This document shows positions 1 through 64,000 of a stretch of 64,000 nucleotides of DNA, one piece after another. The notes below the pieces were generated by a model. The model was not told the origin of the DNA and did no database searches. It saw nothing but the letters and a program-made list of their open reading frames with translations. The stretch comes from an uncultured Bacteroidales bacterium (GTDB taxonomy: Bacteria > Bacteroidota > Bacteroidia > Bacteroidales > Bacteroidaceae), in the NCBI GenBank assembly GCA_902787555.1, contig CADAGO010000001.1, positions 62,001-126,000 on the forward strand. The letters run 5' to 3'. Positions within the stretch are counted from its first letter, which is position 1, and each line of letters starts with the position of its first letter. A program made the translations under genes and the position numbers.

Positions 1-1
1 C

Positions 2-403
2 GACGTGATTCATTGTCACGGATGGGCAGCAGCTATTGCGCCACTTCTCATCAAGCGTGCCTATCAGGACGAACCATCGTTCTGCGACTCGAAGGTGGTT
101 GTTTCCGTCTCAGCTTCCGAATTCAAGACAGATATGGGTGCTACCTTCCAGCGCAGCATACCATTTAAAGACATCACGTCGAAAGACATTGCCGACGTGT
201 GTACAGGTAACTGCACCTATGAGGAACTTGCCAAGATAGCAATTAAGTTCTCTGACGGTGTGGTATTCGAATCGAAACGCATGCCAACTGAAATCACTTC
301 GTATGCCAAGTCACTGGGCCGCCCTATACTCACCTATCAAGGCGACGAAGGGTATGCAGAGGCTTACAGTGCATTCTATGATTCACTGATACCTGAAAAG
401 TAA
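2..403 (+). CDS. Glycogen/starch synthase, 3' part (GT5-like)
   Basis: The gene enters from the left edge and is read in frame from base 2, leaving about 133 residues. The first visible residues, DVIHCHGW, match the conserved histidine-containing segment near the ADP-glucose site of GT5 glycogen/starch synthases. In Bacteroidetes a short synthase-like protein of about 270 residues carrying only the N-terminal catalytic half is common, and the early stop after SLIPEK fits that short form better than a full 450-500 residue GlgA. It would act in cytosolic glycogen synthesis, but whether the short form is catalytic alone is not known to me. A DUF4270 lipoprotein gene follows 56 bases downstream on the same strand. 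The true start lies outside the window. Confidence 0.72.
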   Translation, partial: DVIHCHGWAAAIAPLLIKRAYQDEPSFCDSKVVVSVSASEFKTDMGATFQRSIPFKDITSKDIADVCTGNCTYEELAKIAIKFSDGVVFESKRMPTEITSYAKSLGRPILTYQGDEGYAEAYSAFYDSLIPEK

Positions 404-459
404 AGAAACCTCCTTCAAAACTCCCTCTCAAAGGAGATAGAATAGAAAAGAGAAGAGTT

Positions 460-1845
460 ATGAAAAAAAATATACTTACCGTTGTTGTGCTTTTGTTCTC
501 TATCCTGATGGTTGTCACATCATGCGACGACAGCACTGGCACACTCGGTAATGACATGATGCCCTCTCCCGACTACGTATCAAAAGAGAGCAAACTCTAT
601 GACATACACACACAATCGTACTCGGCTGGCGATTCCGTATTGGCACGCTCAAGCATGTCGTATCTGGGACAATTTACTGATCCAGAGACAGGCACCATCA
701 TCAAGTCAGATTTCCTGGCTCAGTTTCACTGTATCGATGATTTTGCTTTCCCCGACTCTATTCTCAACAACAGCATCATTTCGACGGAATTGCGGTTGTT
801 CGTCTCGAAATTCGTAGGCGACTCATTGGCTACATTCAAAATCAGTGTCTATCCCCTAACCAAGGTGATGAACCCTGATGCCGACTACTACACGAACATC
901 AACCCTGCTCAATACTGCGACACAACCGTGGAACCGCTGACAGTGAAGTGGTTCACACTTTCTGACCTCACAGTTGACGAAAATGAGCGCAACAAGGTAG
1001 GATACCAGAACCAAATCGTGATTCCGCTACCCAACGAAATGGGCATCCAAATATGGAACGCATGGAAAGAGCATCCCGAATATTTCCGCAATAGTGAGAG
1101 TTGGATTAATAGCGGGCTGCCTGGTTGCAAGGGCTTCTATTTCAAATTGGAAAGCGGTGACGGTGCATTGGCTTATATCAACATTGCTCAGTATAACATC
1201 AACTACCGATACCACGAAATCTATCGCGAACAGGAGGTTGATACAACTGGAATCTGTCAGTTTGCCATGACCGAAGAAGTGATTCAGGCTACGCACTTTG
1301 CGAACACCAACCTTGAACAGTTGTTGGCAGACAACACATGCACGTATCTGAAGAGTCCTGCAGGTCTCTTCACGTTGGCAACAATCCCTGTTGACCAGAT
1401 TACCACTACTGATACCATCAATCAAGCAAAGGTTGTGTTTACACGCTACAACGACAAAATTGACCATCGATTCCGCCTCGATATCCCCAAGTACCTGCTG
1501 ATGGTACGACTGGACGACTACAACAACAGATTCTTTGAGAACTATCAGTTGGCAGATGCAAATAGATCCTATTTGAGTATGTTCAATAGTACTAACAACA
1601 CTTACACATTCAATAATATTTCTCACCTGCTCAACATCATGTCAAATGAATTGAAAGACGGCACAGCCAGCCCTAATTATAATAAGGTGTTGCTGATTCC
1701 TGTAGAGCCGACCTTCGAGTCATCGACCGCATCGACGAAGAATCTGGTGAAACTCTGTCATGACTTCTCTATGACAAGTGCACGATTAGTGGGAGGGAAA
1801 GACCCTGTGAAATTGGAAATCATCTATAGCAGATTTACAAAATAA
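460..1845 (+). CDS. DUF4270 family lipoprotein
   Basis: This is a 461-residue secreted protein. The N-terminus has a lysine-rich n-region, a hydrophobic stretch and a lipobox ending VTSC at about residues 19-22, so signal peptidase II should lipidate the cysteine. The body resembles the Bacteroidetes DUF4270 family: a beta-rich protein with early GNDMMPSPDY and SYLGQFTDPETG segments and repeated short strand motifs. No catalytic residues are recognisable and the family function is unknown. It follows the glycogen synthase-like gene, an arrangement I recall from other Bacteroidales, and ends at a perfect palindromic terminator. The ATG at 460 places the signal peptide directly at the N-terminus. 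Family assignment is by sequence feel and context. Confidence 0.7.
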   Translation: MKKNILTVVVLLFSILMVVTSCDDSTGTLGNDMMPSPDYVSKESKLYDIHTQSYSAGDSVLARSSMSYLGQFTDPETGTIIKSDFLAQFHCIDDFAFPDSILNNSIISTELRLFVSKFVGDSLATFKISVYPLTKVMNPDADYYTNINPAQYCDTTVEPLTVKWFTLSDLTVDENERNKVGYQNQIVIPLPNEMGIQIWNAWKEHPEYFRNSESWINSGLPGCKGFYFKLESGDGALAYINIAQYNINYRYHEIYREQEVDTTGICQFAMTEEVIQATHFANTNLEQLLADNTCTYLKSPAGLFTLATIPVDQITTTDTINQAKVVFTRYNDKIDHRFRLDIPKYLLMVRLDDYNNRFFENYQLADANRSYLSMFNSTNNTYTFNNISHLLNIMSNELKDGTASPNYNKVLLIPVEPTFESSTASTKNLVKLCHDFSMTSARLVGGKDPVKLEIIYSRFTK

Positions 1846-1848
1846 GAG

Positions 1849-1886
1849 AAAGAGTTGGAAACGTTTCCAACTCTTTTCTTTTTATT
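1849..1886. terminator. Bidirectional palindromic terminator
   Basis: A perfect 28-bp palindrome spans 1849-1876 (left arm AAAGAGTTGGAAAC, right arm its exact complement), followed on the plus strand by TCTTTTTATT. It lies just after the DUF4270 stop and overlaps the end of the convergent MgtC-like gene, so it can end transcription from both sides. Confidence 0.75.
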
Positions 1887-2553
1887 CTACCGACTCTACC
1901 GTGACACCTTCGATGGATGATAGAATGTCGAGCATCTGCTGACGTAAGCGATTGCGCCGAACATGGAGATCGAGGCTCACGATGTACAATGGATGACCTG
2001 CAGCACTAATGCGTTCTTCCATGCGGTAGCTCTTGATACCAATTTTGAGTTGGGCAAGATGCTGGCGCACCTGATCAATATGTTGCTGAGTCGGTGCAGC
2101 AAAGCGTACAAAGAACTGACTTTCACCAAACTGGTAAAGAAAAAAATTCATGCTTTCCATTCCCAGCAAGACAAGAGCCGTAGCGACACAAGCAAGGATG
2201 TACATGCTTGCACCACACGCCATACCGATTGCTGCCGCAACCCATACACCTGCCGCTGTGGTGAGACCATGAACCGTTCGTTTTTGGAAAATAATGGTAC
2301 CCGCTCCAATGAAACCAATACCTGTAACGATTTGGGCAGCCACTCGAGACACATCGAGACGCACATTGGGGTTATTAGCATAGTGGTCGAGCACCTCACC
2401 GAACCCATACTGGGATAGCACCATAAAGAGTGCACTTCCTAATGCCACTAAGAAATGAGTGCGGAAACCTGCGTCTTTTGCACGATATTCACGCTCAAGA
2501 CCGATAGCCCCACCTAAGAGGGCTGCTACAAATATACGTATGATATAATCCAT
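1882..2553 (-). CDS. MgtC/SapB family membrane protein
   Basis: The 223-residue protein starting at MDYIIRIFVAALLGG matches the MgtC/SapB/YhiD family. It has about five N-terminal membrane segments, the family motif GLERE at residues 18-22 with nearby RTH, and glycine-rich helices (GIGFIGAGTII, GVWVAAAIGMACG). It ends in a soluble ACT-like region of about 70 residues. The reading frame stays open 33 codons upstream, but the ATG at 2553 is chosen because the upstream residues are not family-like and overlap the region next to the PAP2 stop. MgtC proteins modulate magnesium or phosphate homeostasis and virulence in other bacteria, and the role here is unknown. It follows the PAP2 gene by 34 bases at the tail of the Bat cluster and is probably co-transcribed. 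Confidence 0.82.
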   Translation of the reverse strand: MDYIIRIFVAALLGGAIGLEREYRAKDAGFRTHFLVALGSALFMVLSQYGFGEVLDHYANNPNVRLDVSRVAAQIVTGIGFIGAGTIIFQKRTVHGLTTAAGVWVAAAIGMACGASMYILACVATALVLLGMESMNFFLYQFGESQFFVRFAAPTQQHIDQVRQHLAQLKIGIKSYRMEERISAAGHPLYIVSLDLHVRRNRLRQQMLDILSSIEGVTVESVE

Positions 2554-2587
2554 TGGTAAATTGAAGAATAAAAAGCGAAAGTTGAAG

Positions 2588-3271
2588 TCAGTTGATTCCC
2601 CTGCACATTGAGACAAGGAGAACAGCGATATAGTTGAAGAAGACAACAGCAAGGAAAAGATACATGTCGGTCTTCTTATAGCCAGTTGGAGTAGAGAGAT
2701 CCGTCACATAGCGTGGAGTTCCTATACGTTTCATAACCCACCGATATAGGCAATAGAACCCCCACCCTATGAGGATTCCGACCAGAAGCCCCACAGTCAC
2801 GTCACCGAAATAGTGAACGCCAAGATAGAGACGGGTGAATGTTGTGGTAACTGACCAAAAATAAAGGGTGAAGGTAACCGCGCGATAACGGAACAGGAAA
2901 GAAAGAAAGGTAGCCATGCAGAAGGTATTGCATGCATGTCCGGAGAAGAAACCAAAACGACCTCCACGATAGCCTTCTACAATATCGACCAGATACATAA
3001 TCTCAGGATCCTGCGTAGGACGCCAGCGAGCCACCCAAGGCTTCACCAATCCTGAACAAAGACGATCGGCAACAAGTATCATCAAACCGATGGTAAGCAG
3101 GATGATGAGTGCATCGCGCAGGGTATTATTATGGAAGAAAATATAGAGCAGCATCAGAATCACCAAAGACCACGAAAAGGTATTGGTGATACAAATCATG
3201 AGGTTGTCCCAAAAGAGCGACGTACTGCCATTAAGGGCAAGAGTGATGGTTTGATCAAGCTGTTCTATCAT
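2588..3271 (-). CDS. PAP2-family phosphatase (membrane)
   Basis: A 227-residue protein with about five to six membrane segments and all three PAP2 phosphatase motifs: K77-P-W-V-A-R-W-R-P (KX6RP), the S110-G-H motif in GFFSGHA, and R147-L-Y-L-G-V-H153-Y-F-G-D157 (RX5HX3D). These residues form the phosphohistidine-based active site that removes phosphate from lipid pyrophosphates or phosphatidates. In Bacteroidetes such proteins include undecaprenyl-pyrophosphate phosphatases and lipid A phosphatases, and I cannot decide between these from the sequence. The gene starts 27 bases after the BatD-BatE stop and is followed closely by the MgtC-like gene, so it probably belongs to the same long transcript. 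Confidence 0.85.
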   Translation of the reverse strand: MIEQLDQTITLALNGSTSLFWDNLMICITNTFSWSLVILMLLYIFFHNNTLRDALIILLTIGLMILVADRLCSGLVKPWVARWRPTQDPEIMYLVDIVEGYRGGRFGFFSGHACNTFCMATFLSFLFRYRAVTFTLYFWSVTTTFTRLYLGVHYFGDVTVGLLVGILIGWGFYCLYRWVMKRIGTPRYVTDLSTPTGYKKTDMYLFLAVVFFNYIAVLLVSMCRGIN

Positions 3272-3298
3272 GTATTTCTGATTTTACAAGTTTTTGTA

Positions 3299-5938
3299 CT
3301 ATATCTGTTGGAGAGCACTCACAGGTATCCACCCCACCTTGCCTTCCTCAAGTTTCACTTCACACCACGCCTTCATTGTCTGGTCGAGCATCTCCACTTT
3401 CGATCCCTCATGGATGACAAAGAGGTCAGTACTGCTGTCGCTCGGCGAACTCTTCACCGTGACTGCAGAATCCATTATGATGGCATACTGACGATTAGCG
3501 ATAGTGAGGTGCTGCGAAAGTGCACAAAGGTTGGCTACGATTGTGATAAAGAGTGCGATAAGCGCTCCATAGAAACCTATCTTGCGCCAAGTGACTTCAC
3601 TCATAAACGCATATACTATGATGCAGCTGAGCATCAGCACAAACGTCACGAAAGCAATAATAAGCCAACTGTTGATACTCATAGTATTGGTAAGAGTGCG
3701 CCACCAAGTGACGAAGAACATTTCGGATGGGGGCGTCACCTTATCAGCTGTCTTTCCTCGAGCCAATGCGAGGTTAGCCTTAGTATCGCTGTCGCTCGGA
3801 TCGAGGAGCAAAGCACGTTCATAGTTTAGTACTGAGAGCGCTACCTCATCAAGCTTATAGTAGCAGTTTCCGAGGTTGTAATAGAGTTCTTTTGATACTC
3901 CTTTGTTCTTAAGAATCGACTCATAGATTTCTGCAGCCTCCCGATAGTGCTCCTGAGCATAGAGGTTATCTGCTTGCTGCTTGGTTTTTGCTTCTGTAGC
4001 TAGTGAAGAAGCGATGCTGAGAAGCACAAACAGAATGAGTGAAAGCGTTGCCGTCTGCGACTTCTGAGGAGCTTTCTTGAAGTTGCCTTCTATCTGACTT
4101 ATCACATTCACGGCGCTATTGTATACGGTTTCCATATTCTCGTTTGGATTGCCTGGTGCATATCTTGCAAACTCACATTCATTGAGGGTCTTGATGAACT
4201 GCTTGATGAGAGATGGGTCGACTTGCTGCTGTGCAAGTGCTGCATTTATATTATCCTTGTTGAGATTTGCCTGTGGCATATTGAGTTTATCAGCGATATA
4301 TCCCCAAAGGGCACGCATCACCTCATCATAGAACTCATTCTGGTTGTGAGCAGCAAGCAGTTTTTCTGCCACTTTCAGACGCTTCTTCGCTATCTTATTG
4401 GCTTTCCGTCCACGCATCTTAGCTATGTTGGCATTATCCTTGATGCGCTTATGCCCAATGGCAAGAATGATGATGAAAATGATGAGCGGAATGAGGTATG
4501 CCAGCCAGTACTTCCAAGAGCCGAAAAAGTCGTCACCTGTACGATGGAGTACTGTATCACCTGTCTTGATATAGCGGATATCCTTGTTCAACTCCTTGAC
4601 ATCCTGCTGATTGCTGGTGTAGTCAGCCACAGAACTGCTCGAACCACTACCCTTCTCCACCTCGACAGTGTATGGTTCTGTAGTGAGTGTATGATAAGAA
4701 TGGGTCGAGGAGTCGAAATACACAAATTCGGTAGCTGGAATGGTATAAGTGCCTGCATGACGAGGAACTGCCAAATATTCAAACTCTTTCGTGCCGTTCA
4801 ATCCGTTCCGTGTGAGCGAGAAGTTATCCGTTGCTTTTGCGTCATAAGTCTCAAAATCTTTTGGGAATGCCACCTCGGGTGCTGAGATGAGTTTCATATT
4901 ACCTGTACCCTTCACAGCAATCTTCAATGTGATGGCATCATTGGCTTTCACATGCTGGGTACTGATGTCAGATGCTATAGAGAACGAGCCTACAGCTCCC
5001 GAGAAGTTTGCAGGTTTTTCGGGTAACGGACTGACGTGGATGGTCAGCTGAGGTGTGGTGATTTTCTTCTTCACCTCTACCATTCCACCTGTTCCGTTGA
5101 AGAAAGCCTCGATAGGATCGATATAGCGGTTTTGCTGAACAACAACTCCTTCATAGGTAATCGCAGGGATGACCAGATCGCCCGTCTTCTGCGGGAATAC
5201 CACATATTGGGTCCATACAACCGTGTGATATACTCGTCCATTATAGTTCTCAAGTTCGAACTCCTTGTTTCGAGGCAACGGGATCTCCTGAATCTGGAAT
5301 CCATCCAAAGTTGGCAGTTTACCGTCTAACTGCTGCAGGTTGACCAATGTATATACTTTGTAGGTTACCAGCACAGCCTCTTGTTCAAACACTTTCGTGC
5401 GACTAGCAGTAGCAGTCATAAAGAGATCGGAACTCGATATCGAAGTACTCTGCTGACGCGATGGTTCGTCTTGCTGACGTTGTCTGCGCATACCCTGCTG
5501 CTGGGCCTGCTGACTCTGTCGATTGTTGCTTGCTGCGACCACCTGAATCTTCAGGCTTTGCGACTTATATGGCTGCCCTCCTACATTGATGGTAGCTGCA
5601 GGGATGGTGTATGTGCCTACTTTGGTAGCCATCAGTGTAAAGGTATAGGTATATGACGAACTCTGCGACATCTGGCCGTTTATATACTGAAAACTGCTCT
5701 GCTGCGAGGTGCTCGGACCATACATCACATCGAATCCTTCGAACTTGGGATAGCTGAAGTTCGACACATCTTGACTATTGATGGTATATTGAACCCTGAA
5801 CCGCTCGCCCACCTCTACGATGGAAGGAGCTGTGGCGCGAAACGACACATTATCCGCAAACGCTGAAATGCCAGGTAACGACAAAAGAATTGTCAGTAGT
5901 GTAAAATATAACTTATTCATTTGTGTTGAAGAGTTCAT
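3299..5938 (-). CDS. BatD-BatE fusion protein (aerotolerance operon)
   Basis: This 879-residue protein combines what are two genes in Bacteroides fragilis. Residues about 1-28 are a signal peptide, and the second Met (residue 7, base 5920) is an equally good start. About 30-430 is the BatD beta-sandwich region with repeated VEVG/YTIPA-type strands, and about 475-500 is a membrane helix. The cytoplasmic stretch is followed near 630-650 by a second hydrophobic segment that looks like a former BatE signal peptide. Next come TPR units (ADNLYAQEHYREAAEIYE and neighbours, about 655-725), two membrane helices (about 745-800), and a C-terminal SH3-like domain from about 815 ending GWIPVSALQQI. BatD and BatE are envelope proteins of the MoxR-Bat system linked to oxygen and stress tolerance. 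The fusion is directly visible. Its biochemical consequence is not known. Confidence 0.82.
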   Translation of the reverse strand: MNSSTQMNKLYFTLLTILLSLPGISAFADNVSFRATAPSIVEVGERFRVQYTINSQDVSNFSYPKFEGFDVMYGPSTSQQSSFQYINGQMSQSSSYTYTFTLMATKVGTYTIPAATINVGGQPYKSQSLKIQVVAASNNRQSQQAQQQGMRRQRQQDEPSRQQSTSISSSDLFMTATASRTKVFEQEAVLVTYKVYTLVNLQQLDGKLPTLDGFQIQEIPLPRNKEFELENYNGRVYHTVVWTQYVVFPQKTGDLVIPAITYEGVVVQQNRYIDPIEAFFNGTGGMVEVKKKITTPQLTIHVSPLPEKPANFSGAVGSFSIASDISTQHVKANDAITLKIAVKGTGNMKLISAPEVAFPKDFETYDAKATDNFSLTRNGLNGTKEFEYLAVPRHAGTYTIPATEFVYFDSSTHSYHTLTTEPYTVEVEKGSGSSSSVADYTSNQQDVKELNKDIRYIKTGDTVLHRTGDDFFGSWKYWLAYLIPLIIFIIILAIGHKRIKDNANIAKMRGRKANKIAKKRLKVAEKLLAAHNQNEFYDEVMRALWGYIADKLNMPQANLNKDNINAALAQQQVDPSLIKQFIKTLNECEFARYAPGNPNENMETVYNSAVNVISQIEGNFKKAPQKSQTATLSLILFVLLSIASSLATEAKTKQQADNLYAQEHYREAAEIYESILKNKGVSKELYYNLGNCYYKLDEVALSVLNYERALLLDPSDSDTKANLALARGKTADKVTPPSEMFFVTWWRTLTNTMSINSWLIIAFVTFVLMLSCIIVYAFMSEVTWRKIGFYGALIALFITIVANLCALSQHLTIANRQYAIIMDSAVTVKSSPSDSSTDLFVIHEGSKVEMLDQTMKAWCEVKLEEGKVGWIPVSALQQI

Positions 5939-5965
5939 GAGTTTAAGAATTCAGGAAATCAGAGA

Positions 5966-6817
5966 TTACCAGTCTTTTTCCAGACCTTGACGATGAGCTT
6001 TCTCGGCTTTCTGCACCTTTCGCTGCACAGCCTTCTCATCCTGCTGGGCAGAATTGAGCAACTGCTCTGCAGTCTTATCGTCAATTTGTGGCTTTTGAGG
6101 CTGCTGTTGTTGCTGTTCTTGTTTCTGTTGCTGATCTTGCTTCTGTTGGTTTTGGTTTTGCTGATCTTGCTTTTGCTGGTCTTTATTCTGTTGATCCTGC
6201 TTGTCTTGGTCTTTCTGCTGATCCTTGTTTTGGTCGCCCTGATCCTGCTTGTCTTTCTGGTCGTCCTTCTTGTCCTGATCTTTGTTCTGCTGCTGATCCT
6301 GGTTCTGATCCTGACCTTGCTGGTTTTGGTTCTGCTGGTTCTTCTTCAGCATATACTGAGCCATCGCAAGATTATAGCGCGTCTCGTCATCCGAAGGATT
6401 ACAGCGCAACGCACTCTTATAGAGTTCAACTGCCTGTTGGAACGACTTCATAGCATCGGGGCTGTTCGCTTTCATCAGGCTACGACCATTCAGGTACGTC
6501 ATATTGCCCATATTGTGATATACGTAAGCCTTTTTCTCAGAAGTCTCGGCAATCTGTTCCAAAGCTTTCTTGTACTGTTCGAAAGCCACAGAGTCGTTTC
6601 CCTGAGCTGCAACCGAATTACCCAGATTGTAATAAGCCTCTAATGTCTTGTTCATCTCGAGCGCCTTACGATACCATGTTTCCGCTTTGTTGTATTCCTT
6701 GTCTCTGAAATGTTTATTTCCCATACGGATACAATCGCGGTCATTGTTCTGTGCCACGAGTTGCAGACAGAGGAAGAGTGAGCAAACAGTGAGTATATAT
6801 CTTGAGAGTTTCATCAT
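5966..6817 (-). CDS. batC: BatC, TPR protein with Gln/Asp/Lys-rich tail
   Basis: The protein is about 283 residues long. After a signal peptide (LFLCLQLVAQN) come TPR repeats covering roughly residues 28-165, with GNKHFRDKEYNKAETWYRKA, YYNLGN and YNLAMAQYML as helix signatures. Residues about 165-245 are a low-complexity tract built almost only of Q, D, K and N. The last 40 residues carry KAEKAHRQGLEKDW. This is the BatC layout, a periplasmic TPR partner in the Bat complex. The frame can be opened at a GTG at 6820, but ATG at 6817 makes a TGATG junction with the batB stop, a typical coupled start. The Q/D/K tract is slippage-prone DNA and may vary in length between strains. Confidence 0.85.
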   Translation of the reverse strand: MMKLSRYILTVCSLFLCLQLVAQNNDRDCIRMGNKHFRDKEYNKAETWYRKALEMNKTLEAYYNLGNSVAAQGNDSVAFEQYKKALEQIAETSEKKAYVYHNMGNMTYLNGRSLMKANSPDAMKSFQQAVELYKSALRCNPSDDETRYNLAMAQYMLKKNQQNQNQQGQDQNQDQQQNKDQDKKDDQKDKQDQGDQNKDQQKDQDKQDQQNKDQQKQDQQNQNQQKQDQQQKQEQQQQQPQKPQIDDKTAEQLLNSAQQDEKAVQRKVQKAEKAHRQGLEKDW

Positions 6818-7857
6818 CACACCTTATCTTTATTAAATAGTTTGAAACGTCTGAACAGCTTGTTTTTCTTGTCGAGAATACAAATCTCGATACATAGCAC
6901 AATAAACAACAAGATGGCTACAGCTACGAACTGCTCATCATATTCTGAATACATCGAAGTCGTAAAGTCTTCTTTCTGCATCTTGGCAATCTCTGTTTCC
7001 AACATCGACTGAGCCTCATCCGTACGGTCCACATGGATATACACGCCATTTCCAGCCTGTGCTATCTGTTTACCAACTGACTCGTTCAGTTTGGTAGTCA
7101 CTACATTGCCGTCCATATCCTTCTTGAACTGATTATTACCCATTGGAATCGGTCCACCTTGCGGAGTTCCCACCGACAACACAAAGATGCGTACTCCCAT
7201 TTCCTTCGCCATCTGAGCAGCCTCAATAGCATTTTGCTCGTTATCCTCGGCATCTGTGATAAGAATCAATGCCTTACCCGTTGTCGTATTTTGGGTAAAT
7301 CCAGCAACTGACTTCTGAATAGCATCTCCCAAGTCCGTTCCCTGTAAGGTGATGGTCTTGGGGTCAAGTTGGTCAAGAAACATCTTTGCCGATACATAGT
7401 CCGACGTGATGGGCAACAGGGTGATAGACGTTCCAGCGAATGCCACCAGACCCAGTTTGTCCTCATCCAGCTGGTCGATGAGTTTGCTGACAATCATCTT
7501 CGACTTCCCCAAACGATTGGGCGAGATATCCTCACACAGCATCGAGTTCGACACATCGACTGCGATAACAGCCTCAATACCCGAACGCTTGAATTCTTCG
7601 TTTCGCATACCATACTGAGGGCGTGCCATGATAAAGATGATGAGTGCAAGCGCAATCATCAGCAGAGCGAACTTCACGACAGGACGTGCTGACGATACAT
7701 CGGGCATCAAATGCGCCAAGAGGTCTGGGTCGCCAAACTTAGCCAGATTACGCTTACGACGATACCTCAGAAACACAAACAGGGCTGTGAACAGCGGTAT
7801 CAGCGTCAGCAGATATAGATATATGGGATGTGCAAATCTAAACATTGTCTTCAACAT
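6817..7857 (-). CDS. batB: BatB, VWA-domain membrane protein
   Basis: A 346-residue protein with two N-terminal membrane helices (PIYLYLLTLIPLFTALFVFL and FALLMIALALIIFIM), a von Willebrand factor A domain from about residue 93, and a C-terminal membrane helix (AVAILLFIVLCIEICIL). The metal-ion-dependent adhesion site is intact: DVSNSM supplies DXSXS, and T and D residues follow in TLQGTDLGDA and LILITDAEDNE. BatA and BatB are paired inner-membrane VWA proteins that act with the MoxR ATPase, probably as a chaperone-like envelope complex. The gene starts one base after the batA stop and its stop overlaps the batC start, so translation is coupled through this part of the operon. Confidence 0.9.
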   Translation of the reverse strand: MLKTMFRFAHPIYLYLLTLIPLFTALFVFLRYRRKRNLAKFGDPDLLAHLMPDVSSARPVVKFALLMIALALIIFIMARPQYGMRNEEFKRSGIEAVIAVDVSNSMLCEDISPNRLGKSKMIVSKLIDQLDEDKLGLVAFAGTSITLLPITSDYVSAKMFLDQLDPKTITLQGTDLGDAIQKSVAGFTQNTTTGKALILITDAEDNEQNAIEAAQMAKEMGVRIFVLSVGTPQGGPIPMGNNQFKKDMDGNVVTTKLNESVGKQIAQAGNGVYIHVDRTDEAQSMLETEIAKMQKEDFTTSMYSEYDEQFVAVAILLFIVLCIEICILDKKNKLFRRFKLFNKDKV

Positions 7858-7858
7858 T

Positions 7859-8848
7859 TTATGGAAGGCGGCGCAATACCACCATCCGCATCAACAATTC
7901 TAACAAGAACACTATCAGCGCAGCGAGCGCAAAGGGTTCAAACAGTTCACCACGTTTGCTATACTGTCGCACATTAAACTTCGTACGCTCCATCTTATCG
8001 ATGTCGTTATAGATGGCATCAAGTTCAGCATTCCGTTGTGCGCGGAAGTACTGGCCTCCTGTCTCCTTGGATATCTTTGTCATCGTGGCCTCGTCGATTT
8101 CAACTGGCAGACTCACAGTTCCGCCCGTAGGCAGAGGGTATGGAGCCATACCTGTCGTACCGATACCGATGGTATAGATACGCACCTTCTGCTTCTTGGC
8201 AATCTCGGCTGCTGTGACGGGCGAAATGTTTCCTGCGTTGTTCACACCGTCAGTCAACAGGATAATCACCTTCGATTTTGCCTTGCTCTCACGCAGACGC
8301 AACAGTGCGTTCATGATTCCGTCGCCGATTGCTGTTCCGTCATCAATGGTTCCCTTGGCAGCCATCCTTGTGTCGGCACTCGCATACAGGTTCATCAACG
8401 CTGCATGGTCGGTAGTGAGCGGACACTGAGTATAGGCTTCACCAGCAAAGAACGTCAGACCAATGTTATCATTCATACGCTTCTCTATGAAGTGCTGGGC
8501 AATCTCGCGCAAAGCCTCTACACGGTTAGGTTTGAAGTCCTGAGCCAGCATACTGGTCGACACATCGACTGCCAACATGATATCAATACCTTCCACATCA
8601 GTATCGCTCCACGAATGCTTGCTTTGCGGACGAGCCAAGATGCACACCACCAATGTAATAAGTATGATACGCAAGAGGAAAGGCACATGAATGAGGTACT
8701 GACGCAAAGACTTTGGCAGGGCTTTGTATTTCGTTGCTTCAGGCATCTTCAGCGTCGCCCTACTCTTCTTGCTTCGCATCACATACCAGATGATATAAGG
8801 TATGAGAACCGTCAGTAGTATGAAATAATATGGATTACTGAATACCAT
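7859..8848 (-). CDS. batA: BatA, VWA-domain membrane protein
   Basis: A 329-residue protein with the same architecture as its neighbour BatB: N-terminal hydrophobic helices at about 8-25 and 55-75, a VWA domain with MIDAS motif DVSTSM near residue 95 and LLTDGVNNAG downstream, and a C-terminal helix (ALAALIVFLLELLMRMVVL). It is the first of the adjacent BatA-BatB pair. The VWA domain should sit in the periplasm between the helices and bind a divalent cation. It starts 15 bases after the upstream BatD-like gene and ends one base before batB. The pairing with a MoxR ATPase and a DUF58 protein upstream is the standard Bacteroidetes arrangement. Confidence 0.9.
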   Translation of the reverse strand: MVFSNPYYFILLTVLIPYIIWYVMRSKKSRATLKMPEATKYKALPKSLRQYLIHVPFLLRIILITLVVCILARPQSKHSWSDTDVEGIDIMLAVDVSTSMLAQDFKPNRVEALREIAQHFIEKRMNDNIGLTFFAGEAYTQCPLTTDHAALMNLYASADTRMAAKGTIDDGTAIGDGIMNALLRLRESKAKSKVIILLTDGVNNAGNISPVTAAEIAKKQKVRIYTIGIGTTGMAPYPLPTGGTVSLPVEIDEATMTKISKETGGQYFRAQRNAELDAIYNDIDKMERTKFNVRQYSKRGELFEPFALAALIVFLLELLMRMVVLRRLP

Positions 8849-8863
8849 AATGCTTCATCATTT

Positions 8864-9940
8864 TTAGATAAACAGATAATACAAACGATAGACGAGGAAG
8901 CAAGTCACCACGATGATGGCAATCGCCACAGTTGCAATGCTGGCTATCAGGATTGCCTTCGCAATCTTTGAGCGCTTCTCCTCTACCACAATCTCCGTTG
9001 GTTGCGGTTTGGTTTCCTCCTCTATCTTTGTCTGATTGATATACTCTACAGCCGTCACGAGGTTGCGGTCGTTCTCGTTGATGAGGGTTGTGTATTTGGC
9101 AAATTTCACCAAGTCAGCTGTCTGGAACAGTTCACGCAACTCTCGCAGTGCCTCTTCGTCGTTCTCTGCCTGCAGATGTTCGATAATCTCACTCGATGTC
9201 ATCTCCATCGCACTGAAATTGAAACGCTCGGAGATATACTGACGCAAGGTATCTGTCAACTGGGTGTAATACTCCTTCGAGTCTTCGCTCTGCACCAGAT
9301 TATCCTCCTTGATCTGTGCTATCTTCTGCATCGCTACCTTATGCGGCGCAATGTGTTGACGCAACTTTATGCGGTGAATAATCGGTTTGTTGGTAATCAG
9401 ACGAATTACCACATAAATCAGCAACGCAGCCAGGATCAGCAGCCCTATCACCATCCAGATAACAGGTTTCCAGTCGTCCCAGCTGAACGGAGGTTTCATC
9501 TCGGGCTTGAATCCGCAGATACTGTCCACCTTCATCGTATCTATATTGACGGTCAACACCTTTAGGGCAAGGTTCGTCTTCGCCTGATAGTCCTTACCAT
9601 CCACCTTCACAGTGATAGGCGGAATGTAGTAAAGGGCAGAATCGAACGAAGTGACCACATAGCGCTGAGTGAGCACCATTCGTTTGCCGTCGTTGAGCAA
9701 CTGAGTATCAGGTCCCGAGGTGTTCACCACCTCTATACCTGGTATCATCTGCTGCAAGGAGTCGTAGTGTGCAAACTCCACCTTCTTGCCAGCATCTGCA
9801 CTCACATCCACCGTGATGCCCACTTGCTGCCCAATGAAAATGCGGGTCGAGTCAATCTTGGCATCTACCGTTACCTGCGCACTGAGCGATATCACACTAC
9901 ACCACGCAACAAACAAGACTATGATTCGTATTGCTTTCAA
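8864..9940 (-). CDS. BatD-like small membrane protein of the Bat operon
   Basis: A 358-residue protein with a cleavable signal peptide (LFVAWCSVISLSAQ), a beta-rich extracytoplasmic domain of about 130 residues (TVDAKIDSTRIFIGQQVGIT resembles the start of BatD), a membrane helix near 165-188, a cytoplasmic helical region, and a second membrane helix at the C-terminus (about 328-352). Proteins of this kind usually lie between DUF58 and batA in Bacteroidetes and are annotated as hypothetical or DUF4381-like. The cytoplasmic region contains a predicted helical bundle (YYTQLTDTLRQYISERF) also seen in the longer BatD. It is probably a structural partner in the MoxR-Bat complex. No catalytic residues are visible. 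Confidence 0.7.
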   Translation of the reverse strand: MKAIRIIVLFVAWCSVISLSAQVTVDAKIDSTRIFIGQQVGITVDVSADAGKKVEFAHYDSLQQMIPGIEVVNTSGPDTQLLNDGKRMVLTQRYVVTSFDSALYYIPPITVKVDGKDYQAKTNLALKVLTVNIDTMKVDSICGFKPEMKPPFSWDDWKPVIWMVIGLLILAALLIYVVIRLITNKPIIHRIKLRQHIAPHKVAMQKIAQIKEDNLVQSEDSKEYYTQLTDTLRQYISERFNFSAMEMTSSEIIEHLQAENDEEALRELRELFQTADLVKFAKYTTLINENDRNLVTAVEYINQTKIEEETKPQPTEIVVEEKRSKIAKAILIASIATVAIAIIVVTCFLVYRLYYLFI

Positions 9941-10006
9941 CTCTTATCTTAATTCTTAATTTTTCAACTAACAACTAAAGTCTAAAGTTCAAAAGTCTAA
10001 ACACCA

Positions 10007-10879
10007 TCAGCTTCTCCTTCTGAACAGATTCATCAACGACTTCACGAAATCCTCATCCGTACGCACCGAGATATTATCCACATTCGATTTCGTCAGCATC
10101 GTGTTCAGTTTTCCTTGATGCTGCACCCACCACTCGCGATGTGCACGTCGCACAGCCGACGAAGCTGTATCAAGCCAGAGTTCCTCACCCGTCTCAGCAT
10201 CAGCCAGACGAATCAGACCCACATTCGGTAGCTCCGTCATACGCTGGTCATACACCTGAATGGCAACCACATCATGGCGCCTGTTGGCAATCGTCAGCTC
10301 CTGCTGGAAGTCCTTGGCATTGTAGAAATCGCTGAGCAGGAACACCGTACAGTGTTTCTTGATGGCGTTCGTCATAAACTCCACAGCCTGACCGATATCA
10401 GTCTTATTACTCTCAGGCTGGAAGTTCAGCAGTTCGCGGATAATGAGCAGGATGTGCTTCCTTCCCTTCTTCGGCGGGATGAACTTCTCCACCTTATCCG
10501 AGAAAAAGATGACACCAATCTTATCGTTGTTCTGGATAGCCGAGAAAGCCAACGTGGCTGCAATCTCAGTCACCATCTGACGCTTTGTCTGACTGATTGT
10601 TCCGAAGTCCAGACTGCCCGACACATCGACCAGCAGAATCACGGTCAGCTCACGTTCCTCCTCAAACACCTTCACGAACGGTTTGTCGAAACGGGCTGTC
10701 ACATTCCAGTCGATATCGCGCACATCGTCACCATACTGATATTCACGAACTTCAGAGAAAGCCATACCCCTACCCTTGAAGGCAGAGTGGTATTCTCCAG
10801 CAAAGATATTGTTGGAGAGTCCACGCGTCTTTATTTCTATCTTCCTTACCTGACTAAGCAGTTCTGAAGTTTCCATCAA
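10007..10879 (-). CDS. DUF58 domain protein (VWA-like, MoxR partner)
   Basis: A 290-residue soluble protein of the DUF58 family. Residues about 18-80 carry the family signature, with GEYHSAFKGRGMAFSEVREY followed by YGDDVRDIDWNVTAR. A VWA-like fold follows, with LLVDVSGSLDFG supplying a DXSXS metal site. There is no signal peptide or membrane helix, so it should act in the cytoplasm next to the MoxR ATPase. DUF58 proteins are regularly encoded immediately after moxR, and the pair is thought to work as a chaperone-like module that assembles or activates partner complexes. It lies 42 bases downstream of moxR and 66 bases upstream of the BatD-like gene. Confidence 0.88.
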   Translation of the reverse strand: MMETSELLSQVRKIEIKTRGLSNNIFAGEYHSAFKGRGMAFSEVREYQYGDDVRDIDWNVTARFDKPFVKVFEEERELTVILLVDVSGSLDFGTISQTKRQMVTEIAATLAFSAIQNNDKIGVIFFSDKVEKFIPPKKGRKHILLIIRELLNFQPESNKTDIGQAVEFMTNAIKKHCTVFLLSDFYNAKDFQQELTIANRRHDVVAIQVYDQRMTELPNVGLIRLADAETGEELWLDTASSAVRRAHREWWVQHQGKLNTMLTKSNVDNISVRTDEDFVKSLMNLFRRRS

Positions 10880-10921
10880 CTATCAACTAATTATAATTAT
10901 CTAATGTCAATAAACCAAAGT

Positions 10922-11917
10922 CTACGGTACTTCCACCTTATTCAGTATCTTGCTGACAATCTCCTCCGAAGTCACATTGCTCGCCTCAGCCTCGTAAGTC
11001 AGTCCGATACGATGACGCAGCACATCATGAGCAATCGCACGCACATCCTCTGGGATGACATAGCCACGATGCTTGATAAATGCAAAAGCACGTGAAGCCA
11101 ACGCAAGGTTGATGGAAGCACGAGGTGAACCACCGAACGAAATCAAGCCCTTCAGCTCCTTCAGGTTGTACTTGTCAGGATAACGGGTAGCAAACACGAT
11201 GTCAGCAATATACTGTTCGATCTTCTCATCCAGATATACATCGCGAACCACCTTGCGGGCAGCCTCGATGTCTGCTGTACCCATAATCGGTTTGATATTG
11301 ATTTCCTCGCCCGAGATGTTCTGGCGGATAATCTTCTTCTCCTCATCCAGCTTCGGGTAGTCAATCACCACCTTCAGCATGAAACGGTCCACCTGAGCCT
11401 CAGGCAGCGGATACGTACCCTCCTGCTCGATAGGGTTCTGTGTAGCCAGCACAAGGAATGGTTTAGGGAGTTCGTATGTCTGAGTACTGATAGTCACCTG
11501 ACGCTCCTGCATCGCCTCGAGCAATGCACTCTGAACCTTCGCCGGAGCACGGTTGATTTCGTCTGCCAACACAAAGTTAGCAAATACCGGACCCTTCTTC
11601 GCCATGAACTGCCCGTCCTTCTGACTATAGATCATCGTACCGATAACGTCAGCAGGAAGGAGGTCAGGCGTAAACTGGATTCTGCTGAACTGTGCATCAA
11701 TCAACGATGCCAGCGTGCGGATGGCCTTTGTCTTTGCCAATCCAGGCACACCTTCCAGCAACACATGACCGTCCGACAACAAACCGATCAGCAATGATTC
11801 CACCAGATGTTTCTGACCAATGATGGCTTGATCCATACCTGTCATCAGGTTCGTCACAAATACACTTTGTCTTTCTATTCGCTCATTCAATTCACGAATA
11901 TCTACTACTTCTGCCAT
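10922..11917 (-). CDS. MoxR-family AAA+ ATPase
   Basis: A 331-residue AAA-3 ATPase. Walker A is GVPGLAKT (about residues 56-63), Walker B is VLADEINR, sensor 1 is LATQNPIEQEGTYPLPEAQ, and the arginine finger lies in VDRFMLKV. The C-terminal lid contains the GGSPRASI segment typical of MoxR. It is the first gene of the Bat operon and is followed by DUF58, the BatD-like protein, BatA, BatB, BatC and BatD-E. MoxR proteins act as chaperones for complex assembly with VWA partners, and in Bacteroides fragilis the operon affects aerotolerance. A possible -7 element lies at 11978-11985. Confidence 0.93.
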   Translation of the reverse strand: MAEVVDIRELNERIERQSVFVTNLMTGMDQAIIGQKHLVESLLIGLLSDGHVLLEGVPGLAKTKAIRTLASLIDAQFSRIQFTPDLLPADVIGTMIYSQKDGQFMAKKGPVFANFVLADEINRAPAKVQSALLEAMQERQVTISTQTYELPKPFLVLATQNPIEQEGTYPLPEAQVDRFMLKVVIDYPKLDEEKKIIRQNISGEEINIKPIMGTADIEAARKVVRDVYLDEKIEQYIADIVFATRYPDKYNLKELKGLISFGGSPRASINLALASRAFAFIKHRGYVIPEDVRAIAHDVLRHRIGLTYEAEASNVTSEEIVSKILNKVEVP

Positions 11918-11977
11918 ATTCTTATTTTCTTTTGACTATTTACTTAATTATTCTAACTAAAGCTATCAAATCGGACG

Positions 11978-11985
11978 CAAAAATA
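11978..11985 (-). promoter_or_regulatory. Possible -7 element for the moxR-bat operon
   Basis: TATTTTTG on the minus strand fits the Bacteroidetes -7 consensus TAnnTTTG and lies about 60 bases upstream of the moxR start. No clean TTTG at the -33 distance was found, so support is partial. Confidence 0.4.
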
Positions 11986-12207
11986 GTGTTTTCCAACGAC
12001 TCACAGCACATCCGTTAATTTTTTTTAGGACAAATACCCCTCTTTTTAAGAGTATTTAATTATTAATTAAATCCAAGCAAGCAGAATGTGAAGCATCCCC
12101 ACTTCAACAATCCATAAACACACAAAATGCAGAACCAACATACAGGTATCAAAAGCAATCATGACGGCCACAGAGAATTAACATAAATTATTTAACAATT
12201 CAAGACT

Positions 12208-12339
12208 CATACCCAATACCCTCAATACAAGACCCTTAAAGGTAAAAATCGTTACCATTAAGGAAAAAATTTGCAGCCCTTAATAGTAACAATTGTTACC
12301 CCTAAGGATTACAAAACAACTCCTTAGGGGTATAGAGAA
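12208..12339. repeat. 22-bp periodic array 1 (six units, alternating inverted pattern)
   Basis: Six 22-bp units fill the gap between moxR and the next minus-strand gene. Odd units share TTACCnnTAAGGA and even units share CCCTTAAnAGTAA, so units two apart (44 bp) are direct repeats and neighbours are near inverted repeats. As a result GTTACCATTAAGG (12251-12263) can pair with CCTTAATAGTAAC, and ACCCCTAAGGA (12298-12308) pairs perfectly with TCCTTAGGGGT (12321-12331). The last hairpin could end the minus-strand gene at 12387. The rest of the 12.0-12.39 kb gap is AT-rich with no credible gene. Confidence 0.7.
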
Positions 12340-12386
12340 CAAACACAATATTAAGTTGCGAAAATCGTCACTTAATTACGCCAGCA

Positions 12387-13481
12387 TTATTTCGAAGGAA
12401 AAGAAAGAGAACGGAACTTCATCGAGGGAATACCACCAGGCCTAAAGCCCCCTGCTTTCGCTCGTTCGTATGAGGGATCATAAAATGCTGCAGCCCACCC
12501 AGCTCCAGATTCTATACTATCCACATCTCCATTATCTGCCCAAATCCTCACATAAGTTGCATAGTCATATTTGAGTTTTGCCTTTGTCGCTTCATCATAA
12601 TAGAAAGTGACACTATAGAATTCCCGCCCCACATTTCGCTGAATAAAAGGTCGGTTAATCGTAGTGAAATACTTCTGTTTAGAAGACACTTTGGGTAAAA
12701 CACCGCCCTGTAGCCATTCAGGAGCGATATTCTCTGACACCTCTCTCGCCAGATTTACCAAATATTCGTTTCGCTCCTTCTCAGTCAACCTGTCCATAAC
12801 AAGGAATTGTTGAGTAATTGAATCGACGTTCTCTGTCAGTTTCGTAACTTGAGCACGATCCCCCTTTCGCACAGCCGCTTCCAACTTTGTAGCAAAGTCT
12901 GTAAAATCCTTTGCTCGTCCTACGCCTCCATCAAGAGTAGAACGTGCTCGCTTCCTTTGGGCTACGAACTCATAGTCTGTGCCATCAGAGATTTCGACAT
13001 TGACAATCTGACCATCGTGGTATTTAGGTACAGGTTCTTTGGCTGTCCAGATAGCCACATCCCACAGGTGTATCAGCCGAGTAGCCACATCATCCGAGAT
13101 GTCCATCGTGTGGCGCCTGATGATGGGTTCTTTATATTCCGACTTGTCATGAAGACGAAGCGCCCTTTCTACATTTAAGTCAATACTTAATGTCTGTTTG
13201 GCTCTTGATGAGATAACCTCAGACGCAACCAACTGATGAGCCACTGAATCGTAGGCAATCGAACACTCATTTAGATATGTGAAGATGCCAGCAAAACTTG
13301 CATTCTCAGGAACCATCAACCTGAACAGCTCCTGCTCATAAGTCAATGTATCAGGATTTAATTCCATCAGGTCGACAGGAATCAACCATTCCTGCGGGCC
13401 AATTGTCAACCACTTTTCCAAAGGTTGTGCCATCATATTGATTGGCAGAAATGTGAGTAACAAAACAACAATTCTCTTCAT
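12387..13481 (-). CDS. Secreted protein of unknown function
   Basis: The protein is 364 residues from the ATG at 13481, which places a normal signal peptide (MKRIVVLLLTFLPINMMAQ) at the N-terminus. The frame is open 60 codons further upstream, but those residues are not protein-like and lie over the probable promoter. The mature protein has a helical middle section rich in charged residues (KDFTDFATKLEAAVRKGDRA) and a beta-rich C-terminal half with YSVTFYYDEATKAKLKYDYA. I recognise no family, cysteines are few and no catalytic motif stands out. It is a periplasmic or surface protein by signal peptide only. It stands alone, flanked on both sides by 11/22-bp repeat arrays. Confidence 0.75.
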   Translation of the reverse strand: MKRIVVLLLTFLPINMMAQPLEKWLTIGPQEWLIPVDLMELNPDTLTYEQELFRLMVPENASFAGIFTYLNECSIAYDSVAHQLVASEVISSRAKQTLSIDLNVERALRLHDKSEYKEPIIRRHTMDISDDVATRLIHLWDVAIWTAKEPVPKYHDGQIVNVEISDGTDYEFVAQRKRARSTLDGGVGRAKDFTDFATKLEAAVRKGDRAQVTKLTENVDSITQQFLVMDRLTEKERNEYLVNLAREVSENIAPEWLQGGVLPKVSSKQKYFTTINRPFIQRNVGREFYSVTFYYDEATKAKLKYDYATYVRIWADNGDVDSIESGAGWAAAFYDPSYERAKAGGFRPGGIPSMKFRSLSFPSK

Positions 13482-13541
13482 ACCGTAATCATTTAGAGTT
13501 AATAAATCATTTAGAATAATAACCACTGCTTGGGTTGCGAC

Positions 13542-13549
13542 TGCAAATT
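13542..13549 (-). promoter_or_regulatory. -7 element upstream of the secreted unknown
   Basis: TAAATTTG on the minus strand fits TAnnTTTG and lies about 60 bases upstream of the ATG at 13481. No convincing -33 element is seen at 19-20 bases. A short inverted repeat GTACAC-GTA-GTGTAC at 13593-13607 lies upstream and could be an operator. Confidence 0.4.
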
Positions 13550-13677
13550 TACGGCAAAAAAATGTAACATCCTTGCAGATTTGTAACATTGAGTACACGT
13601 AGTGTACACATAACGAAAGGTTGTTCTGCCCACAATAACTCAAAGAACTCCGATACAGCACATTTCAGGCTGCATCC

Positions 13678-13765
13678 TGAATGAAAGGAGTTTGAAGCCG
13701 GAATTCAAGGCGAATTTACGCTGAATTCACCTCGAATTTACGTAGAATGTCAACTTCTTCCAGCG
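13678..13765. repeat. 11-bp periodic array 2 (eight units)
   Basis: From 13700 the units read GGAATTCAAGG, CGAATTTACGC, TGAATTCACCT, CGAATTTACGT and AGAATGTCAAC, each exactly 11 bp, with weaker units on both sides. Alternating units are most alike, so the array can also be read as 22-bp units. It lies downstream of the HU-LysM gene and upstream of the secreted unknown. No gene is visible in 13550-13800. Confidence 0.65.
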
Positions 13766-13801
13766 TAAGACAAGACACAAAGACAGACACTTTTCCTTAT
13801 A

Positions 13802-14596
13802 TTACGGCAGCTTCAGTTCTGTGCCTAATGGGATGAAAGTGGTGTCGGTCAGGTCATTGAGCTGCATGATGCGTGGAACGGAGTCGGTGGTGTTGTAGTG
13901 GAGAATGGAGATTGTAGTGAGTGACTCTCCTTTCTGGAAAACATGTACTTTGTAAGCAGGGGCATCGACTGGAGTCGAATAATTCAATGCTGACGGATTG
14001 CTGTTTGTTTGCGGTTCCGCTTGTGTAGAGGATTCTCCTACAGAGTTATTTGACAGTATACTCGCAAGGCAGATGGCTACGAATACAACTGCGAGTGCGA
14101 TGGATGCCCAAAGCCACCAGTGTGATTTCTTTGGTTCGGACTCGGCATTCGACGAAAGACTGGATGCGAGTGCTGCAGGTGTTGCTTGTGGTGTAGAGGG
14201 CAAAGCGGAAGATGGCGAGTCAGACGAAGTAGTGGACGGGGCTATAGGTGCTGCTGCTGATGCCTTACGTACAGGTTTCTTCTTGGGTACAGGAGCGGGT
14301 TCTATCAGTTCTGCTCCATTAATTACTGCATTGACTTTATCTTCCTCGACAAACTTCAGTTTATTGTGACCAGGAATCACGATGCGCTCTCCTGTATTCA
14401 CATTCACGCTGGCACGATCTGCCACCTTGATAGTCTTGAACGTACCAAGACCTTTCACCTTGACTGCTTCACCGCTGGTGACAGCATCGGCGAGTGTCTT
14501 GAAGAACGCATCGATGAAAGGTTGCACTTGTTGTGGGTCCCAACCACGTTGGAGCAGTGTTTCTGCCAACATCTGTGTAGTGATTTTCTTTGACAT
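13802..14596 (-). CDS. Membrane-anchored HU-LysM protein
   Basis: A 264-residue protein with an unusual domain order. Residues about 1-95 are an HU/IHF-type DNA-binding domain (ITTQMLAETLLQRGW, VKVKGLGTFKTIKV, and RIVIPGHNKLKFV at the beta arm). A Pro/Ala/Ser linker follows (about 96-158), then one membrane helix (WWLWASIALAVVFVAICLA, about 163-185), another Ser/Asn/Pro linker, and a C-terminal LysM-like domain (VHVFQKGESLTTISILHY, about 217-264). With the HU part in the cytoplasm, the LysM part would lie in the periplasm, where LysM binds peptidoglycan. This suggests a tether between nucleoid and cell wall, which is inference. A small HU-like gene lies 14 bases upstream and is probably co-transcribed. 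Confidence 0.82.
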   Translation of the reverse strand: MSKKITTQMLAETLLQRGWDPQQVQPFIDAFFKTLADAVTSGEAVKVKGLGTFKTIKVADRASVNVNTGERIVIPGHNKLKFVEEDKVNAVINGAELIEPAPVPKKKPVRKASAAAPIAPSTTSSDSPSSALPSTPQATPAALASSLSSNAESEPKKSHWWLWASIALAVVFVAICLASILSNNSVGESSTQAEPQTNSNPSALNYSTPVDAPAYKVHVFQKGESLTTISILHYNTTDSVPRIMQLNDLTDTTFIPLGTELKLP

Positions 14597-14610
14597 ATAT
14601 GCGTTCTTAT

Positions 14611-14895
14611 TTATTCTTTGGTTGACTTGACTTTATCTTTCATCTCGCTTGTAGGCTTGAAAGCGATGGTTTTGCTCTCAGGAACCTCTACATAGTCTTT
14701 TACGTTGGGGCTATACATGCGGCGAGCTGCCTTTGTCTTCAGTTCCAACGTACCTAAGTCGGGCAACACAATCGCGTTGTCCTGCTTGATTTCGTTCACC
14801 ATAACTGCTGTCAGCGCAGCCGCCAGTTGTTCTGCATCTTTCTGTGACATCGATGCAGTCTGAGCAATCGATTTGATAAAATCCTGATAGTTCAC
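14611..14895 (-). CDS. HU/IHF-like small DNA-binding protein
   Basis: A 94-residue protein with the HU fold pattern: two N-terminal helices (YQDFIKSIAQTASMSQKDAE, LAAALTAVMVNEIK), then a beta region with VLPDLGTLELKTKAARRMY and a final strand with TIAFKPTSEMK. The PDLGTLE segment replaces the usual G-x-G-x-F motif. It is probably a divergent nucleoid-associated or HU-like protein of the Bacteroidetes type. The gene lies immediately upstream of the HU-LysM gene (14 bases apart), so the two HU-fold proteins may form heterodimers, which would recruit this soluble subunit to the membrane. That is inference from adjacency only. Confidence 0.78.
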   Translation of the reverse strand: MNYQDFIKSIAQTASMSQKDAEQLAAALTAVMVNEIKQDNAIVLPDLGTLELKTKAARRMYSPNVKDYVEVPESKTIAFKPTSEMKDKVKSTKE

Positions 14896-14960
14896 AATCT
14901 TATTTACTATTTGACAATTTACTAATTACAAATCCACTAAGCTACTAAGCTATTAAGCTA

Positions 14961-16319
14961 TTAACCAATAACCTTTACCTTCCCATACAGGTCGAAATCA
15001 TCAGCATCTGTGATGGTTACCTTATAGAAGCATCCTCTGCGGAGCCTACCTGCACTCACAGGAATGAGCACTTCAGGATCGACTTCTGGCGAGTCGAACT
15101 CTGTACGGCCTACGTAGTACTCACCCTCTTTGCGGTCAATGATGACCTTGAGCGTCTGGCCCACTTTTGCTGCCTGCACCTCTGCAGAGATGTCTTGCTG
15201 GATGGCCATCAACTGACTGAGCCGTTCCTGTTTCACATCATCGGGGATTTCGTCCTTGAAATGACGTGCTGCATAGGTACCGTCTTCCTCTGAATAGGCA
15301 AAGGCGCCCATACGCTCGAAACGTGCCCAGCGCACAAACTCCTTCAGCTCCTCAAACTCCTGCTCGCCCTCACCTGGGAATCCGACCATCAAGGTGGTAC
15401 GCAGGTGGATGCCTGGAACTGCTTCACGCAGACGTGTAATCAGTTCGTAGGTCTGCTCCTTGTCAACATGACGTCTCATATTGGTCAGCACGTTGGTGCT
15501 GATGTGCTGCAGTGCGATATCGAGATAGCGGCACACATTGCGATGACGACGCATCACATCGAGCAGTTCCATCGGGAACTGATGGGGATAGGCATAATGC
15601 AGACGTATCCATTTCACACCCTTCACCTGCGCCATACGGTCGATGAGGGGTGCTATCATTCGTTTCTTGTAGAGGTCGATTCCATAGTAGGTCAACTCTT
15701 GTGCAATCACCTGAAACTCGCGCACACCCTGAGCAACCAGGTATTCCACCTCGGCAATGATGTCGTCGATCGGACGGCTGTGATGTCTGCCTGTGATGAT
15801 AGGAATGGCACAATAGGCACACTTGCGGTCGCACCCTTCGGATATCTTCACATAGGCATAATGGCGAGGGGTGGTCAGGACACGTTCATACCCCAAGCCT
15901 TCTCCTAAAGAACTTACATTATTTAATTCTTTAATTTTTACATTTTCCTTTGGGGTCTGGGAGGGAGAAAGCTCCCTTACAATCCCATCCCAGTCGAACT
16001 TGCCATAGAAACGGTCGACCTGCGGAATCTCCTTTCCGAGTTCCTTCATATAGCGTTCCGACAGGCATCCCATGACATAGAGGCGACGCAGACGGCCTTC
16101 CTCCTTAGCCTGACAGAACTCAAGAATCATATTGACAGACTCCTCCTTCGCATCGCCGATGAAGCCACAAGTATTGATAACGGCTATCTCACCCTGCGGA
16201 TGGGGAGAGTCATGCGTGACTCGATAGCCCAACGCCCGCAGCCGTGCCATCAGTCGTTCGGAATCTACCAGATTCTTCGAACAGCCCAACGTGATGATGT
16301 CAACCGTATTATGCCTCAT
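14961..16319 (-). CDS. rimO: Ribosomal protein S12 methylthiotransferase RimO
   Basis: A 452-residue radical-SAM enzyme that methylthiolates an aspartate of ribosomal protein S12. The N-terminal UPF0004 domain starts TVDIITLGCSKNLVDSERL and holds cluster cysteines in GCSKN, NTCGF and MGCLSERY. The radical SAM core has SEGCDRKCAYCAIP, the CX3CX2C cluster motif. A TRAM domain covers about the last 65 residues. RimO is told from MiaB by the GCSKNLVDSE start and by overall length. The gene is preceded by a 28-bp tandem repeat in its leader and follows ftsY on the same strand with 141 bases between. No frameshift or missing motif is seen. Confidence 0.95.
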   Translation of the reverse strand: MRHNTVDIITLGCSKNLVDSERLMARLRALGYRVTHDSPHPQGEIAVINTCGFIGDAKEESVNMILEFCQAKEEGRLRRLYVMGCLSERYMKELGKEIPQVDRFYGKFDWDGIVRELSPSQTPKENVKIKELNNVSSLGEGLGYERVLTTPRHYAYVKISEGCDRKCAYCAIPIITGRHHSRPIDDIIAEVEYLVAQGVREFQVIAQELTYYGIDLYKKRMIAPLIDRMAQVKGVKWIRLHYAYPHQFPMELLDVMRRHRNVCRYLDIALQHISTNVLTNMRRHVDKEQTYELITRLREAVPGIHLRTTLMVGFPGEGEQEFEELKEFVRWARFERMGAFAYSEEDGTYAARHFKDEIPDDVKQERLSQLMAIQQDISAEVQAAKVGQTLKVIIDRKEGEYYVGRTEFDSPEVDPEVLIPVSAGRLRRGCFYKVTITDADDFDLYGKVKVIG

Positions 16320-16325
16320 ATTTTT

Positions 16326-16423
16326 AGAAGTTATCGCTTCGCTCAGAAGTTATAGAAGTTATCGCTTCGCTCAGAAGTTATAGAAGTTACCGCTTACACT
16401 TAGAAGTTATCACTTCGCTTATG
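16326..16423. repeat. 28-bp tandem repeat in the rimO leader
   Basis: Two perfect 28-bp copies (16326-16353 and 16354-16381) built from AGAAGTTATCGCTTCGCTC plus AGAAGTTAT are followed by a third diverged copy and a partial fourth. The array ends seven bases from the rimO start, so it would be transcribed in the 5' leader if rimO is read from upstream. It is a candidate for copy-number variation. Confidence 0.8.
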
Positions 16424-16460
16424 ATACTCTGCTAAAGACTAAAAGTCTAGTGCCTAATGT

Positions 16461-17414
16461 CTATTCTCCAAAGAGAGAATTGACAAACTCCCTGCGGTTG
16501 AATGCCTGCAGGTCTTCCATTCCCTCACCCAGTCCGATATACTTTACAGGTATCTTGAACTGGTCGGAGATACCAATCACCACCCCACCCTTGGCTGTAC
16601 CATCGAGTTTGGTGATAGCCATCGCTGTCACCTCTGTGGCTGCAGTGAATTGACGTGCCTGCTCGAAAGCATTCTGACCGGTAGAACCGTCGAGCACCAG
16701 CAACACCTCATCGGGGGCTGTGTCGATATGTTTCCTCACAACATTACGTATCTTAGTCAGCTCGTTCATCAGTCCCACCTTGTTATGCAGACGTCCCGCA
16801 GTATCGATGAGCACCACATCGGCATCGTTGGCAATTGCCGAACTCACCGTGTCGTATGCCACAGAGGCAGGATCGCTCCCCATCTGCTGCTTCACAACCG
16901 GCACTCCCACACGCTCGCCCCAGATGCAAAGCTGCTCGACTGCAGCTGCACGGAACGTATCGGCTGCTCCTAGATAGACTTTCTTTCCGGCTTGCTTAAA
17001 CTGATATGCCAGCTTACCGATTGTTGTGGTCTTACCCACTCCGTTCACACCTACGACAAGTATCACATAGGGCTTATGGTCGGCAGGCAACTGGAAACCT
17101 TCGGTATCGTCTGTATTGTTCTCAGTGAGCAGGTTGGCAATCTCATCACGCAAGATACCATTCAGCTCTGCTGTATCAACATATTTATCACGAGCCACAC
17201 GTGCCTCGATCTTCTCGATAATCTTCAGGGTAGTATCCACGCCTACATCCGAGGTGACAAGCACCTCTTCGAGATTGTCCAAGACTTCATCATCGACTTT
17301 CGATTTTCCAGCCACAGCACGTGCTATCTTTCCAAACACGCTCTCTTTCGTCTTAGCCAATCCGCTGTCCAGCGTTTCCTTCTGCTTTTTTCCAAACCAA
17401 TTTAAGAATCCCAT
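16461..17414 (-). CDS. ftsY: Signal recognition particle receptor FtsY
   Basis: A 317-residue SRP GTPase without the long acidic N-terminal domain of E. coli FtsY. It begins MGFLNWFGKKQKETL, a short amphipathic membrane-targeting segment. The N domain is helical and the G domain has G1 GVNGVGKTTTIGKL, the insertion-box segment DTFRAAAVEQL, G3 DTAGR and G4 TKLDGTAKGG. FtsY docks the ribosome-SRP complex at the inner membrane for co-translational insertion. A canonical promoter (TTTG-N19-TATCTTTG) lies upstream at 17468-17498, giving a leader of about 50 bases. The next gene on the strand is rimO. Confidence 0.96.
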   Translation of the reverse strand: MGFLNWFGKKQKETLDSGLAKTKESVFGKIARAVAGKSKVDDEVLDNLEEVLVTSDVGVDTTLKIIEKIEARVARDKYVDTAELNGILRDEIANLLTENNTDDTEGFQLPADHKPYVILVVGVNGVGKTTTIGKLAYQFKQAGKKVYLGAADTFRAAAVEQLCIWGERVGVPVVKQQMGSDPASVAYDTVSSAIANDADVVLIDTAGRLHNKVGLMNELTKIRNVVRKHIDTAPDEVLLVLDGSTGQNAFEQARQFTAATEVTAMAITKLDGTAKGGVVIGISDQFKIPVKYIGLGEGMEDLQAFNRREFVNSLFGE

Positions 17415-17467
17415 AATATATTAATAATGTATAGTGTTAAAAGTTAATGATGAAATGATACCGAGTG

Positions 17468-17498
17468 CAAAGATAATCATTTTTCGCGAAACTCGCAA
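17468..17498 (-). promoter_or_regulatory. Promoter for ftsY
   Basis: The minus strand reads TTTG (17498-17495), a 19-base spacer, then TATCTTTG (17475-17468), matching the Bacteroidetes -33/-7 consensus. Transcription would begin near 17461 and the ftsY ATG is at 17414. Confidence 0.7.
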
Positions 17499-17499
17499 A

Positions 17500-17538
17500 G
17501 AATTAAACAAAATAAGTGTCCAACGCAGGACACTTATT
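17500..17538 (-). terminator. Terminator of the L28-L33-DUF4295 operon
   Basis: AATAAGTGTCC (17511-17521) and GGACACTTATT (17528-17538) form a perfect 11-bp stem with a six-base loop. On the minus strand the stem is followed by TTGTTTAATT. It lies 37 bases after the DUF4295 stop and just before the ftsY promoter. Confidence 0.75.
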
Positions 17539-17574
17539 TCCAATGATTATGAAACAAAAGTACAAATATAGCGT

Positions 17575-17727
17575 TTAGCTATTTGCATATGCCTTAGCTT
17601 CTTCGTTCAGAAGAACCTTTTCTTCAAACATATATGCGCCAGTCTTAGGAGACTTACACATCTTAATAACCTTTGTGTATGCGCGACCATCCTTTGATTG
17701 GAGAGTTGCGACCGCTTTCTTTGCCAT
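17575..17727 (-). CDS. DUF4295 small basic protein
   Basis: A 50-residue protein beginning MAKKAVATLQSKDGRAYTK and ending EEAKAYANS. This small, lysine-rich family is conserved in Bacteroidetes directly after the genes for ribosomal proteins L28 and L33, as here (11 bases after the L33 stop). The conserved location and basic composition suggest a ribosome-associated role, but the function is not established. The start is the ATG at 17727, and the same MAKKA opening also begins the neighbouring L33 protein. It is the last gene before the operon terminator. Confidence 0.85.
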   Translation of the reverse strand: MAKKAVATLQSKDGRAYTKVIKMCKSPKTGAYMFEEKVLLNEEAKAYANS

Positions 17728-17738
17728 ATTATATCAGT

Positions 17739-17927
17739 TTATTTGATTTCCTTATGAACAGTCATCTTCTTAAGGATGGGGTTATACTTCTTCAGTTCCA
17801 GACGGTCTGGAGTGTTCTTACGGTTCTTTGTTGTGATGTAACGTGATGTTCCTGGAAGACCGCTTTCCTTCATTTCAGTGCACTCAAGAATTACCTGCAC
17901 TCTGTTACCTTTAGCTTTCTTTGCCAT
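17739..17927 (-). CDS. rpmG: 50S ribosomal protein L33
   Basis: A 62-residue protein with the L33 pattern: [14 protein letters not shown], the [20 protein letters not shown] core and the [14 protein letters not shown] end. Only one of the four zinc-ribbon cysteines of the C+ form remains, so this is the zinc-independent (C-) type. L33 sits at the E site of the large ribosomal subunit. It lies 21 bases after rpmB and 11 bases before the DUF4295 gene, the standard Bacteroidetes trio. Confidence 0.96.
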
Positions 17928-17948
17928 GATTTCGTTTCTCCTTAATGA

Positions 17949-18209
17949 TTATGCAATTACTTGGATGTCTTTCCAGTTGCAATAGCCCTTATCTACTGCC
18001 TGACGTAATGCAGCATCAAGACCAATTCGGTTAATAATGCGAAGACCAGCAGCACTGACCTTCAAAACAATCCAACAATCTTCTTCTACATAGTAGAATT
18101 TCTTAGTAAACAAATTGACCTCAAAACGTCTCTTTGTTCTGCGAAGTGAGTGTGATACATTATTACCAATCACTGACTTCTTACCTGTGATTTGACAAAT
18201 TTTTGACAT
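17949..18209 (-). CDS. rpmB: 50S ribosomal protein L28
   Basis: An 86-residue protein. The N-terminus [20 protein letters not shown] and the [11 protein letters not shown] segment are typical of L28, an RNA-binding protein of the large subunit. It is the first gene of the L28-L33-DUF4295 operon. A promoter (TTG-N19-TAACTTTG) lies 57-86 bases upstream of the start codon. Length is normal and no motif is missing. Confidence 0.96.
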
Positions 18210-18265
18210 ATTTCTTTTTCTTAATTATTCTGCTATATTTCTTGTCGGGATTTTTAAACAGCGTG

Positions 18266-18295
18266 CAAAGTTACGAATTTTTTTTGAACCGCCAA
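18266..18295 (-). promoter_or_regulatory. Promoter for rpmB-rpmG operon
   Basis: On the minus strand TTG (18295-18293) is followed after 19 bases by TAACTTTG (18273-18266). The start codon of rpmB is at 18209. The rest of the 18.21-18.46 kb gap has no gene. Confidence 0.65.
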
Positions 18296-18457
18296 CAAAT
18301 AATGCATTATTTTTCGCACTTTTTTTCGATTTCTGTGCCCTATCCACTCACAACAATACGATTGAAGCGCACAAAATGGCCTCAAAAGAGCGAAGATGCA
18401 TCTAAGAAACAGCAACCTGATTTCCCGCTCTCAACCCGCGAAATACGGGCTCAACAG

Positions 18458-19267
18458 TCAATCGTCAAAATGATATCCGTGCAAATGCTCGTCAGGAAAG
18501 ACAGAAGCACACAAGCGATACAGACGCGGGTCGTATGCTTTCAGTTGCTCTCGTGTTTTCAGCGTAAACCTACTACCGTCATTCTGCGGAACCACCATCC
18601 TGCAAGTGTTGAACCATGCCTGAGCTCCTTCTGCGAAATACTCCTCGCTGTTGGTCATCGAATACGTGCCGCTCCACAATCCCTCACGCTTCGCCTGGTT
18701 GAAAGCAACATTCAGGCTGTCACGAAACTCCTTGTTGATACGCCGCAAGGCAAAATCCACATTATGAGCAAATTCGTGCACCATGATACTCTCGCTCCAA
18801 TACCGCTCGCGGAAATTAGGTATTTTCACCAGGTTTTCCTCCCCTATCGACATCACAGGCAACTGCAGGGTAGCTCCGTAGCCCCTTCCCCGTTGGTCCC
18901 AATCGGTTTCGGGCCACCATACCTTCATCATCTTACATTCAGGGAGGTCCGTAATGTTTTCCTTATACCCCACCACTCCGATTCTGAAGTGGCAACGTAT
19001 CATCTCCTCACGTGCCTCGGGAATTCTGCTCAGCATGTGGTTTGCTATATAACGAGCCTGTAGCAGCGCTGTATCGGAGACAGCAGCCGAAGCTACGACA
19101 GGCAGACCGTTTGCACTTACGTACTTCTTGTACCAAGGATCCAGAGGCGACTCCTTTCGTGCCAACCACTGTGTGAGTGTTGGAGGGGGAGTCGTCACTT
19201 TGTCCTGTGACTGTATGTTTGTAGTCAAGGCAAAGAATGCGATGAATATCAAAACACTTTTCTTCAT
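18458..19267 (-). CDS. Secreted zinc metallopeptidase-like protein
   Basis: A 269-residue protein with a signal peptide (MKKSVLIFIAFFALTTNIQS), taking the ATG at 19267. The frame opens nine codons earlier, but those residues precede the positively charged n-region. The active-site motif HEFAH (in MVHEFAHNVDF) matches the HEXXH zinc site, and a second conserved segment NSEEYFAEGAQAWF about 40 residues later supplies a likely third zinc-binding Glu, as in gluzincins. Fungal and bacterial proteins with HEFAH and EYFAEG segments exist, and they resemble the anthrax lethal factor fold. The substrate is unknown. It has no obvious operon partner. Confidence 0.7.
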   Translation of the reverse strand: MKKSVLIFIAFFALTTNIQSQDKVTTPPPTLTQWLARKESPLDPWYKKYVSANGLPVVASAAVSDTALLQARYIANHMLSRIPEAREEMIRCHFRIGVVGYKENITDLPECKMMKVWWPETDWDQRGRGYGATLQLPVMSIGEENLVKIPNFRERYWSESIMVHEFAHNVDFALRRINKEFRDSLNVAFNQAKREGLWSGTYSMTNSEEYFAEGAQAWFNTCRMVVPQNDGSRFTLKTREQLKAYDPRLYRLCASVFPDEHLHGYHFDD

Positions 19268-19290
19268 TTCCCTTTTAGTTATATGAACTA

Positions 19291-19497
19291 TCAATTGTCA
19301 ACCACTTTCAGTCCTTCCTTATCAAGTCGATAGACGGTCCAGTCTTTCATCGGCTTGGCACCCAAAGAGAGGTAGAAATAGTTGTAGAAGTAGAGTGCAA
19401 AAACCACCTCTCGACCTTCCACCACATCAAAGACTGCCTCAGCCCTATGTTGATCAATCTGGTTCTTAGAAGACCAATGAAAACCTGTTCTATCTCC
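19291..19497 (-). pseudogene. Coding-like remnant without a start
   Basis: The minus strand is open for 68 codons ending at a TGA at 19293-19291. The residues look protein-like (AVFDVVEGREVVFALYF, YLSLGAKPMKDWTVYRLDK), but the only ATG is internal (MKDWTVYRL) and a TAA precedes the stretch. It may be the tail of a decayed gene, possibly the out-of-frame end of the neighbour at 19490. Evidence is composition only. Confidence 0.35.
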
Positions 19498-19831
19498 TTA
19501 TATGTGGAGCAATAAGGTTGATAAGTTGCATGTCGTTGAATTTCTTTTTGTATGGGTCGAATTTGGGGATTCTCAATGCTACTGAATTTATTTGCCTGCC
19601 TTGATTCTTTTCCCTAAAGAAAAAACAAACTTGCTGCTGATAGGTTTCCATCTGAATCGTATCTACTTTGCATATTACGCACTTTTGGCATAAAGAATCA
19701 AACTTGGCAACAATGCTGTCTGATTTGTTCTGGCAACTCTGTGCAACAGAAAAACAGGGTATAAACATCAACGCCAAAGTCCCTATTATCCGCGAAACAA
19801 CGGTATCCTTCCTTATGCTCATTAGTGTCAT
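19490..19831 (-). CDS. Small secreted protein of unknown function
   Basis: A 113-residue protein from the ATG at 19831. The signal peptide includes IIGTLALMFIPCFSVAQS. The mature part has four clustered cysteines (SCQNKSD, SLCQKCVICKVD, QQVCFFF), which could form disulfides or bind a metal, and ends LIAPHIRR. I recognise no family. The protein may be truncated: an open coding-like stretch in another frame continues directly downstream (19291-19497), so a frameshift near the 3' end is possible. No promoter with the normal consensus was found on its upstream side. Confidence 0.5.
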   Translation of the reverse strand: MTLMSIRKDTVVSRIIGTLALMFIPCFSVAQSCQNKSDSIVAKFDSLCQKCVICKVDTIQMETYQQQVCFFFREKNQGRQINSVALRIPKFDPYKKKFNDMQLINLIAPHIRR

Positions 19832-19900
19832 ATCGTTCCTTATATAATGTGAGTTCAACGAAACTTTAGTTCGACGGAGTCAATTATAATTCATTGAAAA

Positions 19901-19932
19901 TTTGGTAATGAGCGATATTTTCAGTACCTTTG
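19901..19932 (+). promoter_or_regulatory. Promoter of the transposase remnant
   Basis: TTTG (19901-19904), a 20-base spacer, then TACCTTTG (19925-19932) match the Bacteroidetes consensus exactly. The only plus-strand gene downstream is the IS982-like fragment, so this is probably the original transposase promoter, still intact. Confidence 0.65.
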
Positions 19933-19971
19933 CAGTGACGAAACAACAAATGTTCACTAAAAATATCGCCA

Positions 19972-20262
19972 TTGATTACCGAGGACAAAGTTACAGAAAT
20001 TTTTTGTATGGCAGATGATTTTTGCAAGTTTTTTGATTCAATGATGGCAAAATATACGATTCCCACGCCCAAAAAGCACAAATACCACCGTTCTGGCACA
20101 CTTTCCAAGTCTGTTCGACAAGCTCACGTCAAGGCAGTTCGACAAGCTCACGACAAGGCAGAAGTCATGGTGATCATGGTTCTGTTTCATGGTTCAGGCT
20201 CTCAATGCCTGAAGCATTTGAGTTGTTTATTATGTTGTTTAAAGCTATTAACAAGTCAATAA
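19972..20262 (+). pseudogene. IS982-family transposase, N-terminal fragment
   Basis: The 96-residue frame begins MITEDKVTEIFCMADDFCKF and continues KKHKYHRSGTLSKS and EVMVIMVLFHGSGSQCLKH, which matches from memory the first 80 or so residues of IS982-type transposases of Bacteroidetes (about 300 residues when complete). Homology stops after CLKH, the frame ends LLTSQ, and the catalytic DDE region is absent, so the gene is dead. Between SKS and AEVM an in-frame insertion of 16 residues (VRQAHVKA VRQAHDKA) comes from a 2 x 24 bp tandem repeat not expected in the family. An intact promoter lies upstream. No terminal inverted repeats could be fixed. Confidence 0.65.
20113..20160 (+). repeat. 24-bp tandem duplication inside the transposase remnant
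   Basis: Two 24-bp copies with one mismatch, each starting GTTCGACAAGCTCACG and ending CAAGGCA, lie at 20113-20136 and 20137-20160. They are in frame and add two VRQAH(V/D)KA units to the transposase fragment. Confidence 0.85.
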
Positions 20263-20307
20263 ATAATCTACTCTACCTCCTACTTACTTTTTCTTTACCT
20301 CTTGTTG

Positions 20308-20505
20308 ACTATATAGACATTAAGGTGACAATCTATAGAGGTCAACATAACACCGACATAAGGTCGACATAACACCAACATAAGGTCAACATAACACCAA
20401 CATAAGGTCAACATAAGGTTCACATAAGTTGAATATGAGGTACATTGGAGGTACCATAGACTTGGTATAGAGTTGGTATAGGGTTTGTATAGAGTTGATA
20501 TAGAC
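20308..20505. repeat. 11-bp periodic array 3 (up to 18 units)
   Basis: From 20341 the phase is strict: GTCAACATAAC, ACCGACATAAG, GTCGACATAAC, ACCAACATAAG, GTCAACATAAC, ACCAACATAAG, GTCAACATAAG, GTTCACATAAG, then TTGAATATGAG, GTACATTGGAG, GTACCATAGAC, TTGGTATAGAG, TTGGTATAGGG, TTTGTATAGAG and TTGATATAGAC, all 11 bp. Three weaker units precede. The unit drifts from one sequence to another without losing phase. Eleven is not a multiple of three, so this is not a coding repeat. A minus-strand promoter at 20579-20610 points into it. Confidence 0.85.
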
Positions 20506-20578
20506 TTGCTTCCAATTATTTGACGTTGTGTTTTTCACATAGTAGAGACTGGCGAAAAGCGGTATGTTTATTCTGATG

Positions 20579-20610
20579 CAAAGATACAAAAAGTATGGTA
20601 ATCTTCCAAA
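20579..20610 (-). promoter_or_regulatory. Canonical promoter reading into array 3
   Basis: The minus strand has TTTGGAA at 20610-20604 and TATCTTTG at 20586-20579 with exactly 20 bases between TTTG and the -7 box. Transcription would begin near 20572 and run through the 11-bp array. The first ATG after the start is followed at once by TGA, so a non-coding transcript is plausible. Confidence 0.6.
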
Positions 20611-20678
20611 CTTTTTCAAAGAAAAAGCATGAAAAGGGATGAAATATAGGGCCGTAGTTGCATTTTTTTCGTTAATTC

Positions 20679-20710
20679 GTTGTGTAGGTCATTTTTATTT
20701 CCTACCTTTG
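20679..20710 (+). promoter_or_regulatory. Promoter for the 20762 gene pair
   Basis: TTG (20680-20682), 20 bases, then TACCTTTG (20703-20710). The leader to the ATG at 20762 would be about 45 bases. Confidence 0.7.
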
Positions 20711-20761
20711 CGCCAAATATGCGAATTTATTTTTTTACAACAATTAATACCAAAAACAAGA

Positions 20762-21496
20762 ATGAAACTTAACAAGAAAGCATTACTAGCATTCGCAGTT
20801 GCATCATTGTGCGGTATGTCTGCCCACGCTGCCTTAGGCCCTGGCGATGGCGACAAGGACGACCTTACGAAAGAAAATGTGCAACCAACTTTGGCTGACT
20901 TCTTCAGCCCAGTGTCAAAAAACGTAGCAAAACCCGATGCAAAGGGATTCATCCGCAGATGGTTGTTGCTGGAACCCATTGACAAACCAAACCGTAGCAA
21001 CACTGTATTCACCGACTCTTACATCCGCGAGAACTTCGGTCAGCAGTATTTCCCTGGTCAGTTTACCGACATTCCTACTGACGGAAAGACTGAGCGTGTA
21101 GGCGAGCAGGAACTGAAATGGCATGCGTTCGACGCAACCCGCTTCAACGTGAAGCTGTTCCGCTTTGCTTCTGGTCTTGAGAAGCAGGTGTATGGCGTGC
21201 TGTTCTGGGCTGTAACCATCATCGACTGCCCTGAGGATATGCCAAACGTACGCCTCGCTGTAGGTTCAAACTCAGCATCTATGTGGTGGCTCAATGGCGA
21301 AGAAGCTGTCATCCTCTCAGGCGACCGCCGTATGGTTGTCGACGATGTGATGTCGGGCCGTCTGAACCTGAAGAAGGGTAAGAACGTGCTTCGCGGCGCT
21401 GTAATCAACGGTCCTGGTATGAGCGACTTCTGTGTTCGCTTCGTCAAGGAAAATGGAGAACCTGTAACTAACGTATCAGTAACCTTAAGCAAATAA
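20762..21496 (+). CDS. Secreted beta-sandwich protein, partner of GH43-like gene
   Basis: The 244-residue protein is taken from the ATG at 20762 because it lies just downstream of a promoter and begins a clean signal peptide (LLAFAVASLCGMSAHA). The mature part is acidic near the start (GPGDGDKDDLTKE) and has a WLLLEPIDKPNRSNTVFTD segment. A jelly-roll-like stretch follows, with LAVGSNSASMWWLNGEEAV and LKKGKNVLRGAVINGPG. This kind of stretch is seen in galactose-binding-like domains attached to glycoside hydrolases and esterases. It has no recognisable catalytic residues. The GH43-like gene starts nine bases later, so the two are probably co-translated and the product may help bind the polysaccharide at the cell surface or outside the cell. 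Confidence 0.65.
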   Translation: MKLNKKALLAFAVASLCGMSAHAALGPGDGDKDDLTKENVQPTLADFFSPVSKNVAKPDAKGFIRRWLLLEPIDKPNRSNTVFTDSYIRENFGQQYFPGQFTDIPTDGKTERVGEQELKWHAFDATRFNVKLFRFASGLEKQVYGVLFWAVTIIDCPEDMPNVRLAVGSNSASMWWLNGEEAVILSGDRRMVVDDVMSGRLNLKKGKNVLRGAVINGPGMSDFCVRFVKENGEPVTNVSVTLSK

Positions 21497-21505
21497 TCGG
21501 TCATT

Positions 21506-23263
21506 ATGAAACAGTATAAGAACATTATAAAGGGCTTCGGTGCCCTCGTAGGTATCATGCTGAGCCAGTCAGCAATGGCACAAATCGGTGCCCCATTCAT
21601 CCACGACCCATCAACCATCGTGGAGTGTGACGGAAAATACTATACATTCGGTACAGGTGGCGGTGGTCTCATCTCTGAGGACGGTTGGACTTGGAATAGC
21701 GGTGCACAGCGTCCTGGTGGCGGTGCTGCTCCTGATGCTTTGAAGATCGGCGACCGTTATCTGATTGCCTATAGTGCTACAGGTGGTGGACTTGGTGGCG
21801 GTCATGCAGGTCGTGTTCTCACCATGTGGAACAAAACGCTTGATCCTGAATCTCCTGATTTCAAATTCACAGAAGCTATTGAGGTAGCTAAATCTATTCA
21901 GGACGAAGACTGCGACGCAATCGACGCTGGTCTTTTGCTCGACCCGACTACAGGTAAATTGTGGCTCACCTATGGTACATACTTCGGACACATCCGTCTC
22001 GTAGAGCTGGACCCAAAGACCGGTGAGCGCGTAAAAGGCAACAAGGCAAAGAACGTGGCTATCGACTGCGAGGCATCTACTATGATGTACAAAGACGGTT
22101 GGTACTATCTGCTTGGTACTCACGGTACTTGCTGCGACGGAGGTAACTCTACTTATAATATCGTATGCGGACGTTCAAAGAAAGTAACCGGTCCGTTCAT
22201 CGACAATGTAGGTCGTGACATGATGGAAGGTGGTGGCCGTATGGTGATCGCTGGTTCAGGACGTACATGGGGTGCTGGTCACTTCGGACGTTACGTCGTA
22301 GCTGACGGTATTGAGAAGATGTCGCTCCACTGGGAGGCTGACCTCGATCAGGGTGGTCGTAGCGTGTTGGCTATCCGTCCTATCATATGGAAGAACGGCT
22401 GGCCAATTGGTGGCGAGCTCTTCAAGGAAGGAACTTATGAAATCGAGTCAGAGCGTCGTGGCTATTCACTCGAACTTGTTGTCGACTTCGTTCGTATGAA
22501 CCGTGGTGGCGGTATGTTCGGAGGTGGCGGCTTCGGTGGTTTCGGAGGCGCTCAGCGTCCTGCTAACGCACAAGGTGGTGCTCAACGTCCTGCAAATGCT
22601 CAGGGCGGTCAGGCTCCTGCTGGTGGATTCCCAGGCTTCGGTGCTGGCGCTCCAGGCGCAGGTGCTCCTCAAGGTGCTCAGCGTCCAGCTAATGCTCAGG
22701 GTGCTCCTGGTGCAGGTGCTCCTGCTGGTGGTATGGGAGGCTTTGGCGGCTTCGGCGGTATGGGTGGCTTCGGCGGCGGTGCTGCTGGTGGTCAGGCTCA
22801 GCGTCCTGCCCAGCAAGCTGCTCCTCAGGCACAACCTTCACAGACACTTGCTGACGTCATTCAGGATTGGCCAAAGGATGAAATCCGCGTTCGTATGGCT
22901 GACTATATGGGTCGTCCTCACCAGCGCTGGACTATCACTGCTGTTCCTGAGGCTGGCGGTTACCTCGGTGGTCCTTACTACAAGATCATTATCGCAGGTA
23001 CAAACCGTGCGCTCGCAGCTACTGCTGACAAGGATGTTACTTCTGTTCCTCGCTTCACGGGTGCACCTGAACAGCTCTGGCGTATCGACCAGTGTACAGA
23101 CGGTACTTACCGCATCATGCCTAAGGCCGTTCCAGGAACTGACGAAGAACTCGTGTTGATGTCGGCTGGTGACTGTACTCCTACTCTCGGTAAGTGGGAC
23201 TTCAGCAGCGACAACTGCAAGTGGAACTTCAAGGATATGAGCAAGGATATCACAGTAAGATAA
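21506..23263 (+). CDS. GH43-like secreted glycosidase with Gly/Ala/Pro insert
   Basis: A 585-residue protein with a signal peptide ending SQSAMAQ. Residues about 27-330 are a five-bladed propeller of the GH43 type: HDPSTIVECDGKYYTF supplies the catalytic-base Asp, DAIDAGLLLDPTTGKLW a second Asp, and CEASTMMYKDGWYYLLGTHG the acid Glu, as in arabinan endo-1,5-alpha-arabinanases. Residues about 332-440 are low complexity, rich in FGGFGG and repeated AQRPANAQGG. The C-terminal part (about 445-580) resembles a ricin-type or GH43-associated beta domain. The insert DNA is GC- and GGT-rich, unlike its neighbours. Arabinan degradation is likely, but subfamily and exact substrate cannot be read from the sequence. 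A hairpin terminator follows. Confidence 0.78.
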   Translation: MKQYKNIIKGFGALVGIMLSQSAMAQIGAPFIHDPSTIVECDGKYYTFGTGGGGLISEDGWTWNSGAQRPGGGAAPDALKIGDRYLIAYSATGGGLGGGHAGRVLTMWNKTLDPESPDFKFTEAIEVAKSIQDEDCDAIDAGLLLDPTTGKLWLTYGTYFGHIRLVELDPKTGERVKGNKAKNVAIDCEASTMMYKDGWYYLLGTHGTCCDGGNSTYNIVCGRSKKVTGPFIDNVGRDMMEGGGRMVIAGSGRTWGAGHFGRYVVADGIEKMSLHWEADLDQGGRSVLAIRPIIWKNGWPIGGELFKEGTYEIESERRGYSLELVVDFVRMNRGGGMFGGGGFGGFGGAQRPANAQGGAQRPANAQGGQAPAGGFPGFGAGAPGAGAPQGAQRPANAQGAPGAGAPAGGMGGFGGFGGMGGFGGGAAGGQAQRPAQQAAPQAQPSQTLADVIQDWPKDEIRVRMADYMGRPHQRWTITAVPEAGGYLGGPYYKIIIAGTNRALAATADKDVTSVPRFTGAPEQLWRIDQCTDGTYRIMPKAVPGTDEELVLMSAGDCTPTLGKWDFSSDNCKWNFKDMSKDITVR

Positions 23264-23286
23264 TCTCTGTCACATACAAAAAGAAG

Positions 23287-23320
23287 ACGTGCAGGCCCTT
23301 CGGCTTGCACGTTTCTTTAT
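23287..23320 (+). terminator. Terminator of the GH43-like gene
   Basis: ACGTGCAGGCC (23287-23297) and GGCTTGCACGT (23302-23312) pair with one G-T wobble around a four-base loop, followed by TTCTTTAT. It lies 24 bases after the stop codon. Confidence 0.8.
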
Positions 23321-23363
23321 TTATATATTAAGGTGTAACCTGTTCCCTACTTAGCATCATCGT

Positions 23364-23495
23364 ATTTGGTCATGCGCATGAACGGGCTGAATTATGCGCA
23401 TTAATCGATTGGATAATACGTATGAATGGAACAAATCATACGTATCATCGGAACGAATCATACGTATGAACGGAGCAAATCATACGTATGAATGG
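23364..23495. repeat. 22-bp periodic array 4 with palindromic cores (six units)
   Basis: Six 22-bp units lie between two convergent genes. The two on the left carry the palindrome ATGCGCAT or TGCGCA, and the four on the right carry ATACGTAT or TACGTA, always in the same place, followed by GAAYGG or CATCGG. The last three units are near-identical (AAATCATACGTATGAA type). The array ends four bases before the stop of the minus-strand anti-sigma-like gene. Confidence 0.85.
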
Positions 23496-23499
23496 ACCC

Positions 23500-23910
23500 T
23501 CAATTCATGACCAACAAGTCGTACCGTATGTTATCTTCGGCCACAGAGCACCCATGAGACGGATGGAAATTGTGTGGTTTTGATGATGAATGAGTAGTAT
23601 TATTCGACACAGTAACACGCGTCGTTTGGATGGGTTGATACACGGTATCTCCTTCTGTAGGCTGCGATGCAGGCATCTGGACATATACGGTATCAACACG
23701 TGCCGTGAGCGGGGCATCATTCTGTGAACCTTCAGTCCATATACCCACAAAGAAACCGACGATGGCAGCCGCAGGAATGGCAACCAACCATTTGGGAACA
23801 TGTCGCCAAGGTCGTGTACGGTTGAACTCGGGGCGGACATGCAGTTGTTCGTTCTCTTCGTCGCGCTGCTGACGGGCAGTGCGGATGATGTCTTGATCAG
23901 TGATGTTCAT
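23500..23910 (-). CDS. Probable anti-sigma factor (single membrane helix)
   Basis: A 136-residue protein with a cytoplasmic N-terminal part of about 40 residues, one membrane helix (WLVAIPAAAIVGFFVGIW, about 41-58) and an extracytoplasmic tail with APLTARVDTVYVQMP. It overlaps the upstream ECF sigma gene by 14 bases, so translation is coupled. Position after the sigma gene and the inner-membrane layout make an anti-sigma role likely, although no classical zinc-binding anti-sigma motif is present. The tail carries the same PLTA-x-VDT segment as the second anti-sigma-like protein at 27772, so the two may be paralogous. Confidence 0.6.
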   Translation of the reverse strand: MNITDQDIIRTARQQRDEENEQLHVRPEFNRTRPWRHVPKWLVAIPAAAIVGFFVGIWTEGSQNDAPLTARVDTVYVQMPASQPTEGDTVYQPIQTTRVTVSNNTTHSSSKPHNFHPSHGCSVAEDNIRYDLLVMN

Positions 23911-24457
23911 ATTGCTTCAGGTTTTGTTTGATGATTTGCATTGTTTTATGCAGACGCGACTTCACGGTACCCTCGGGTAGGTCGGTGATTTGCGCTATCT
24001 GGGGAACGGTCAACTCTTCTTCATAGTGCAGAGAGAAGAGCATCGCGTAGGGGTCAGGGAGTTTACGGAGTATGTCTTGTAAGGCATCATGAAGGTCTTT
24101 CATATCCAATTCCACCTCAATGCTGGCCTCATCAGTGATATCCACACCCTCGTCAGAAACAATCGTCAACTGGTTGCGATGATGATTCCGACAGAGGTTA
24201 TAGGCGATGGTGAAGAGCCAGGCACGGAAGTTACGACCTTCACGATAAGTCTCGCGGGCAGCATAAAGCCGCAAGAAGGTATCGTGCATGAAGTCGGCAG
24301 CCAAGTCGGCATCATCGCCAAGCCTGCGGACGAAGAAGCCCTGCAACCGTCGGGCATGACGGTTGTAGAGTTCCTCGAAAGCACGGTCACTGCCTCGTGC
24401 GGCTCGTGTCATCAGCTGTTCGTCGGACTGTGCCGACATGCGTAGTGGTATCAGCAT
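23897..24457 (-). CDS. ECF RNA polymerase sigma factor
   Basis: A 186-residue sigma-70 family protein of the ECF group. Region 2 has DRAFEELYNRHARRLQGFF, DFMHDTFLRLYA and FRAWLFTIAYNLCRNHHR. Region 4 has LPDPYAMLFSLHYEEELT followed by the helix-turn-helix PQIAQITDLPEGTVKSRLHK. The first ATG (24457) is kept because it lies three bases after the upstream gene's stop, and a second ATG at 24439 gives a start closer to typical family length. It should be controlled by the overlapping downstream membrane protein at 23500. The regulon cannot be inferred. Confidence 0.92.
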   Translation of the reverse strand: MLIPLRMSAQSDEQLMTRAARGSDRAFEELYNRHARRLQGFFVRRLGDDADLAADFMHDTFLRLYAARETYREGRNFRAWLFTIAYNLCRNHHRNQLTIVSDEGVDITDEASIEVELDMKDLHDALQDILRKLPDPYAMLFSLHYEEELTVPQIAQITDLPEGTVKSRLHKTMQIIKQNLKQYEHH

Positions 24458-24460
24458 GTG

Positions 24461-25615
24461 TCAGTCGTGCATCAACACGTTCATGTATTCCTGTTTCTTT
24501 TCTTCGCTAAAGGAAGTGTTGCTGATGCCGCCCATCAGTCGTCGCATCAACCAGTCGTATCGCTTCTGGTCATGCTTTTCGTAGTAAGGGAGCAGGTCGG
24601 CAAGCAGAACGGCATAATTAGCAGAGAGTCGCTGACCAGATGTCCAGTCGGGACGGAACGAGACGAGCAGATACTCCAGCATATAGCGGTCCTCCACATT
24701 GCGACGTTTCACGGCGAGATTATCATAGCGTTTCTTCGAATACTTCAGCAAAAGCCCTTCGTTGTAGAGGTTCTTCTCCCAAGGCTCCCGCAACGATGAG
24801 GGTGTCGTTGCCGAGAAGTAAACCTTACTGCCATACTTGTCGATAATGGTCTGCAGTGCTGCACGCTCAAATGCCTGATAGTCCTCATAGCCTCCGTCTT
24901 CCAGTTCAGGCAACTGAATGTCGAGTTTCTTATTCAGCCACGCACGATATTCCTTCACCGCCAGGAACGGCACAGCAACGATGGTCTTGTCCTTATGCTT
25001 TCCCATACCATCCTGGATAAGCCACTTAGGAATGATGGATGTGTCGCCAGAGCCAATATAGATGCCATCCGCATCCATGCCAGCCAACTCATTGTAGCCG
25101 TATCGCAACACGTTTTCCGAATAGATGCCACTATCGAAGTAACGTTTCGCCATCTGCGCCATACGCGACTCATATCCTTTCATAGCCAAGTAGCACACCC
25201 ATTGGTCGTAGTCGAAAAACTCCATCTCATCAGGCAGCTTCGCCAATGCGGCTTCTGCATATTTATCACCATCGGTTTCTTCCACATGCCCGGTCCCTAC
25301 GGCACGGTAGGCACAAAAATTATAGGTATAAGTATCGGGAATAGCCTGCTTCATCTCGCTCATTACCTGACGGACAACGCTGTCAGAATTGTTACCCCAC
25401 CAACCCATATAGTGTGCTGCATGATAATAGTTCAGCCACGCTGTCTCGTCCTTCGGATTCCTCTGCGTCTGCTCCTTCCACGCCTCCTTCTGTTCTACAT
25501 ACCACACAAAGTCTTTCTCTGTTACAATCGGACTTTCCACTTTCATTGCTTTGGTCTGCGCCATCCCACTGAGGCTTAGCGTCAGCAACCAAATACCTAA
25601 TATTACTCTTTTCAT
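24461..25615 (-). CDS. Secreted TPR-like protein of unknown function
   Basis: A 384-residue protein with a signal peptide (LGIWLLTLSLSGMAQ). The mature part is helical with TPR-like spacing, including AWLNYYHAAHYMGWW, KYAEAALAKLPDEMEFF and a conserved Asp/Gly segment MDADGIYIGSGDT. It ends with the YMNVLMHD helix. I know of no defined function, but such proteins are often encoded beside Bacteroidetes ECF sigma factors. The sigma gene starts three bases after its stop, so the two are probably one transcript and this protein may be part of the signal-sensing side. An inverted repeat lies in its upstream region (25640-25691). Confidence 0.6.
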   Translation of the reverse strand: MKRVILGIWLLTLSLSGMAQTKAMKVESPIVTEKDFVWYVEQKEAWKEQTQRNPKDETAWLNYYHAAHYMGWWGNNSDSVVRQVMSEMKQAIPDTYTYNFCAYRAVGTGHVEETDGDKYAEAALAKLPDEMEFFDYDQWVCYLAMKGYESRMAQMAKRYFDSGIYSENVLRYGYNELAGMDADGIYIGSGDTSIIPKWLIQDGMGKHKDKTIVAVPFLAVKEYRAWLNKKLDIQLPELEDGGYEDYQAFERAALQTIIDKYGSKVYFSATTPSSLREPWEKNLYNEGLLLKYSKKRYDNLAVKRRNVEDRYMLEYLLVSFRPDWTSGQRLSANYAVLLADLLPYYEKHDQKRYDWLMRRLMGGISNTSFSEEKKQEYMNVLMHD

Positions 25616-25639
25616 TCTTGTTCTGTTTTTAAATAATTA

Positions 25640-25691
25640 AACGATTTCAGAGCTCTTTCACAACTGCATACACAGAAAGCCCGAAATCGTT
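25640..25691. repeat. Inverted repeat upstream of the sigma operon
   Basis: AACGATTTCAGAGCTCTTTC (25640-25659) and its partner GAAAGCCCGAAATCGTT (25675-25691) can form an imperfect stem of about 17 bp. It lies 25-77 bases upstream of the 25615 start codon and could be an operator or attenuator. Confidence 0.5.
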
Positions 25692-25740
25692 CAAGTTAAT
25701 GAGAAAAAAGTGCACTTACTGATGCTTTTTCTTAGTTTTA

Positions 25741-25766
25741 GAGACTGGCAACATCTTGCTAGTCTC
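25741..25766 (-). terminator. Terminator hairpin after the BASS transporter
   Basis: GAGACTGGCAA (25741-25751) and TTGCTAGTCTC (25756-25766) form an 11-bp stem (one G-T wobble) with a four-base loop, followed on the minus strand by TAAAACTAAGAAAAAG. It is 33 bases past the transporter stop. Confidence 0.6.
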
Positions 25767-25798
25767 ATGCATCAAGTTGGGAGAGATTGGTTTCAGTC

Positions 25799-26725
25799 CT
25801 ATTTATTATGAAGGCTGTACAGTTTTGCCATTAATGCGCCGCTGATGTTATGCCATACACTGAACACGGCTCCAGGGATGGCTGCCATAGGATAAGCGGC
25901 AAAATGAGTGGCTGCTAACGCTGTAGCCAGTCCGCTGTTCTGCATACCTACCTCGATGGAGATAGCGGTACGTTTCTGACGTGTCAATCCCAACAGACGA
26001 CCTACGAGATAGCCTACGCCCAGTCCGCCAAGATTGTGGAGTACAACAACCAGCACCACCAACAGACCTGCTGTCTTCAGGTTGGCAGCATTATGCCCAA
26101 CGACCAACGCTACCACTATCGCAATCACTACGGTAGAGAAGGCAGGTAGATAGACGACAGCCTGTTTCGTGAAACGAGGCAAATAGTGCTGAATGAGAAA
26201 ACCCAGGATGATAGGTGCAATCACCACATAGAGGATGCTCTGAATCATACCCCATGTATCGACCTCTACAAATGTACCTGCCATCAGCCAGGTAAGCGAA
26301 GGGGTAAGGATTGGAGCAAGAACGGTCGATGTGGCAGTCATACCCACACTCAGCGCCAGGTCGCCTTTCGCCAAATAGGTGATAACATTCGATGCCGTAC
26401 CTCCTGGACAGCATCCTACGAGAATCACACCAAGAGCCAGTTCGGGTGGAAGCGAGAAGACTTTCACCAATAGCCAGGCAATAAGCGGCATCACGGTGAA
26501 CTGAGCCAGACAGCCGATCAGCACATCTTTCGGACGACTGAACACCACCTTGAAATCCTGTGGTGAAAGCGTCAGACCCATTCCGAACATAATCAGTCCC
26601 AACAACGGGTTGATGACCCACGTGCCGATTGGCAACACTACCTGCGGAAACACCATCGCTGCAACTGCTGTCAACAATATCAATGCACCCATCCAACGAG
26701 CTATAAAATCACAAATGCGTTTCAT
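25799..26725 (-). CDS. Bile acid:sodium symporter family (BASS) transporter
   Basis: A 308-residue membrane protein with about ten helices. The BASS-family signatures are present: GLIMFGMGLTLSPQDF near the N-terminus, CPGGTASNVITYLAKGDLAL in the first crossing region, and EVGMQNSGLATALA in the second, which together form the two discontinuous helices and the sodium sites. Members move bile acids, pyruvate or pantothenate with sodium, and the substrate here is unknown. It is a single-gene unit with a promoter (TTG-N19-TACCTTTG) upstream and a hairpin terminator downstream, placed between the two sigma factor modules. Confidence 0.88.
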   Translation of the reverse strand: MKRICDFIARWMGALILLTAVAAMVFPQVVLPIGTWVINPLLGLIMFGMGLTLSPQDFKVVFSRPKDVLIGCLAQFTVMPLIAWLLVKVFSLPPELALGVILVGCCPGGTASNVITYLAKGDLALSVGMTATSTVLAPILTPSLTWLMAGTFVEVDTWGMIQSILYVVIAPIILGFLIQHYLPRFTKQAVVYLPAFSTVVIAIVVALVVGHNAANLKTAGLLVVLVVVLHNLGGLGVGYLVGRLLGLTRQKRTAISIEVGMQNSGLATALAATHFAAYPMAAIPGAVFSVWHNISGALMAKLYSLHNK

Positions 26726-26745
26726 TCCATTATCTGTTTTGCATG

Positions 26746-26775
26746 CAAAGGTACGAAATAATTGACAATTGACAA
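26746..26775 (-). promoter_or_regulatory. Promoter of the BASS transporter gene
   Basis: TTG (26775-26773), 19 bases, TACCTTTG (26753-26746) on the minus strand. The start codon at 26725 lies about 20 bases downstream. The upstream side is a short ATTGACAATTG direct repeat tract. Confidence 0.65.
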
Positions 26776-26796
26776 TTGATAATTGACAATAATTAT

Positions 26797-26836
26797 AAAA
26801 AACAAAAGCATCAGCAACTTCTCAGTCGCTGATGCT
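26797..26836 (-). terminator. Terminator of the 26881 gene
   Basis: AGCATCAGC (26807-26815) and GCTGATGCT (26828-26836) form a nine-bp stem. On the minus strand it is followed by TTTTGTTTTTTAT, a clear T tract, 45 bases after the stop of the minus-strand gene. Confidence 0.85.
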
Positions 26837-26880
26837 CGTCATACAAACAATTTAATAATATACCTATTGATGAGAATTAT

Positions 26881-27753
26881 CTACATATTGACACTCGCCT
26901 CGTTTACTGAGAGGATGATGTCGTAAATCTTATCCCTGAGTTTATTGAAACTGGTGCGGCTTTTCAGTGTGTCCAGTTCGTTGATAATATCCTGCACAGC
27001 CAGACGACTGATGTGGTTGGCACGAATCTCATCGTCGAGATACTCTCCCAATCGAACCAACAGATTCTCCTGAGTCTTGGTATATGTCTCTTTGAGATAG
27101 TTTGAGCAAATCATCTTTACCTGAGCCACAACCTCTGGGGCGTAGGTATTTGAAACCACTTTCTCATTACCTTTGAGCAAACGTTCCATCGTAGGAGATA
27201 GACTATTCGATGTCATATTCAACCGTTTCTCCATCGCTTTCTGACGCATGGAATAGAGGACCGTTTCAGCAATCTTGGCACGCTCAATATACTTTGTTCG
27301 ATTCACTTTGTGAACTTTATCAGCATATGGAGTACCATAAGACATACGTGTAGACTCCACCTCTTTTATTTCTTCGCGTGTCTCGCGCAAGTTCACCACA
27401 AGGAAATCATTCATCACCAGCAGGAGTGAACGGTTGTAGTCGTTGTCCACTCCTGTGAACTTCTCGATGAAATAGTTCAGGGAGCGGGTGAAGTCCGACG
27501 TCGGAACACCCATCACATTTGAATTTGAACCCTCATTAAATGGTTCGAAGGTTGCCCTTACTGTTCTCCTACCAGGCTCGATAGTCTCCGTTACCTTCGG
27601 CTGACCAACCTTAAATGTGTTTTCAAAGTCAGCTATAAAGTCAGCCTCGTTATATACAGGGATGGTGTCAGGGACGAGGTCAACCTGAGCCTTACTACTC
27701 AAGCCCAAACTAAGGGCAAGAGCCACAAATAAAAGTTTTTTGTTCATATTCAT
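26881..27753 (-). CDS. Secreted helical protein of a sigma-factor operon
   Basis: A 290-residue protein with a signal peptide (KKLLFVALALSLGLSSKAQ). The mature part has a short acidic beginning (VDLVPDTIPVYNEADFIADF) and is then mainly helical and charged (REEIKEVESTRMSYG, QEVM-free helices such as KYIERAKIAETVLYSMRQK), ending LSVNEASVNM. I recognise no family. It is the third gene after an ECF sigma factor and an anti-sigma-like protein, with 18 bases between it and the latter and a strong terminator after it, so it is part of that three-gene unit and may be a periplasmic stress sensor or target. That is inference. Confidence 0.6.
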   Translation of the reverse strand: MNMNKKLLFVALALSLGLSSKAQVDLVPDTIPVYNEADFIADFENTFKVGQPKVTETIEPGRRTVRATFEPFNEGSNSNVMGVPTSDFTRSLNYFIEKFTGVDNDYNRSLLLVMNDFLVVNLRETREEIKEVESTRMSYGTPYADKVHKVNRTKYIERAKIAETVLYSMRQKAMEKRLNMTSNSLSPTMERLLKGNEKVVSNTYAPEVVAQVKMICSNYLKETYTKTQENLLVRLGEYLDDEIRANHISRLAVQDIINELDTLKSRTSFNKLRDKIYDIILSVNEASVNM

Positions 27754-27771
27754 ACCTATTTATATTTAATA

Positions 27772-28443
27772 TTAGTATTCTTCTTCGCTCATTACCGCTA
27801 AGTCGTTACGTATCTGCTCCATCTGCCGCATGTAGCGAGTTATCTGCTGCTCCAATCGCTCCTCAACAGTAAGAGGTTGGGAAGTCATTGTGTCAGTTGA
27901 AGCATAAAGTTGTTCCTCTTCACTTTCGACAAGAAGGGTGGCTTCCGCTATTTCCTCATGCTCTGTTATACTCTCCATAGAAGGGGTCTGCTTTGCCAAC
28001 AATGGACGTGAAGGGCGTGGGTGATACTGTCGAACAGGATCTTGCGGCTTCAGCTGTGTAGGCCGTTCCTGCATGGGGATGATTATCGTATCAGTTTGGG
28101 TCTGCTGTGGTTGCTTAGGTTGTGCTGTATCAACCTGTGCAGTCAAAGGTGTATCTGATGGCACGATTCCATCCTGATTGTTAAGGAAGAACACAATTGC
28201 GATGCTTGCCGCAACCGTACCCACTACATACCAAGCCCACAACGGAATCACTCTGTTCTTATTCTTTTTGACTTCCACCTGTCCATCATCAAACATTGCA
28301 AACATCTCCTTATAGGCGCTCCACTCCTCCCCTACCTCATGGGTACGGAAATAGTCGGCAAGGCGTTTTTCCTCGTCAAGCGTCGATGTTCCTTCCAGGA
28401 AACGGTCGAGCAGTCGTTGTATGTCTTGTATATCCTTATTCAT
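27772..28443 (-). CDS. Probable anti-sigma factor with long periplasmic tail
   Basis: A 223-residue protein. The N-terminal 65 residues are cytoplasmic and helical (IQRLLDRFLEGTSTLDEEKR, then LADYFRTHEVGEEW), which is the layout of Bacteroidetes anti-sigma factors. One membrane helix follows (IPLWAWYVVGTVAASIAIVF, about 66-86). The tail is Pro/Gln/Thr-rich with TPLTAQVDT close to the membrane, and ends in a predicted coiled coil (VEERLEQQITRYMRQMEQIR). Its start overlaps the sigma gene stop by four bases (ATGA), so synthesis is coupled to the sigma factor it probably controls. Confidence 0.65.
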   Translation of the reverse strand: MNKDIQDIQRLLDRFLEGTSTLDEEKRLADYFRTHEVGEEWSAYKEMFAMFDDGQVEVKKNKNRVIPLWAWYVVGTVAASIAIVFFLNNQDGIVPSDTPLTAQVDTAQPKQPQQTQTDTIIIPMQERPTQLKPQDPVRQYHPRPSRPLLAKQTPSMESITEHEEIAEATLLVESEEEQLYASTDTMTSQPLTVEERLEQQITRYMRQMEQIRNDLAVMSEEEY

Positions 28444-28934
28444 AACTTCGTTTGTTTGATTCGTTCGAGTAATTGTCTTCGTGCTCGTGCCAGAAGCGTA
28501 GAGACTGACGACTTAGTGATGCCGAGCAAAGATGCTATCTCTTCGAGTTCACGGTGTTCCAACTGTCGCATTCGCAGGATGATAGCATTAGTGGGCGGCA
28601 GACGGTCGATTTCGCGTTCGAGCCATTGTTCCAGTTCCTTGTATTCTAGTTCGTCATGCTGATTCCTTTCCTCCAAGTACTCATAACTCTCATTGAGCGA
28701 GCGCTCTTGCTTTTGAGTTCGTAACAGGTCGATTGCGCGATTTCTCGTCAGAATACCAACTAAATGCTCAACTTTGTCATCGGGAGGTACTTTCTCGTGC
28801 ATCGCCCAGAGCTTCAACATCACATCGCCAGCCACATCCTCAGCATCAGCTTCCAAAGGCACATAAATGCGAGCCACATGGAGTGCCTTGCTGTGCATTT
28901 GAATGGCAATATGTTCGAACTCTTTTTGCGTCAT
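28440..28934 (-). CDS. ECF RNA polymerase sigma factor
   Basis: A 164-residue ECF sigma factor from the ATG at 28934 (MTQKEFEHIAIQMHS). An earlier in-frame start at 28973 is rejected because it would lie upstream of the -7 box at 28961-28968. Region 2 includes VPLEADAEDVAGDVMLKLW and LVGILTRNRAIDLLRT. Region 4 includes LPPTNAIILRMRQLEHRELE and the helix-turn-helix IASLLGITKSSVSTLLARAR. The gene heads a three-gene unit with an anti-sigma-like gene and a secreted helical protein. It is divergently arranged with the MFS transporter gene at 29071. Confidence 0.9.
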   Translation of the reverse strand: MTQKEFEHIAIQMHSKALHVARIYVPLEADAEDVAGDVMLKLWAMHEKVPPDDKVEHLVGILTRNRAIDLLRTQKQERSLNESYEYLEERNQHDELEYKELEQWLEREIDRLPPTNAIILRMRQLEHRELEEIASLLGITKSSVSTLLARARRQLLERIKQTKL

Positions 28935-28960
28935 CTCACCTATATAACGAATAAGTACTG

Positions 28961-28968
28961 CAAATTTA
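28961..28968 (-). promoter_or_regulatory. -7 element of the second sigma operon
   Basis: TAAATTTG on the minus strand fits TAnnTTTG, and a T-rich stretch takes the -33 position. It places the transcript start near 28954 and decides the sigma factor start at 28934. Confidence 0.55.
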
Positions 28969-29033
28969 AACAAAAAAACTCATTTTTTTATAAAAAAAAC
29001 ATACACTTTACGCGCTAAACCCTAAACTTTTTG

Positions 29034-29041
29034 TAACTTTG
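29034..29041 (+). promoter_or_regulatory. -7 element of the MFS transporter gene
   Basis: TAACTTTG fits TAnnTTTG and lies 29 bases upstream of the start codon at 29071. The -33 region is not a clean match. Confidence 0.55.
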
Positions 29042-29070
29042 CCTTGCTAATTTAATCAAAACTAACGTAT

Positions 29071-30519
29071 ATGACCAATCAATCTACTCAAACAAAGCTG
29101 ATGACCAATTGGCGTTGGTGGCTTTGTTCGTTGCTTTTTGTGGCAACCACCATTAACTATCTCGACCGTCAGGTCCTGAGTCTTACGTATGAAGAGTTCA
29201 TCAAACCTGAATTCGGTTGGACTGATGCCGACTATGGTACCATCACCTCGTTCTTCAGCATCTTCTATGCCCTTTGCTGCCTGTTCGCAGGTAAGTTTAT
29301 CGACTGGATGGGCACCAAGAAGGGCTATCTATGGAGTATCGGAGTTTGGAGTGCAGGTGCCTGCCTCCACGCCCTCTGCGGCTACGGAACCTCTATGCTG
29401 ACAGGTTCGCCCGACCTTGCAGCTGCTACGAAGATTGGTTCGAATGCTGCTTTGGCATTCTCTACCACCTCCGTTTATCTGTTCCTCTTCTGTCGAGGCA
29501 TTCTGGCACTTGGAGAATCTGGAAACTTCCCAGCTGCCATCAAGGTGACTGCCGAATACAACCCGAAGAAAGACCGTGCATACTCCACCTCACTCTTCAA
29601 TGCAGGAGCCAGCGTAGGAGCACTTGCTGCCCCACTCTGCATTCCCCCATTGGCCAAGAGTCTGGGATGGGAATGGGCATTTATTATCATAGGTGCATTC
29701 GGATTCCTGTGGATGTTCTTCTGGCAATTCATGTATGACAAACCAGAAAAGAGCAAGCATGTGAACCAGGCAGAACTCGACTATATTCATCAGGACGACG
29801 AAGCAGAGGCTGCAGCAAAGGCGATAGAGAAAGAAGAAAAGGCTATCCCATTCTTCAAGTGCTTCACCTATCGTCAGACCTGGTCGTTCATCTGCGGCAA
29901 GCTACTCACTGATGGTGTTTGGTGGTTCTTCCTCTTCTGGGCACCATCATACTTCCAGAACCAGTTCGGCATCAAGGCATCCGAACCACTCGGTCAAGGA
30001 CTGATTTTCACCCTCTATGCTATCGTGACGGTTGTCAGCATCTTTGGTGGCTATCTCCCAAAACTCTTTGTAGAGAAACGCGGTATGCACCCCTACAGCG
30101 GACGTATGCTTGCAATGCTGATCTTCGCCTTCCTACCACTTGTTGCCCTTGCAGCACAGCCTCTTGGCGTTCATAGTCCTTGGTGGCCAGCTATCCTCAT
30201 TGGTATCGCTGCAGCAGGCCATCAGGCTTGGTCAGCCAACCTGTTCTCTACGATTGGCGATATGTTCCCAAAGAGCACGATTGCTACCATTACAGGTGTA
30301 GGAGCCACAGCTGGAGGATTTGGTTCGATGGTTATACAGAAAGTAGCAGGCAACATGTTCGATACAGCAGAAGCCGCAGGTTCAGCCTTCCAGTTTATGG
30401 GCTTCGAAGGTAAACCAGCGGGTTACTTCATCATGTTCTGCTTCTGTGGTATCGCATACCTCATCTCATGGGTAGCCATGAAGCTGTTAGTTCCAAAGTA
30501 CAGTCCAATTAAAGCGTGA
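29071..30519 (+). CDS. MFS hexuronate-type transporter (ACS family)
   Basis: A 482-residue permease with 12 predicted helices. The anion:cation symporter subfamily of MFS is recognised by NYLDRQVLSLTYEEFIKPEF at the end of helix 1, GKFIDWMGTKKGYLWS between helices 2 and 3, and GILALGESGNFPAAIKVTAE in helix 4. These segments match ExuT-like uptake systems for D-glucuronate and D-galacturonate. The central loop is long and acidic (DDEAEAAAKAIEKEEK). A hexuronate importer fits with the pectin- and xylan-active enzymes in the window, but no isomerase or dehydrogenase genes for hexuronates are beside it. It stands alone, divergent from the sigma operon. Confidence 0.85.
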   Translation: MTNQSTQTKLMTNWRWWLCSLLFVATTINYLDRQVLSLTYEEFIKPEFGWTDADYGTITSFFSIFYALCCLFAGKFIDWMGTKKGYLWSIGVWSAGACLHALCGYGTSMLTGSPDLAAATKIGSNAALAFSTTSVYLFLFCRGILALGESGNFPAAIKVTAEYNPKKDRAYSTSLFNAGASVGALAAPLCIPPLAKSLGWEWAFIIIGAFGFLWMFFWQFMYDKPEKSKHVNQAELDYIHQDDEAEAAAKAIEKEEKAIPFFKCFTYRQTWSFICGKLLTDGVWWFFLFWAPSYFQNQFGIKASEPLGQGLIFTLYAIVTVVSIFGGYLPKLFVEKRGMHPYSGRMLAMLIFAFLPLVALAAQPLGVHSPWWPAILIGIAAAGHQAWSANLFSTIGDMFPKSTIATITGVGATAGGFGSMVIQKVAGNMFDTAEAAGSAFQFMGFEGKPAGYFIMFCFCGIAYLISWVAMKLLVPKYSPIKA

Positions 30520-30608
30520 GGATAATGTATAATTTATAATTCATAATGCATAATTGACCTTCAAAACTAAAAAAAGCAGGTTTTTGCAAAATAATTATGA
30601 TTTTTGCA

Positions 30609-30638
30609 TTGTGCATTATGAATTATTTTGTACCTTTG
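30609..30638 (+). promoter_or_regulatory. Promoter of tRNA-Met
   Basis: TTG (30609-30611), 19 bases, TACCTTTG (30631-30638), about 30 bases upstream of the tRNA. The spacer GCATTATGAATTATTTTG is nearly the same as that in the tRNA-Leu and folP upstream regions. Confidence 0.75.
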
Positions 30639-30667
30639 CAGTCGCGTTTGAAAAAATGCCCAAGGAT

Positions 30668-30741
30668 GGCGAGATAGCTCAGCTGGTTAGAGCGTCGGAT
30701 TCATAATCCGGAGGTCGTGGGATCGTGACCCACTCTCGCTA
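30668..30741 (+). tRNA. tRNA-Met (CAT anticodon)
   Basis: A complete cloverleaf: acceptor GGCGAGA with TCTCGCT (first pair a G-T wobble), D arm GCTC/GAGC, anticodon stem TCGGA/TCCGG with loop TTCATAA, T stem GTGGG/CCCAC. The D arm and acceptor fit elongator Met rather than initiator, which has the mismatched first pair and GGG stems. The T loop reads ATCGTGA in place of TTCRANY. CCA is not encoded. A tRNA-Ile2 with modified CAT is less likely. Confidence 0.9.
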
Positions 30742-30780
30742 CAACAGGGGGATGTATCGTTTGATGCATCCCCCTGTTGT
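30741..30780 (+). terminator. Terminator hairpin after tRNA-Met
   Basis: ACAACAGGGGGATG (30741-30754) pairs perfectly with CATCCCCCTGTTGT (30767-30780). The 14-bp GC-rich stem starts at the last base of the tRNA. No long T tract follows. Confidence 0.8.
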
Positions 30781-30868
30781 TATGATTCAAGACGCATCTT
30801 CATAGACGTTTTCAGTAAACCTGACAAGGTCAATAGAAGAAAAGTGCAGAAATATTGAAATTATTGGT

Positions 30869-30992
30869 GTCCGCTAAAAGTTAGAAATCAATAAAGTATG
30901 TGTCCTCAGTGCCGATAAATAGGCGTTGTGGACACAAACTTCAAAAAATTAAGCCCCCTCCATACTTCATATCCTTCTGTTTTAGCGGACAG
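30869..30992. mobile_element. MITE-like element with 12-bp terminal inverted repeats
   Basis: TGTCCGCTAAAA at 30869-30880 and its exact complement TTTTAGCGGACA at 30981-30992 bound a 124-bp element. Both sides extend with TATTG/CAATA next to the repeats. Inside, AAAGTATG/CATACTTC and GTGTCC/GGACAC form nested inverted repeats, so the whole element folds back. No reading frame is present and no clear target duplication is visible. Confidence 0.6.
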
Positions 30993-31086
30993 TCAATATA
31001 AAAGTTTATAGTTTAGAGTGAACCACAAAGAGGTGAAGACAGCTATGAGTTTAGACTTTAGTTGTTATAAGTCCATTGTCTGAATG

Positions 31087-31240
31087 GCAAAGGACGGGCA
31101 GCTAATTCAAAAGGGAAAAGCAGCCGACTCAATCGGGAAGATGAGCCGGCAGAAAAGGGAAATTGCCTATAGTCATCCGGTCGGATGCCTATAGCCATCC
31201 AATTGGACGGCTAAAGGCGGATGACCGTCTGCCTTTAGCC
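31087..31240. repeat. 22-bp periodic array 5 (seven units; homologous to array 7)
   Basis: Seven consecutive 22-bp units. The third contains AATCGGGAAGATGAGCCG and later units contain TGCCTATAGCC or GCCTTTAGCC at the same offset. Each unit aligns in order with a unit of the complement of 57870-58023. A minus-strand promoter at 31295-31326 points into it. No gene is visible between the tRNA terminator and 31409. Confidence 0.85.
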
Positions 31241-31294
31241 GACTACCCTCGAACTTATAATAATGGAATGGGAATAGTATGCGGTATTTCACCA

Positions 31295-31326
31295 CAAAGA
31301 TACAAAAAGAATTCTCCTTTTCCAAA
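31295..31326 (-). promoter_or_regulatory. Canonical promoter reading into array 5
   Basis: The minus strand has TTTGGAA at 31326-31320 and TTTTTGTATCTTTG ending at 31295. Spacing from TTTG to the -7 box is exactly 20 bases. TTTGGAA and TTTTTGTATCTTTG are identical to the promoter of array 3. The upstream minus-strand gene ends at 31409 and no gene lies downstream. Confidence 0.6.
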
Positions 31327-31408
31327 TAATTCGTAAAGTTTTTTTACTCTTTTTTTAGTCTTTACAACCATGCAAAACATATATGTTGCTGATGCAAAGG
31401 TAACCTAA

Positions 31409-34132
31409 TTAATGCTGATTGATATATTCATATATCTTTAACACATCCTGAGTATCGACCACGCCGTCCTGATTGATATCAGCCTGTACCGAAACATTAG
31501 GAGTTTGTGACGCGGTTCGCATATATTCATAAACCGCAAGTACGTCCTGAGTATCGACAATACCGTCAAGATTCACATCTTCATGCAATTCGTTTGCAAG
31601 AGATGAGATTGCGGAGGCGTTAAGAGCATAATTGTAAATACAGAAGTCATCGAAATAACCTTTGAATCCAGGAGCATCACCACGCTGACTGCGTCCAAGA
31701 TAATTGAGAGGCCCCATAATGCGTTGATCCTCAAGGACACTTTCTGCAACGAGTTCTCCATTCTGATAAATGCAGACTGCATCTGCACTGAAAGTAATGG
31801 CGATATGTCGCCAAGTGCTGACAAGCTTCGGTGCTTCGATCGTTTTCTCAATAGATCCCTGACGCAACACAAGTCTCATCTTATTCTTCTCTGCAGGGGT
31901 AAGATATACACAATGTGTGTCGTCGTAGCCGAAGTCAAACAATCGCTGTCCTTCACCAGAGTTAGTACCTGTCCAACGAACCCAAAAGGCAATCGTAAGT
32001 TCGCCCGAATTGGCTATCTGATAGGGTAATTGAATGTTTGACGTCCCGTCCAGGAATAGACTACTTTTTCCCATCTTCACCATAGACGAAAGAGTGGTAA
32101 ACTTCTCCGTACCATAATGTACTGCATCAAAGTGATTAAGAGTATAATCAGTCAAGCTTTCATCGAAAGGCCAATATGCAATCAAAGCATGACCAGCCAG
32201 TGAACATGCCTCGATTGAGTCGCTTAAAACAGACATATTATCGCTACGATCGATAGCACGCACAGCATAACGGTAGGACCGACCTTGCTCAATGCTATTG
32301 TCGGTAAAGGTATTGGTAGGCAATTTTCGCGCAATGGTGTTCCATTCTCCTGTCGCAACATCAGCACGTAAAACCATATATCCAGCAAGATCCTCATCCT
32401 CACAAGGATTCCACGAAAGCTGCACTGACGCAGACTGCGAAGTAGCCTGCAGACCTGTAGGTACAGCAGGGGCATCTGTCTCACATGCAGCATCAGCAGG
32501 GATGATGCGCCACTGTTGCAACTGACGTTTGGTTTCAGTCGTTGCAAGGGTGGATTGATTGACTATAGCACCAACAGAAGTGCCTGAAGCTGTGAGGTAT
32601 AAGTTGCTATAGCGATTGATGATGTAGTAGTATCCATCGCCCGCATACTTGACATACCATTGCTCGTTATCACCACCTGCACCATCAAACACACGGAGCT
32701 CGGAACCAGAAGACAGTCCCCAATTCCAGCCATCGATAGGGAATCCGGACTTTGCATTCTTGAGATAATAGTAGCCAAAGTCGCCTCCCACGCGTGCAGG
32801 AACAGGCTGCATAATCCAATCATCGTAGGTACTTGTTGTAGCCTTCTTTGCGCATATCTGGGTACCACTCGAAGCGGTAGTATTAGTAACACTGAGTACA
32901 CGCCGTCCACTACGACACATCAGTTGATAGGTACCATTAATGGTATCGGGCTGTACATCGGCTCCCCAAGTCACATCAATAACACGCTCTGCATTGGTCT
33001 GCCCTTTCTGATAACCTGTTCCACCTGGAATGTCGTATGTCCAATAACGTGTAGGTCCTCGTCCATCGAAATAGACATCGCGGAAAGGACTTACAAAGGT
33101 ATAAGATGAACTGTTTGCTTGACGCTCTGACGAACCCATATAGGCATGCACCTCACCTGTCTTATCATTACGATAGACGGCACCGGAGGTCCAATGGGCA
33201 CGATCTTCACCATACCCCAGACGTACACCCTCCTGACTATCACGACAGAACTGACCACGTGCATGAGAGTCGAAACCCCACCAAATACCAGTCTGCATGC
33301 CATATTGTACACCTACGATGGCCTCACCAACGTTGTGTAACTCATCGTTAGCAGCCATACGTCCGTCTGCTCTCACCCTCCTAAAAAAGTTGGCATAATT
33401 TTCGAATGAACCCGCTAACTGATGGGTGTTGCCTTCATCGAGTACCTCACGCAGGTCATTGTACCAATCCCAAGCCCGGTCACAGTTCAGGGTGTTACCG
33501 CCACAAATACGAATACCGTCGAAATAAGGGTCGGACTTCAGGAGTCGGCTTACCTCGAGGAACGTAGACTTGAACCAATATTTGTTTTCGTCAAGGTCAG
33601 GTTCGTTGAAAGGAGATACAGAGATAATCTTAATACCTCGCGCTTGAATAAACTGAACACTGGCCTTGATGAGCTGATACCACGCTTCAGCATTGCGTCC
33701 ATAATTCTGATAACCTGTCGAGCCATCAGACAGGTCCTCGAACGCAGCAGCATTGTCACAGTTGATATTAGCTTCTGTCACTCCCGTAAGCTTCAAGTTC
33801 GTAATACGACTTTGCAGTATCCGTTTCTGCTCGGAGGTCAGGTCATACGACCCATCAGATTTCGTAATCAATTTATATGTAGGCTGATAGGACAAACGTC
33901 CAGTACTGAAGTTCTCCACTCCAATATGGTTGATTCCTCGGCGCACATTTCCCTCAGAATTCCATGCAGTGTCCATACCCCAGAATACACGGAAAGGCTG
34001 CCCTTCGGCATTGATGTCAAAGGGAATAATGCAATCAGAGGGGTGAAACGCTTTGAGATAGTCCGCACCTGTCTGAGCATGGACTGCCAGCGTGATGGCT
34101 GTAGCTATAATGGTCAGTATGGTTTTAGTCAT
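31409..34132 (-). CDS. Multidomain GH-A-like glycosidase with dockerin-like C-terminus
   Basis: A 907-residue secreted protein (signal peptide to about residue 19). Residues about 20-395 form a TIM-barrel enzyme with SVSPFNEPDLDE, in which E177 of the NEP motif is the likely acid/base of a clan GH-A, GH30-like enzyme. A ricin-like beta-trefoil follows (about 400-565, repeated QWYVK/QQWRI type motifs), then an Fn3 domain (about 570-655) and a LamG-like domain (about 660-830). At the C-terminus two calcium-loop repeats, DVNLDGIVDTQDVL (852-865) and DINQDGVVDTQDVL (885-898), have the dockerin type I pattern. It is the last gene of a seven-gene operon, six bases after the GH2 stop. The exact substrate is not clear. 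Confidence 0.72.
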   Translation of the reverse strand: MTKTILTIIATAITLAVHAQTGADYLKAFHPSDCIIPFDINAEGQPFRVFWGMDTAWNSEGNVRRGINHIGVENFSTGRLSYQPTYKLITKSDGSYDLTSEQKRILQSRITNLKLTGVTEANINCDNAAAFEDLSDGSTGYQNYGRNAEAWYQLIKASVQFIQARGIKIISVSPFNEPDLDENKYWFKSTFLEVSRLLKSDPYFDGIRICGGNTLNCDRAWDWYNDLREVLDEGNTHQLAGSFENYANFFRRVRADGRMAANDELHNVGEAIVGVQYGMQTGIWWGFDSHARGQFCRDSQEGVRLGYGEDRAHWTSGAVYRNDKTGEVHAYMGSSERQANSSSYTFVSPFRDVYFDGRGPTRYWTYDIPGGTGYQKGQTNAERVIDVTWGADVQPDTINGTYQLMCRSGRRVLSVTNTTASSGTQICAKKATTSTYDDWIMQPVPARVGGDFGYYYLKNAKSGFPIDGWNWGLSSGSELRVFDGAGGDNEQWYVKYAGDGYYYIINRYSNLYLTASGTSVGAIVNQSTLATTETKRQLQQWRIIPADAACETDAPAVPTGLQATSQSASVQLSWNPCEDEDLAGYMVLRADVATGEWNTIARKLPTNTFTDNSIEQGRSYRYAVRAIDRSDNMSVLSDSIEACSLAGHALIAYWPFDESLTDYTLNHFDAVHYGTEKFTTLSSMVKMGKSSLFLDGTSNIQLPYQIANSGELTIAFWVRWTGTNSGEGQRLFDFGYDDTHCVYLTPAEKNKMRLVLRQGSIEKTIEAPKLVSTWRHIAITFSADAVCIYQNGELVAESVLEDQRIMGPLNYLGRSQRGDAPGFKGYFDDFCIYNYALNASAISSLANELHEDVNLDGIVDTQDVLAVYEYMRTASQTPNVSVQADINQDGVVDTQDVLKIYEYINQH

Positions 34133-34138
34133 AATAGA

Positions 34139-39153
<5,015 letters not shown>

Positions 39154-39199
39154 TTTTATTACCTATTATTTATTATCAATTGTTAATTATAAATTAAAA

Positions 39200-40588
39200 T
39201 TACTTCATCTGCCACCAGTCAAAATTGAAGAGTTTGCAACCTTTCAAACCTCTGTACATAAAGTAGAGGTCAGATGTCTCTGCATTGAAATCAGCAGGGA
39301 GATTGACAGGAGCTGTAAACTCTTCCCATTCTTCCCAACCGCCTGTTGGTTCAACCTTAACACGTGCAATCACAGCCCCACGTTCAGAGCCAAGACGAAT
39401 CTCAATATTTCCACCTTGAAGACCACTAGCAGCACGGACTGTAATGGAAGACGTGGATGGTTTGAGGGTTACCTCGCGAACAGAAGTCCAGTCACCATTC
39501 TGGATATCACTAAGGAAGACCACACCGCGCTTCTTGTTCCACTCGCTCTTCACACCTTTCGAATTGGCAATTGTTTCAGCCTCCACACGAACGTAAGGAT
39601 TCAGTGTACCGATGGGCTTCACACCTTCCTTACTATGTTTGATAGTTGGGAAACTGCCATCAGGGTTCCATTGGAACTCCTCAACACTAACACTACGGGC
39701 AAAACCGCCACCTCCAGGAAGCCATCCTGTGTGATAGAAGAAATAGTTATGGTCTTTGAATGTTACTGTTCCACTATGGTTGGTAAACGACTGGGTCTCG
39801 TTGCTTTGTGGCATTACTTCGCCCACATATTCCCAAGGACCTTGAGGGTTATCACTTACACTATAAGCAATGCGCTCAGGTACACCTCCTGCGGCATAAA
39901 CCATAAAGTACTTACCCCAATATGACTTCTTGATTTTCTGAGCCTTCATCGCTTTCTGCTCTTCCTTGGTAGCAGGACGCTGTTTCATAATCCAAGGACC
40001 TTCTGTATAGCGGTGAACAGTTGTATCAACTTTAACCTCAGAAGCCAATGAAATCATATCTTCATTCAACTTTACAGAATAGAGCCGCGGATTACCCCAA
40101 TAAAGATAAGCCTGACCGTCTTCTTCAATCATCACCGTAGGATCGATATGATCCCAAGAACCATTTTCGAAAAGGGGCTTACCAAGTGGATCCTTGTAAG
40201 GACCTTCAATCTTATCGGCAACTGCTACTCCGATAGCCATACCACGTGAGATACGCGAATGAACAGGAACATAGAGGTAGAACTTCCCATTTCGCTCAAT
40301 ACACTGAGGAGCCCAAGCACGGTCGTCTGCCCATGAGAGGTCGCACTGTGCCAAAGGACATCCGTGGTCTGTCCAGTTTACCATATCGGCACTTGAGAAT
40401 AAACGCCATTCGTTCATCCAGAAGAAGTCGGCACCTTCCTCGTCATGCCCTGTAAACACATATACTCGGTCGCCATACACCATAGGTGCAGGGTCAGTAG
40501 AGAAACAGGTATGAATGATAGGGTTTTGTGCATTTGCACCTAAAGTAGTAAAAGCTACAATTGCAGCTAAAATAGTTTTTTTCATCAT
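39200..40588 (-). CDS. GH43 glycosidase with C-terminal CBM6-like domain
   Basis: A 462-residue secreted protein. The five-bladed propeller (about 22-330) carries the three GH43 acids: Asp in FSTDPAPMVYGDRVYV, Asp in WDHIDPTVMIEEDGQ, and Glu in RYTEGPWIMK. The last 120 residues are a CBM6-type jelly roll with VRVEAETIANSKGV and FNFDWWQMK. Such enzymes are alpha-L-arabinofuranosidases or beta-xylosidases. It is one of three related GH43 genes in this operon and its closest local relative is the 44632 protein, which shares the ending FNFDYWKIQ. Spacing to its neighbours is 46 bases (GH97, 3' side) and 42 bases (GH3, 5' side). Confidence 0.9.
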   Translation of the reverse strand: MMKKTILAAIVAFTTLGANAQNPIIHTCFSTDPAPMVYGDRVYVFTGHDEEGADFFWMNEWRLFSSADMVNWTDHGCPLAQCDLSWADDRAWAPQCIERNGKFYLYVPVHSRISRGMAIGVAVADKIEGPYKDPLGKPLFENGSWDHIDPTVMIEEDGQAYLYWGNPRLYSVKLNEDMISLASEVKVDTTVHRYTEGPWIMKQRPATKEEQKAMKAQKIKKSYWGKYFMVYAAGGVPERIAYSVSDNPQGPWEYVGEVMPQSNETQSFTNHSGTVTFKDHNYFFYHTGWLPGGGGFARSVSVEEFQWNPDGSFPTIKHSKEGVKPIGTLNPYVRVEAETIANSKGVKSEWNKKRGVVFLSDIQNGDWTSVREVTLKPSTSSITVRAASGLQGGNIEIRLGSERGAVIARVKVEPTGGWEEWEEFTAPVNLPADFNAETSDLYFMYRGLKGCKLFNFDWWQMK

Positions 40589-40630
40589 CTTTTTCTATTA
40601 AATCATTGTATTTATTTGATTTTCAATTCA

Positions 40631-43225
40631 TTATTTGATTTCTACGGTTACGCGCTGTAAAGCTTCTGGTGCAGAGCTATTTCCATACAGCACTTCGTAA
40701 GTTCCAGGCTTGGTCTTCACGGTATTGGTTTCTTCATCGAACCACTCAAACGACTTACGATTCAGTGTAATCTCAGCCGTATTGGTACGCCCTGCCAAAA
40801 CACCTACTCGGGCAAAACCACGCAACTGCATGATTGGTCCATTAGGGTCTTGGGGATTACGTACATACACCTGTACGATTTCCGTTCCGTCCATCTTACC
40901 TGTATTAGTAACTGGTACCTGCATCTTGAGAATTAAGTTGCGAGAACTGAGTGTAGTATCCGACAGTTTTGCCTTTCCAATCTCGAAAGACGTATAGCTC
41001 AATCCATAGCCGAACGGATAAAGCGGCTTGTCGGTCTTCATATAACGATAGGTACGTCCCTTCATGCTATAGTCCTCAAAGTCGCCCAACTGATTGGAAT
41101 TCTTGTAGAAGGTCACAGGGAGTTTTCCGCTTGGGTTGTACTTACCATACAGTACATCTGCAACAGCCACACCACCCTGCATACCTGGATACCAAGCTTG
41201 AAGAATCGCATCACAAGTACGGGTTTCTGGCTCAAGTGCGATAGCCGAACCTGAACAGTTTACAAAGATTACCGTCTTCCCAGCATCCTTCAGAGCTTTT
41301 AAGAAGTTTCGCTGTACTGCAGGCAGTTCGATATGGGTACGATCTCCTCCCTTGAAGCCATCAATCTCAATCGGCATCTCCTCGCCTTCAAGACTTGGTG
41401 CAATACCTCCGACAAACACCACTTTCTGATAACCAGCCAACTGCTTGATGATATCCTCATAATCAATGATTGACTCGATACCGATATTCACCTTCATGCT
41501 AGCATTATAGGTAGGTATATGTGAGAAACGGATCTCTATGTTGTATTCCTTACCTGCTTCTACTTGAATAGGAGTACGTGTAGGAGTGGTACGCCAAGTG
41601 CTGTAGTGCACCTTTCGCTCACCATTGATAAACACATCGAAGTTACTAACCGATTCCACGTTCACTACTACCTCACCCGACTTCTTGGGTTTGAACACAG
41701 TCTGGTAAAGTGCGCTGAATTCTGTCAGGTTCACACCTGGCGCAAACTGGTAGTTGCCCGCTGTGGTCTTCGCAAACGGTGCGGTATAGTATTGGGTCGT
41801 GACAGGTTTCCCTTCACGACGGGTGTTGTTCCAGAATGTACCTTTGATACCTTTCTTTCCTTCAAAGCTCAACTGATCGAACACATCGGTCACAATGCGG
41901 TTGTCTGTCAAGTCGCATCCAGGCAGATACTTGATGTTCTTATTCACGGCACGAATACCATTAACGATTGTGACCGTACGTGTAGGAGTACCGTTGTAGT
42001 TACCCCACATCATTGGCTGATTATCTGCGTTCGGCCCGATGACAGCAATCTTATCGTTTTTGCTAAGTGGTAATACGTTATCGTTTTTCAACAGCGTCAT
42101 AATCTGACGTGCCATATCAAGCGAAAGATCTACGTGCTCCTTGCACTCCAACACGCTGGCAGGAATCTTAGACCATTCAACCATAGACGGGTCATCCATC
42201 TCACCCAAATCGAAACGTCCTTCAAGCAAACGGATAACGTGCTTATCCACTTCTGATTCCTTGATAAGACCACGACGCACAGCATCTGGAATACTTCTAT
42301 AGGCATAATCATAGCCACACTCCACATCTGTTCCCGCTAAAGCAGCACGTGCAGCTGAGTGCGTAGCATCACTTGATGTATGATGGGTCTGATGGATATC
42401 AGAAACTGCACTACAATCAGACACCACAAGATACTGGAAGCCCCATTCGTCTCGCAAGATGTCTTGCAACAGACGTCCACTACTGCAACAAGGTTCATCA
42501 TCCAACCGTTGGTATGCACACATCACTTCACGAACCTTTGCATCTTCCACCAAGGTCTTGAAGGCAGGTAAATAAGTTTCCCACAAGTCGCGAGCGCTGA
42601 CATCAACCAGATTGGCAGTATGGCGGCTCCATTCTGGTCCGCTATGTACGGCATAATGCTTAGCACACGCCCAAGTCTTGCGGTACTTACTGGTTTCCGG
42701 ACCTTGCAGACCTCTGACAACAGCTGAACCTAACACACCTGTGAGGTATGGGTCCTCACCGTATGTTTCTTGTCCTCTACCCCATCTTGGATCACGAAAT
42801 ATGTTTACATTGGGTGTCCAAAATGAAAGACTATGGAAACGGGTAACATCCTTACCCGATGCCATCAACTGGTTCCAGTGTGCACGCGCTTCCGTACTTG
42901 TTGCATCGAACACCTTGTAAATCATATCTTCATTAAACGAAGCAGCCATACCGATTGGCTCTGGGAAATTAGTCACATTTCCCATATTGGCCACACCATG
43001 CAAAGCCTCACTCCACCATTGGAAACGCTTGATACCCAATCGTGGAATTGCAGGAGAATCGTCTAGCATCAATTTGGCCTTTTCTTCCAACGTCAGACGA
43101 CTACATAAATCCACCGCTCTCATATGAGCAGAGAGCGATGGATTCTGATATGGTAATTGCTGGGCCTGCATCTGCAAGCTACCAGCAATTGTCATGATGG
43201 TTATAATGAACTTATTCAGTTTCAT
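40631..43225 (-). CDS. GH3 beta-xylosidase/glucosidase with PA14-like insert
   Basis: A protein of 864 residues from ATG 43225; an earlier GTG at 43240 gives five extra residues and is less likely. The signal peptide is followed by a GH3 N-terminal TIM barrel with RFQWWSEALHGVAN, DPRWGRGQETYGEDPYL, CAKHYAVHSGPEWSRH and the nucleophile Asp in YLVVSDCSAV. The alpha/beta C-terminal domain includes AVIGPNADNQPMMWG, and a PA14-like domain is inserted in it (about 440-600). The C-terminal Fn3-like domain ends the protein. The SDC form and the GVAN motif are typical of the xylan 1,4-beta-xylosidase branch. It would complete xylo- or arabino-oligosaccharide breakdown in the periplasm or at the surface. 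Confidence 0.9.
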   Translation of the reverse strand: MKLNKFIITIMTIAGSLQMQAQQLPYQNPSLSAHMRAVDLCSRLTLEEKAKLMLDDSPAIPRLGIKRFQWWSEALHGVANMGNVTNFPEPIGMAASFNEDMIYKVFDATSTEARAHWNQLMASGKDVTRFHSLSFWTPNVNIFRDPRWGRGQETYGEDPYLTGVLGSAVVRGLQGPETSKYRKTWACAKHYAVHSGPEWSRHTANLVDVSARDLWETYLPAFKTLVEDAKVREVMCAYQRLDDEPCCSSGRLLQDILRDEWGFQYLVVSDCSAVSDIHQTHHTSSDATHSAARAALAGTDVECGYDYAYRSIPDAVRRGLIKESEVDKHVIRLLEGRFDLGEMDDPSMVEWSKIPASVLECKEHVDLSLDMARQIMTLLKNDNVLPLSKNDKIAVIGPNADNQPMMWGNYNGTPTRTVTIVNGIRAVNKNIKYLPGCDLTDNRIVTDVFDQLSFEGKKGIKGTFWNNTRREGKPVTTQYYTAPFAKTTAGNYQFAPGVNLTEFSALYQTVFKPKKSGEVVVNVESVSNFDVFINGERKVHYSTWRTTPTRTPIQVEAGKEYNIEIRFSHIPTYNASMKVNIGIESIIDYEDIIKQLAGYQKVVFVGGIAPSLEGEEMPIEIDGFKGGDRTHIELPAVQRNFLKALKDAGKTVIFVNCSGSAIALEPETRTCDAILQAWYPGMQGGVAVADVLYGKYNPSGKLPVTFYKNSNQLGDFEDYSMKGRTYRYMKTDKPLYPFGYGLSYTSFEIGKAKLSDTTLSSRNLILKMQVPVTNTGKMDGTEIVQVYVRNPQDPNGPIMQLRGFARVGVLAGRTNTAEITLNRKSFEWFDEETNTVKTKPGTYEVLYGNSSAPEALQRVTVEIK

Positions 43226-43242
43226 ATCTTTGTATTTCACGT

Positions 43243-44598
43243 TTAGTTAAAGCTTACCCAATCCACTTCCATCGCGCCTCCGGCAATGAGTTTAAGGTCG
43301 TAGACACCTTTCTTGACAGACTTCAATGCCACTTTAACCTCCTGCCATTGTCCGTTGGTGCTTGGCAATTTCACTTGTGCCTTGTTGCTTGAAAGAATTA
43401 AGGTAGCTGTACTTGCTGCATTTGACTTCAAGCGGATAGTCATCGTTTTGGATGCATTCTTCAGTTCTATTTTATTATACTGTACCCATGCACCATTACT
43501 TGGGAAGACAGTCTTCCATCCGTCGAAATACTTCAATGTATCATGATACTCAATGCTTGCACCATTGCCGATTGCACTATAGCGGTCAATCTGGATAGGC
43601 TTCTGCGCATTTGAGATACCTACACCACGCAAAGTCGGCTTCACTTCCTGAATGGTACCGTCTGGGTTGAAGAACAGAGAGTCAACACATACTGAACGAC
43701 GTTTGTCGTCCTTTGGAGAGTAGTCGTTGTGGTGATAGAATAGGTACCACTGTCCCTTGTAGTTGATGATACTATGATGGTTGGTCCAGCAACCGTTTGC
43801 ATGCTCAGCCATAATCAGTCCCTTGTATTCGTAAGGACCCATTGGGTTCTTACTCATTGCGTATGCGAGGACTTCAGTATTCTCTCTCACGTATGGATAT
43901 GTAAGGTAGAAGTTTCCGTTGTACTCGAATGCGAACGGACCTTCAGCCTGACGGCTTGGCAGACCTTGGAGGCAGTTGACACCCACCGATTCAAACTCTC
44001 GGTTGCCAAATTTTCTAACTGACTTCGGGTTGTCATCGGCAAGTTCCTTCATGTTGTCCTTGAGTTTGGCACACATTCCTGCACCCCAGAAGATATAAGC
44101 ATTGCCATCAGATGCCTGGAGCACACATGGGTCGATACCGCCAATACCCTTGATCGGTTCTGCTTCAGGAGTGAACGGACCTTCAGGACGGTCAGCCACG
44201 CAAACACCAACAGCAAAGCCACCCATACCTGTACCTGGAGCAGATGGGAAATAGAAATAATACTTTCCGTTTCTTTCGACACAGTCAGGTGCCCACATCG
44301 AATAAGAGTTCGGGCGTACCCAAGGTACTTTGTTCTGAGTGACAATCACGCCGTGATCGGTCCAGTCCATCAGGTCTTCTGAGGAGAATACATGATAGTC
44401 CTCCATGCAGAACCAATCCTGACGCTGTCCCTCAGGAGGGAAAATATCGTGCGATGGATAGAGGTAAACCTTACCATTAAATACTCTGGCAGTTGGGTCT
44501 GCGCTATAGATACCTCGGATAATTGGGTTTTGTGCATTCATTTGAACGCACGCAGCTGTCAAAAGACACACTGCTGTTAAGACTTTTCTAAGTTTCAT
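43243..44598 (-). CDS. GH43 glycosidase with C-terminal CBM6-like domain
   Basis: A 451-residue secreted protein. The GH43 acids are Asp in IYSADPTARVFNGKVYLYP, Asp in KGIGGIDPCVLQASDG, and Glu in SRQAEGPFAFEYNG. The C-terminal 120 residues form a CBM6-like domain ending MEVDWVSFN. The propeller loops (DWFCMEDYHVFSSEDLMDW) differ from those of the two other GH43 proteins of the operon, so a different linkage specificity is expected. It starts 33 bases after the 44632 gene's stop and ends 17 bases before the GH3 start. An arabinofuranosidase or xylosidase role is likely. Confidence 0.88.
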   Translation of the reverse strand: MKLRKVLTAVCLLTAACVQMNAQNPIIRGIYSADPTARVFNGKVYLYPSHDIFPPEGQRQDWFCMEDYHVFSSEDLMDWTDHGVIVTQNKVPWVRPNSYSMWAPDCVERNGKYYFYFPSAPGTGMGGFAVGVCVADRPEGPFTPEAEPIKGIGGIDPCVLQASDGNAYIFWGAGMCAKLKDNMKELADDNPKSVRKFGNREFESVGVNCLQGLPSRQAEGPFAFEYNGNFYLTYPYVRENTEVLAYAMSKNPMGPYEYKGLIMAEHANGCWTNHHSIINYKGQWYLFYHHNDYSPKDDKRRSVCVDSLFFNPDGTIQEVKPTLRGVGISNAQKPIQIDRYSAIGNGASIEYHDTLKYFDGWKTVFPSNGAWVQYNKIELKNASKTMTIRLKSNAASTATLILSSNKAQVKLPSTNGQWQEVKVALKSVKKGVYDLKLIAGGAMEVDWVSFN

Positions 44599-44631
44599 AA
44601 GATTGTTTTTAGGTTTGATTTATTCTTTAAT

Positions 44632-45954
44632 TTACTGAATTTTCCAATAATCGAAGTTGAAGAGGTTCTTGTCCTTCGCGCCCTTGAATACGATATAGAG
44701 GTCGTGTACCCCTTTAGGATTAGTGATAGAACCCGCAAAGTCCTTAAACATAGTTTCACTACCAGTAGCCTTCACGCTTACCGCACCGATTTTCTTTCCT
44801 GTTGCTGCATCGATATGCAGTTCGATTGTTCCGCCAACGGTTGCTGCACAACTGGCAATAAACTTTGAGAGCTTTTGGGTACCGAAATCTACACCCTTAA
44901 TGAGGATGTACTCATCGGTGTTGACATTCGTCACATAAATCTGGCCAGTAGCAGTCTTGATGGTCTTCAGTCCGAATCCCCAAGCCATAGTCTCAGCCTC
45001 GATGCGAGTCTTATAAGGGTCGAAAGTTCCTACCTGTTCCAGTTTGGTGTCCTTGAAGTAAGGCGACTCCTGAATAGTTCCGTCAGCATTATATGTGATT
45101 GGGAAAGCACCCACACTGCGGCGCTCCTTATGTTCCTTGATAGTGATGTTCTTCAGATCATAGTTCAGTCCGAATCCGTAACTCTTACCCTTGAAGTCGA
45201 TAATACCTGGATGGTTGCCTCGTGTACGTGGAGTCGGAGCCATAATATAGCCTGTAAACTTCCAGGGTCCCAGCGGATTTTCACTCATCGCATAGCCCAG
45301 TCCCTCCGGACAGCAAGTCGAAGCAAAAGCCAGATAGTACTTTCCATTGCGTTTGTAGAACCAAGGGCCTTCCTGATAGTGCTCTGGTTTGTCGTGCATA
45401 CGCATCGCATCGCTCTTGAGCGAAATCATATCCTCGTTCAACAATGCACAATATAGGTTCGGGTTACCCCAATACATGTATGCCTGTCCGTCATCGTCAA
45501 TCCACACCGTTGGGTCGATATCATCCCAATGCTCACGTTGCCACACGATCGGCTTGCCGATTGGGTCTTTGAAAGGCCCGTAAGGAGAGTCTGCTACGAG
45601 CACACCGATTCCGTGACCATGAATTGGGCAATACATATACCACTTACCATTACGTTCGATGACCTGCTCTGCCCAGGCGCCGTTCTTACCGTCATACCAC
45701 TTGAAATCATCCAATGAGGCAACTGCACCGTGATCAGTCCAGTTCACCATATCAGTAGAGGTATAGAGCAGCCAGTCGAACATCTTGAAGCCTTCTGCAT
45801 CATCTTCATCGTGGGTTGTATACAGATAGACTGTGTCCCCATGCACGTATGGTGCAGGGTCCGCAGTGTACTTGGTTGATACAATAGGGTCTTGTGCAAA
45901 TGCAACAACTGCATTCGCCATCAGCAATGCTGAGAAAAGTAGTTTTGTGTTCAT
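44632..45954 (-). CDS. GH43 glycosidase with C-terminal CBM6-like domain (operon head)
   Basis: A 440-residue secreted protein and the first gene of the seven-gene operon. The signal peptide is FSALLMANAVVAFAQ. The GH43 acids are Asp in KYTADPAPYVHGDTVYLY, Asp in HWDDIDPTVWIDDDGQAYM, and Glu in HYQEGPWFYKRNG. The CBM6-like tail ends FNFDYWKIQ. It resembles its paralogue at 39200 in layout and motifs. A -7 element (TAACTTTG) lies about 95 bases upstream on the minus strand, giving a leader of about 90 bases. A GH43 arabinofuranosidase or beta-xylosidase is the best call. Confidence 0.9.
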   Translation of the reverse strand: MNTKLLFSALLMANAVVAFAQDPIVSTKYTADPAPYVHGDTVYLYTTHDEDDAEGFKMFDWLLYTSTDMVNWTDHGAVASLDDFKWYDGKNGAWAEQVIERNGKWYMYCPIHGHGIGVLVADSPYGPFKDPIGKPIVWQREHWDDIDPTVWIDDDGQAYMYWGNPNLYCALLNEDMISLKSDAMRMHDKPEHYQEGPWFYKRNGKYYLAFASTCCPEGLGYAMSENPLGPWKFTGYIMAPTPRTRGNHPGIIDFKGKSYGFGLNYDLKNITIKEHKERRSVGAFPITYNADGTIQESPYFKDTKLEQVGTFDPYKTRIEAETMAWGFGLKTIKTATGQIYVTNVNTDEYILIKGVDFGTQKLSKFIASCAATVGGTIELHIDAATGKKIGAVSVKATGSETMFKDFAGSITNPKGVHDLYIVFKGAKDKNLFNFDYWKIQ

Positions 45955-46048
45955 AAGATTGTTTTTAAGTTTGATTTATTTAATACTTTTTTTACCGTTA
46001 GTCGTAAGCCAATAGCTAAAGCTATACCCTTAAGCACATTTGACGCTC

Positions 46049-46056
46049 CAAAGTTA
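46049..46056 (-). promoter_or_regulatory. -7 element of the seven-gene carbohydrate operon
   Basis: TAACTTTG on the minus strand fits TAnnTTTG, about 95 bases before the first start codon. The -33 position holds no clear TTTG, so an activator may be needed. Confidence 0.5.
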
Positions 46057-46248
46057 CAAAAAAAATCAGACATTGAACATCGAACATAGGCTTTTTTGCA
46101 AAAAGACATATAAAATAAGGTGCATGCAGGAGATTTTTCACCCAAAACAGGCTTTCTCCCAACCTATCAGCTATCAATTTTCAACTTGTAATTGGGGCTG
46201 CCTTCCTGCAGACATCTCGAAATCGTTCCGATAGTGTTTCGCAACCTT

Positions 46249-46314
46249 AAGGCCTTTCGGTAAGTGCTCGGTAGGTGCTCGGTAGGTGCTCGGTAGGTGC
46301 TCGGCACTTAGGCG
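46249..46314. repeat. 11-bp periodic array 6 (six units)
   Basis: AAGGCCTTTCG, GTAAGTGCTCG, then three identical GTAGGTGCTCG, then GCACTTAGGCG, all 11 bp in one phase. The first and last units are inverted relatives of parts of the centre, so the array can fold. It lies between the carbohydrate operon and the MalY-like gene, which diverge. The 45.96-46.47 kb gap has no gene. Confidence 0.8.
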
Positions 46315-46386
46315 GGAATTTCGGCTGTTGAAACCTCGGCCAATATGTGAAGATAGCGACTTTTTGTATATTTGTTGATGAGTTGT

Positions 46387-46418
46387 TTTGTCTTTTTAAG
46401 AAAAAAGTATTACCTTTG
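46387..46418 (+). promoter_or_regulatory. Promoter of the MalY/PatB gene
   Basis: TTTG (46387-46390), 20 bases, TACCTTTG (46411-46418). The leader to the ATG at 46466 would be about 42 bases. Confidence 0.75.
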
Positions 46419-46465
46419 CACTCAAAATAACCAATTGGCCATTAATCATCAAGAAACAAAACGGT

Positions 46466-47668
46466 ATGACATACGACTTTGACAAACTTATCGACCGGAC
46501 GGGTAGCGGTGATATCAAACATGCAGATTTACAGAGAGACTTTGGGCGTACGGACCTGATTCCCCTATGGATAGCCGATATGGAATGGGAAACCCCTTCG
46601 TTCATTACTGATGCGTTGAAGAAACGGATGGAGCACTCTCTGTTTGGCTATACAAAAACTCCAGCCGACTACTGGGCCTGTATCAGCAAATGGATACGTG
46701 ACCACCATCAGTGGGAGGTGCGTGAGGATTGGATTTGCTACATCCCAGGTATCGTGAAAGGTATAGGAATGGCAATTTATGCCCTAACAAAAGAAACGGA
46801 TAAAATCATCGTCCAGCCCCCTATCTATCATCCTTTCTTTCTCACTCCTCGCGGTTGCAAGCGTACGGTAGTGTGGAATCCGTTGAAAGAAATCGTAAAC
46901 CAGGACGGCAAGTTAGTTGGCTACGATATGGATTTCGAGAACCTGGAACAGGTATGCGACAACGACTGCCGCATACTGATTCTTGCCAATCCCCATAACC
47001 CCGTTGGTATCACTTGGTCCAAAGAGACACTGCAACGTCTGGCTCATTTTGCAGCAACCCATCACCTGGTAGTTATCAGCGATGAGATACACTGTGATAT
47101 GGCCATATTCGGTCACAAACACATTCCTTTTGCCTCAGTCAGTGAAGAAGCTGCCAATTGCTCCATCACCTTCTCTGCCCCATCGAAGACCTTCAACATC
47201 GCAGGTATTGTCAGTTCGTGGGCAGTTGTGCCTAATGATGAGTTGCGGAAACAGTTCTATGGATGGATGGCAGCTTGCGAACTGAACGAGGAGCACCTGT
47301 TTGCCCCGATTGCTACGATGGCTGCTTTTGAATACGGAGAATCATGGCGTCAGCAGATGCTGACATACCTTGAGGGGAATATCGACTTCGTAGTTGACTA
47401 TTGTCGTGAACATATTCCAGAACTAAATCCGTTGCGCCCCCAAGCCAGCTACCTCCTTTGGCTCGATTGTCGGGCATTAAGGTTGAGCCACACCCAATTG
47501 CTTGATTTATTCATCAACAAAGCTCACCTTGCTTTGAATGATGGTGAGATGTTTGGCATTGAAGGACATGGTTGTATGCGCATGAACGTAGGTTGTCCAC
47601 GAAGTATGCTCGAAAAGGCAATGAAACAATTGGAAGCAGCCATAAAAAATATCAGGGGGTCGGAATGA
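46466..47668 (+). CDS. MalY/PatB family PLP-dependent C-S lyase
   Basis: A 400-residue fold-type I PLP enzyme. The N-terminus has YDFDKLIDRTGSGDIKHADL and IPLWIADMEWETPSFI, typical of MalY/PatB cystathionine beta-lyases. PLP-binding residues include SDEIHCDMAIFGHKH and the lysine in SAPSKTFNIAGIVSSW, and the C-terminal arginine lies in MRMNVGCPRSMLEKA. The enzyme would cleave the C-S bond of cystathionine or related amino acids to give homocysteine or thiols, pyruvate and ammonia in the cytosol. MalY-like relatives can also be aminotransferases. It is a single-gene unit with its own promoter and a terminator hairpin overlapping the stop. Confidence 0.9.
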   Translation: MTYDFDKLIDRTGSGDIKHADLQRDFGRTDLIPLWIADMEWETPSFITDALKKRMEHSLFGYTKTPADYWACISKWIRDHHQWEVREDWICYIPGIVKGIGMAIYALTKETDKIIVQPPIYHPFFLTPRGCKRTVVWNPLKEIVNQDGKLVGYDMDFENLEQVCDNDCRILILANPHNPVGITWSKETLQRLAHFAATHHLVVISDEIHCDMAIFGHKHIPFASVSEEAANCSITFSAPSKTFNIAGIVSSWAVVPNDELRKQFYGWMAACELNEEHLFAPIATMAAFEYGESWRQQMLTYLEGNIDFVVDYCREHIPELNPLRPQASYLLWLDCRALRLSHTQLLDLFINKAHLALNDGEMFGIEGHGCMRMNVGCPRSMLEKAMKQLEAAIKNIRGSE

Positions 47669-47678
47669 CCTCCTGATA
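47650..47678. terminator. Bidirectional hairpin at the MalY/tRNA-Leu junction
   Basis: TATCAGGGGGT (47650-47660) and ACCTCCTGATA (47668-47678) pair with one G-T wobble. It overlaps the MalY stop codon and lies nine bases from the tRNA-Leu 3' end, so it can end transcripts from both sides. Confidence 0.65.
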
Positions 47679-47686
47679 CTGATGAG

Positions 47687-47768
47687 TGCGCCTGATAGGA
47701 CTCGAACCTACACGCCCGAAAGCACCAGATCCTAAGTCTGGCGTGTCTACCAATTTCACCACAAGCGC
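47687..47768 (-). tRNA. tRNA-Leu (TAG anticodon)
   Basis: On the minus strand the acceptor arms GCGCTTG and CAGGCGC pair, the anticodon stem CCAGA/TCTGG encloses CTTAGGA (anticodon TAG), and the T arm has GGTTCGAGTCC. The extra arm of class II tRNAs (TGCTTTCGGGCGT) fits Leu. CCA is not encoded. Confidence 0.93.
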
Positions 47769-47791
47769 ATGGCTTCTTTTGTTAGCGGGTG

Positions 47792-47799
47792 CAAAGTTA
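47792..47799 (-). promoter_or_regulatory. -7 element of tRNA-Leu
   Basis: TAACTTTG on the minus strand, 24 bases before the tRNA 5' end. The upstream sequence TTATGAATTATTTTG is the same type as in the tRNA-Met promoter. Confidence 0.7.
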
Positions 47800-47891
47800 C
47801 AAAATAATTCATAATACATCATGCATAATGCATAATTATTGCTTTTTTTCGAACCTTTTGCCCTTCAATTCTTGCTTTTTTGCATTTTTTC

Positions 47892-49175
47892 TTACAAGCA
47901 GTCCACTAATGTATAAAGTTTCATGGAGTTCGATCCCTTGATCAAAATGGTGTGCCCATCGACTTCCATCTTTTCGATTGCCTGTTTCACTTCTTCTACG
48001 TTCTTAAAGAAGATGAACGATGACGAATAATCAGGGATATCCACCGTTGCTTTCCAGAATTCTTCACCCACAAGCCATACGAGTTGAAATGCACATTTAT
48101 AGATCTGCTGTAGTATCTTCACATGTTCTTCATGACTTGCCTCACCCAATTCCTTCATATCACCCACAATCAGCATCTTGTTCGGCATCGTCATCTTACG
48201 GAAATTGTCGATAGCTGCCTTCATACTGGTAGGATTGGCATTATAGGCATCCACAATGAGGGTATTGTGAGCCGTCTTCACAAGTTGTGAACGGTTGTTT
48301 GTAGGTTTATATTCACTCAGGGCCGCACAGATATCCGTATCGCTGACCTCGAAATACTGTCCTATGCATGCAGCTGCTAAAGCATTATCGAGATTATAGG
48401 CTCCAATCAGTTGGGTCTGTACCACCTCTGTCTTGTAATTGAAACGCAGGTAAGGACTGCAGTCGACCAACTCTCCGTTGTTTCCATATGGTATCTGTTC
48501 CAATCCACCTGCAATCCCCATGAGGTGAGGATTGTTCTCGTTGATAAAAATCTTACCTTCATGCTCACGGAGGAAGTCATACAACTCTCCTTTGGTACGA
48601 ACAACCCCATCAAAAGAACCAAATCCCAGCAAATGTGCCTTCCCTACATTGGTTATGATACCATAGTTGGGCTCCACGATATTGACTAATGTCTTGATTT
48701 CACCAGGGTGATTCGCCCCCATCTCGATGACAGCTATTTCATGTTGACGGGTTAACCTCAATAATGTTTTCGGAACACCTATGTGGTTGTTGAAATTTCC
48801 TTGCGTATACAACACCTGATACTTTTTCGACAAAACAGCAGAAATCAGCTCTTTGGTCGTTGTTTTTCCGTTCGTGCCCGTCACACCAATGATGATAGTT
48901 CCAAGTTGACGGCGATGATAGTTGGCCAACTGCTGTAATGTCGTTAATACATCATCAACCAACAAATAACGCTTGTCAATAGAATCTGCATAGTCCGGTT
49001 CGTCAACAACTGCATAACTGCATCCACTTTCGAGTGCTTGTTTTGCATAGGCATTCCCGTCAAAGTTATCTCCCTTTAACGCAAAAAAAATGGAACCCAC
49101 AGGACAGTCACGACTATCGGTCGTCACTTGCGGATGTTGGAGGAACAAATTATATAATTCGTCAATTTGTAGCAT
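47892..49175 (-). CDS. murF: UDP-MurNAc-tripeptide--D-Ala-D-Ala ligase MurF
   Basis: A 427-residue Mur ligase from the ATG at 49175 (MLQIDELYNLFLQHPQVTTD). The frame is open 71 codons further, but that part covers the promoter and is not protein-like. Motifs: DSRDCPVGSIFFALKGDNFD in the UDP-binding domain, the ATP loop VTGTNGKTTTKEL, EMGANHPGEI, NVGKAHLLGFGS, and the C-terminal DAYNANPTSM. MurF adds D-Ala-D-Ala to the peptidoglycan precursor in the cytosol. A divergent promoter for folP lies directly upstream. Length is normal for the family. Confidence 0.95.
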   Translation of the reverse strand: MLQIDELYNLFLQHPQVTTDSRDCPVGSIFFALKGDNFDGNAYAKQALESGCSYAVVDEPDYADSIDKRYLLVDDVLTTLQQLANYHRRQLGTIIIGVTGTNGKTTTKELISAVLSKKYQVLYTQGNFNNHIGVPKTLLRLTRQHEIAVIEMGANHPGEIKTLVNIVEPNYGIITNVGKAHLLGFGSFDGVVRTKGELYDFLREHEGKIFINENNPHLMGIAGGLEQIPYGNNGELVDCSPYLRFNYKTEVVQTQLIGAYNLDNALAAACIGQYFEVSDTDICAALSEYKPTNNRSQLVKTAHNTLIVDAYNANPTSMKAAIDNFRKMTMPNKMLIVGDMKELGEASHEEHVKILQQIYKCAFQLVWLVGEEFWKATVDIPDYSSSFIFFKNVEEVKQAIEKMEVDGHTILIKGSNSMKLYTLVDCL

Positions 49176-49204
49176 ACGTTTCAGTTTATTTCTATTTTTC
49201 GTTG

Positions 49205-49212
49205 CAAAGATA
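49205..49212 (-). promoter_or_regulatory. -7 element of murF
   Basis: TATCTTTG on the minus strand, about 30 bases upstream of the murF ATG and about 45 bases from the divergent folP promoter element. Confidence 0.65.
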
Positions 49213-49255
49213 CAAAATAATTGCGCATTATGATGATGAATTATGAAATATTTTG

Positions 49256-49263
49256 TATCTTTG
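49256..49263 (+). promoter_or_regulatory. -7 element of folP-cdaA
   Basis: TATCTTTG fits TAnnTTTG and is preceded by ATGAAATATTTTG, similar to the tRNA promoters. The leader to ATG 49303 is about 35 bases. Confidence 0.65.
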
Positions 49264-49302
49264 CAGCAAATATAGTATGAAAAGATTAAATAATAAGGTG
49301 CA

Positions 49303-50124
49303 ATGAGTAGCAGTTGCGTTCCATATAGCATTAACGTAGGTGGTCGGTTGATGGACCTCTCGTCGCCAAGTGTGATGGGAATTGTCAATGTGACACCCGA
49401 CTCATTTTATACCAGCATCTCCCCCACAGTACCCTCATTCGCAGCAACTATCCAGCATCTAGTCGGTTCGATGTTGGACGAAGGAGCACAAATCATAGAC
49501 ATCGGAGGTTGTTCTACTCGTCCTGACAGCGTCTTTGCAGACGCTTCGGAAGAGCAGTCCCGTCTGACTGCTGCTTTGGATATTGTACTCAACACATTTC
49601 CTGATTGTGTTGTTTCAGTCGACACTTTCCGCCCTGAGATCGCAGAATGGTGCATTAAGGGATACGGAGTACAAATCATCAACGACATCTCAGGGGGCAA
49701 CAATGCGATGTACGATGTTGTTGCTCAGCAGGGTGTACCTTATATCCTGACCTTTAATGAACCTCGCAACAACGACATAAGTATCTGCCAGCAGGCACTT
49801 TTATTTTTTGCCGATAGGGTTCAGAAACTTCGCGACCGAGGTGCAAAAGACATCATCCTCGACCCAGGTTTCGGATTCAACAAGACGCTTGATGAAAACT
49901 ACGAGCTGCTCAATAACTTGGAAGCGCTCAAAATCCTTGAGTTGCCCATCTTGGTGGGCGTATCGCATAAAAGTATGATTTACAAGTTGCTCGATACCAC
50001 ACCCGGCGCAACCCTCAACGGCACCACAGTACTCCATACCCTCGCCCTGACCAAGGGAGCCAACATCCTTAGGGTTCATGAAGTGAAAGAAGCAATGGAG
50101 TGCATTAAACTGACTACAAAATAA
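49303..50124 (+). CDS. folP: Dihydropteroate synthase
   Basis: A 273-residue TIM-barrel enzyme of folate synthesis that joins para-aminobenzoate to dihydropterin pyrophosphate. Signatures are GIVNVTPDSFYTS near the start, IIDIGGCSTRPDSVFAD (the pterin/pABA site), SVDTFRPEIAEW, INDISGGNN, ILDPGFGFNKTLDENYELLN, GVSHKSMIYKLL, and LRVHEVKEA at the end. The start codon lies about 35 bases after the promoter. The cdaA gene follows seven bases after the stop, an arrangement seen in many Bacteroidetes. Sulfonamide target residues are standard and no resistance mutation can be judged. Confidence 0.95.
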   Translation: MSSSCVPYSINVGGRLMDLSSPSVMGIVNVTPDSFYTSISPTVPSFAATIQHLVGSMLDEGAQIIDIGGCSTRPDSVFADASEEQSRLTAALDIVLNTFPDCVVSVDTFRPEIAEWCIKGYGVQIINDISGGNNAMYDVVAQQGVPYILTFNEPRNNDISICQQALLFFADRVQKLRDRGAKDIILDPGFGFNKTLDENYELLNNLEALKILELPILVGVSHKSMIYKLLDTTPGATLNGTTVLHTLALTKGANILRVHEVKEAMECIKLTTK

Positions 50125-50131
50125 TTATCTC

Positions 50132-50896
50132 ATGTTAGAATTCGGAATCAAAGACATCATCGATATTTTATGTGTGGCCATCCTGTTGTACTATGTGTAC
50201 AGGCTCATGAAAGACTCCGGCTCACTCAATGTATTCTATGGCATCCTTATTTTTATTGTCATTTGGATGTTAGTCTCTCAGGTGTTCGACATGCGACTCT
50301 TGGGTTCCATCTTCGACAAACTGGTCAGCGTAGGAGTCCTTGCTCTCATAATCCTGTTTCAGGAAGAAATACGCCGCTTCTTCCTGACCATTGGTTCTCA
50401 ACGAAAACTCAACTTCTTTATCCGCATATTCCGCCGTAAGAAGGACAAGAATCAGGAAGAGAATCCATCGGTGATGAAGATTGTATGGGCTTGCGAACAG
50501 ATGAGTAAGAACAAAGTAGGTGCTTTGATAATTATCGAAAAGACAATGTCTCTGACAGATATCGTCAAGTCGGGCGAACGAATCGATGCGATCATCAGCA
50601 GTCAACTCATCCAAAACATCTTCTTCAAAAACAGTCCGCTACACGACGGAGCCATGATTATCAGTCACAACCGTATTGAGGCCGCTGGATGCATCCTACC
50701 TGTATCGCACAATATGAACATCCCGAAGGAATTGGGACTGCGTCACCGAGCCGCATTGGGCATCTCGCAGCAGAGCGATGCACTGGCCATTGTGGTATCT
50801 GAAGAGAATGGAGCCATTTCCATCGCCAGGAAGGGTGATTTGAAACTACGTATCACCAATGATTATCTTGAAAGCCAAATAGCGGAATTTATATAA
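50132..50896 (+). CDS. cdaA: Diadenylate cyclase CdaA
   Basis: A 254-residue protein with three N-terminal membrane helices (IIDILCVAILLYYVYRLM, LNVFYGILIFIVIWMLVSQV, DKLVSVGVLALIILFQ) and a C-terminal DAC domain. The catalytic motifs are NSPLHDGAMII (DGA) and GLRHRAALGISQQSDA (RHR). It joins two ATP molecules to c-di-AMP, a second messenger controlling potassium and osmotic balance and cell-wall stress. Gram-positive cdaA is usually paired with ybbR/cdaR and glmM, whereas here it follows folP with a seven-base gap, the Bacteroidetes arrangement. The cytosolic loop IFRRKKDKNQEENPSV is slightly longer than the usual linker. Confidence 0.93.
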   Translation: MLEFGIKDIIDILCVAILLYYVYRLMKDSGSLNVFYGILIFIVIWMLVSQVFDMRLLGSIFDKLVSVGVLALIILFQEEIRRFFLTIGSQRKLNFFIRIFRRKKDKNQEENPSVMKIVWACEQMSKNKVGALIIIEKTMSLTDIVKSGERIDAIISSQLIQNIFFKNSPLHDGAMIISHNRIEAAGCILPVSHNMNIPKELGLRHRAALGISQQSDALAIVVSEENGAISIARKGDLKLRITNDYLESQIAEFI

Positions 50897-50922
50897 AATA
50901 TATAAAAAATGAAGTTATCATT

Positions 50923-52095
50923 ATGAAAGCCATATTACTCACACTCATTGCATTTTGTAGTCTGACACTCAACGCGAAAAAGATTAAGTTACCCGAGAAA
51001 ACTGAAGTATTGGCTGCTATGGAGTTAGCCAACCGACACTTCATCGAGAAATATCCTGAAGCAGGAGCACCTACGTTCGTTAAAAAGAAACGTCCGAGCA
51101 ACTTGTGGACACGTGGTGTTTACTTCGAAGGGCTGGTAGCCTTAACAGATATCGAACGAAGCATCAACGCACCTTATTATGAGACCAACACCAAATACCT
51201 CAGCGATTGGGCATCGTACCATGAATGGACGCCACGCAACGGCGTCAAGACACGAGATGCAGATGACTATTGCTGCTGTCAGGCCTACTTGGCAATGTAC
51301 TTAAACGGACAGACCAATACTTACATGCCTACCATGCAGTGCTTAGACAACCTATTACGTACTCCGGAAAGCATCAGCGACTGGACATGGATTGATGCCA
51401 TCCAGATGGGATTGCCCGTCTTTACGAAACTCTCGCTTGTGAAGGCAAAGGAAGACGATGCGGCTTTCAATCGTTATGCCCAACATGGATGGAAGATGTA
51501 TCACTACACACGAGACATCCTCGCTGGTGGTCTGTTCAACAAAGACGAAGGGCTTTGGTGGCGCGATAAGGACTTTGTGCCCCCTTATAAGGAACCAAAC
51601 GGACGGAACTGCTATTGGAGTCGTGGCAACGGGTGGGTATATGCAGCTTTAGTACGAGCCATGCAAGATATCATTGATATTCCTAACTACGACGATTATC
51701 TCGATGAATACAAATCCGACTTTCTCAAGATGAGTGAAGCACTGAAAGCGTGTCAGCGCAAGGACTTTTTTTGGAATGTCAGTCTGCACGACGACAGCAA
51801 CTATGGCGGCAAGGAATTGACAGGTACATCCCTCTTCATCTATGGAATGGCATGGGGCATCCGCCAGCAATTCCTTGATCGTGAACTATACCTGCCGATT
51901 GTGGTCAACACATGGAATGCTCTAGTAAAGGAGTGTTTGCACAAAGACGGATTCCTGGGATTTGTACAGGGAACAGGCAAACAACCCAGTGACTCTCAAC
52001 CCGTTACGTATGATAGCGAACCCGATTTCGATGATTTCGGATTAGGATGTTTCCTATTGGCAGGAAGCCAAGTATATCAATTAGTAACCCCATAA
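50923..52095 (+). CDS. GH88/GH105-like unsaturated uronyl hydrolase
   Basis: A 390-residue secreted protein (signal peptide LLTLIAFCSLTLNAKK). The fold is an (alpha/alpha)6 barrel: WTRGVYFEGLVALTDIERS, DADDYCCCQAYLAMYLNGQ, WIDAIQMGLPVF, LWWRDKDFVPPY and YWSRGNGWVYAALVRAMQDI are the characteristic helices of GH88/GH105 enzymes. The acid residues lie in DADDY and in WTWIDAIQM. They hydrate the double bond left by pectate or rhamnogalacturonan lyases, which frees the unsaturated uronic acid. GH105 rather than GH88 is favoured by the DADDY segment, but I cannot exclude GH88. It begins a plus-strand gene run that continues with a DUF4837 lipoprotein and a GH2 enzyme. Confidence 0.82.
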   Translation: MKAILLTLIAFCSLTLNAKKIKLPEKTEVLAAMELANRHFIEKYPEAGAPTFVKKKRPSNLWTRGVYFEGLVALTDIERSINAPYYETNTKYLSDWASYHEWTPRNGVKTRDADDYCCCQAYLAMYLNGQTNTYMPTMQCLDNLLRTPESISDWTWIDAIQMGLPVFTKLSLVKAKEDDAAFNRYAQHGWKMYHYTRDILAGGLFNKDEGLWWRDKDFVPPYKEPNGRNCYWSRGNGWVYAALVRAMQDIIDIPNYDDYLDEYKSDFLKMSEALKACQRKDFFWNVSLHDDSNYGGKELTGTSLFIYGMAWGIRQQFLDRELYLPIVVNTWNALVKECLHKDGFLGFVQGTGKQPSDSQPVTYDSEPDFDDFGLGCFLLAGSQVYQLVTP

Positions 52096-52099
52096 AGCT

Positions 52100-53095
52100 A
52101 TGATACCTATAAGACCCATCAGAATAATACTCTTTATGAGCATACTGCTCCTTGCAGCCTGCACTTCAAATAAGAAGATAGCAAAAAGCAACCATGTGAC
52201 TACAGACAGTGCTCCCTACGAACTGCTGTTGATTGCTGACAAAGACTGGTTGAAGACTGCTGACGGAACCGTGGTCATGGAAATACTGAACTCCGATATC
52301 CCGGGGTTGCCACAACGAGAGAGCAACTTCAAGATTATAAGCATCAATCCTACAGCATTCGGCAAGACCTTTCAGGGTTTCGCTAACATCATCCAACTGG
52401 ATATCAACTCCAAGTATCCAGAAACATCGTTTAAAGTAGCACACGATATCTTTGCCCATCCGCAGACAATAATCTACCTTAATGCACCCGATGGTAAATC
52501 GATGGCAGAGATGGTCATTAAACGACAGTATCAGATTATCGACATGTTCAACAATGCAGAACTGAAACGTGAACGCGCCAGTTTGCGGAAGACCTATAGC
52601 GACAAGGTGAAACGCGAGGTTGAAAAGATGTTCAACTGTACCATCTATGCGCCAAAGGATATCAATGCCGTGAAAAAAGGGAAGAACTTCCTATGGTCAT
52701 CAACCAACCAGATCGACAACCGCCTCAACATCTGCGTGTATAGCTACCCCTACACACCTGAAGATTATTCTGAACAACGATTCATCGCTATCAGAGACTC
52801 TTTCATGCGTGAAAACATCAAAGGAAATTCCACCAACCAGTATATGAAGACCAATGCTGAGTATGTCTACATTCGCACTAAAACATTCGAAGGACGTACA
52901 GTCATTGAAGCACGCGGTTTGTGGGAGATGGAAAACGACATGATGGGCGGTCCGTTTGTATCGTATTCACAGGTTGATTCTGTAAATAACAGAGTGATTG
53001 TCGCAGAAGGATTTGTATATGCGCCTGAAAAGAGAAAACGTCTGTTCATCCGACAATTAGAAGCAGCTGTCCAAACACTCCAGTTCAACCAATGA
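52100..53095 (+). CDS. DUF4837 family lipoprotein
   Basis: A 331-residue lipoprotein. The N-terminus MIPIRPIRIILFMSILLLAAC has the lipobox LLAAC with Cys at about residue 21. The body resembles DUF4837, a Bacteroidetes family of unknown function (YELLLIADKDWLKTADGTVV, EARGLWEMENDMMGGPF). The first residues MIPIRPIRI are encoded by a 9-bp repeat (ACCTATAAG, ACCCATCAG) of a kind found elsewhere in the window, so the annotated start may include non-functional residues. A second Met (FMSILLLAAC, 13 residues on) would still leave a full lipoprotein signal. It follows the GH105-like gene by four bases. Confidence 0.78.
   Translation: MIPIRPIRIILFMSILLLAACTSNKKIAKSNHVTTDSAPYELLLIADKDWLKTADGTVVMEILNSDIPGLPQRESNFKIISINPTAFGKTFQGFANIIQLDINSKYPETSFKVAHDIFAHPQTIIYLNAPDGKSMAEMVIKRQYQIIDMFNNAELKRERASLRKTYSDKVKREVEKMFNCTIYAPKDINAVKKGKNFLWSSTNQIDNRLNICVYSYPYTPEDYSEQRFIAIRDSFMRENIKGNSTNQYMKTNAEYVYIRTKTFEGRTVIEARGLWEMENDMMGGPFVSYSQVDSVNNRVIVAEGFVYAPEKRKRLFIRQLEAAVQTLQFNQ
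52105..52122 (+). repeat. 9-bp repeat, copy a (two units)
   Basis: ACCTATAAG and ACCCATCAG in tandem, in frame at codons 2-7 of the DUF4837 lipoprotein. Related copies are at 53096, 56015, 57147 and 63261. Confidence 0.55.
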
Positions 53096-53139
53096 ACCCC
53101 ATAAGATCCATGATCCATTAAACCCATAAGACCCATAAG
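53096..53139 (+). repeat. 9-bp repeat, copy b (intergenic)
   Basis: The 48-base gap between the DUF4837 stop and the GH2 start is almost entirely ACCC(C)ATAAG-type units, including two perfect ACCCATAAG units at 53122-53139, and ends five bases from the GH2 start codon. Confidence 0.75.
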
Positions 53140-53143
53140 AACA

Positions 53144-56005
53144 ATGAGACTCTTCACAACCCTCTTCGCATGTTGCCTTGCAACAATACTGCAAGCCCAG
53201 ACCATCAACTTGGCTGGCACGTGGCAGTTTGCGATCGACCGTAATGACCGCGGTGTGGCAGAACAATGGTACAACCGTTCACTCGATGATACTATTGAAT
53301 TACCAGCATCTATGCCACAACGTCTCAAAGGAGATGATATCAGTGTGAACACACGTTGGGTAGGCAGCCTGTACGACAGTTCGTACTTCTTCAACCCCTA
53401 CATGGCAAAATACCGCAAACCGGGAAAGGATATGAAACTCACGTTCTTCCTCACACCAGATAAGCACTATGTTGGTGTAGCATGGTACCAACGTACAGTT
53501 ACACTTCAAAAGTACGACAAAAACAGCACATATACCCTATATTTAGAGCGTCCACATATCGAAACGACTCTTTTCGTGAACGGAAAGCGTGTCGGAATGC
53601 GTAATAGTCTGGTCGTTGCCCATCAATACGATGTGACCCCCTACCTGCATCAAGGGGAGAACGTCATTTCCATTCGTATCGACAACCGTCCAGAGACGGT
53701 CAATGTAGGACAAGACTCACATTCCATCACCGACCAGACCCAAGGAGACTGGAACGGTATTGTCGGACGGATAGAGTTGCAACAGACATCTGCAACACAT
53801 ATCACCGACCTGCAGGTCTTCCCCGATATTGACAAGCAAAATGCACTGGTAAAACTGCAAGTGGTCGGCAAACCAAAATCGAAGTACACCCTGACGCTGC
53901 ATGCTTATAGCAACGAAATAGAAGGTGGTTACTCTGAAGGTCGGATTGAAACGACCGTGACATTAACGAGCGACACAACCCTATTCGAGTACCCAGTCAA
54001 ACTCAAGAACATGAAACTATGGGATGAGTTCCACCCCTACACCTATATCCTCACAGCCCTGCTGTCGAAGAAGAAAAGCACGGTAGACTTGACCGGCACC
54101 ACGTTCGGTATGCGTAAGTTCGAGATTCGCGGTAAGATGTTCTACGTAAACGGACATGAAGTACAGTTGCGAGGTACGGTCGAGAATTGTGACTTCCCCC
54201 TCACGGGCTATGCACCGATGGATATCGCGTCATGGGAACGCGTGTTCCGTCGCTGTAAGGAATACGGTCTCAACCACATGCGTTTCCATTCTTATTGTCC
54301 TCCCGAGGCTGCATTCATTGCAGCCGATAAGGTTGGCTTTTATCTTCAGCCAGAGGGTCCGAGTTGGCCGAACCACGGAGTAGCACTCGGAAACGGTCGT
54401 CCCATCGACACTTATCTGATGGAAGAGACCATTCGGATGGCTAAAGATTATGGCAACCATCCTTCTTTCTGCATGTTGGCCTGCGGTAATGAACCAGCTG
54501 GACGTTGGGTGGATTGGGTCAGTAAGTTTGTAGACTATTGGAAAGCGACAGACACTCGTCGTGTATATACTGGTGCCTCTGTAGGCGGTAGCTGGCAATG
54601 GCAACCTAAGAGTCAATATCATGTCAAGGCAGGAGCAAGAGGCCTGCAATGGGCAAACCGCCGCCCAGACACCATGGATGACTATACCAGTACAATTGGC
54701 CAGGTAGCCGAACCTTATGTCAGCCACGAAACTGGTCAATGGTGTGTATTTCCGAATTTTGATGAAATCAGCAAATATACTGGTGTAAATAAGGCACGAA
54801 ACTTCGAAGTATTCCGTGATATCCTGAACGACAATGGAATGGGTAGTCGCGCCAAGCAATTTATGATGGCTGCAGGTAAATTGCAAGCCATCTGCTATAA
54901 GTACGAGATAGAACGCACCATGCGTACTCCGCAGTATGCGGGATTCCAACTCCTCTCTCTTAATGACTATTCTGGTCAAGGAACAGCCCTTGTTGGAGTG
55001 ACAGATGTGTTCTTCGACGATAAAGGTTATATGACAGCACCTGAGTTCCGTGCTTTTTGTTCACCGATAGTTCCTTTGGCAAGAATTCCTAAGTTCACCT
55101 ACACCAACAATGAGACCTTCCATGCCGACATATTGCTTAACCAATATGCCGACCACACCTTATTGAATATTAGCCCAACCTACACCATCACATCTGCGGG
55201 CAAAACTCTCCATGTAGGACGCTTCCCTGCACAAGATTGGAAAATCGGCAATAGTATCCCTATGGGCAGCATCGACTTCCCGCTCACGTCTATCAAAGAA
55301 GCACAAAAGCTGACCCTTACCATCAGCCTTCCAGGCACAGAGGCAGAAAACCATTGGGATTTCTGGGTCTATCCTGCCGAGGTAGAGGAAGAAGTAGGCA
55401 ATGTATGGATTACTGATCAGTTCGATGAGAAAGCACAGTCGGTACTTAAGAAAGGCGGCAAAGTACTCCTGACAGCCGCAGGAAAGATCAGCTACGGCAA
55501 GGATGTTGTACAGCAGTTCACTCCCGTCTTTTGGAACACGAGTTGGTTCAAGATGCGTCCCCCTCACACCACGGGTATTTTGGTAGAGAACACACATAGC
55601 ATCTTCGATTTGTTCCCAACTGATTATCATAGCGACCTACAATGGTGGGAGTTAGTGAACAAAGCCCAGGTAATGCAGTTCAGTGATTTCCCGAACGATT
55701 TCCAACCTCTCATCCAGAGCATCGACACATGGTTCCTCTCCCGTAAGATAGGCATGCTGTTTGAGGCCAACGTATTAGGAGGGCAATTGGTGATGACCAC
55801 AATGGATATCACAAACAATTTAGAACAGCGACATGCAGCACGTCAGATGCGAGTTTCCATCCTGCACTACATGAACTCCGAACAGTTCCACCCACGTTTC
55901 TCCATCGACCCACAACGTATTAGCGACCTCTATACAAAAGTTGCACCTCCTGTCAACTCGTTCACGAACGACTCACCTGATGAGCTTAAACCAAAAACCA
56001 ATTAA
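53144..56005 (+). CDS. GH2 family glycosidase
   Basis: A 953-residue secreted protein (signal peptide LFTTLFACCLATILQAQ). It has the GH2 layout: a sugar-binding jelly roll from about 20 with INLAGTWQFAIDRNDRG, an Ig-like domain, a TIM barrel with CKEYGLNHMRFHSYCPP, acid/base Glu in LACGNEPAGRWVDW, and nucleophile Glu in YVSHETGQWCVFPNF, then a long C-terminal region of about 300 residues. The sequence is unlike LacZ and unlike the 34139 GH2 protein, and it fits the broad GH2 groups that act on pectin side chains (beta-galactosidase, beta-glucuronidase or related). It follows the DUF4837 gene by 48 bases made of 9-bp repeats. Confidence 0.83.
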   Translation: MRLFTTLFACCLATILQAQTINLAGTWQFAIDRNDRGVAEQWYNRSLDDTIELPASMPQRLKGDDISVNTRWVGSLYDSSYFFNPYMAKYRKPGKDMKLTFFLTPDKHYVGVAWYQRTVTLQKYDKNSTYTLYLERPHIETTLFVNGKRVGMRNSLVVAHQYDVTPYLHQGENVISIRIDNRPETVNVGQDSHSITDQTQGDWNGIVGRIELQQTSATHITDLQVFPDIDKQNALVKLQVVGKPKSKYTLTLHAYSNEIEGGYSEGRIETTVTLTSDTTLFEYPVKLKNMKLWDEFHPYTYILTALLSKKKSTVDLTGTTFGMRKFEIRGKMFYVNGHEVQLRGTVENCDFPLTGYAPMDIASWERVFRRCKEYGLNHMRFHSYCPPEAAFIAADKVGFYLQPEGPSWPNHGVALGNGRPIDTYLMEETIRMAKDYGNHPSFCMLACGNEPAGRWVDWVSKFVDYWKATDTRRVYTGASVGGSWQWQPKSQYHVKAGARGLQWANRRPDTMDDYTSTIGQVAEPYVSHETGQWCVFPNFDEISKYTGVNKARNFEVFRDILNDNGMGSRAKQFMMAAGKLQAICYKYEIERTMRTPQYAGFQLLSLNDYSGQGTALVGVTDVFFDDKGYMTAPEFRAFCSPIVPLARIPKFTYTNNETFHADILLNQYADHTLLNISPTYTITSAGKTLHVGRFPAQDWKIGNSIPMGSIDFPLTSIKEAQKLTLTISLPGTEAENHWDFWVYPAEVEEEVGNVWITDQFDEKAQSVLKKGGKVLLTAAGKISYGKDVVQQFTPVFWNTSWFKMRPPHTTGILVENTHSIFDLFPTDYHSDLQWWELVNKAQVMQFSDFPNDFQPLIQSIDTWFLSRKIGMLFEANVLGGQLVMTTMDITNNLEQRHAARQMRVSILHYMNSEQFHPRFSIDPQRISDLYTKVAPPVNSFTNDSPDELKPKTN

Positions 56006-56014
56006 CTCTTTAGG

Positions 56015-56068
56015 GCCTATGAGTCCTAAAAGTCCTATGCGACCTATGAGTCTCATAGGACTCATCCT
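56015..56068 (+). repeat. 9-bp repeat, copy c (start of the GT-C gene)
   Basis: GCCTATGAG, TCCTAAAAG, TCCTATGCG, ACCTATGAG, then TCTCATAGG and ACTCATCCT as inverted units. The repeat spans the likely start codon and encodes MSPKSPMRPMSLIG. Confidence 0.8.
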
Positions 56069-57764
56069 TGTCTTTGAAGCCCTCATGGGTCTTCAAGGGT
56101 TTTGTATGGCCGATGAGGGGTGGTCTCTGACGGGGTATCAGCAAATCTTTCATGAGCCAAGCAGTGTACAGTATATGTTCCTGTTTTACAACAAATTGGT
56201 AATTGGCGGTCTATGGGAATGGTTGTTTGGTGGATTAGGCATCTATGGCTTCCGCCTGCTGAACATCCTCTTAATGCTAGCCACATGGTTCATCATTTAT
56301 CGATTGATGCGCAACTACATCCACCCTTACACGATAGTAATAGGAGCCATCCTCGTCACGATGGCACACAACTATGGCGTGATGGTCTTCGATCACAGTA
56401 GCGTGACAGTACTATTGTCTGTCTCAGCAGCTTACTTTCTATTTCAGTCACTTTGCAAAGGTTCCGCACTTCATATCTATATCGCAGGAATTTTATTAGC
56501 GGTCAATATCTTCTCACGCATTCCCAACATCTCCCAACTCACTTTGTTGACGCTCCTAATTCCTTATTATATATATACAAAGAAAATGATGAAAACCCTT
56601 CAATTGCTTGGGGGTGCGTTATTGGGAGTAATAACAGGTATCGCGTTTGAATTTGGACTGATGTATTGCCTGGACCACCTACATTTATTCATCGAAAACC
56701 TTAGCACAGGGATGTCAGCAGCAACCTCATCCGACAGTTCTCATAGTCTGTCCACAATGCTGCCATCCTATTTCGACTCCTATCTACAGATTCTGAAGGA
56801 CATGCTGAAGATTGCCATCCTACCCACATTAGCGCTGCTGGTCGGAAACCTTCTAAAGCAATCAGGTTTGCGCAAGGGGCTTATCCTTTTCTTTGCGTTG
56901 GCACAGGTTGCCATTCTCATTTACTTCTTCGACAACATGCTGTTCCTCTATGCCTTTATCAGCATCATCCTCATCCCCTCGCTCTACTTCCTTCGCAAGC
57001 AACCCGAACAAATCTATCTTATACTGATTGCCCTCCTGATACTGTATCTTCTCCCCTACGGAAGTGATTACGGTATCAACAACATGGGCGAAAATGCCAT
57101 TTGGCTCGCTACCCCTCTTGCTGTAGGCTTAGCGCATAAAGGCATAACCTATAAGACCTATAAGTCCTATACGACTTATCAAAACCATTCACCCTACAAG
57201 CCTTATATGGTCTCCATCATCACAACAGCCATGCTGTCCTTCATGATAGTGTTTTTCGTTTGCAACAGTTGGTTTATGCTCCACAATGCCTATTTCGATG
57301 AGGGTGCCCGATGGGAGAAACGCTATAGGGTCGATCATCCCTTAGCAAACACCTTCACGAATCAGGACTATGCTCAATCCACAAATACTATCCTGACGGA
57401 ATTGAAGAAATATGTACACCCCGATGATTATCTCTTCTGCTTCCAAAGTCGGCCTATGCTACATTACCTCACACATACCCGTCCATACATGTACAATCCA
57501 TGGCCTTGGTCGTTCGATACCCCTTCCATGAAACTCCATTTACAACGAGCGGAAGCACGAGGAGGCAAACTCCCTGTGGTTGTACGTGAGAAGTGTCAGC
57601 TTATCAACTTCGTTCTACCCGACCCCAACTGGAATCAGACCAACGCCGAAGATGATTTCTTCCATAAGAATGCCAAGGTTAGGCTGATACAGGGTTTTAT
57701 TGAACACCATCACTACCAAGTAGTGTGGGAATCAGATGAGTATCAGATCCTGACCGCGAACTAA
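56019..57764 (+). CDS. Polytopic membrane protein, GT-C glycosyltransferase-like
   Basis: About 581 residues with some 12-13 predicted membrane helices. Near the N-terminus MADEGWSLTGYQ carries an acidic DE pair after the first helix, the position and type of the catalytic acidic motif in GT-C enzymes (ArnT, Pmt-type), and the large C-terminal soluble part (from about 430) is typical of that fold. It would use a lipid-linked sugar donor and face the periplasm. The start is uncertain: the frame is open 26 codons earlier inside the GH2 gene, while ATG at 56019, 56034 or 56043 all lie in a 9-bp repeat. Another such repeat (57147-57209) encodes ITYKTYKSYTTYQNH in the interior. Function is inferred from topology only. 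Confidence 0.6.
   Translation: MSPKSPMRPMSLIGLILVFEALMGLQGFCMADEGWSLTGYQQIFHEPSSVQYMFLFYNKLVIGGLWEWLFGGLGIYGFRLLNILLMLATWFIIYRLMRNYIHPYTIVIGAILVTMAHNYGVMVFDHSSVTVLLSVSAAYFLFQSLCKGSALHIYIAGILLAVNIFSRIPNISQLTLLTLLIPYYIYTKKMMKTLQLLGGALLGVITGIAFEFGLMYCLDHLHLFIENLSTGMSAATSSDSSHSLSTMLPSYFDSYLQILKDMLKIAILPTLALLVGNLLKQSGLRKGLILFFALAQVAILIYFFDNMLFLYAFISIILIPSLYFLRKQPEQIYLILIALLILYLLPYGSDYGINNMGENAIWLATPLAVGLAHKGITYKTYKSYTTYQNHSPYKPYMVSIITTAMLSFMIVFFVCNSWFMLHNAYFDEGARWEKRYRVDHPLANTFTNQDYAQSTNTILTELKKYVHPDDYLFCFQSRPMLHYLTHTRPYMYNPWPWSFDTPSMKLHLQRAEARGGKLPVVVREKCQLINFVLPDPNWNQTNAEDDFFHKNAKVRLIQGFIEHHHYQVVWESDEYQILTAN
57147..57209 (+). repeat. 9-bp repeat, copy d (inside the GT-C gene)
   Basis: Seven in-frame 9-bp units starting ACCTATAAG, ACCTATAAG, TCCTATACG and ACTTATCAA and ending CCTTATATG. 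Each adds three codons, giving the TYK TYK SYT TYQ pattern in a loop between membrane helices. It resembles the leader copies at 52105, 53096 and 63261. Confidence 0.8.
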
Positions 57765-57815
57765 TCTGAATTCATAGAAATCAAGTATTATATTTTAGTG
57801 GTCTGCATATATCTA

Positions 57816-57839
57816 TACAGAGATATTAATATCTCTGTA
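57816..57839. terminator. 24-bp perfect palindrome between convergent genes
   Basis: TACAGAGATATT and AATATCTCTGTA form a perfect 24-bp palindrome, with TCTGC and GCAGA as outer arms. It lies 52 bases after the GT-C gene stop and could end transcription in that direction, although no T tract follows. Confidence 0.5.
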
Positions 57840-57869
57840 AGCAGAACACGCTATGATTTGAAGTAATTT

Positions 57870-58023
57870 GGCTGTAGGCGCACGACCATTTGCCTTTAGG
57901 CGAACGGTCATTCGCCCTGAGGCAAACAATAGTACGCCTTTAGGCAAAGTCCTTTCTCTATCGGCTCATCCTCCCGATTGAATCTACTGATTGTCCCTTT
58001 TAAATTAGCTAATGCTCCCCACA
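57870..58023. repeat. 22-bp periodic array 7 (seven units; inverted copy of array 5)
   Basis: Seven 22-bp units. GCCTTTAGGC, GCCCTGAGGC and GCCTTTAGGC recur at 22-bp steps from 57892, and the complement contains AATCGGGAGGATGAGCCG, which differs by one base from array 5. The array ends 27 bases before the stop of the GT2 gene, in a convergent gap with no gene. Confidence 0.85.
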
Positions 58024-58049
58024 CTATTGATTACCTGCATCTTTCTGAG

Positions 58050-58982
58050 TTACCAATCTGAAGAACAATCCTTCACCACATAGTTAGGACGGCCTTTCGC
58101 CTCATTGTATATCCTTCCGATATACTCACCCAATATTCCGATTGACAACAGTTGCACGCCACCCAAGAAAAGCACAACGCTTACCAATGTTGTGAAACCT
58201 TGTACCGGATCTCCAAAGATTAAGGTCTTGCTGATGTAGAACACCAAGAAACAGAACGCACCAAGAGCGATAATTGCCCCAATAATAGTCGCAAAACGTA
58301 GCGGAGCTGTTGTAAACGAGGTGATACCGTCAATAGCCAGATTCAATAGGCTCCAGAAGCTCCAGCGACTTTCCCCCTCACTGCGGTTTCCCCGATCGAA
58401 CAGAACCTCTTTCTTTTTAAAGCCAATCCAACAGAACAAACCTTTATTATATCGCTCAGTTTCGCGCAAACAGCGCAGCGCATCGATACATTGGCGATCC
58501 AACAAGCGGAAATCACCTACATTCTGCAGGAGTTCAAAGCGCGTTGCATGTGCCATGATGCGGTAGAACAGCAGCGAGAACATCTTCCTTATCCAGGGTT
58601 CACGTCCCCGATCCCTTCTCTTGGCATACACATCCTGATAGCCGTCTTCCCAATAAGTCAACATCTCGGGCACTAGTGATGGAGGGTCCTGCAAATCAGC
58701 ATCCATCACAACCACACAATCGCCCGACACGTTATCTATCCCCGCCAACAAAGCATTCTCCTTGCCGAAATTACGCGACAAACTTAACACACACACTCGT
58801 TCGTCCTTGATATGCAGTTGCTTCAGAACATCCAGCGTTGCATCTACACTGCCATCATCTACGAACATCAGTTCCCAATCGTATGCAGTTTGTGTGTCTG
58901 CCAACTTCTTCAGTTCCTCATATAAGGCAGGTAATGTCTGCGCCTCATTGAAACATGGAATCAATACAGATACTTTCTTCAT
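58050..58982 (-). CDS. GT2 family glycosyltransferase (DPM1/GtrB-like)
   Basis: A 310-residue protein. The GT-A domain starts VSVLIPCFNEAQTLPALYEE, has WELMFVDDGSVDATLDVLKQ and the DXD-type motif MDADLQDPP, and ends near residue 220. Two membrane helices follow (ATIIGAIIALGAFCFLVFY and VSVVLFLGGVQLLSIGIL). The C-terminal segment GEYIGRIYNEAKGRPNY is conserved in the GtrB/ArnC/DPM1 group, which transfers sugars to polyprenyl phosphate on the cytoplasmic side. This would supply lipid-linked sugar donors for GT-C enzymes such as the one encoded upstream at 56019. The gene is convergent with that gene, with array 7 between them. Confidence 0.9.
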   Translation of the reverse strand: MKKVSVLIPCFNEAQTLPALYEELKKLADTQTAYDWELMFVDDGSVDATLDVLKQLHIKDERVCVLSLSRNFGKENALLAGIDNVSGDCVVVMDADLQDPPSLVPEMLTYWEDGYQDVYAKRRDRGREPWIRKMFSLLFYRIMAHATRFELLQNVGDFRLLDRQCIDALRCLRETERYNKGLFCWIGFKKKEVLFDRGNRSEGESRWSFWSLLNLAIDGITSFTTAPLRFATIIGAIIALGAFCFLVFYISKTLIFGDPVQGFTTLVSVVLFLGGVQLLSIGILGEYIGRIYNEAKGRPNYVVKDCSSDW

Positions 58983-59091
58983 TGGTTCTGGGTTAAAATG
59001 TTATATTTTTGAGTTTATAATTATTCAGATTCGGTTGTTATTCCGTTATTCCGTTATCCCGTTACTCCGGAATAACGTCATAACGAATTAA

Positions 59092-60243
59092 TTATTCTTC
59101 CATTTCCTCCATCATTGCCTTCCTGCGGAATTCTTTTGGCGTACAGCCCACCTCCTGGGCAAAGGCACGCCAGAAGGTAGTCCTGGATTGGAATCCCGAT
59201 GCTTGAAATATCTCCTCAACGGTATCATCGGTCTCTAAGAGCAAGTTCTTTGCATGTTTCACCCTATAGGCATTCACATAAGCAGAAAAAGTGGTACGAA
59301 GGAACTGATTGATAAGGTTCGACACATAGGTGCGATTGGTACCCAGCTCTGTAGAGAGGGCGGCAACTGTTAGGTCTGGATTCAGGTACAACTGCTTACT
59401 TTCCATCAGTTCGTTGAGTTGTCGGGCCAAATTACTGAAAAACAATAGCTGCTCTTGCACATATTCATTCTGGTCAGTGGGACTATTATCTGCATCTTCT
59501 AAAGTCTCCGCTTCGTCTGTAGACCTTTTATCCGCGGGAATTGTAGTTGGAATTATATCTCCCCAGAAATCGTCAATAGCTTGCTCACGTTGTAGTGAAT
59601 GGAAATCTAATAAGCCATGTCTAAGCAGGAAACTCACAACTGCATATACAGCTATCAGTATCGGGATAATGATAAGCCTCGCTAACTGGTAATCAACAAA
59701 TGATACGACAAATCTGCCGAGAAGCGCTACATACATCACCCACATCACAACTGCAAACCATATATAGGCATGTTTCTCACTTACTGCTTCATGATGCTTC
59801 AATTTCTTCACCATCATCCACTGAAGTGTAAGAGTGGCTATTGTCGCGTACGCTAATGTCAAATATTTGGTTACAATAAGAAAATCCTGGTTATTATTCA
59901 CTGAATAGACAAGGAAAAATATGATGAAAAACATAAAGTTAGCGAAAATGTAGCGTTTTCTCATCCTCTCGCCTTTAATCAGTTCATAGAGCAACACAAC
60001 GATAGCCGGCACAGGCAGGTTCCATAGCAGGTTTAGGTGGCCGACATAGATCAATGGTGTAATACTGAAGTATTCTGAGATGATTGTCAGCAGAAAACCA
60101 CCACCCATCAAAAGCTGGATGTCACCAAACGAGCGGTAGATACGGGACGTACCTGAATAAATCATGATTTGCAGTGCCTCGAAGATGAAAAAGCACATTG
60201 CCACCACTCGCATTATTAATAACAGTAGGTCTATCGTTTGCAT
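59092..60243 (-). CDS. Membrane-embedded AraC-family transcription regulator
   Basis: A 383-residue protein with six to seven predicted N-terminal membrane helices (for example LLLLIMRVVAMCFFIFEALQ and RLIIIPILIAVYAVVSFLL), a cytoplasmic linker of about 60 residues, and a C-terminal AraC/XylS DNA-binding domain (about 275-378). The first helix-turn-helix is LTVAALSTELGTNRTYVSNL, the second is TVEEIFQASGFQSRTTFWRA, and FAQEVGCTPKEFRRKAM is the family signature end. A one-component regulator with its sensor in the membrane is implied. It is divergent from the fimbrial gene cluster beginning at 60482, which is its most likely target, although this is inferred from position. Confidence 0.88.
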   Translation of the reverse strand: MQTIDLLLLIMRVVAMCFFIFEALQIMIYSGTSRIYRSFGDIQLLMGGGFLLTIISEYFSITPLIYVGHLNLLWNLPVPAIVVLLYELIKGERMRKRYIFANFMFFIIFFLVYSVNNNQDFLIVTKYLTLAYATIATLTLQWMMVKKLKHHEAVSEKHAYIWFAVVMWVMYVALLGRFVVSFVDYQLARLIIIPILIAVYAVVSFLLRHGLLDFHSLQREQAIDDFWGDIIPTTIPADKRSTDEAETLEDADNSPTDQNEYVQEQLLFFSNLARQLNELMESKQLYLNPDLTVAALSTELGTNRTYVSNLINQFLRTTFSAYVNAYRVKHAKNLLLETDDTVEEIFQASGFQSRTTFWRAFAQEVGCTPKEFRRKAMMEEMEE

Positions 60244-60453
60244 ATATTTTACCGTTATGTTTCATATTTACAAATGTTTCATAATTCGTTTACGATTTGA
60301 AACATTTGGTTTTCGATGCAAATTTAGTTATATTTTTAATATAAACGTACAAATTCGTAAAAAAAAAGTTTCAAATTACAAAAAAGTTATAGGGAAAATG
60401 CGTCATTTTTAATTTTTGCTTCAAATTATTTAGTTTATTTCATAAAAAAAACG

Positions 60454-60461
60454 TAAATTTG
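60454..60461 (+). promoter_or_regulatory. -7 element of the fimbrial cluster
   Basis: TAAATTTG fits TAnnTTTG, only about 20 bases from the ATG at 60482. The 60.24-60.48 kb region before it is AT-rich and holds no gene. It may contain the operator of the divergent AraC-type regulator. Confidence 0.55.
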
Positions 60462-60481
60462 TAGCCAAAAATACAAAGTGC

Positions 60482-61957
60482 ATGAACCGAAACCTAAGAA
60501 AAATATTGACGATTGTATTATTCGTAACTTCAGCAGTTACGGCAAATGCAGTTGTAATATTTCCTGACTCAACCGTTCTTGGGAAATATCCCTATGTTAG
60601 GTTCCTTGAAAAGGGAGCCGACATTCAGTTGTCTGACAACGAGTTTTACAACATCTCTCGAAAGGTTGTGTTTCCTGTCAACAAACACATCCTCCCCGAG
60701 AATTCCCCATTGTTGAAAGAGATTGAGAACGAAATCGTTCCGTTAATCAACAAAGACAGTCTGACCATTCGCCACCTTATGATTCGTGGTGCGGCTTCGC
60801 CAGAAGGTCCTTATGATTTCAACAAGAGCCTCGGAGAAAAACGTGGAAAAGCTTTGTTCGACTTTATCAATTCCCGCCTGACCTTCCCAGTCAGCGAGAA
60901 AGATGATGCCGCTATCGTCATTCCAGAGGACTACCAATACCTCTGCACGATGATGCGTGACGCGAATGATGCTGACTATTCCAAGGTCAAGCAGCTTTGC
61001 GATAAATATCTGCCAAGCAACAACATCACTGCGCTGAAGTCGGCCTTACAGAAAGCAAATGGCGGCAAGTTGTGGAAACGCCTCCTCAAGACCTATTTCC
61101 CTGACTTGCGCGCATCTCGTCTTGTTATTTTCATCGAGAAGCCAGAGGTAGAACCAGAACCTGTTGCTGTGACCCCTGAGAAAACGGATGATACACCACC
61201 AACTGGTCAAATAGAGGTCATCACACCTCCCACCGAGGAGCCTGACACCGTGATTGAAGAACCCATGGTTTTCCCACGTCGCGAGCTGTTGTCCGTCAAG
61301 ACAAACCTCTTGCTCGATGCAGCATACGTACCGGGTTACGACCGCTGGTGTCCTATACCAAATGTTGCAATCGAATATTATCCTCTCTATGGTCACTTCA
61401 CCTATGGGGCCTCACTCGACTTCCCTTGGTGGCAGCACTATTGGGACCACAAGTATTTCCAGATTCGCAACTATCAGCTTGAAGCACGCTACTACCTCAA
61501 GGCAGCAACGCCTCTTGAAGAGTATGAACCATACAAGGCCAGCAATAAGTTCAGACAGAAGCCTGCCTTCTCTGGTTGGTACCTGCAAGCTTACCTGCAT
61601 GGCGGACTGTTCGACATCTGCTTCGATGAAAACCGCGGATGGGAAGGAGAAGGCATCGGTGCCGGACTTGGACTTGGCTACGTTCTGCCCATCAGCCGCA
61701 ACGGACATTGGCGACTGGAGTTTGGTCTGCAGGCAGGATACTTCCGCTGTAAATACGACCCATACCAGTTTGAATGTCCTGTTGACCCCACAGAGCAGGA
61801 TCACCTCTACTATTACAAATGGTACGGCGAAGCAGACCAGTTCAAGAGACGTCAATATAGATATAATTGGTTTGGACCCACACGCATCGGTGTGACCCTG
61901 ACCTACGACCTACTTTATTGGAAGAAGGAAAAAATTAACAAAGCTCTTGAAAAGTGA
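60482..61957 (+). CDS. DUF3575 outer-membrane protein of a fimbrial cluster
   Basis: A 491-residue secreted protein (signal peptide LTIVLFVTSAVTANA). Residues about 20-215 include an OmpA-like segment (HLMIRGAASPEGPYDFNKSL), then a Pro/Glu-rich linker (EPEPVAVTPEKTDDTPP), and a C-terminal DUF3575 beta-barrel-type domain (about 265-490) with LSVKTNLLLDAAYVPGYDRW, NVAIEYYPLYGHF and GAGLGLGYVLPISRNGHWRL. DUF3575 proteins accompany Mfa/Fim-type fimbriae and are probably outer-membrane assembly or anchoring components. It is the first gene of the visible fimbrial set, followed by the DUF5119 lipoprotein and a fimbrillin. Confidence 0.85.
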   Translation: MNRNLRKILTIVLFVTSAVTANAVVIFPDSTVLGKYPYVRFLEKGADIQLSDNEFYNISRKVVFPVNKHILPENSPLLKEIENEIVPLINKDSLTIRHLMIRGAASPEGPYDFNKSLGEKRGKALFDFINSRLTFPVSEKDDAAIVIPEDYQYLCTMMRDANDADYSKVKQLCDKYLPSNNITALKSALQKANGGKLWKRLLKTYFPDLRASRLVIFIEKPEVEPEPVAVTPEKTDDTPPTGQIEVITPPTEEPDTVIEEPMVFPRRELLSVKTNLLLDAAYVPGYDRWCPIPNVAIEYYPLYGHFTYGASLDFPWWQHYWDHKYFQIRNYQLEARYYLKAATPLEEYEPYKASNKFRQKPAFSGWYLQAYLHGGLFDICFDENRGWEGEGIGAGLGLGYVLPISRNGHWRLEFGLQAGYFRCKYDPYQFECPVDPTEQDHLYYYKWYGEADQFKRRQYRYNWFGPTRIGVTLTYDLLYWKKEKINKALEK

Positions 61958-62007
61958 AAATAAGTAAAACCATTAACAATAGGGCAACTCAAAAAAACAA
62001 AAAGCAG

Positions 62008-63243
62008 ATGACAAGAAACACCCTACATAGCAGTTTAACAGCAGCATGGCAGCAGTCATGCAGTTGGTGCATTGCAGCCTTTCAGCATACAAGTGTTCTG
62101 TTAGTTACTGTTGTTGTCACCTTATTTTTAGCGCTCGCGTGCGAGCGAGAACCAAAGTTGCACTTACACGAAGAAGGAGCACCTATCGTGACTAATCTGC
62201 CAATCATCGACCTTGATCTTGAAGCTTACTGGGATTATGTGTTCGACTATGGTGTGACTTACGACTGGAAAGCTGAGTGGTATTACGGATGGGATGAAAT
62301 CGACCAACAGATTTTCGGCAACATCGGCTACACAGAGCCGAATGCTTTCCACATACGACGTTATTATACCTACAGTAACCCATCAGCTCCCCATACCCAG
62401 GTGATTGCGAACGCTATTTCAGGAAAGACCTTCCGCGGACGTTATAACTGGGGATTCTGGGATCTGCTCGTGTGGAACGATGTAGTCACACTCGATGGTG
62501 TACAGAGTTTGAACTTTGATGAAACCACTTCGCTCGATTCCGTCATAGCCTATACAAACCAGACGATGGTGACAAGCAGATATCATGCACCACGCTATAC
62601 CCGCGCTTTCTATGAGCCAGAAGCCCTCTTTGCTGCTTATGAAGAGAATATTGAGGTCAATGAAAACCTCGAAGGTTTTGAATATGACCCCGCCTCCGAA
62701 GCATGGATTAAGCATATGAAAGTTTTGCTTTACCCTGTGACATACATCTATCTGCCCCAGATCATTCTGCACAACAATCACAATAAGATTGTCGGCGTAG
62801 AAGGTTCAGGCAACCTCTCAGCAATGGCGCGTACGGTGAACCTCAACACAGGGACATCAGGCACCGACCCTATCACCGTCCATTTCAATATGCGTTTCAA
62901 GCAAAACCGCGATATGAAAGGTGAGTCAGTCGATATCGCCGGAGGACGACTCATGACCTTCGGTATGTGTAACCTCAACACAAGAAACAAGACACGCAGT
63001 GAAGGGGAGGAAGAAGAAAAAGAGCGTCACTACATGGATGTCACCATGCTGTTTAACAATGGTCTCGACTCCACGTTTGTGTTCGACATGACCGACCAAG
63101 TACAGAAACTTTACAAAGGAGGCGTGCTCACCATTGAGCTTGATATGGACACTATCCCAGTTCCAATCCGGCCAGGCGGCTCAGCATTCGATGCTGTCGT
63201 AAAGGACTATGAGGATGGCGGCACGTGGGAGTTCCCAATGTAA
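62008..63243 (+). CDS. DUF5119 lipoprotein (fimbrial accessory)
   Basis: From ATG 62008 the protein is 411 residues with a long n-region, a hydrophobic stretch (LLVTVVVTLFLALAC) and lipobox LALAC, so it is a lipoprotein. A GTG at 61954 would overlap the DUF3575 stop by four bases (GTGA), typical of coupled genes, and would lengthen the n-region by 18 residues; the choice is uncertain. The body has early acidic motifs and the LNLNTGTSGTDPITVHFNM type segment, which I place in DUF5119, a family found beside fimbrillin genes. It may be a tip or accessory subunit. No catalytic residues are expected. Confidence 0.72.
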   Translation: MTRNTLHSSLTAAWQQSCSWCIAAFQHTSVLLVTVVVTLFLALACEREPKLHLHEEGAPIVTNLPIIDLDLEAYWDYVFDYGVTYDWKAEWYYGWDEIDQQIFGNIGYTEPNAFHIRRYYTYSNPSAPHTQVIANAISGKTFRGRYNWGFWDLLVWNDVVTLDGVQSLNFDETTSLDSVIAYTNQTMVTSRYHAPRYTRAFYEPEALFAAYEENIEVNENLEGFEYDPASEAWIKHMKVLLYPVTYIYLPQIILHNNHNKIVGVEGSGNLSAMARTVNLNTGTSGTDPITVHFNMRFKQNRDMKGESVDIAGGRLMTFGMCNLNTRNKTRSEGEEEEKERHYMDVTMLFNNGLDSTFVFDMTDQVQKLYKGGVLTIELDMDTIPVPIRPGGSAFDAVVKDYEDGGTWEFPM

Positions 63244-63260
63244 TACAAAACTTAAACATG

Positions 63261-63278
63261 ACCCATAAGACCTAAAAA
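63261..63278 (+). repeat. 9-bp repeat, copy e (fimbrillin leader)
   Basis: ACCCATAAG and ACCTAAAAA in tandem, 24 bases upstream of the fimbrillin start, related to copies a-d. Confidence 0.45.
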
Positions 63279-63302
63279 GATCAACAAATTGAAAGAATGC
63301 TT

Positions 63303-64000
63303 ATGAAGAAAAGAAATTATTTAATGCTTCTCACAACTGCCGCCATCATGATGGCGGGTTGCTCCAACGAGGAATACTTTGGGCAGAATAATGAGCCCAA
63401 TCCTGTTCCTGTTGAAGAAATCGTAGAATCTCCCATCAGTTTTGGATCCTATTTTAAGGCTATCACGCGTGCCGATATTATTGGTGAAGATGCTGCCTCT
63501 CTCTTGAACAACCGATTCATCGTAACCGGCTATAAAGGAAATCAATCTGACTTCAGCGCCTCTACAGGCGACCAGTCAAGCATCGTGTTCGACAACTACC
63601 AAGTTCTGTGGGCAGCCAACACAGCCAACACCACAGAGTCCAACGTCGCAAACTGGGAGTATGCCAACATAGAGAAGTACTACAACTCTGCTGCCAACGC
63701 TCAGACCGTAAAGTACTGGGACAACAGCTATCCACAGTATGACTTCATAGCTTATTCTTTGGGTAGCAACGAGCCAGCAGCCGCAGCAACTGATTGGGAC
63801 GGAAACAGTCCGAAGGCAGGCAAAATTGCCGTTACTGCCATCGATCCTGCCAAGCTGAAAACAGAGGCCTATTCAATGACCGGTTCTGCAGCCGACCTTG
63901 CGGGTTGCTACATCGCCGATCTCGTTACCGTGAAACGCAATGCTGATGGTTACGGAACAGATCCTGTTACCATCAAGTTCCGCCACCTCGCCTCAAGAGT
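63303..64000 (+). CDS. Fimbrillin family lipoprotein, 5' part
   Basis: The frame starts at ATG 63303 and stays open to the window edge, giving 232 residues of an incomplete protein. The signal sequence YLMLLTTAAIMMAGC ends in a lipobox Cys at about residue 20. The mature part has SPISFGSYFKAITRA and later KFRHLASRV, which match the Mfa1-like or FimA-like fimbrillin family (N-terminal segment with an Arg where the propeptide is cut by a gingipain-like protease). It would be a major or minor fimbrial subunit. It follows DUF3575 and DUF5119 genes, the usual Bacteroidetes fimbrial context. Confidence 0.8.
   Translation, partial: MKKRNYLMLLTTAAIMMAGCSNEEYFGQNNEPNPVPVEEIVESPISFGSYFKAITRADIIGEDAASLLNNRFIVTGYKGNQSDFSASTGDQSSIVFDNYQVLWAANTANTTESNVANWEYANIEKYYNSAANAQTVKYWDNSYPQYDFIAYSLGSNEPAAAATDWDGNSPKAGKIAVTAIDPAKLKTEAYSMTGSAADLAGCYIADLVTVKRNADGYGTDPVTIKFRHLASR

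What the first reader, a model, noticed from the sequence alone, without database searches (positions are those of the whole stretch)
12208..58023. A family of intergenic arrays with a strict 11/22-bp period and changing unit sequence
Seven gaps hold arrays at 12208-12339, 13678-13765, 20308-20505, 23364-23495, 31087-31240, 46249-46314 and 57870-58023. All have a phase of exactly 11 or 22 bp, about one or two helical turns, but the units differ in sequence between arrays, and within array 3 the unit drifts gradually while the phase is kept. None lies in a gene and none has spacers like CRISPR. What is conserved is the period, which points to a mechanism that copies or selects for helical phase, such as a protein that binds one DNA face, or slippage tied to it. 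I do not recall a described family of this kind, but cannot exclude one.
Basis: partly seen in the sequence, partly recalled or inferred. Interest (0 to 1): 0.85.

Follow-up and report, generated by a model that had tools for sequence, protein, structure and literature searches.

The report
Intergenic palindrome arrays at 22-bp pitch
Between the genes of this rumen-type Bacteroidales bacterium lie many short tandem repeats whose letters differ from array to array but which share a 22-letter unit, often a palindrome; at least one kind sits on a small mobile element, so the shared unit length is real, though arrays of constant unit size and varying sequence were already described in other bacteria.

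Summary
The seven arrays exist, and in 464 kb of the same genome intergenic DNA shows autocorrelation peaks at 22, 44 and 11 bp that coding DNA lacks. In six genomes 69 period-22 arrays fall into 40 sequence-unrelated groups, against 1, 10 and 7 groups at 20, 21 and 23. Sister species differ by exactly one 22-bp unit (array 4) or two 11-bp units (array 3). (1) Many 22-bp arrays are tandem palindromes: 20 of 46 independent groups beat a column-permutation null at p<0.05, against 0 of 17 at 11 bp; arrays 3 and 6 are another type. (2) Arrays 5 and 7 belong to one dispersed family, a MITE: 7 two-ended copies, 3 with perfect 9-bp target duplications. (3) Wobble mismatches show no strand bias, so the symmetry looks DNA-level. 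Constant-size, variable-sequence 20-23-nt repeats are in print (PMC8161180), as is a MITE-borne 23-nt minisatellite of Porphyromonas (PMC4596501). I rate it a new variant of a known kind. What sets the 22-bp pitch remains open.

The parts
12208..12339 (.). Array 1: tandem palindromes at 22 bp, family C (CCCTTAAGGG / GTAACAATTGTTAC)
   Evidence: lag 22 z 5.3; dyad z 8.5; related arrays; family C gives 30 matches in G000, 21 in G010, 44 in G006
13678..13765 (.). Array 2: 22/11-bp array (GAATTCA..CGAATTTACG); dyad signal moderate, not in the permutation test
   Evidence: lag 22 z 5.0, lag 11 z 4.4; dyad z 5.9 against dinucleotide shuffles
20308..20505 (.). Array 3: 11-bp array, unit sequence drifts along it; G010 has two more units of exactly 11 bp
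   Evidence: lag 22 z 10.7, lag 11 z 9.7; alignment with L076; dyad z 6.0 against dinucleotide shuffles but p 0.33 under column permutation for its left part 20307-20415
23364..23495 (.). Array 4: tandem palindromes CATACGTATG / CATGCGCATG at exactly 22 bp, family B
   Evidence: lag 22 z 10.4; dyad z 14.5; one-unit indel between G010 and G006; spacing exactly 22
30862..31345 (-). MITE family A copy that carries array 5; one end not recognisable here, both ends present in the G010 ortholog L045 (566 bp)
30862..30879 (+). 18-bp terminal inverted repeat TATTGGTGTCCGCTAAAA of the MITE
31087..31240 (-). Array 5: 22-bp palindromic array inside the MITE (family A)
   Evidence: lag 22 z 7.3; dyad z 5.9; family alignment
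31295..31326 (-). Promoter-like pair TTTG (31323-31326) and TATCTTTG (31295-31302) pointing into array 5; conserved in most family A copies aligned. The Bacteroidales -33/-7 reading is recalled
   Evidence: sequence, alignment of 18 loci
46249..46314 (.). Array 6: 11-bp array TCGGTAGGTGC, no dyad symmetry beyond the permutation null
   Evidence: lag 11 z 7.2; TRF; p 0.42
57870..58023 (+). Array 7: family A array in opposite orientation to array 5, without recognisable MITE ends; the 285-bp intergenic region around it is absent at the orthologous site of G010
   Evidence: lag 22 z 7.5; dyad z 9.1
60332..60403 (.).

Best explanation
The arrays are non-coding minisatellites, many of them made of tandem palindromes about 22 bp long, spread between genes by small dispersed elements. 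Shown: family A is a MITE (18-bp inverted ends, 9-bp target duplications) with a promoter-like leader, an array and a tail; families B and C are also dispersed. Shown: orthologous arrays differ by whole units of 11 or 22 bp. Inferred: they grow by slippage or unequal exchange, helped by hairpins that each palindromic unit can form while single-stranded. Such hairpins would make a near-fixed unit the favoured step and, through template switching, keep both halves complementary. On this view the constant pitch is set mostly by how units are copied, not by one binding protein.
For: Whole-unit differences between sister species: two 11-bp units in array 3; exactly one 22-bp unit in array 4, the array otherwise identical, G010 against G006. 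Dyad symmetry with two dyads per unit: 20 of 46 independent groups at p<0.05 and 15 at p<0.01 under column permutation. Both halves change together: ATGCGCAT and ATACGTAT units in orthologous array 4; local complementary pairs 2342 against 2286 +/- 26 permuted, 14 of 1000 permutations as high. No wobble strand bias, chi2 29 on 26 arrays. Mobility: family A has 27 distinct places (33 matches) in G000 but 2 matches in G010; perfect 9-bp duplications flank 3 of 7 two-ended copies and a 7-bp one flanks a fourth; array 7 present in G000, absent in G010. No clear placement relative to genes: 12 co-oriented, 10 convergent, 8 divergent with arrays; 52, 17, 20 without.
Against: Hairpin slippage alone does not say why 22 rather than 18 or 26. 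26 of 46 groups show no significant symmetry, and 11-bp arrays show none (0 of 17); some symmetry excess also appears at 21, 23, 24, 28 and 33 bp. The covariation excess is small. Mobile ends were found for family A only, and not for array 7 itself. No transposase was recognised, by eye only, in seven of the 16 end-repeat places. Family C is repeated in three species of the genus and weakly in G158, which could mean a maintained role.
Confidence: 0.5

Rival explanations
1. The arrays are tracks for a symmetric DNA-binding protein that polymerises along DNA with one dimer per 11 bp and reads dyad symmetry or bendability more than exact letters, for nucleoid packing or segregation. Selection then holds the pitch.
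For: Constant pitch over 40 unrelated groups; two dyads per 22 bp and no RNA-strand signature; the 15 adjacent family B pairs found in G000, G010 and G006 are all exactly 22 apart although gaps of 4-32 were allowed. Protein polymerisation is one of the roles proposed for Bacillus repeats (PMC8161180).
Against: No motif shared by the families was found; central dinucleotides vary. Lag 22 is absent in same-genus G011 (z 0.5) and weak in G007 (z 2.3). Dissimilar palindromes are not spaced at 22. 22 bp is slightly off 2 x 10.5.
Confidence: 0.25
2. The arrays act as RNA: transcribed hairpin chains that regulate or stabilise transcripts.
For: Family A has a conserved promoter-like pair pointing into the array; many arrays fold better than shuffles.
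Against: G.T and A.C mismatches are balanced, 300 against 270, without array-wise bias; promoter motifs within 250 bp of 100 arrays point in 47 times and away 59 times; Rfam at gathering threshold finds only two tRNAs in the window. Tandem palindromes fold well on either strand whatever their function.
Confidence: 0.1
3. Tandem intrinsic terminators (suggested by hairpin plus T-run in family C).
For: Sequence of family C units; two copies lie right after tRNA genes.
Against: In T-run orientation the upstream gene is co-directed in only 11 of 30 loci examined, two of which are the same place.
Confidence: 0.04
4. One reading: an unknown mechanism copies or selects helical phase itself, independently of unit sequence.
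For: Period excess; drift of units in array 3 at constant phase.
Against: Drifted units still resemble their neighbours and are explained by duplication plus mutation; 22 dominates over 21, the B-DNA value.
Confidence: 0.08

Closest known systems
Constant-size, variable-sequence bacterial tandem repeats (Subirana and Messeguer; PMC8161180: abstract, introduction, section 3.3, discussion and tables read; their 2020 J Bacteriol paper is not held and is known here only through this one and a citation)
   Same: Non-coding, several unrelated families per species with one repeat size, about two helical turns, largely species-specific
   Different: There 20-21 nt (20-23 across groups) or 52 nt, described in detail for Bacillus; the word beginnings palindrom and symmetr do not occur in that paper. 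Here 22 bp, often dyad-symmetric, partly on a MITE, in Bacteroidales
BrickBuilt MITE of Porphyromonas gingivalis (PMC4596501: abstract and sections 5, 7 part 1 and 8 read)
   Same: Bacteroidales, intergenic, tandem minisatellite between leader and tail, inverted ends, promoter elements, varying unit number, predicted stem loops
   Different: 23-nt unit of one sequence family, ends GAGACCTTTGCA-like, inconsistent target duplications; family A here has 22-bp units, ends TATTGSTGTCCGSTAAAA and 9-bp duplications
22-, 23- and 41-nt direct repeats of P. gingivalis W83 (mentioned in PMC4596501)
   Same: Similar unit sizes in the same order of bacteria
   Different: No sequence or symmetry given in what I read
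10-11 bp A-tract periodicity of bacterial genomes (PMC3940949, passages read)
   Same: Helical-scale period
   Different: A periodic spacing of A-tracts across the genome, not discrete arrays

Membership tests
Constant-size, variable-sequence tandem repeats | One repeat size across several unrelated families in a genome | tested here: met
   G000: 33 arrays in 20 independent groups at 22 bp, 1 group each at 20 and 23, 5 at 21, 3 at 24 (threshold 27/44). At 24/44 the contrast is smaller: 23 groups at 22, 3 at 20, 11 at 21, 3 at 23, 8 at 24
Constant-size, variable-sequence tandem repeats | Size 20-21 or 52 nt (20-23 across bacterial groups) | tested here: inconclusive
   22 lies in the wider range given in the paper but not at its modal 20-21
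Constant-size, variable-sequence tandem repeats | Non-coding | tested here: met
   Arrays were sampled in intergenic regions; coding DNA is flat at lag 22. Gene calls were ORF-based
MITE (family A only) | Terminal inverted repeats | tested here: met
   18-bp ends, up to 3 mismatches allowed, in 7 two-ended copies, 6 in G000 and 1 in G010
MITE (family A only) | Target-site duplication | tested here: met
   Perfect 9 bp in 3 of 7 and 7 bp in 1 of 7; none found in 3 of 7
MITE (family A only) | No transposase; a parent IS with the same ends | tested here: inconclusive
   No transposase recognised by eye from the first 70 residues of the four longest ORFs at 7 of 16 end-repeat places; no family search was run on them; parent IS not found; genome 82% complete
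BrickBuilt | 23-nt unit and GAGACCTTTGCA-type ends | tested here: not met
   22-bp unit, ends TATTGSTGTCCGSTAAAA; unit sequences were not compared
CRISPR | Identical repeats with unique spacers | tested here: not met
   Head-to-tail imperfect units without unique spacers; no dedicated CRISPR tool was run
Intrinsic terminators | Placed downstream of co-directed genes | tested here: not met
   11 of 30 family C loci examined

The most novel reading that the evidence does not exclude
A dyad-reading, sequence-tolerant DNA-binding system in Bacteroidaceae uses any palindromic 22-bp lattice, one dimer per 11 bp, as a chromosome-organising or segregation track, and mobile elements supply and spread the lattices; the recurrent constant repeat size in distant bacteria would be the mark of such proteins.
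Probability: 0.15. Interest if true: 0.85.

Novelty: new variant of a known kind. Interest (0 to 1): 0.55.

Why it matters
Constant-size repeats of varying sequence have been called enigmatic by their describers. This genus adds what may be a missing clue, dyad symmetry with two dyads per unit and no RNA-strand signature. It also adds a vehicle (a MITE with 9-bp target duplications) and natural one-unit differences between sister species. That makes the choice between copying mechanism and protein lattice testable in culturable Bacteroidales.

Tried and rejected
Terminator reading of family C: rejected on gene orientation. RNA-structure reading: no wobble bias and promoter motifs not directed into arrays. 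Ruler independent of tandem duplication: dissimilar palindromes are not enriched at 22 bp; the excess at 11 and 33 bp (46 against 8.1, 27 against 7.6) follows algebraically from period 22 plus one dyad. A stricter first version of that test had too few palindromes.

Results against, or limits. Five genomes of other families in the order (G013, G014, G016, G018, G019) show no clear peak, largest lag-22 z 2.5, from 36-80 kb each. The 51 more distant of 80 named loci show no excess (z -3.3), though 6 lag-22 clusters occur there. Same-genus G011 has no lag-22 peak (z 0.5), and G007 peaks at 8 and 11, with z 2.3 at 22; in G010 and G006 lag 21 is as high as lag 22 (6.0 and 5.3 each), partly from 7-bp repeats. 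At the looser threshold 24/44 the six genomes give 45 groups at 22 against 9, 26, 21 and 13 at 20, 21, 23 and 24. In one search, 26 of 46 groups lack significant symmetry; other periods were drawn from a wider set of loci than period 22 and some with threshold 25 instead of 26, and 24, 28 and 33 bp show 4 of 18, 3 of 11 and 5 of 16. TSD absent in 3 of 7 two-ended MITE copies.

Rows dropped: the family A alignment was shown for 18 of 30 loci; one search used only arrays of 90 bp or more; only the 26 of those with dyad z of 6 or more; one search examined the 30 loci returned, not all 99 matches. Gene calls in scripts were longest-ORF heuristics.
Full report
Setting. The window is bases 62001-126000 of contig 1 of a 2.69-Mb, 55-contig, 82%-complete genome. 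The nearest named relatives by a MoxR-type protein are the assemblies RUG418 (Prevotellaceae, 90%) and RGIG6789 (Bacteroidaceae, sheep rumen, 91%).

The observation. All seven arrays are real. Intergenic autocorrelation over 464 kb peaks at 22 (z 17.8), 44 (7.5) and 11 (7.3), with separate peaks at 7 and 8 bp; coding DNA shows only its 3-bp pattern. At a strict threshold (27 of 44 matches) six genomes hold 69 lag-22 arrays in 40 groups unrelated by BLAST; at lags 20, 21, 23 and 24 there are 1, 10, 7 and 8 groups (21 and 24 include multiples of 7- and 8-bp repeats). At 24 of 44 the figures are 45 against 9, 26, 21 and 13. So the shared pitch is not caused by copies of one family.

Spread. Same-genus genomes G010, G006 and G004 have the lag-22 peak (z 6.0, 5.3, 8.0), with lag 21 equally high in the first two; G007 peaks at 8 and 11 and G011 has none. 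Outside the genus it occurs in G158 (z 6.1) and in G026 (3.9), not clearly in G037 or G025. Among 80 named loci the nearest 29 show it (z 7.1), the other 51 do not. Of nine lag-22 arrays printed from named relatives, L130, L132, L140 and L150 show plain palindromes of other sequences; 8 of the 9 named groups pass the permutation test at 0.05.

Symmetry. In many 22-bp arrays the reverse complement lies in register. With columns of the unit permuted, which keeps period and drift but destroys symmetry, 20 of 46 independent groups are significant at 0.05 and 15 at 0.01. Periods 21 and 23 show 6 of 21 and 5 of 15; 24, 28 and 33 show 4 of 18, 3 of 11 and 5 of 16; 20, 18 and 16 show 2 of 14, 3 of 20 and 2 of 16; 11 shows 0 of 17. 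Arrays 3 and 6 (p 0.33 and 0.42) are therefore a separate, non-symmetric 11-bp type, although array 3 had dyad z 6.0 against plain shuffles. Mismatched pairs are about as often A.C as G.T (270 against 300) and no array-wise bias appears on 26 arrays, which argues against selection on one RNA strand.

Change between species. Array 3 in G010 carries two extra units of exactly 11 bp. Array 4 is identical in G010 and G006 apart from one 22-bp unit; in G000 the same locus has more units with ACGT and fewer with GCGC at the palindrome centre, both halves changed. Array 5 is nearly unchanged in G010, with a one-base gap. A family B array on contig 2 is unchanged between G000 and G010 but for one base at its edge. 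In the pattern scan of 17 genomes the 15 adjacent ATACGTAT pairs in G000, G010 and G006 are all 22 bp apart although gaps of 4-32 were allowed; one G004 pair is 39 apart, and the backwards control matched once in G010. For GCCTTTAGGC pairs in G000, 13 of 14 are 22 apart; 2 of 201 genomes of the family had such pairs.

Mobility. Family A (arrays 5 and 7) has 27 distinct places (33 matches) in G000, 2 matches in G010, and none in G006, G003, G011, G012 at E 0.001; a relative occurs in another genus, G158. Seven two-ended copies, one of them in G010, are 339-596 bp long with ends TATTGSTGTCCGSTAAAA. Three have perfect 9-bp duplications directly outside the ends, a fourth 7 bp, three none. Inside lie a promoter-like pair, a leader, the array and a tail. 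Array 7 has no such ends within 3 mismatches; its 285-bp intergenic region is missing from G010, where the flanking genes align with a 2-bp gap. Which state is older is unknown. The stretch with arrays 1 and 2 did not align in RUG418 (L128) and RGIG6789 (L129). Family C, about 65-85 bp, is dispersed: 30 matches in G000, 21 in G010, 44 in G006, 4 in G158; some are both strands of one place.

Placement. Of 30 array-bearing intergenic regions of 100 bp or more in G000, 12 are co-oriented, 10 convergent, 8 divergent; without arrays 52, 17 and 20 of 89. Array regions are longer (median 444 against 166 bp). Promoter motifs within 250 bp of 100 arrays point in 47 times and away 59 times.

Mechanism. 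Shown: dispersal, whole-unit differences, DNA-level symmetry in many arrays. Inferred: slippage helped by hairpins that also keep halves complementary. Unexplained: why 22. A protein lattice remains the main rival.

Literature. PMC8161180 (abstract, introduction, section 3.3, discussion and tables read) describes bacterial repeats of constant size and variable sequence and offers protein polymerisation or small RNA as roles. PMC4596501 (abstract and sections 5, 7 part 1 and 8) describes BrickBuilt. Of PMC6749651 I saw outline, abstract and passages; of PMC4060949, PMC3940949, PMC5771137 and PMC8625621 passages only. Searches in whose listings I saw no paper on 22-bp palindromic arrays in Prevotella or relatives; the library lacks most subscription papers.

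Noticed in passing
window 26760-26790, 30529-30555, 47804-47836, 59037-59069: Intergenic 7- and 8-bp tandem repeats (AATTGAC, ATAATTC, ATAATGC, GTTATTCC) form a second strong class in this genome; lag 7 is also the top lag (z 8.7) in the 51 more distant named loci.
   Followed up: partly
window 13802-14596: HU/IHF-type DNA-binding domain with a LysM match just below Pfam's cut-off, next to array 2; a PF00216 DNA-binding gene also neighbours BrickBuilt_14 in P. gingivalis. May be coincidence.
   Followed up: no
G010 L075:162-9647 against window 46142-46459: G010 carries about 9.5 kb in the place of the intergenic region that holds array 6 in the window, with a family C array near one side.
   Followed up: no
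L257 (G006): Repeated tRNA-like stretches with a run of N upstream of a family C array; the array follows a hairpin and T-run directly.
   Followed up: no
window 6108-6319: Tandem repeats of 15, 18, 24 and 30 bp inside a 284-aa ORF, multiples of three, so probably a protein repeat.
   Followed up: no
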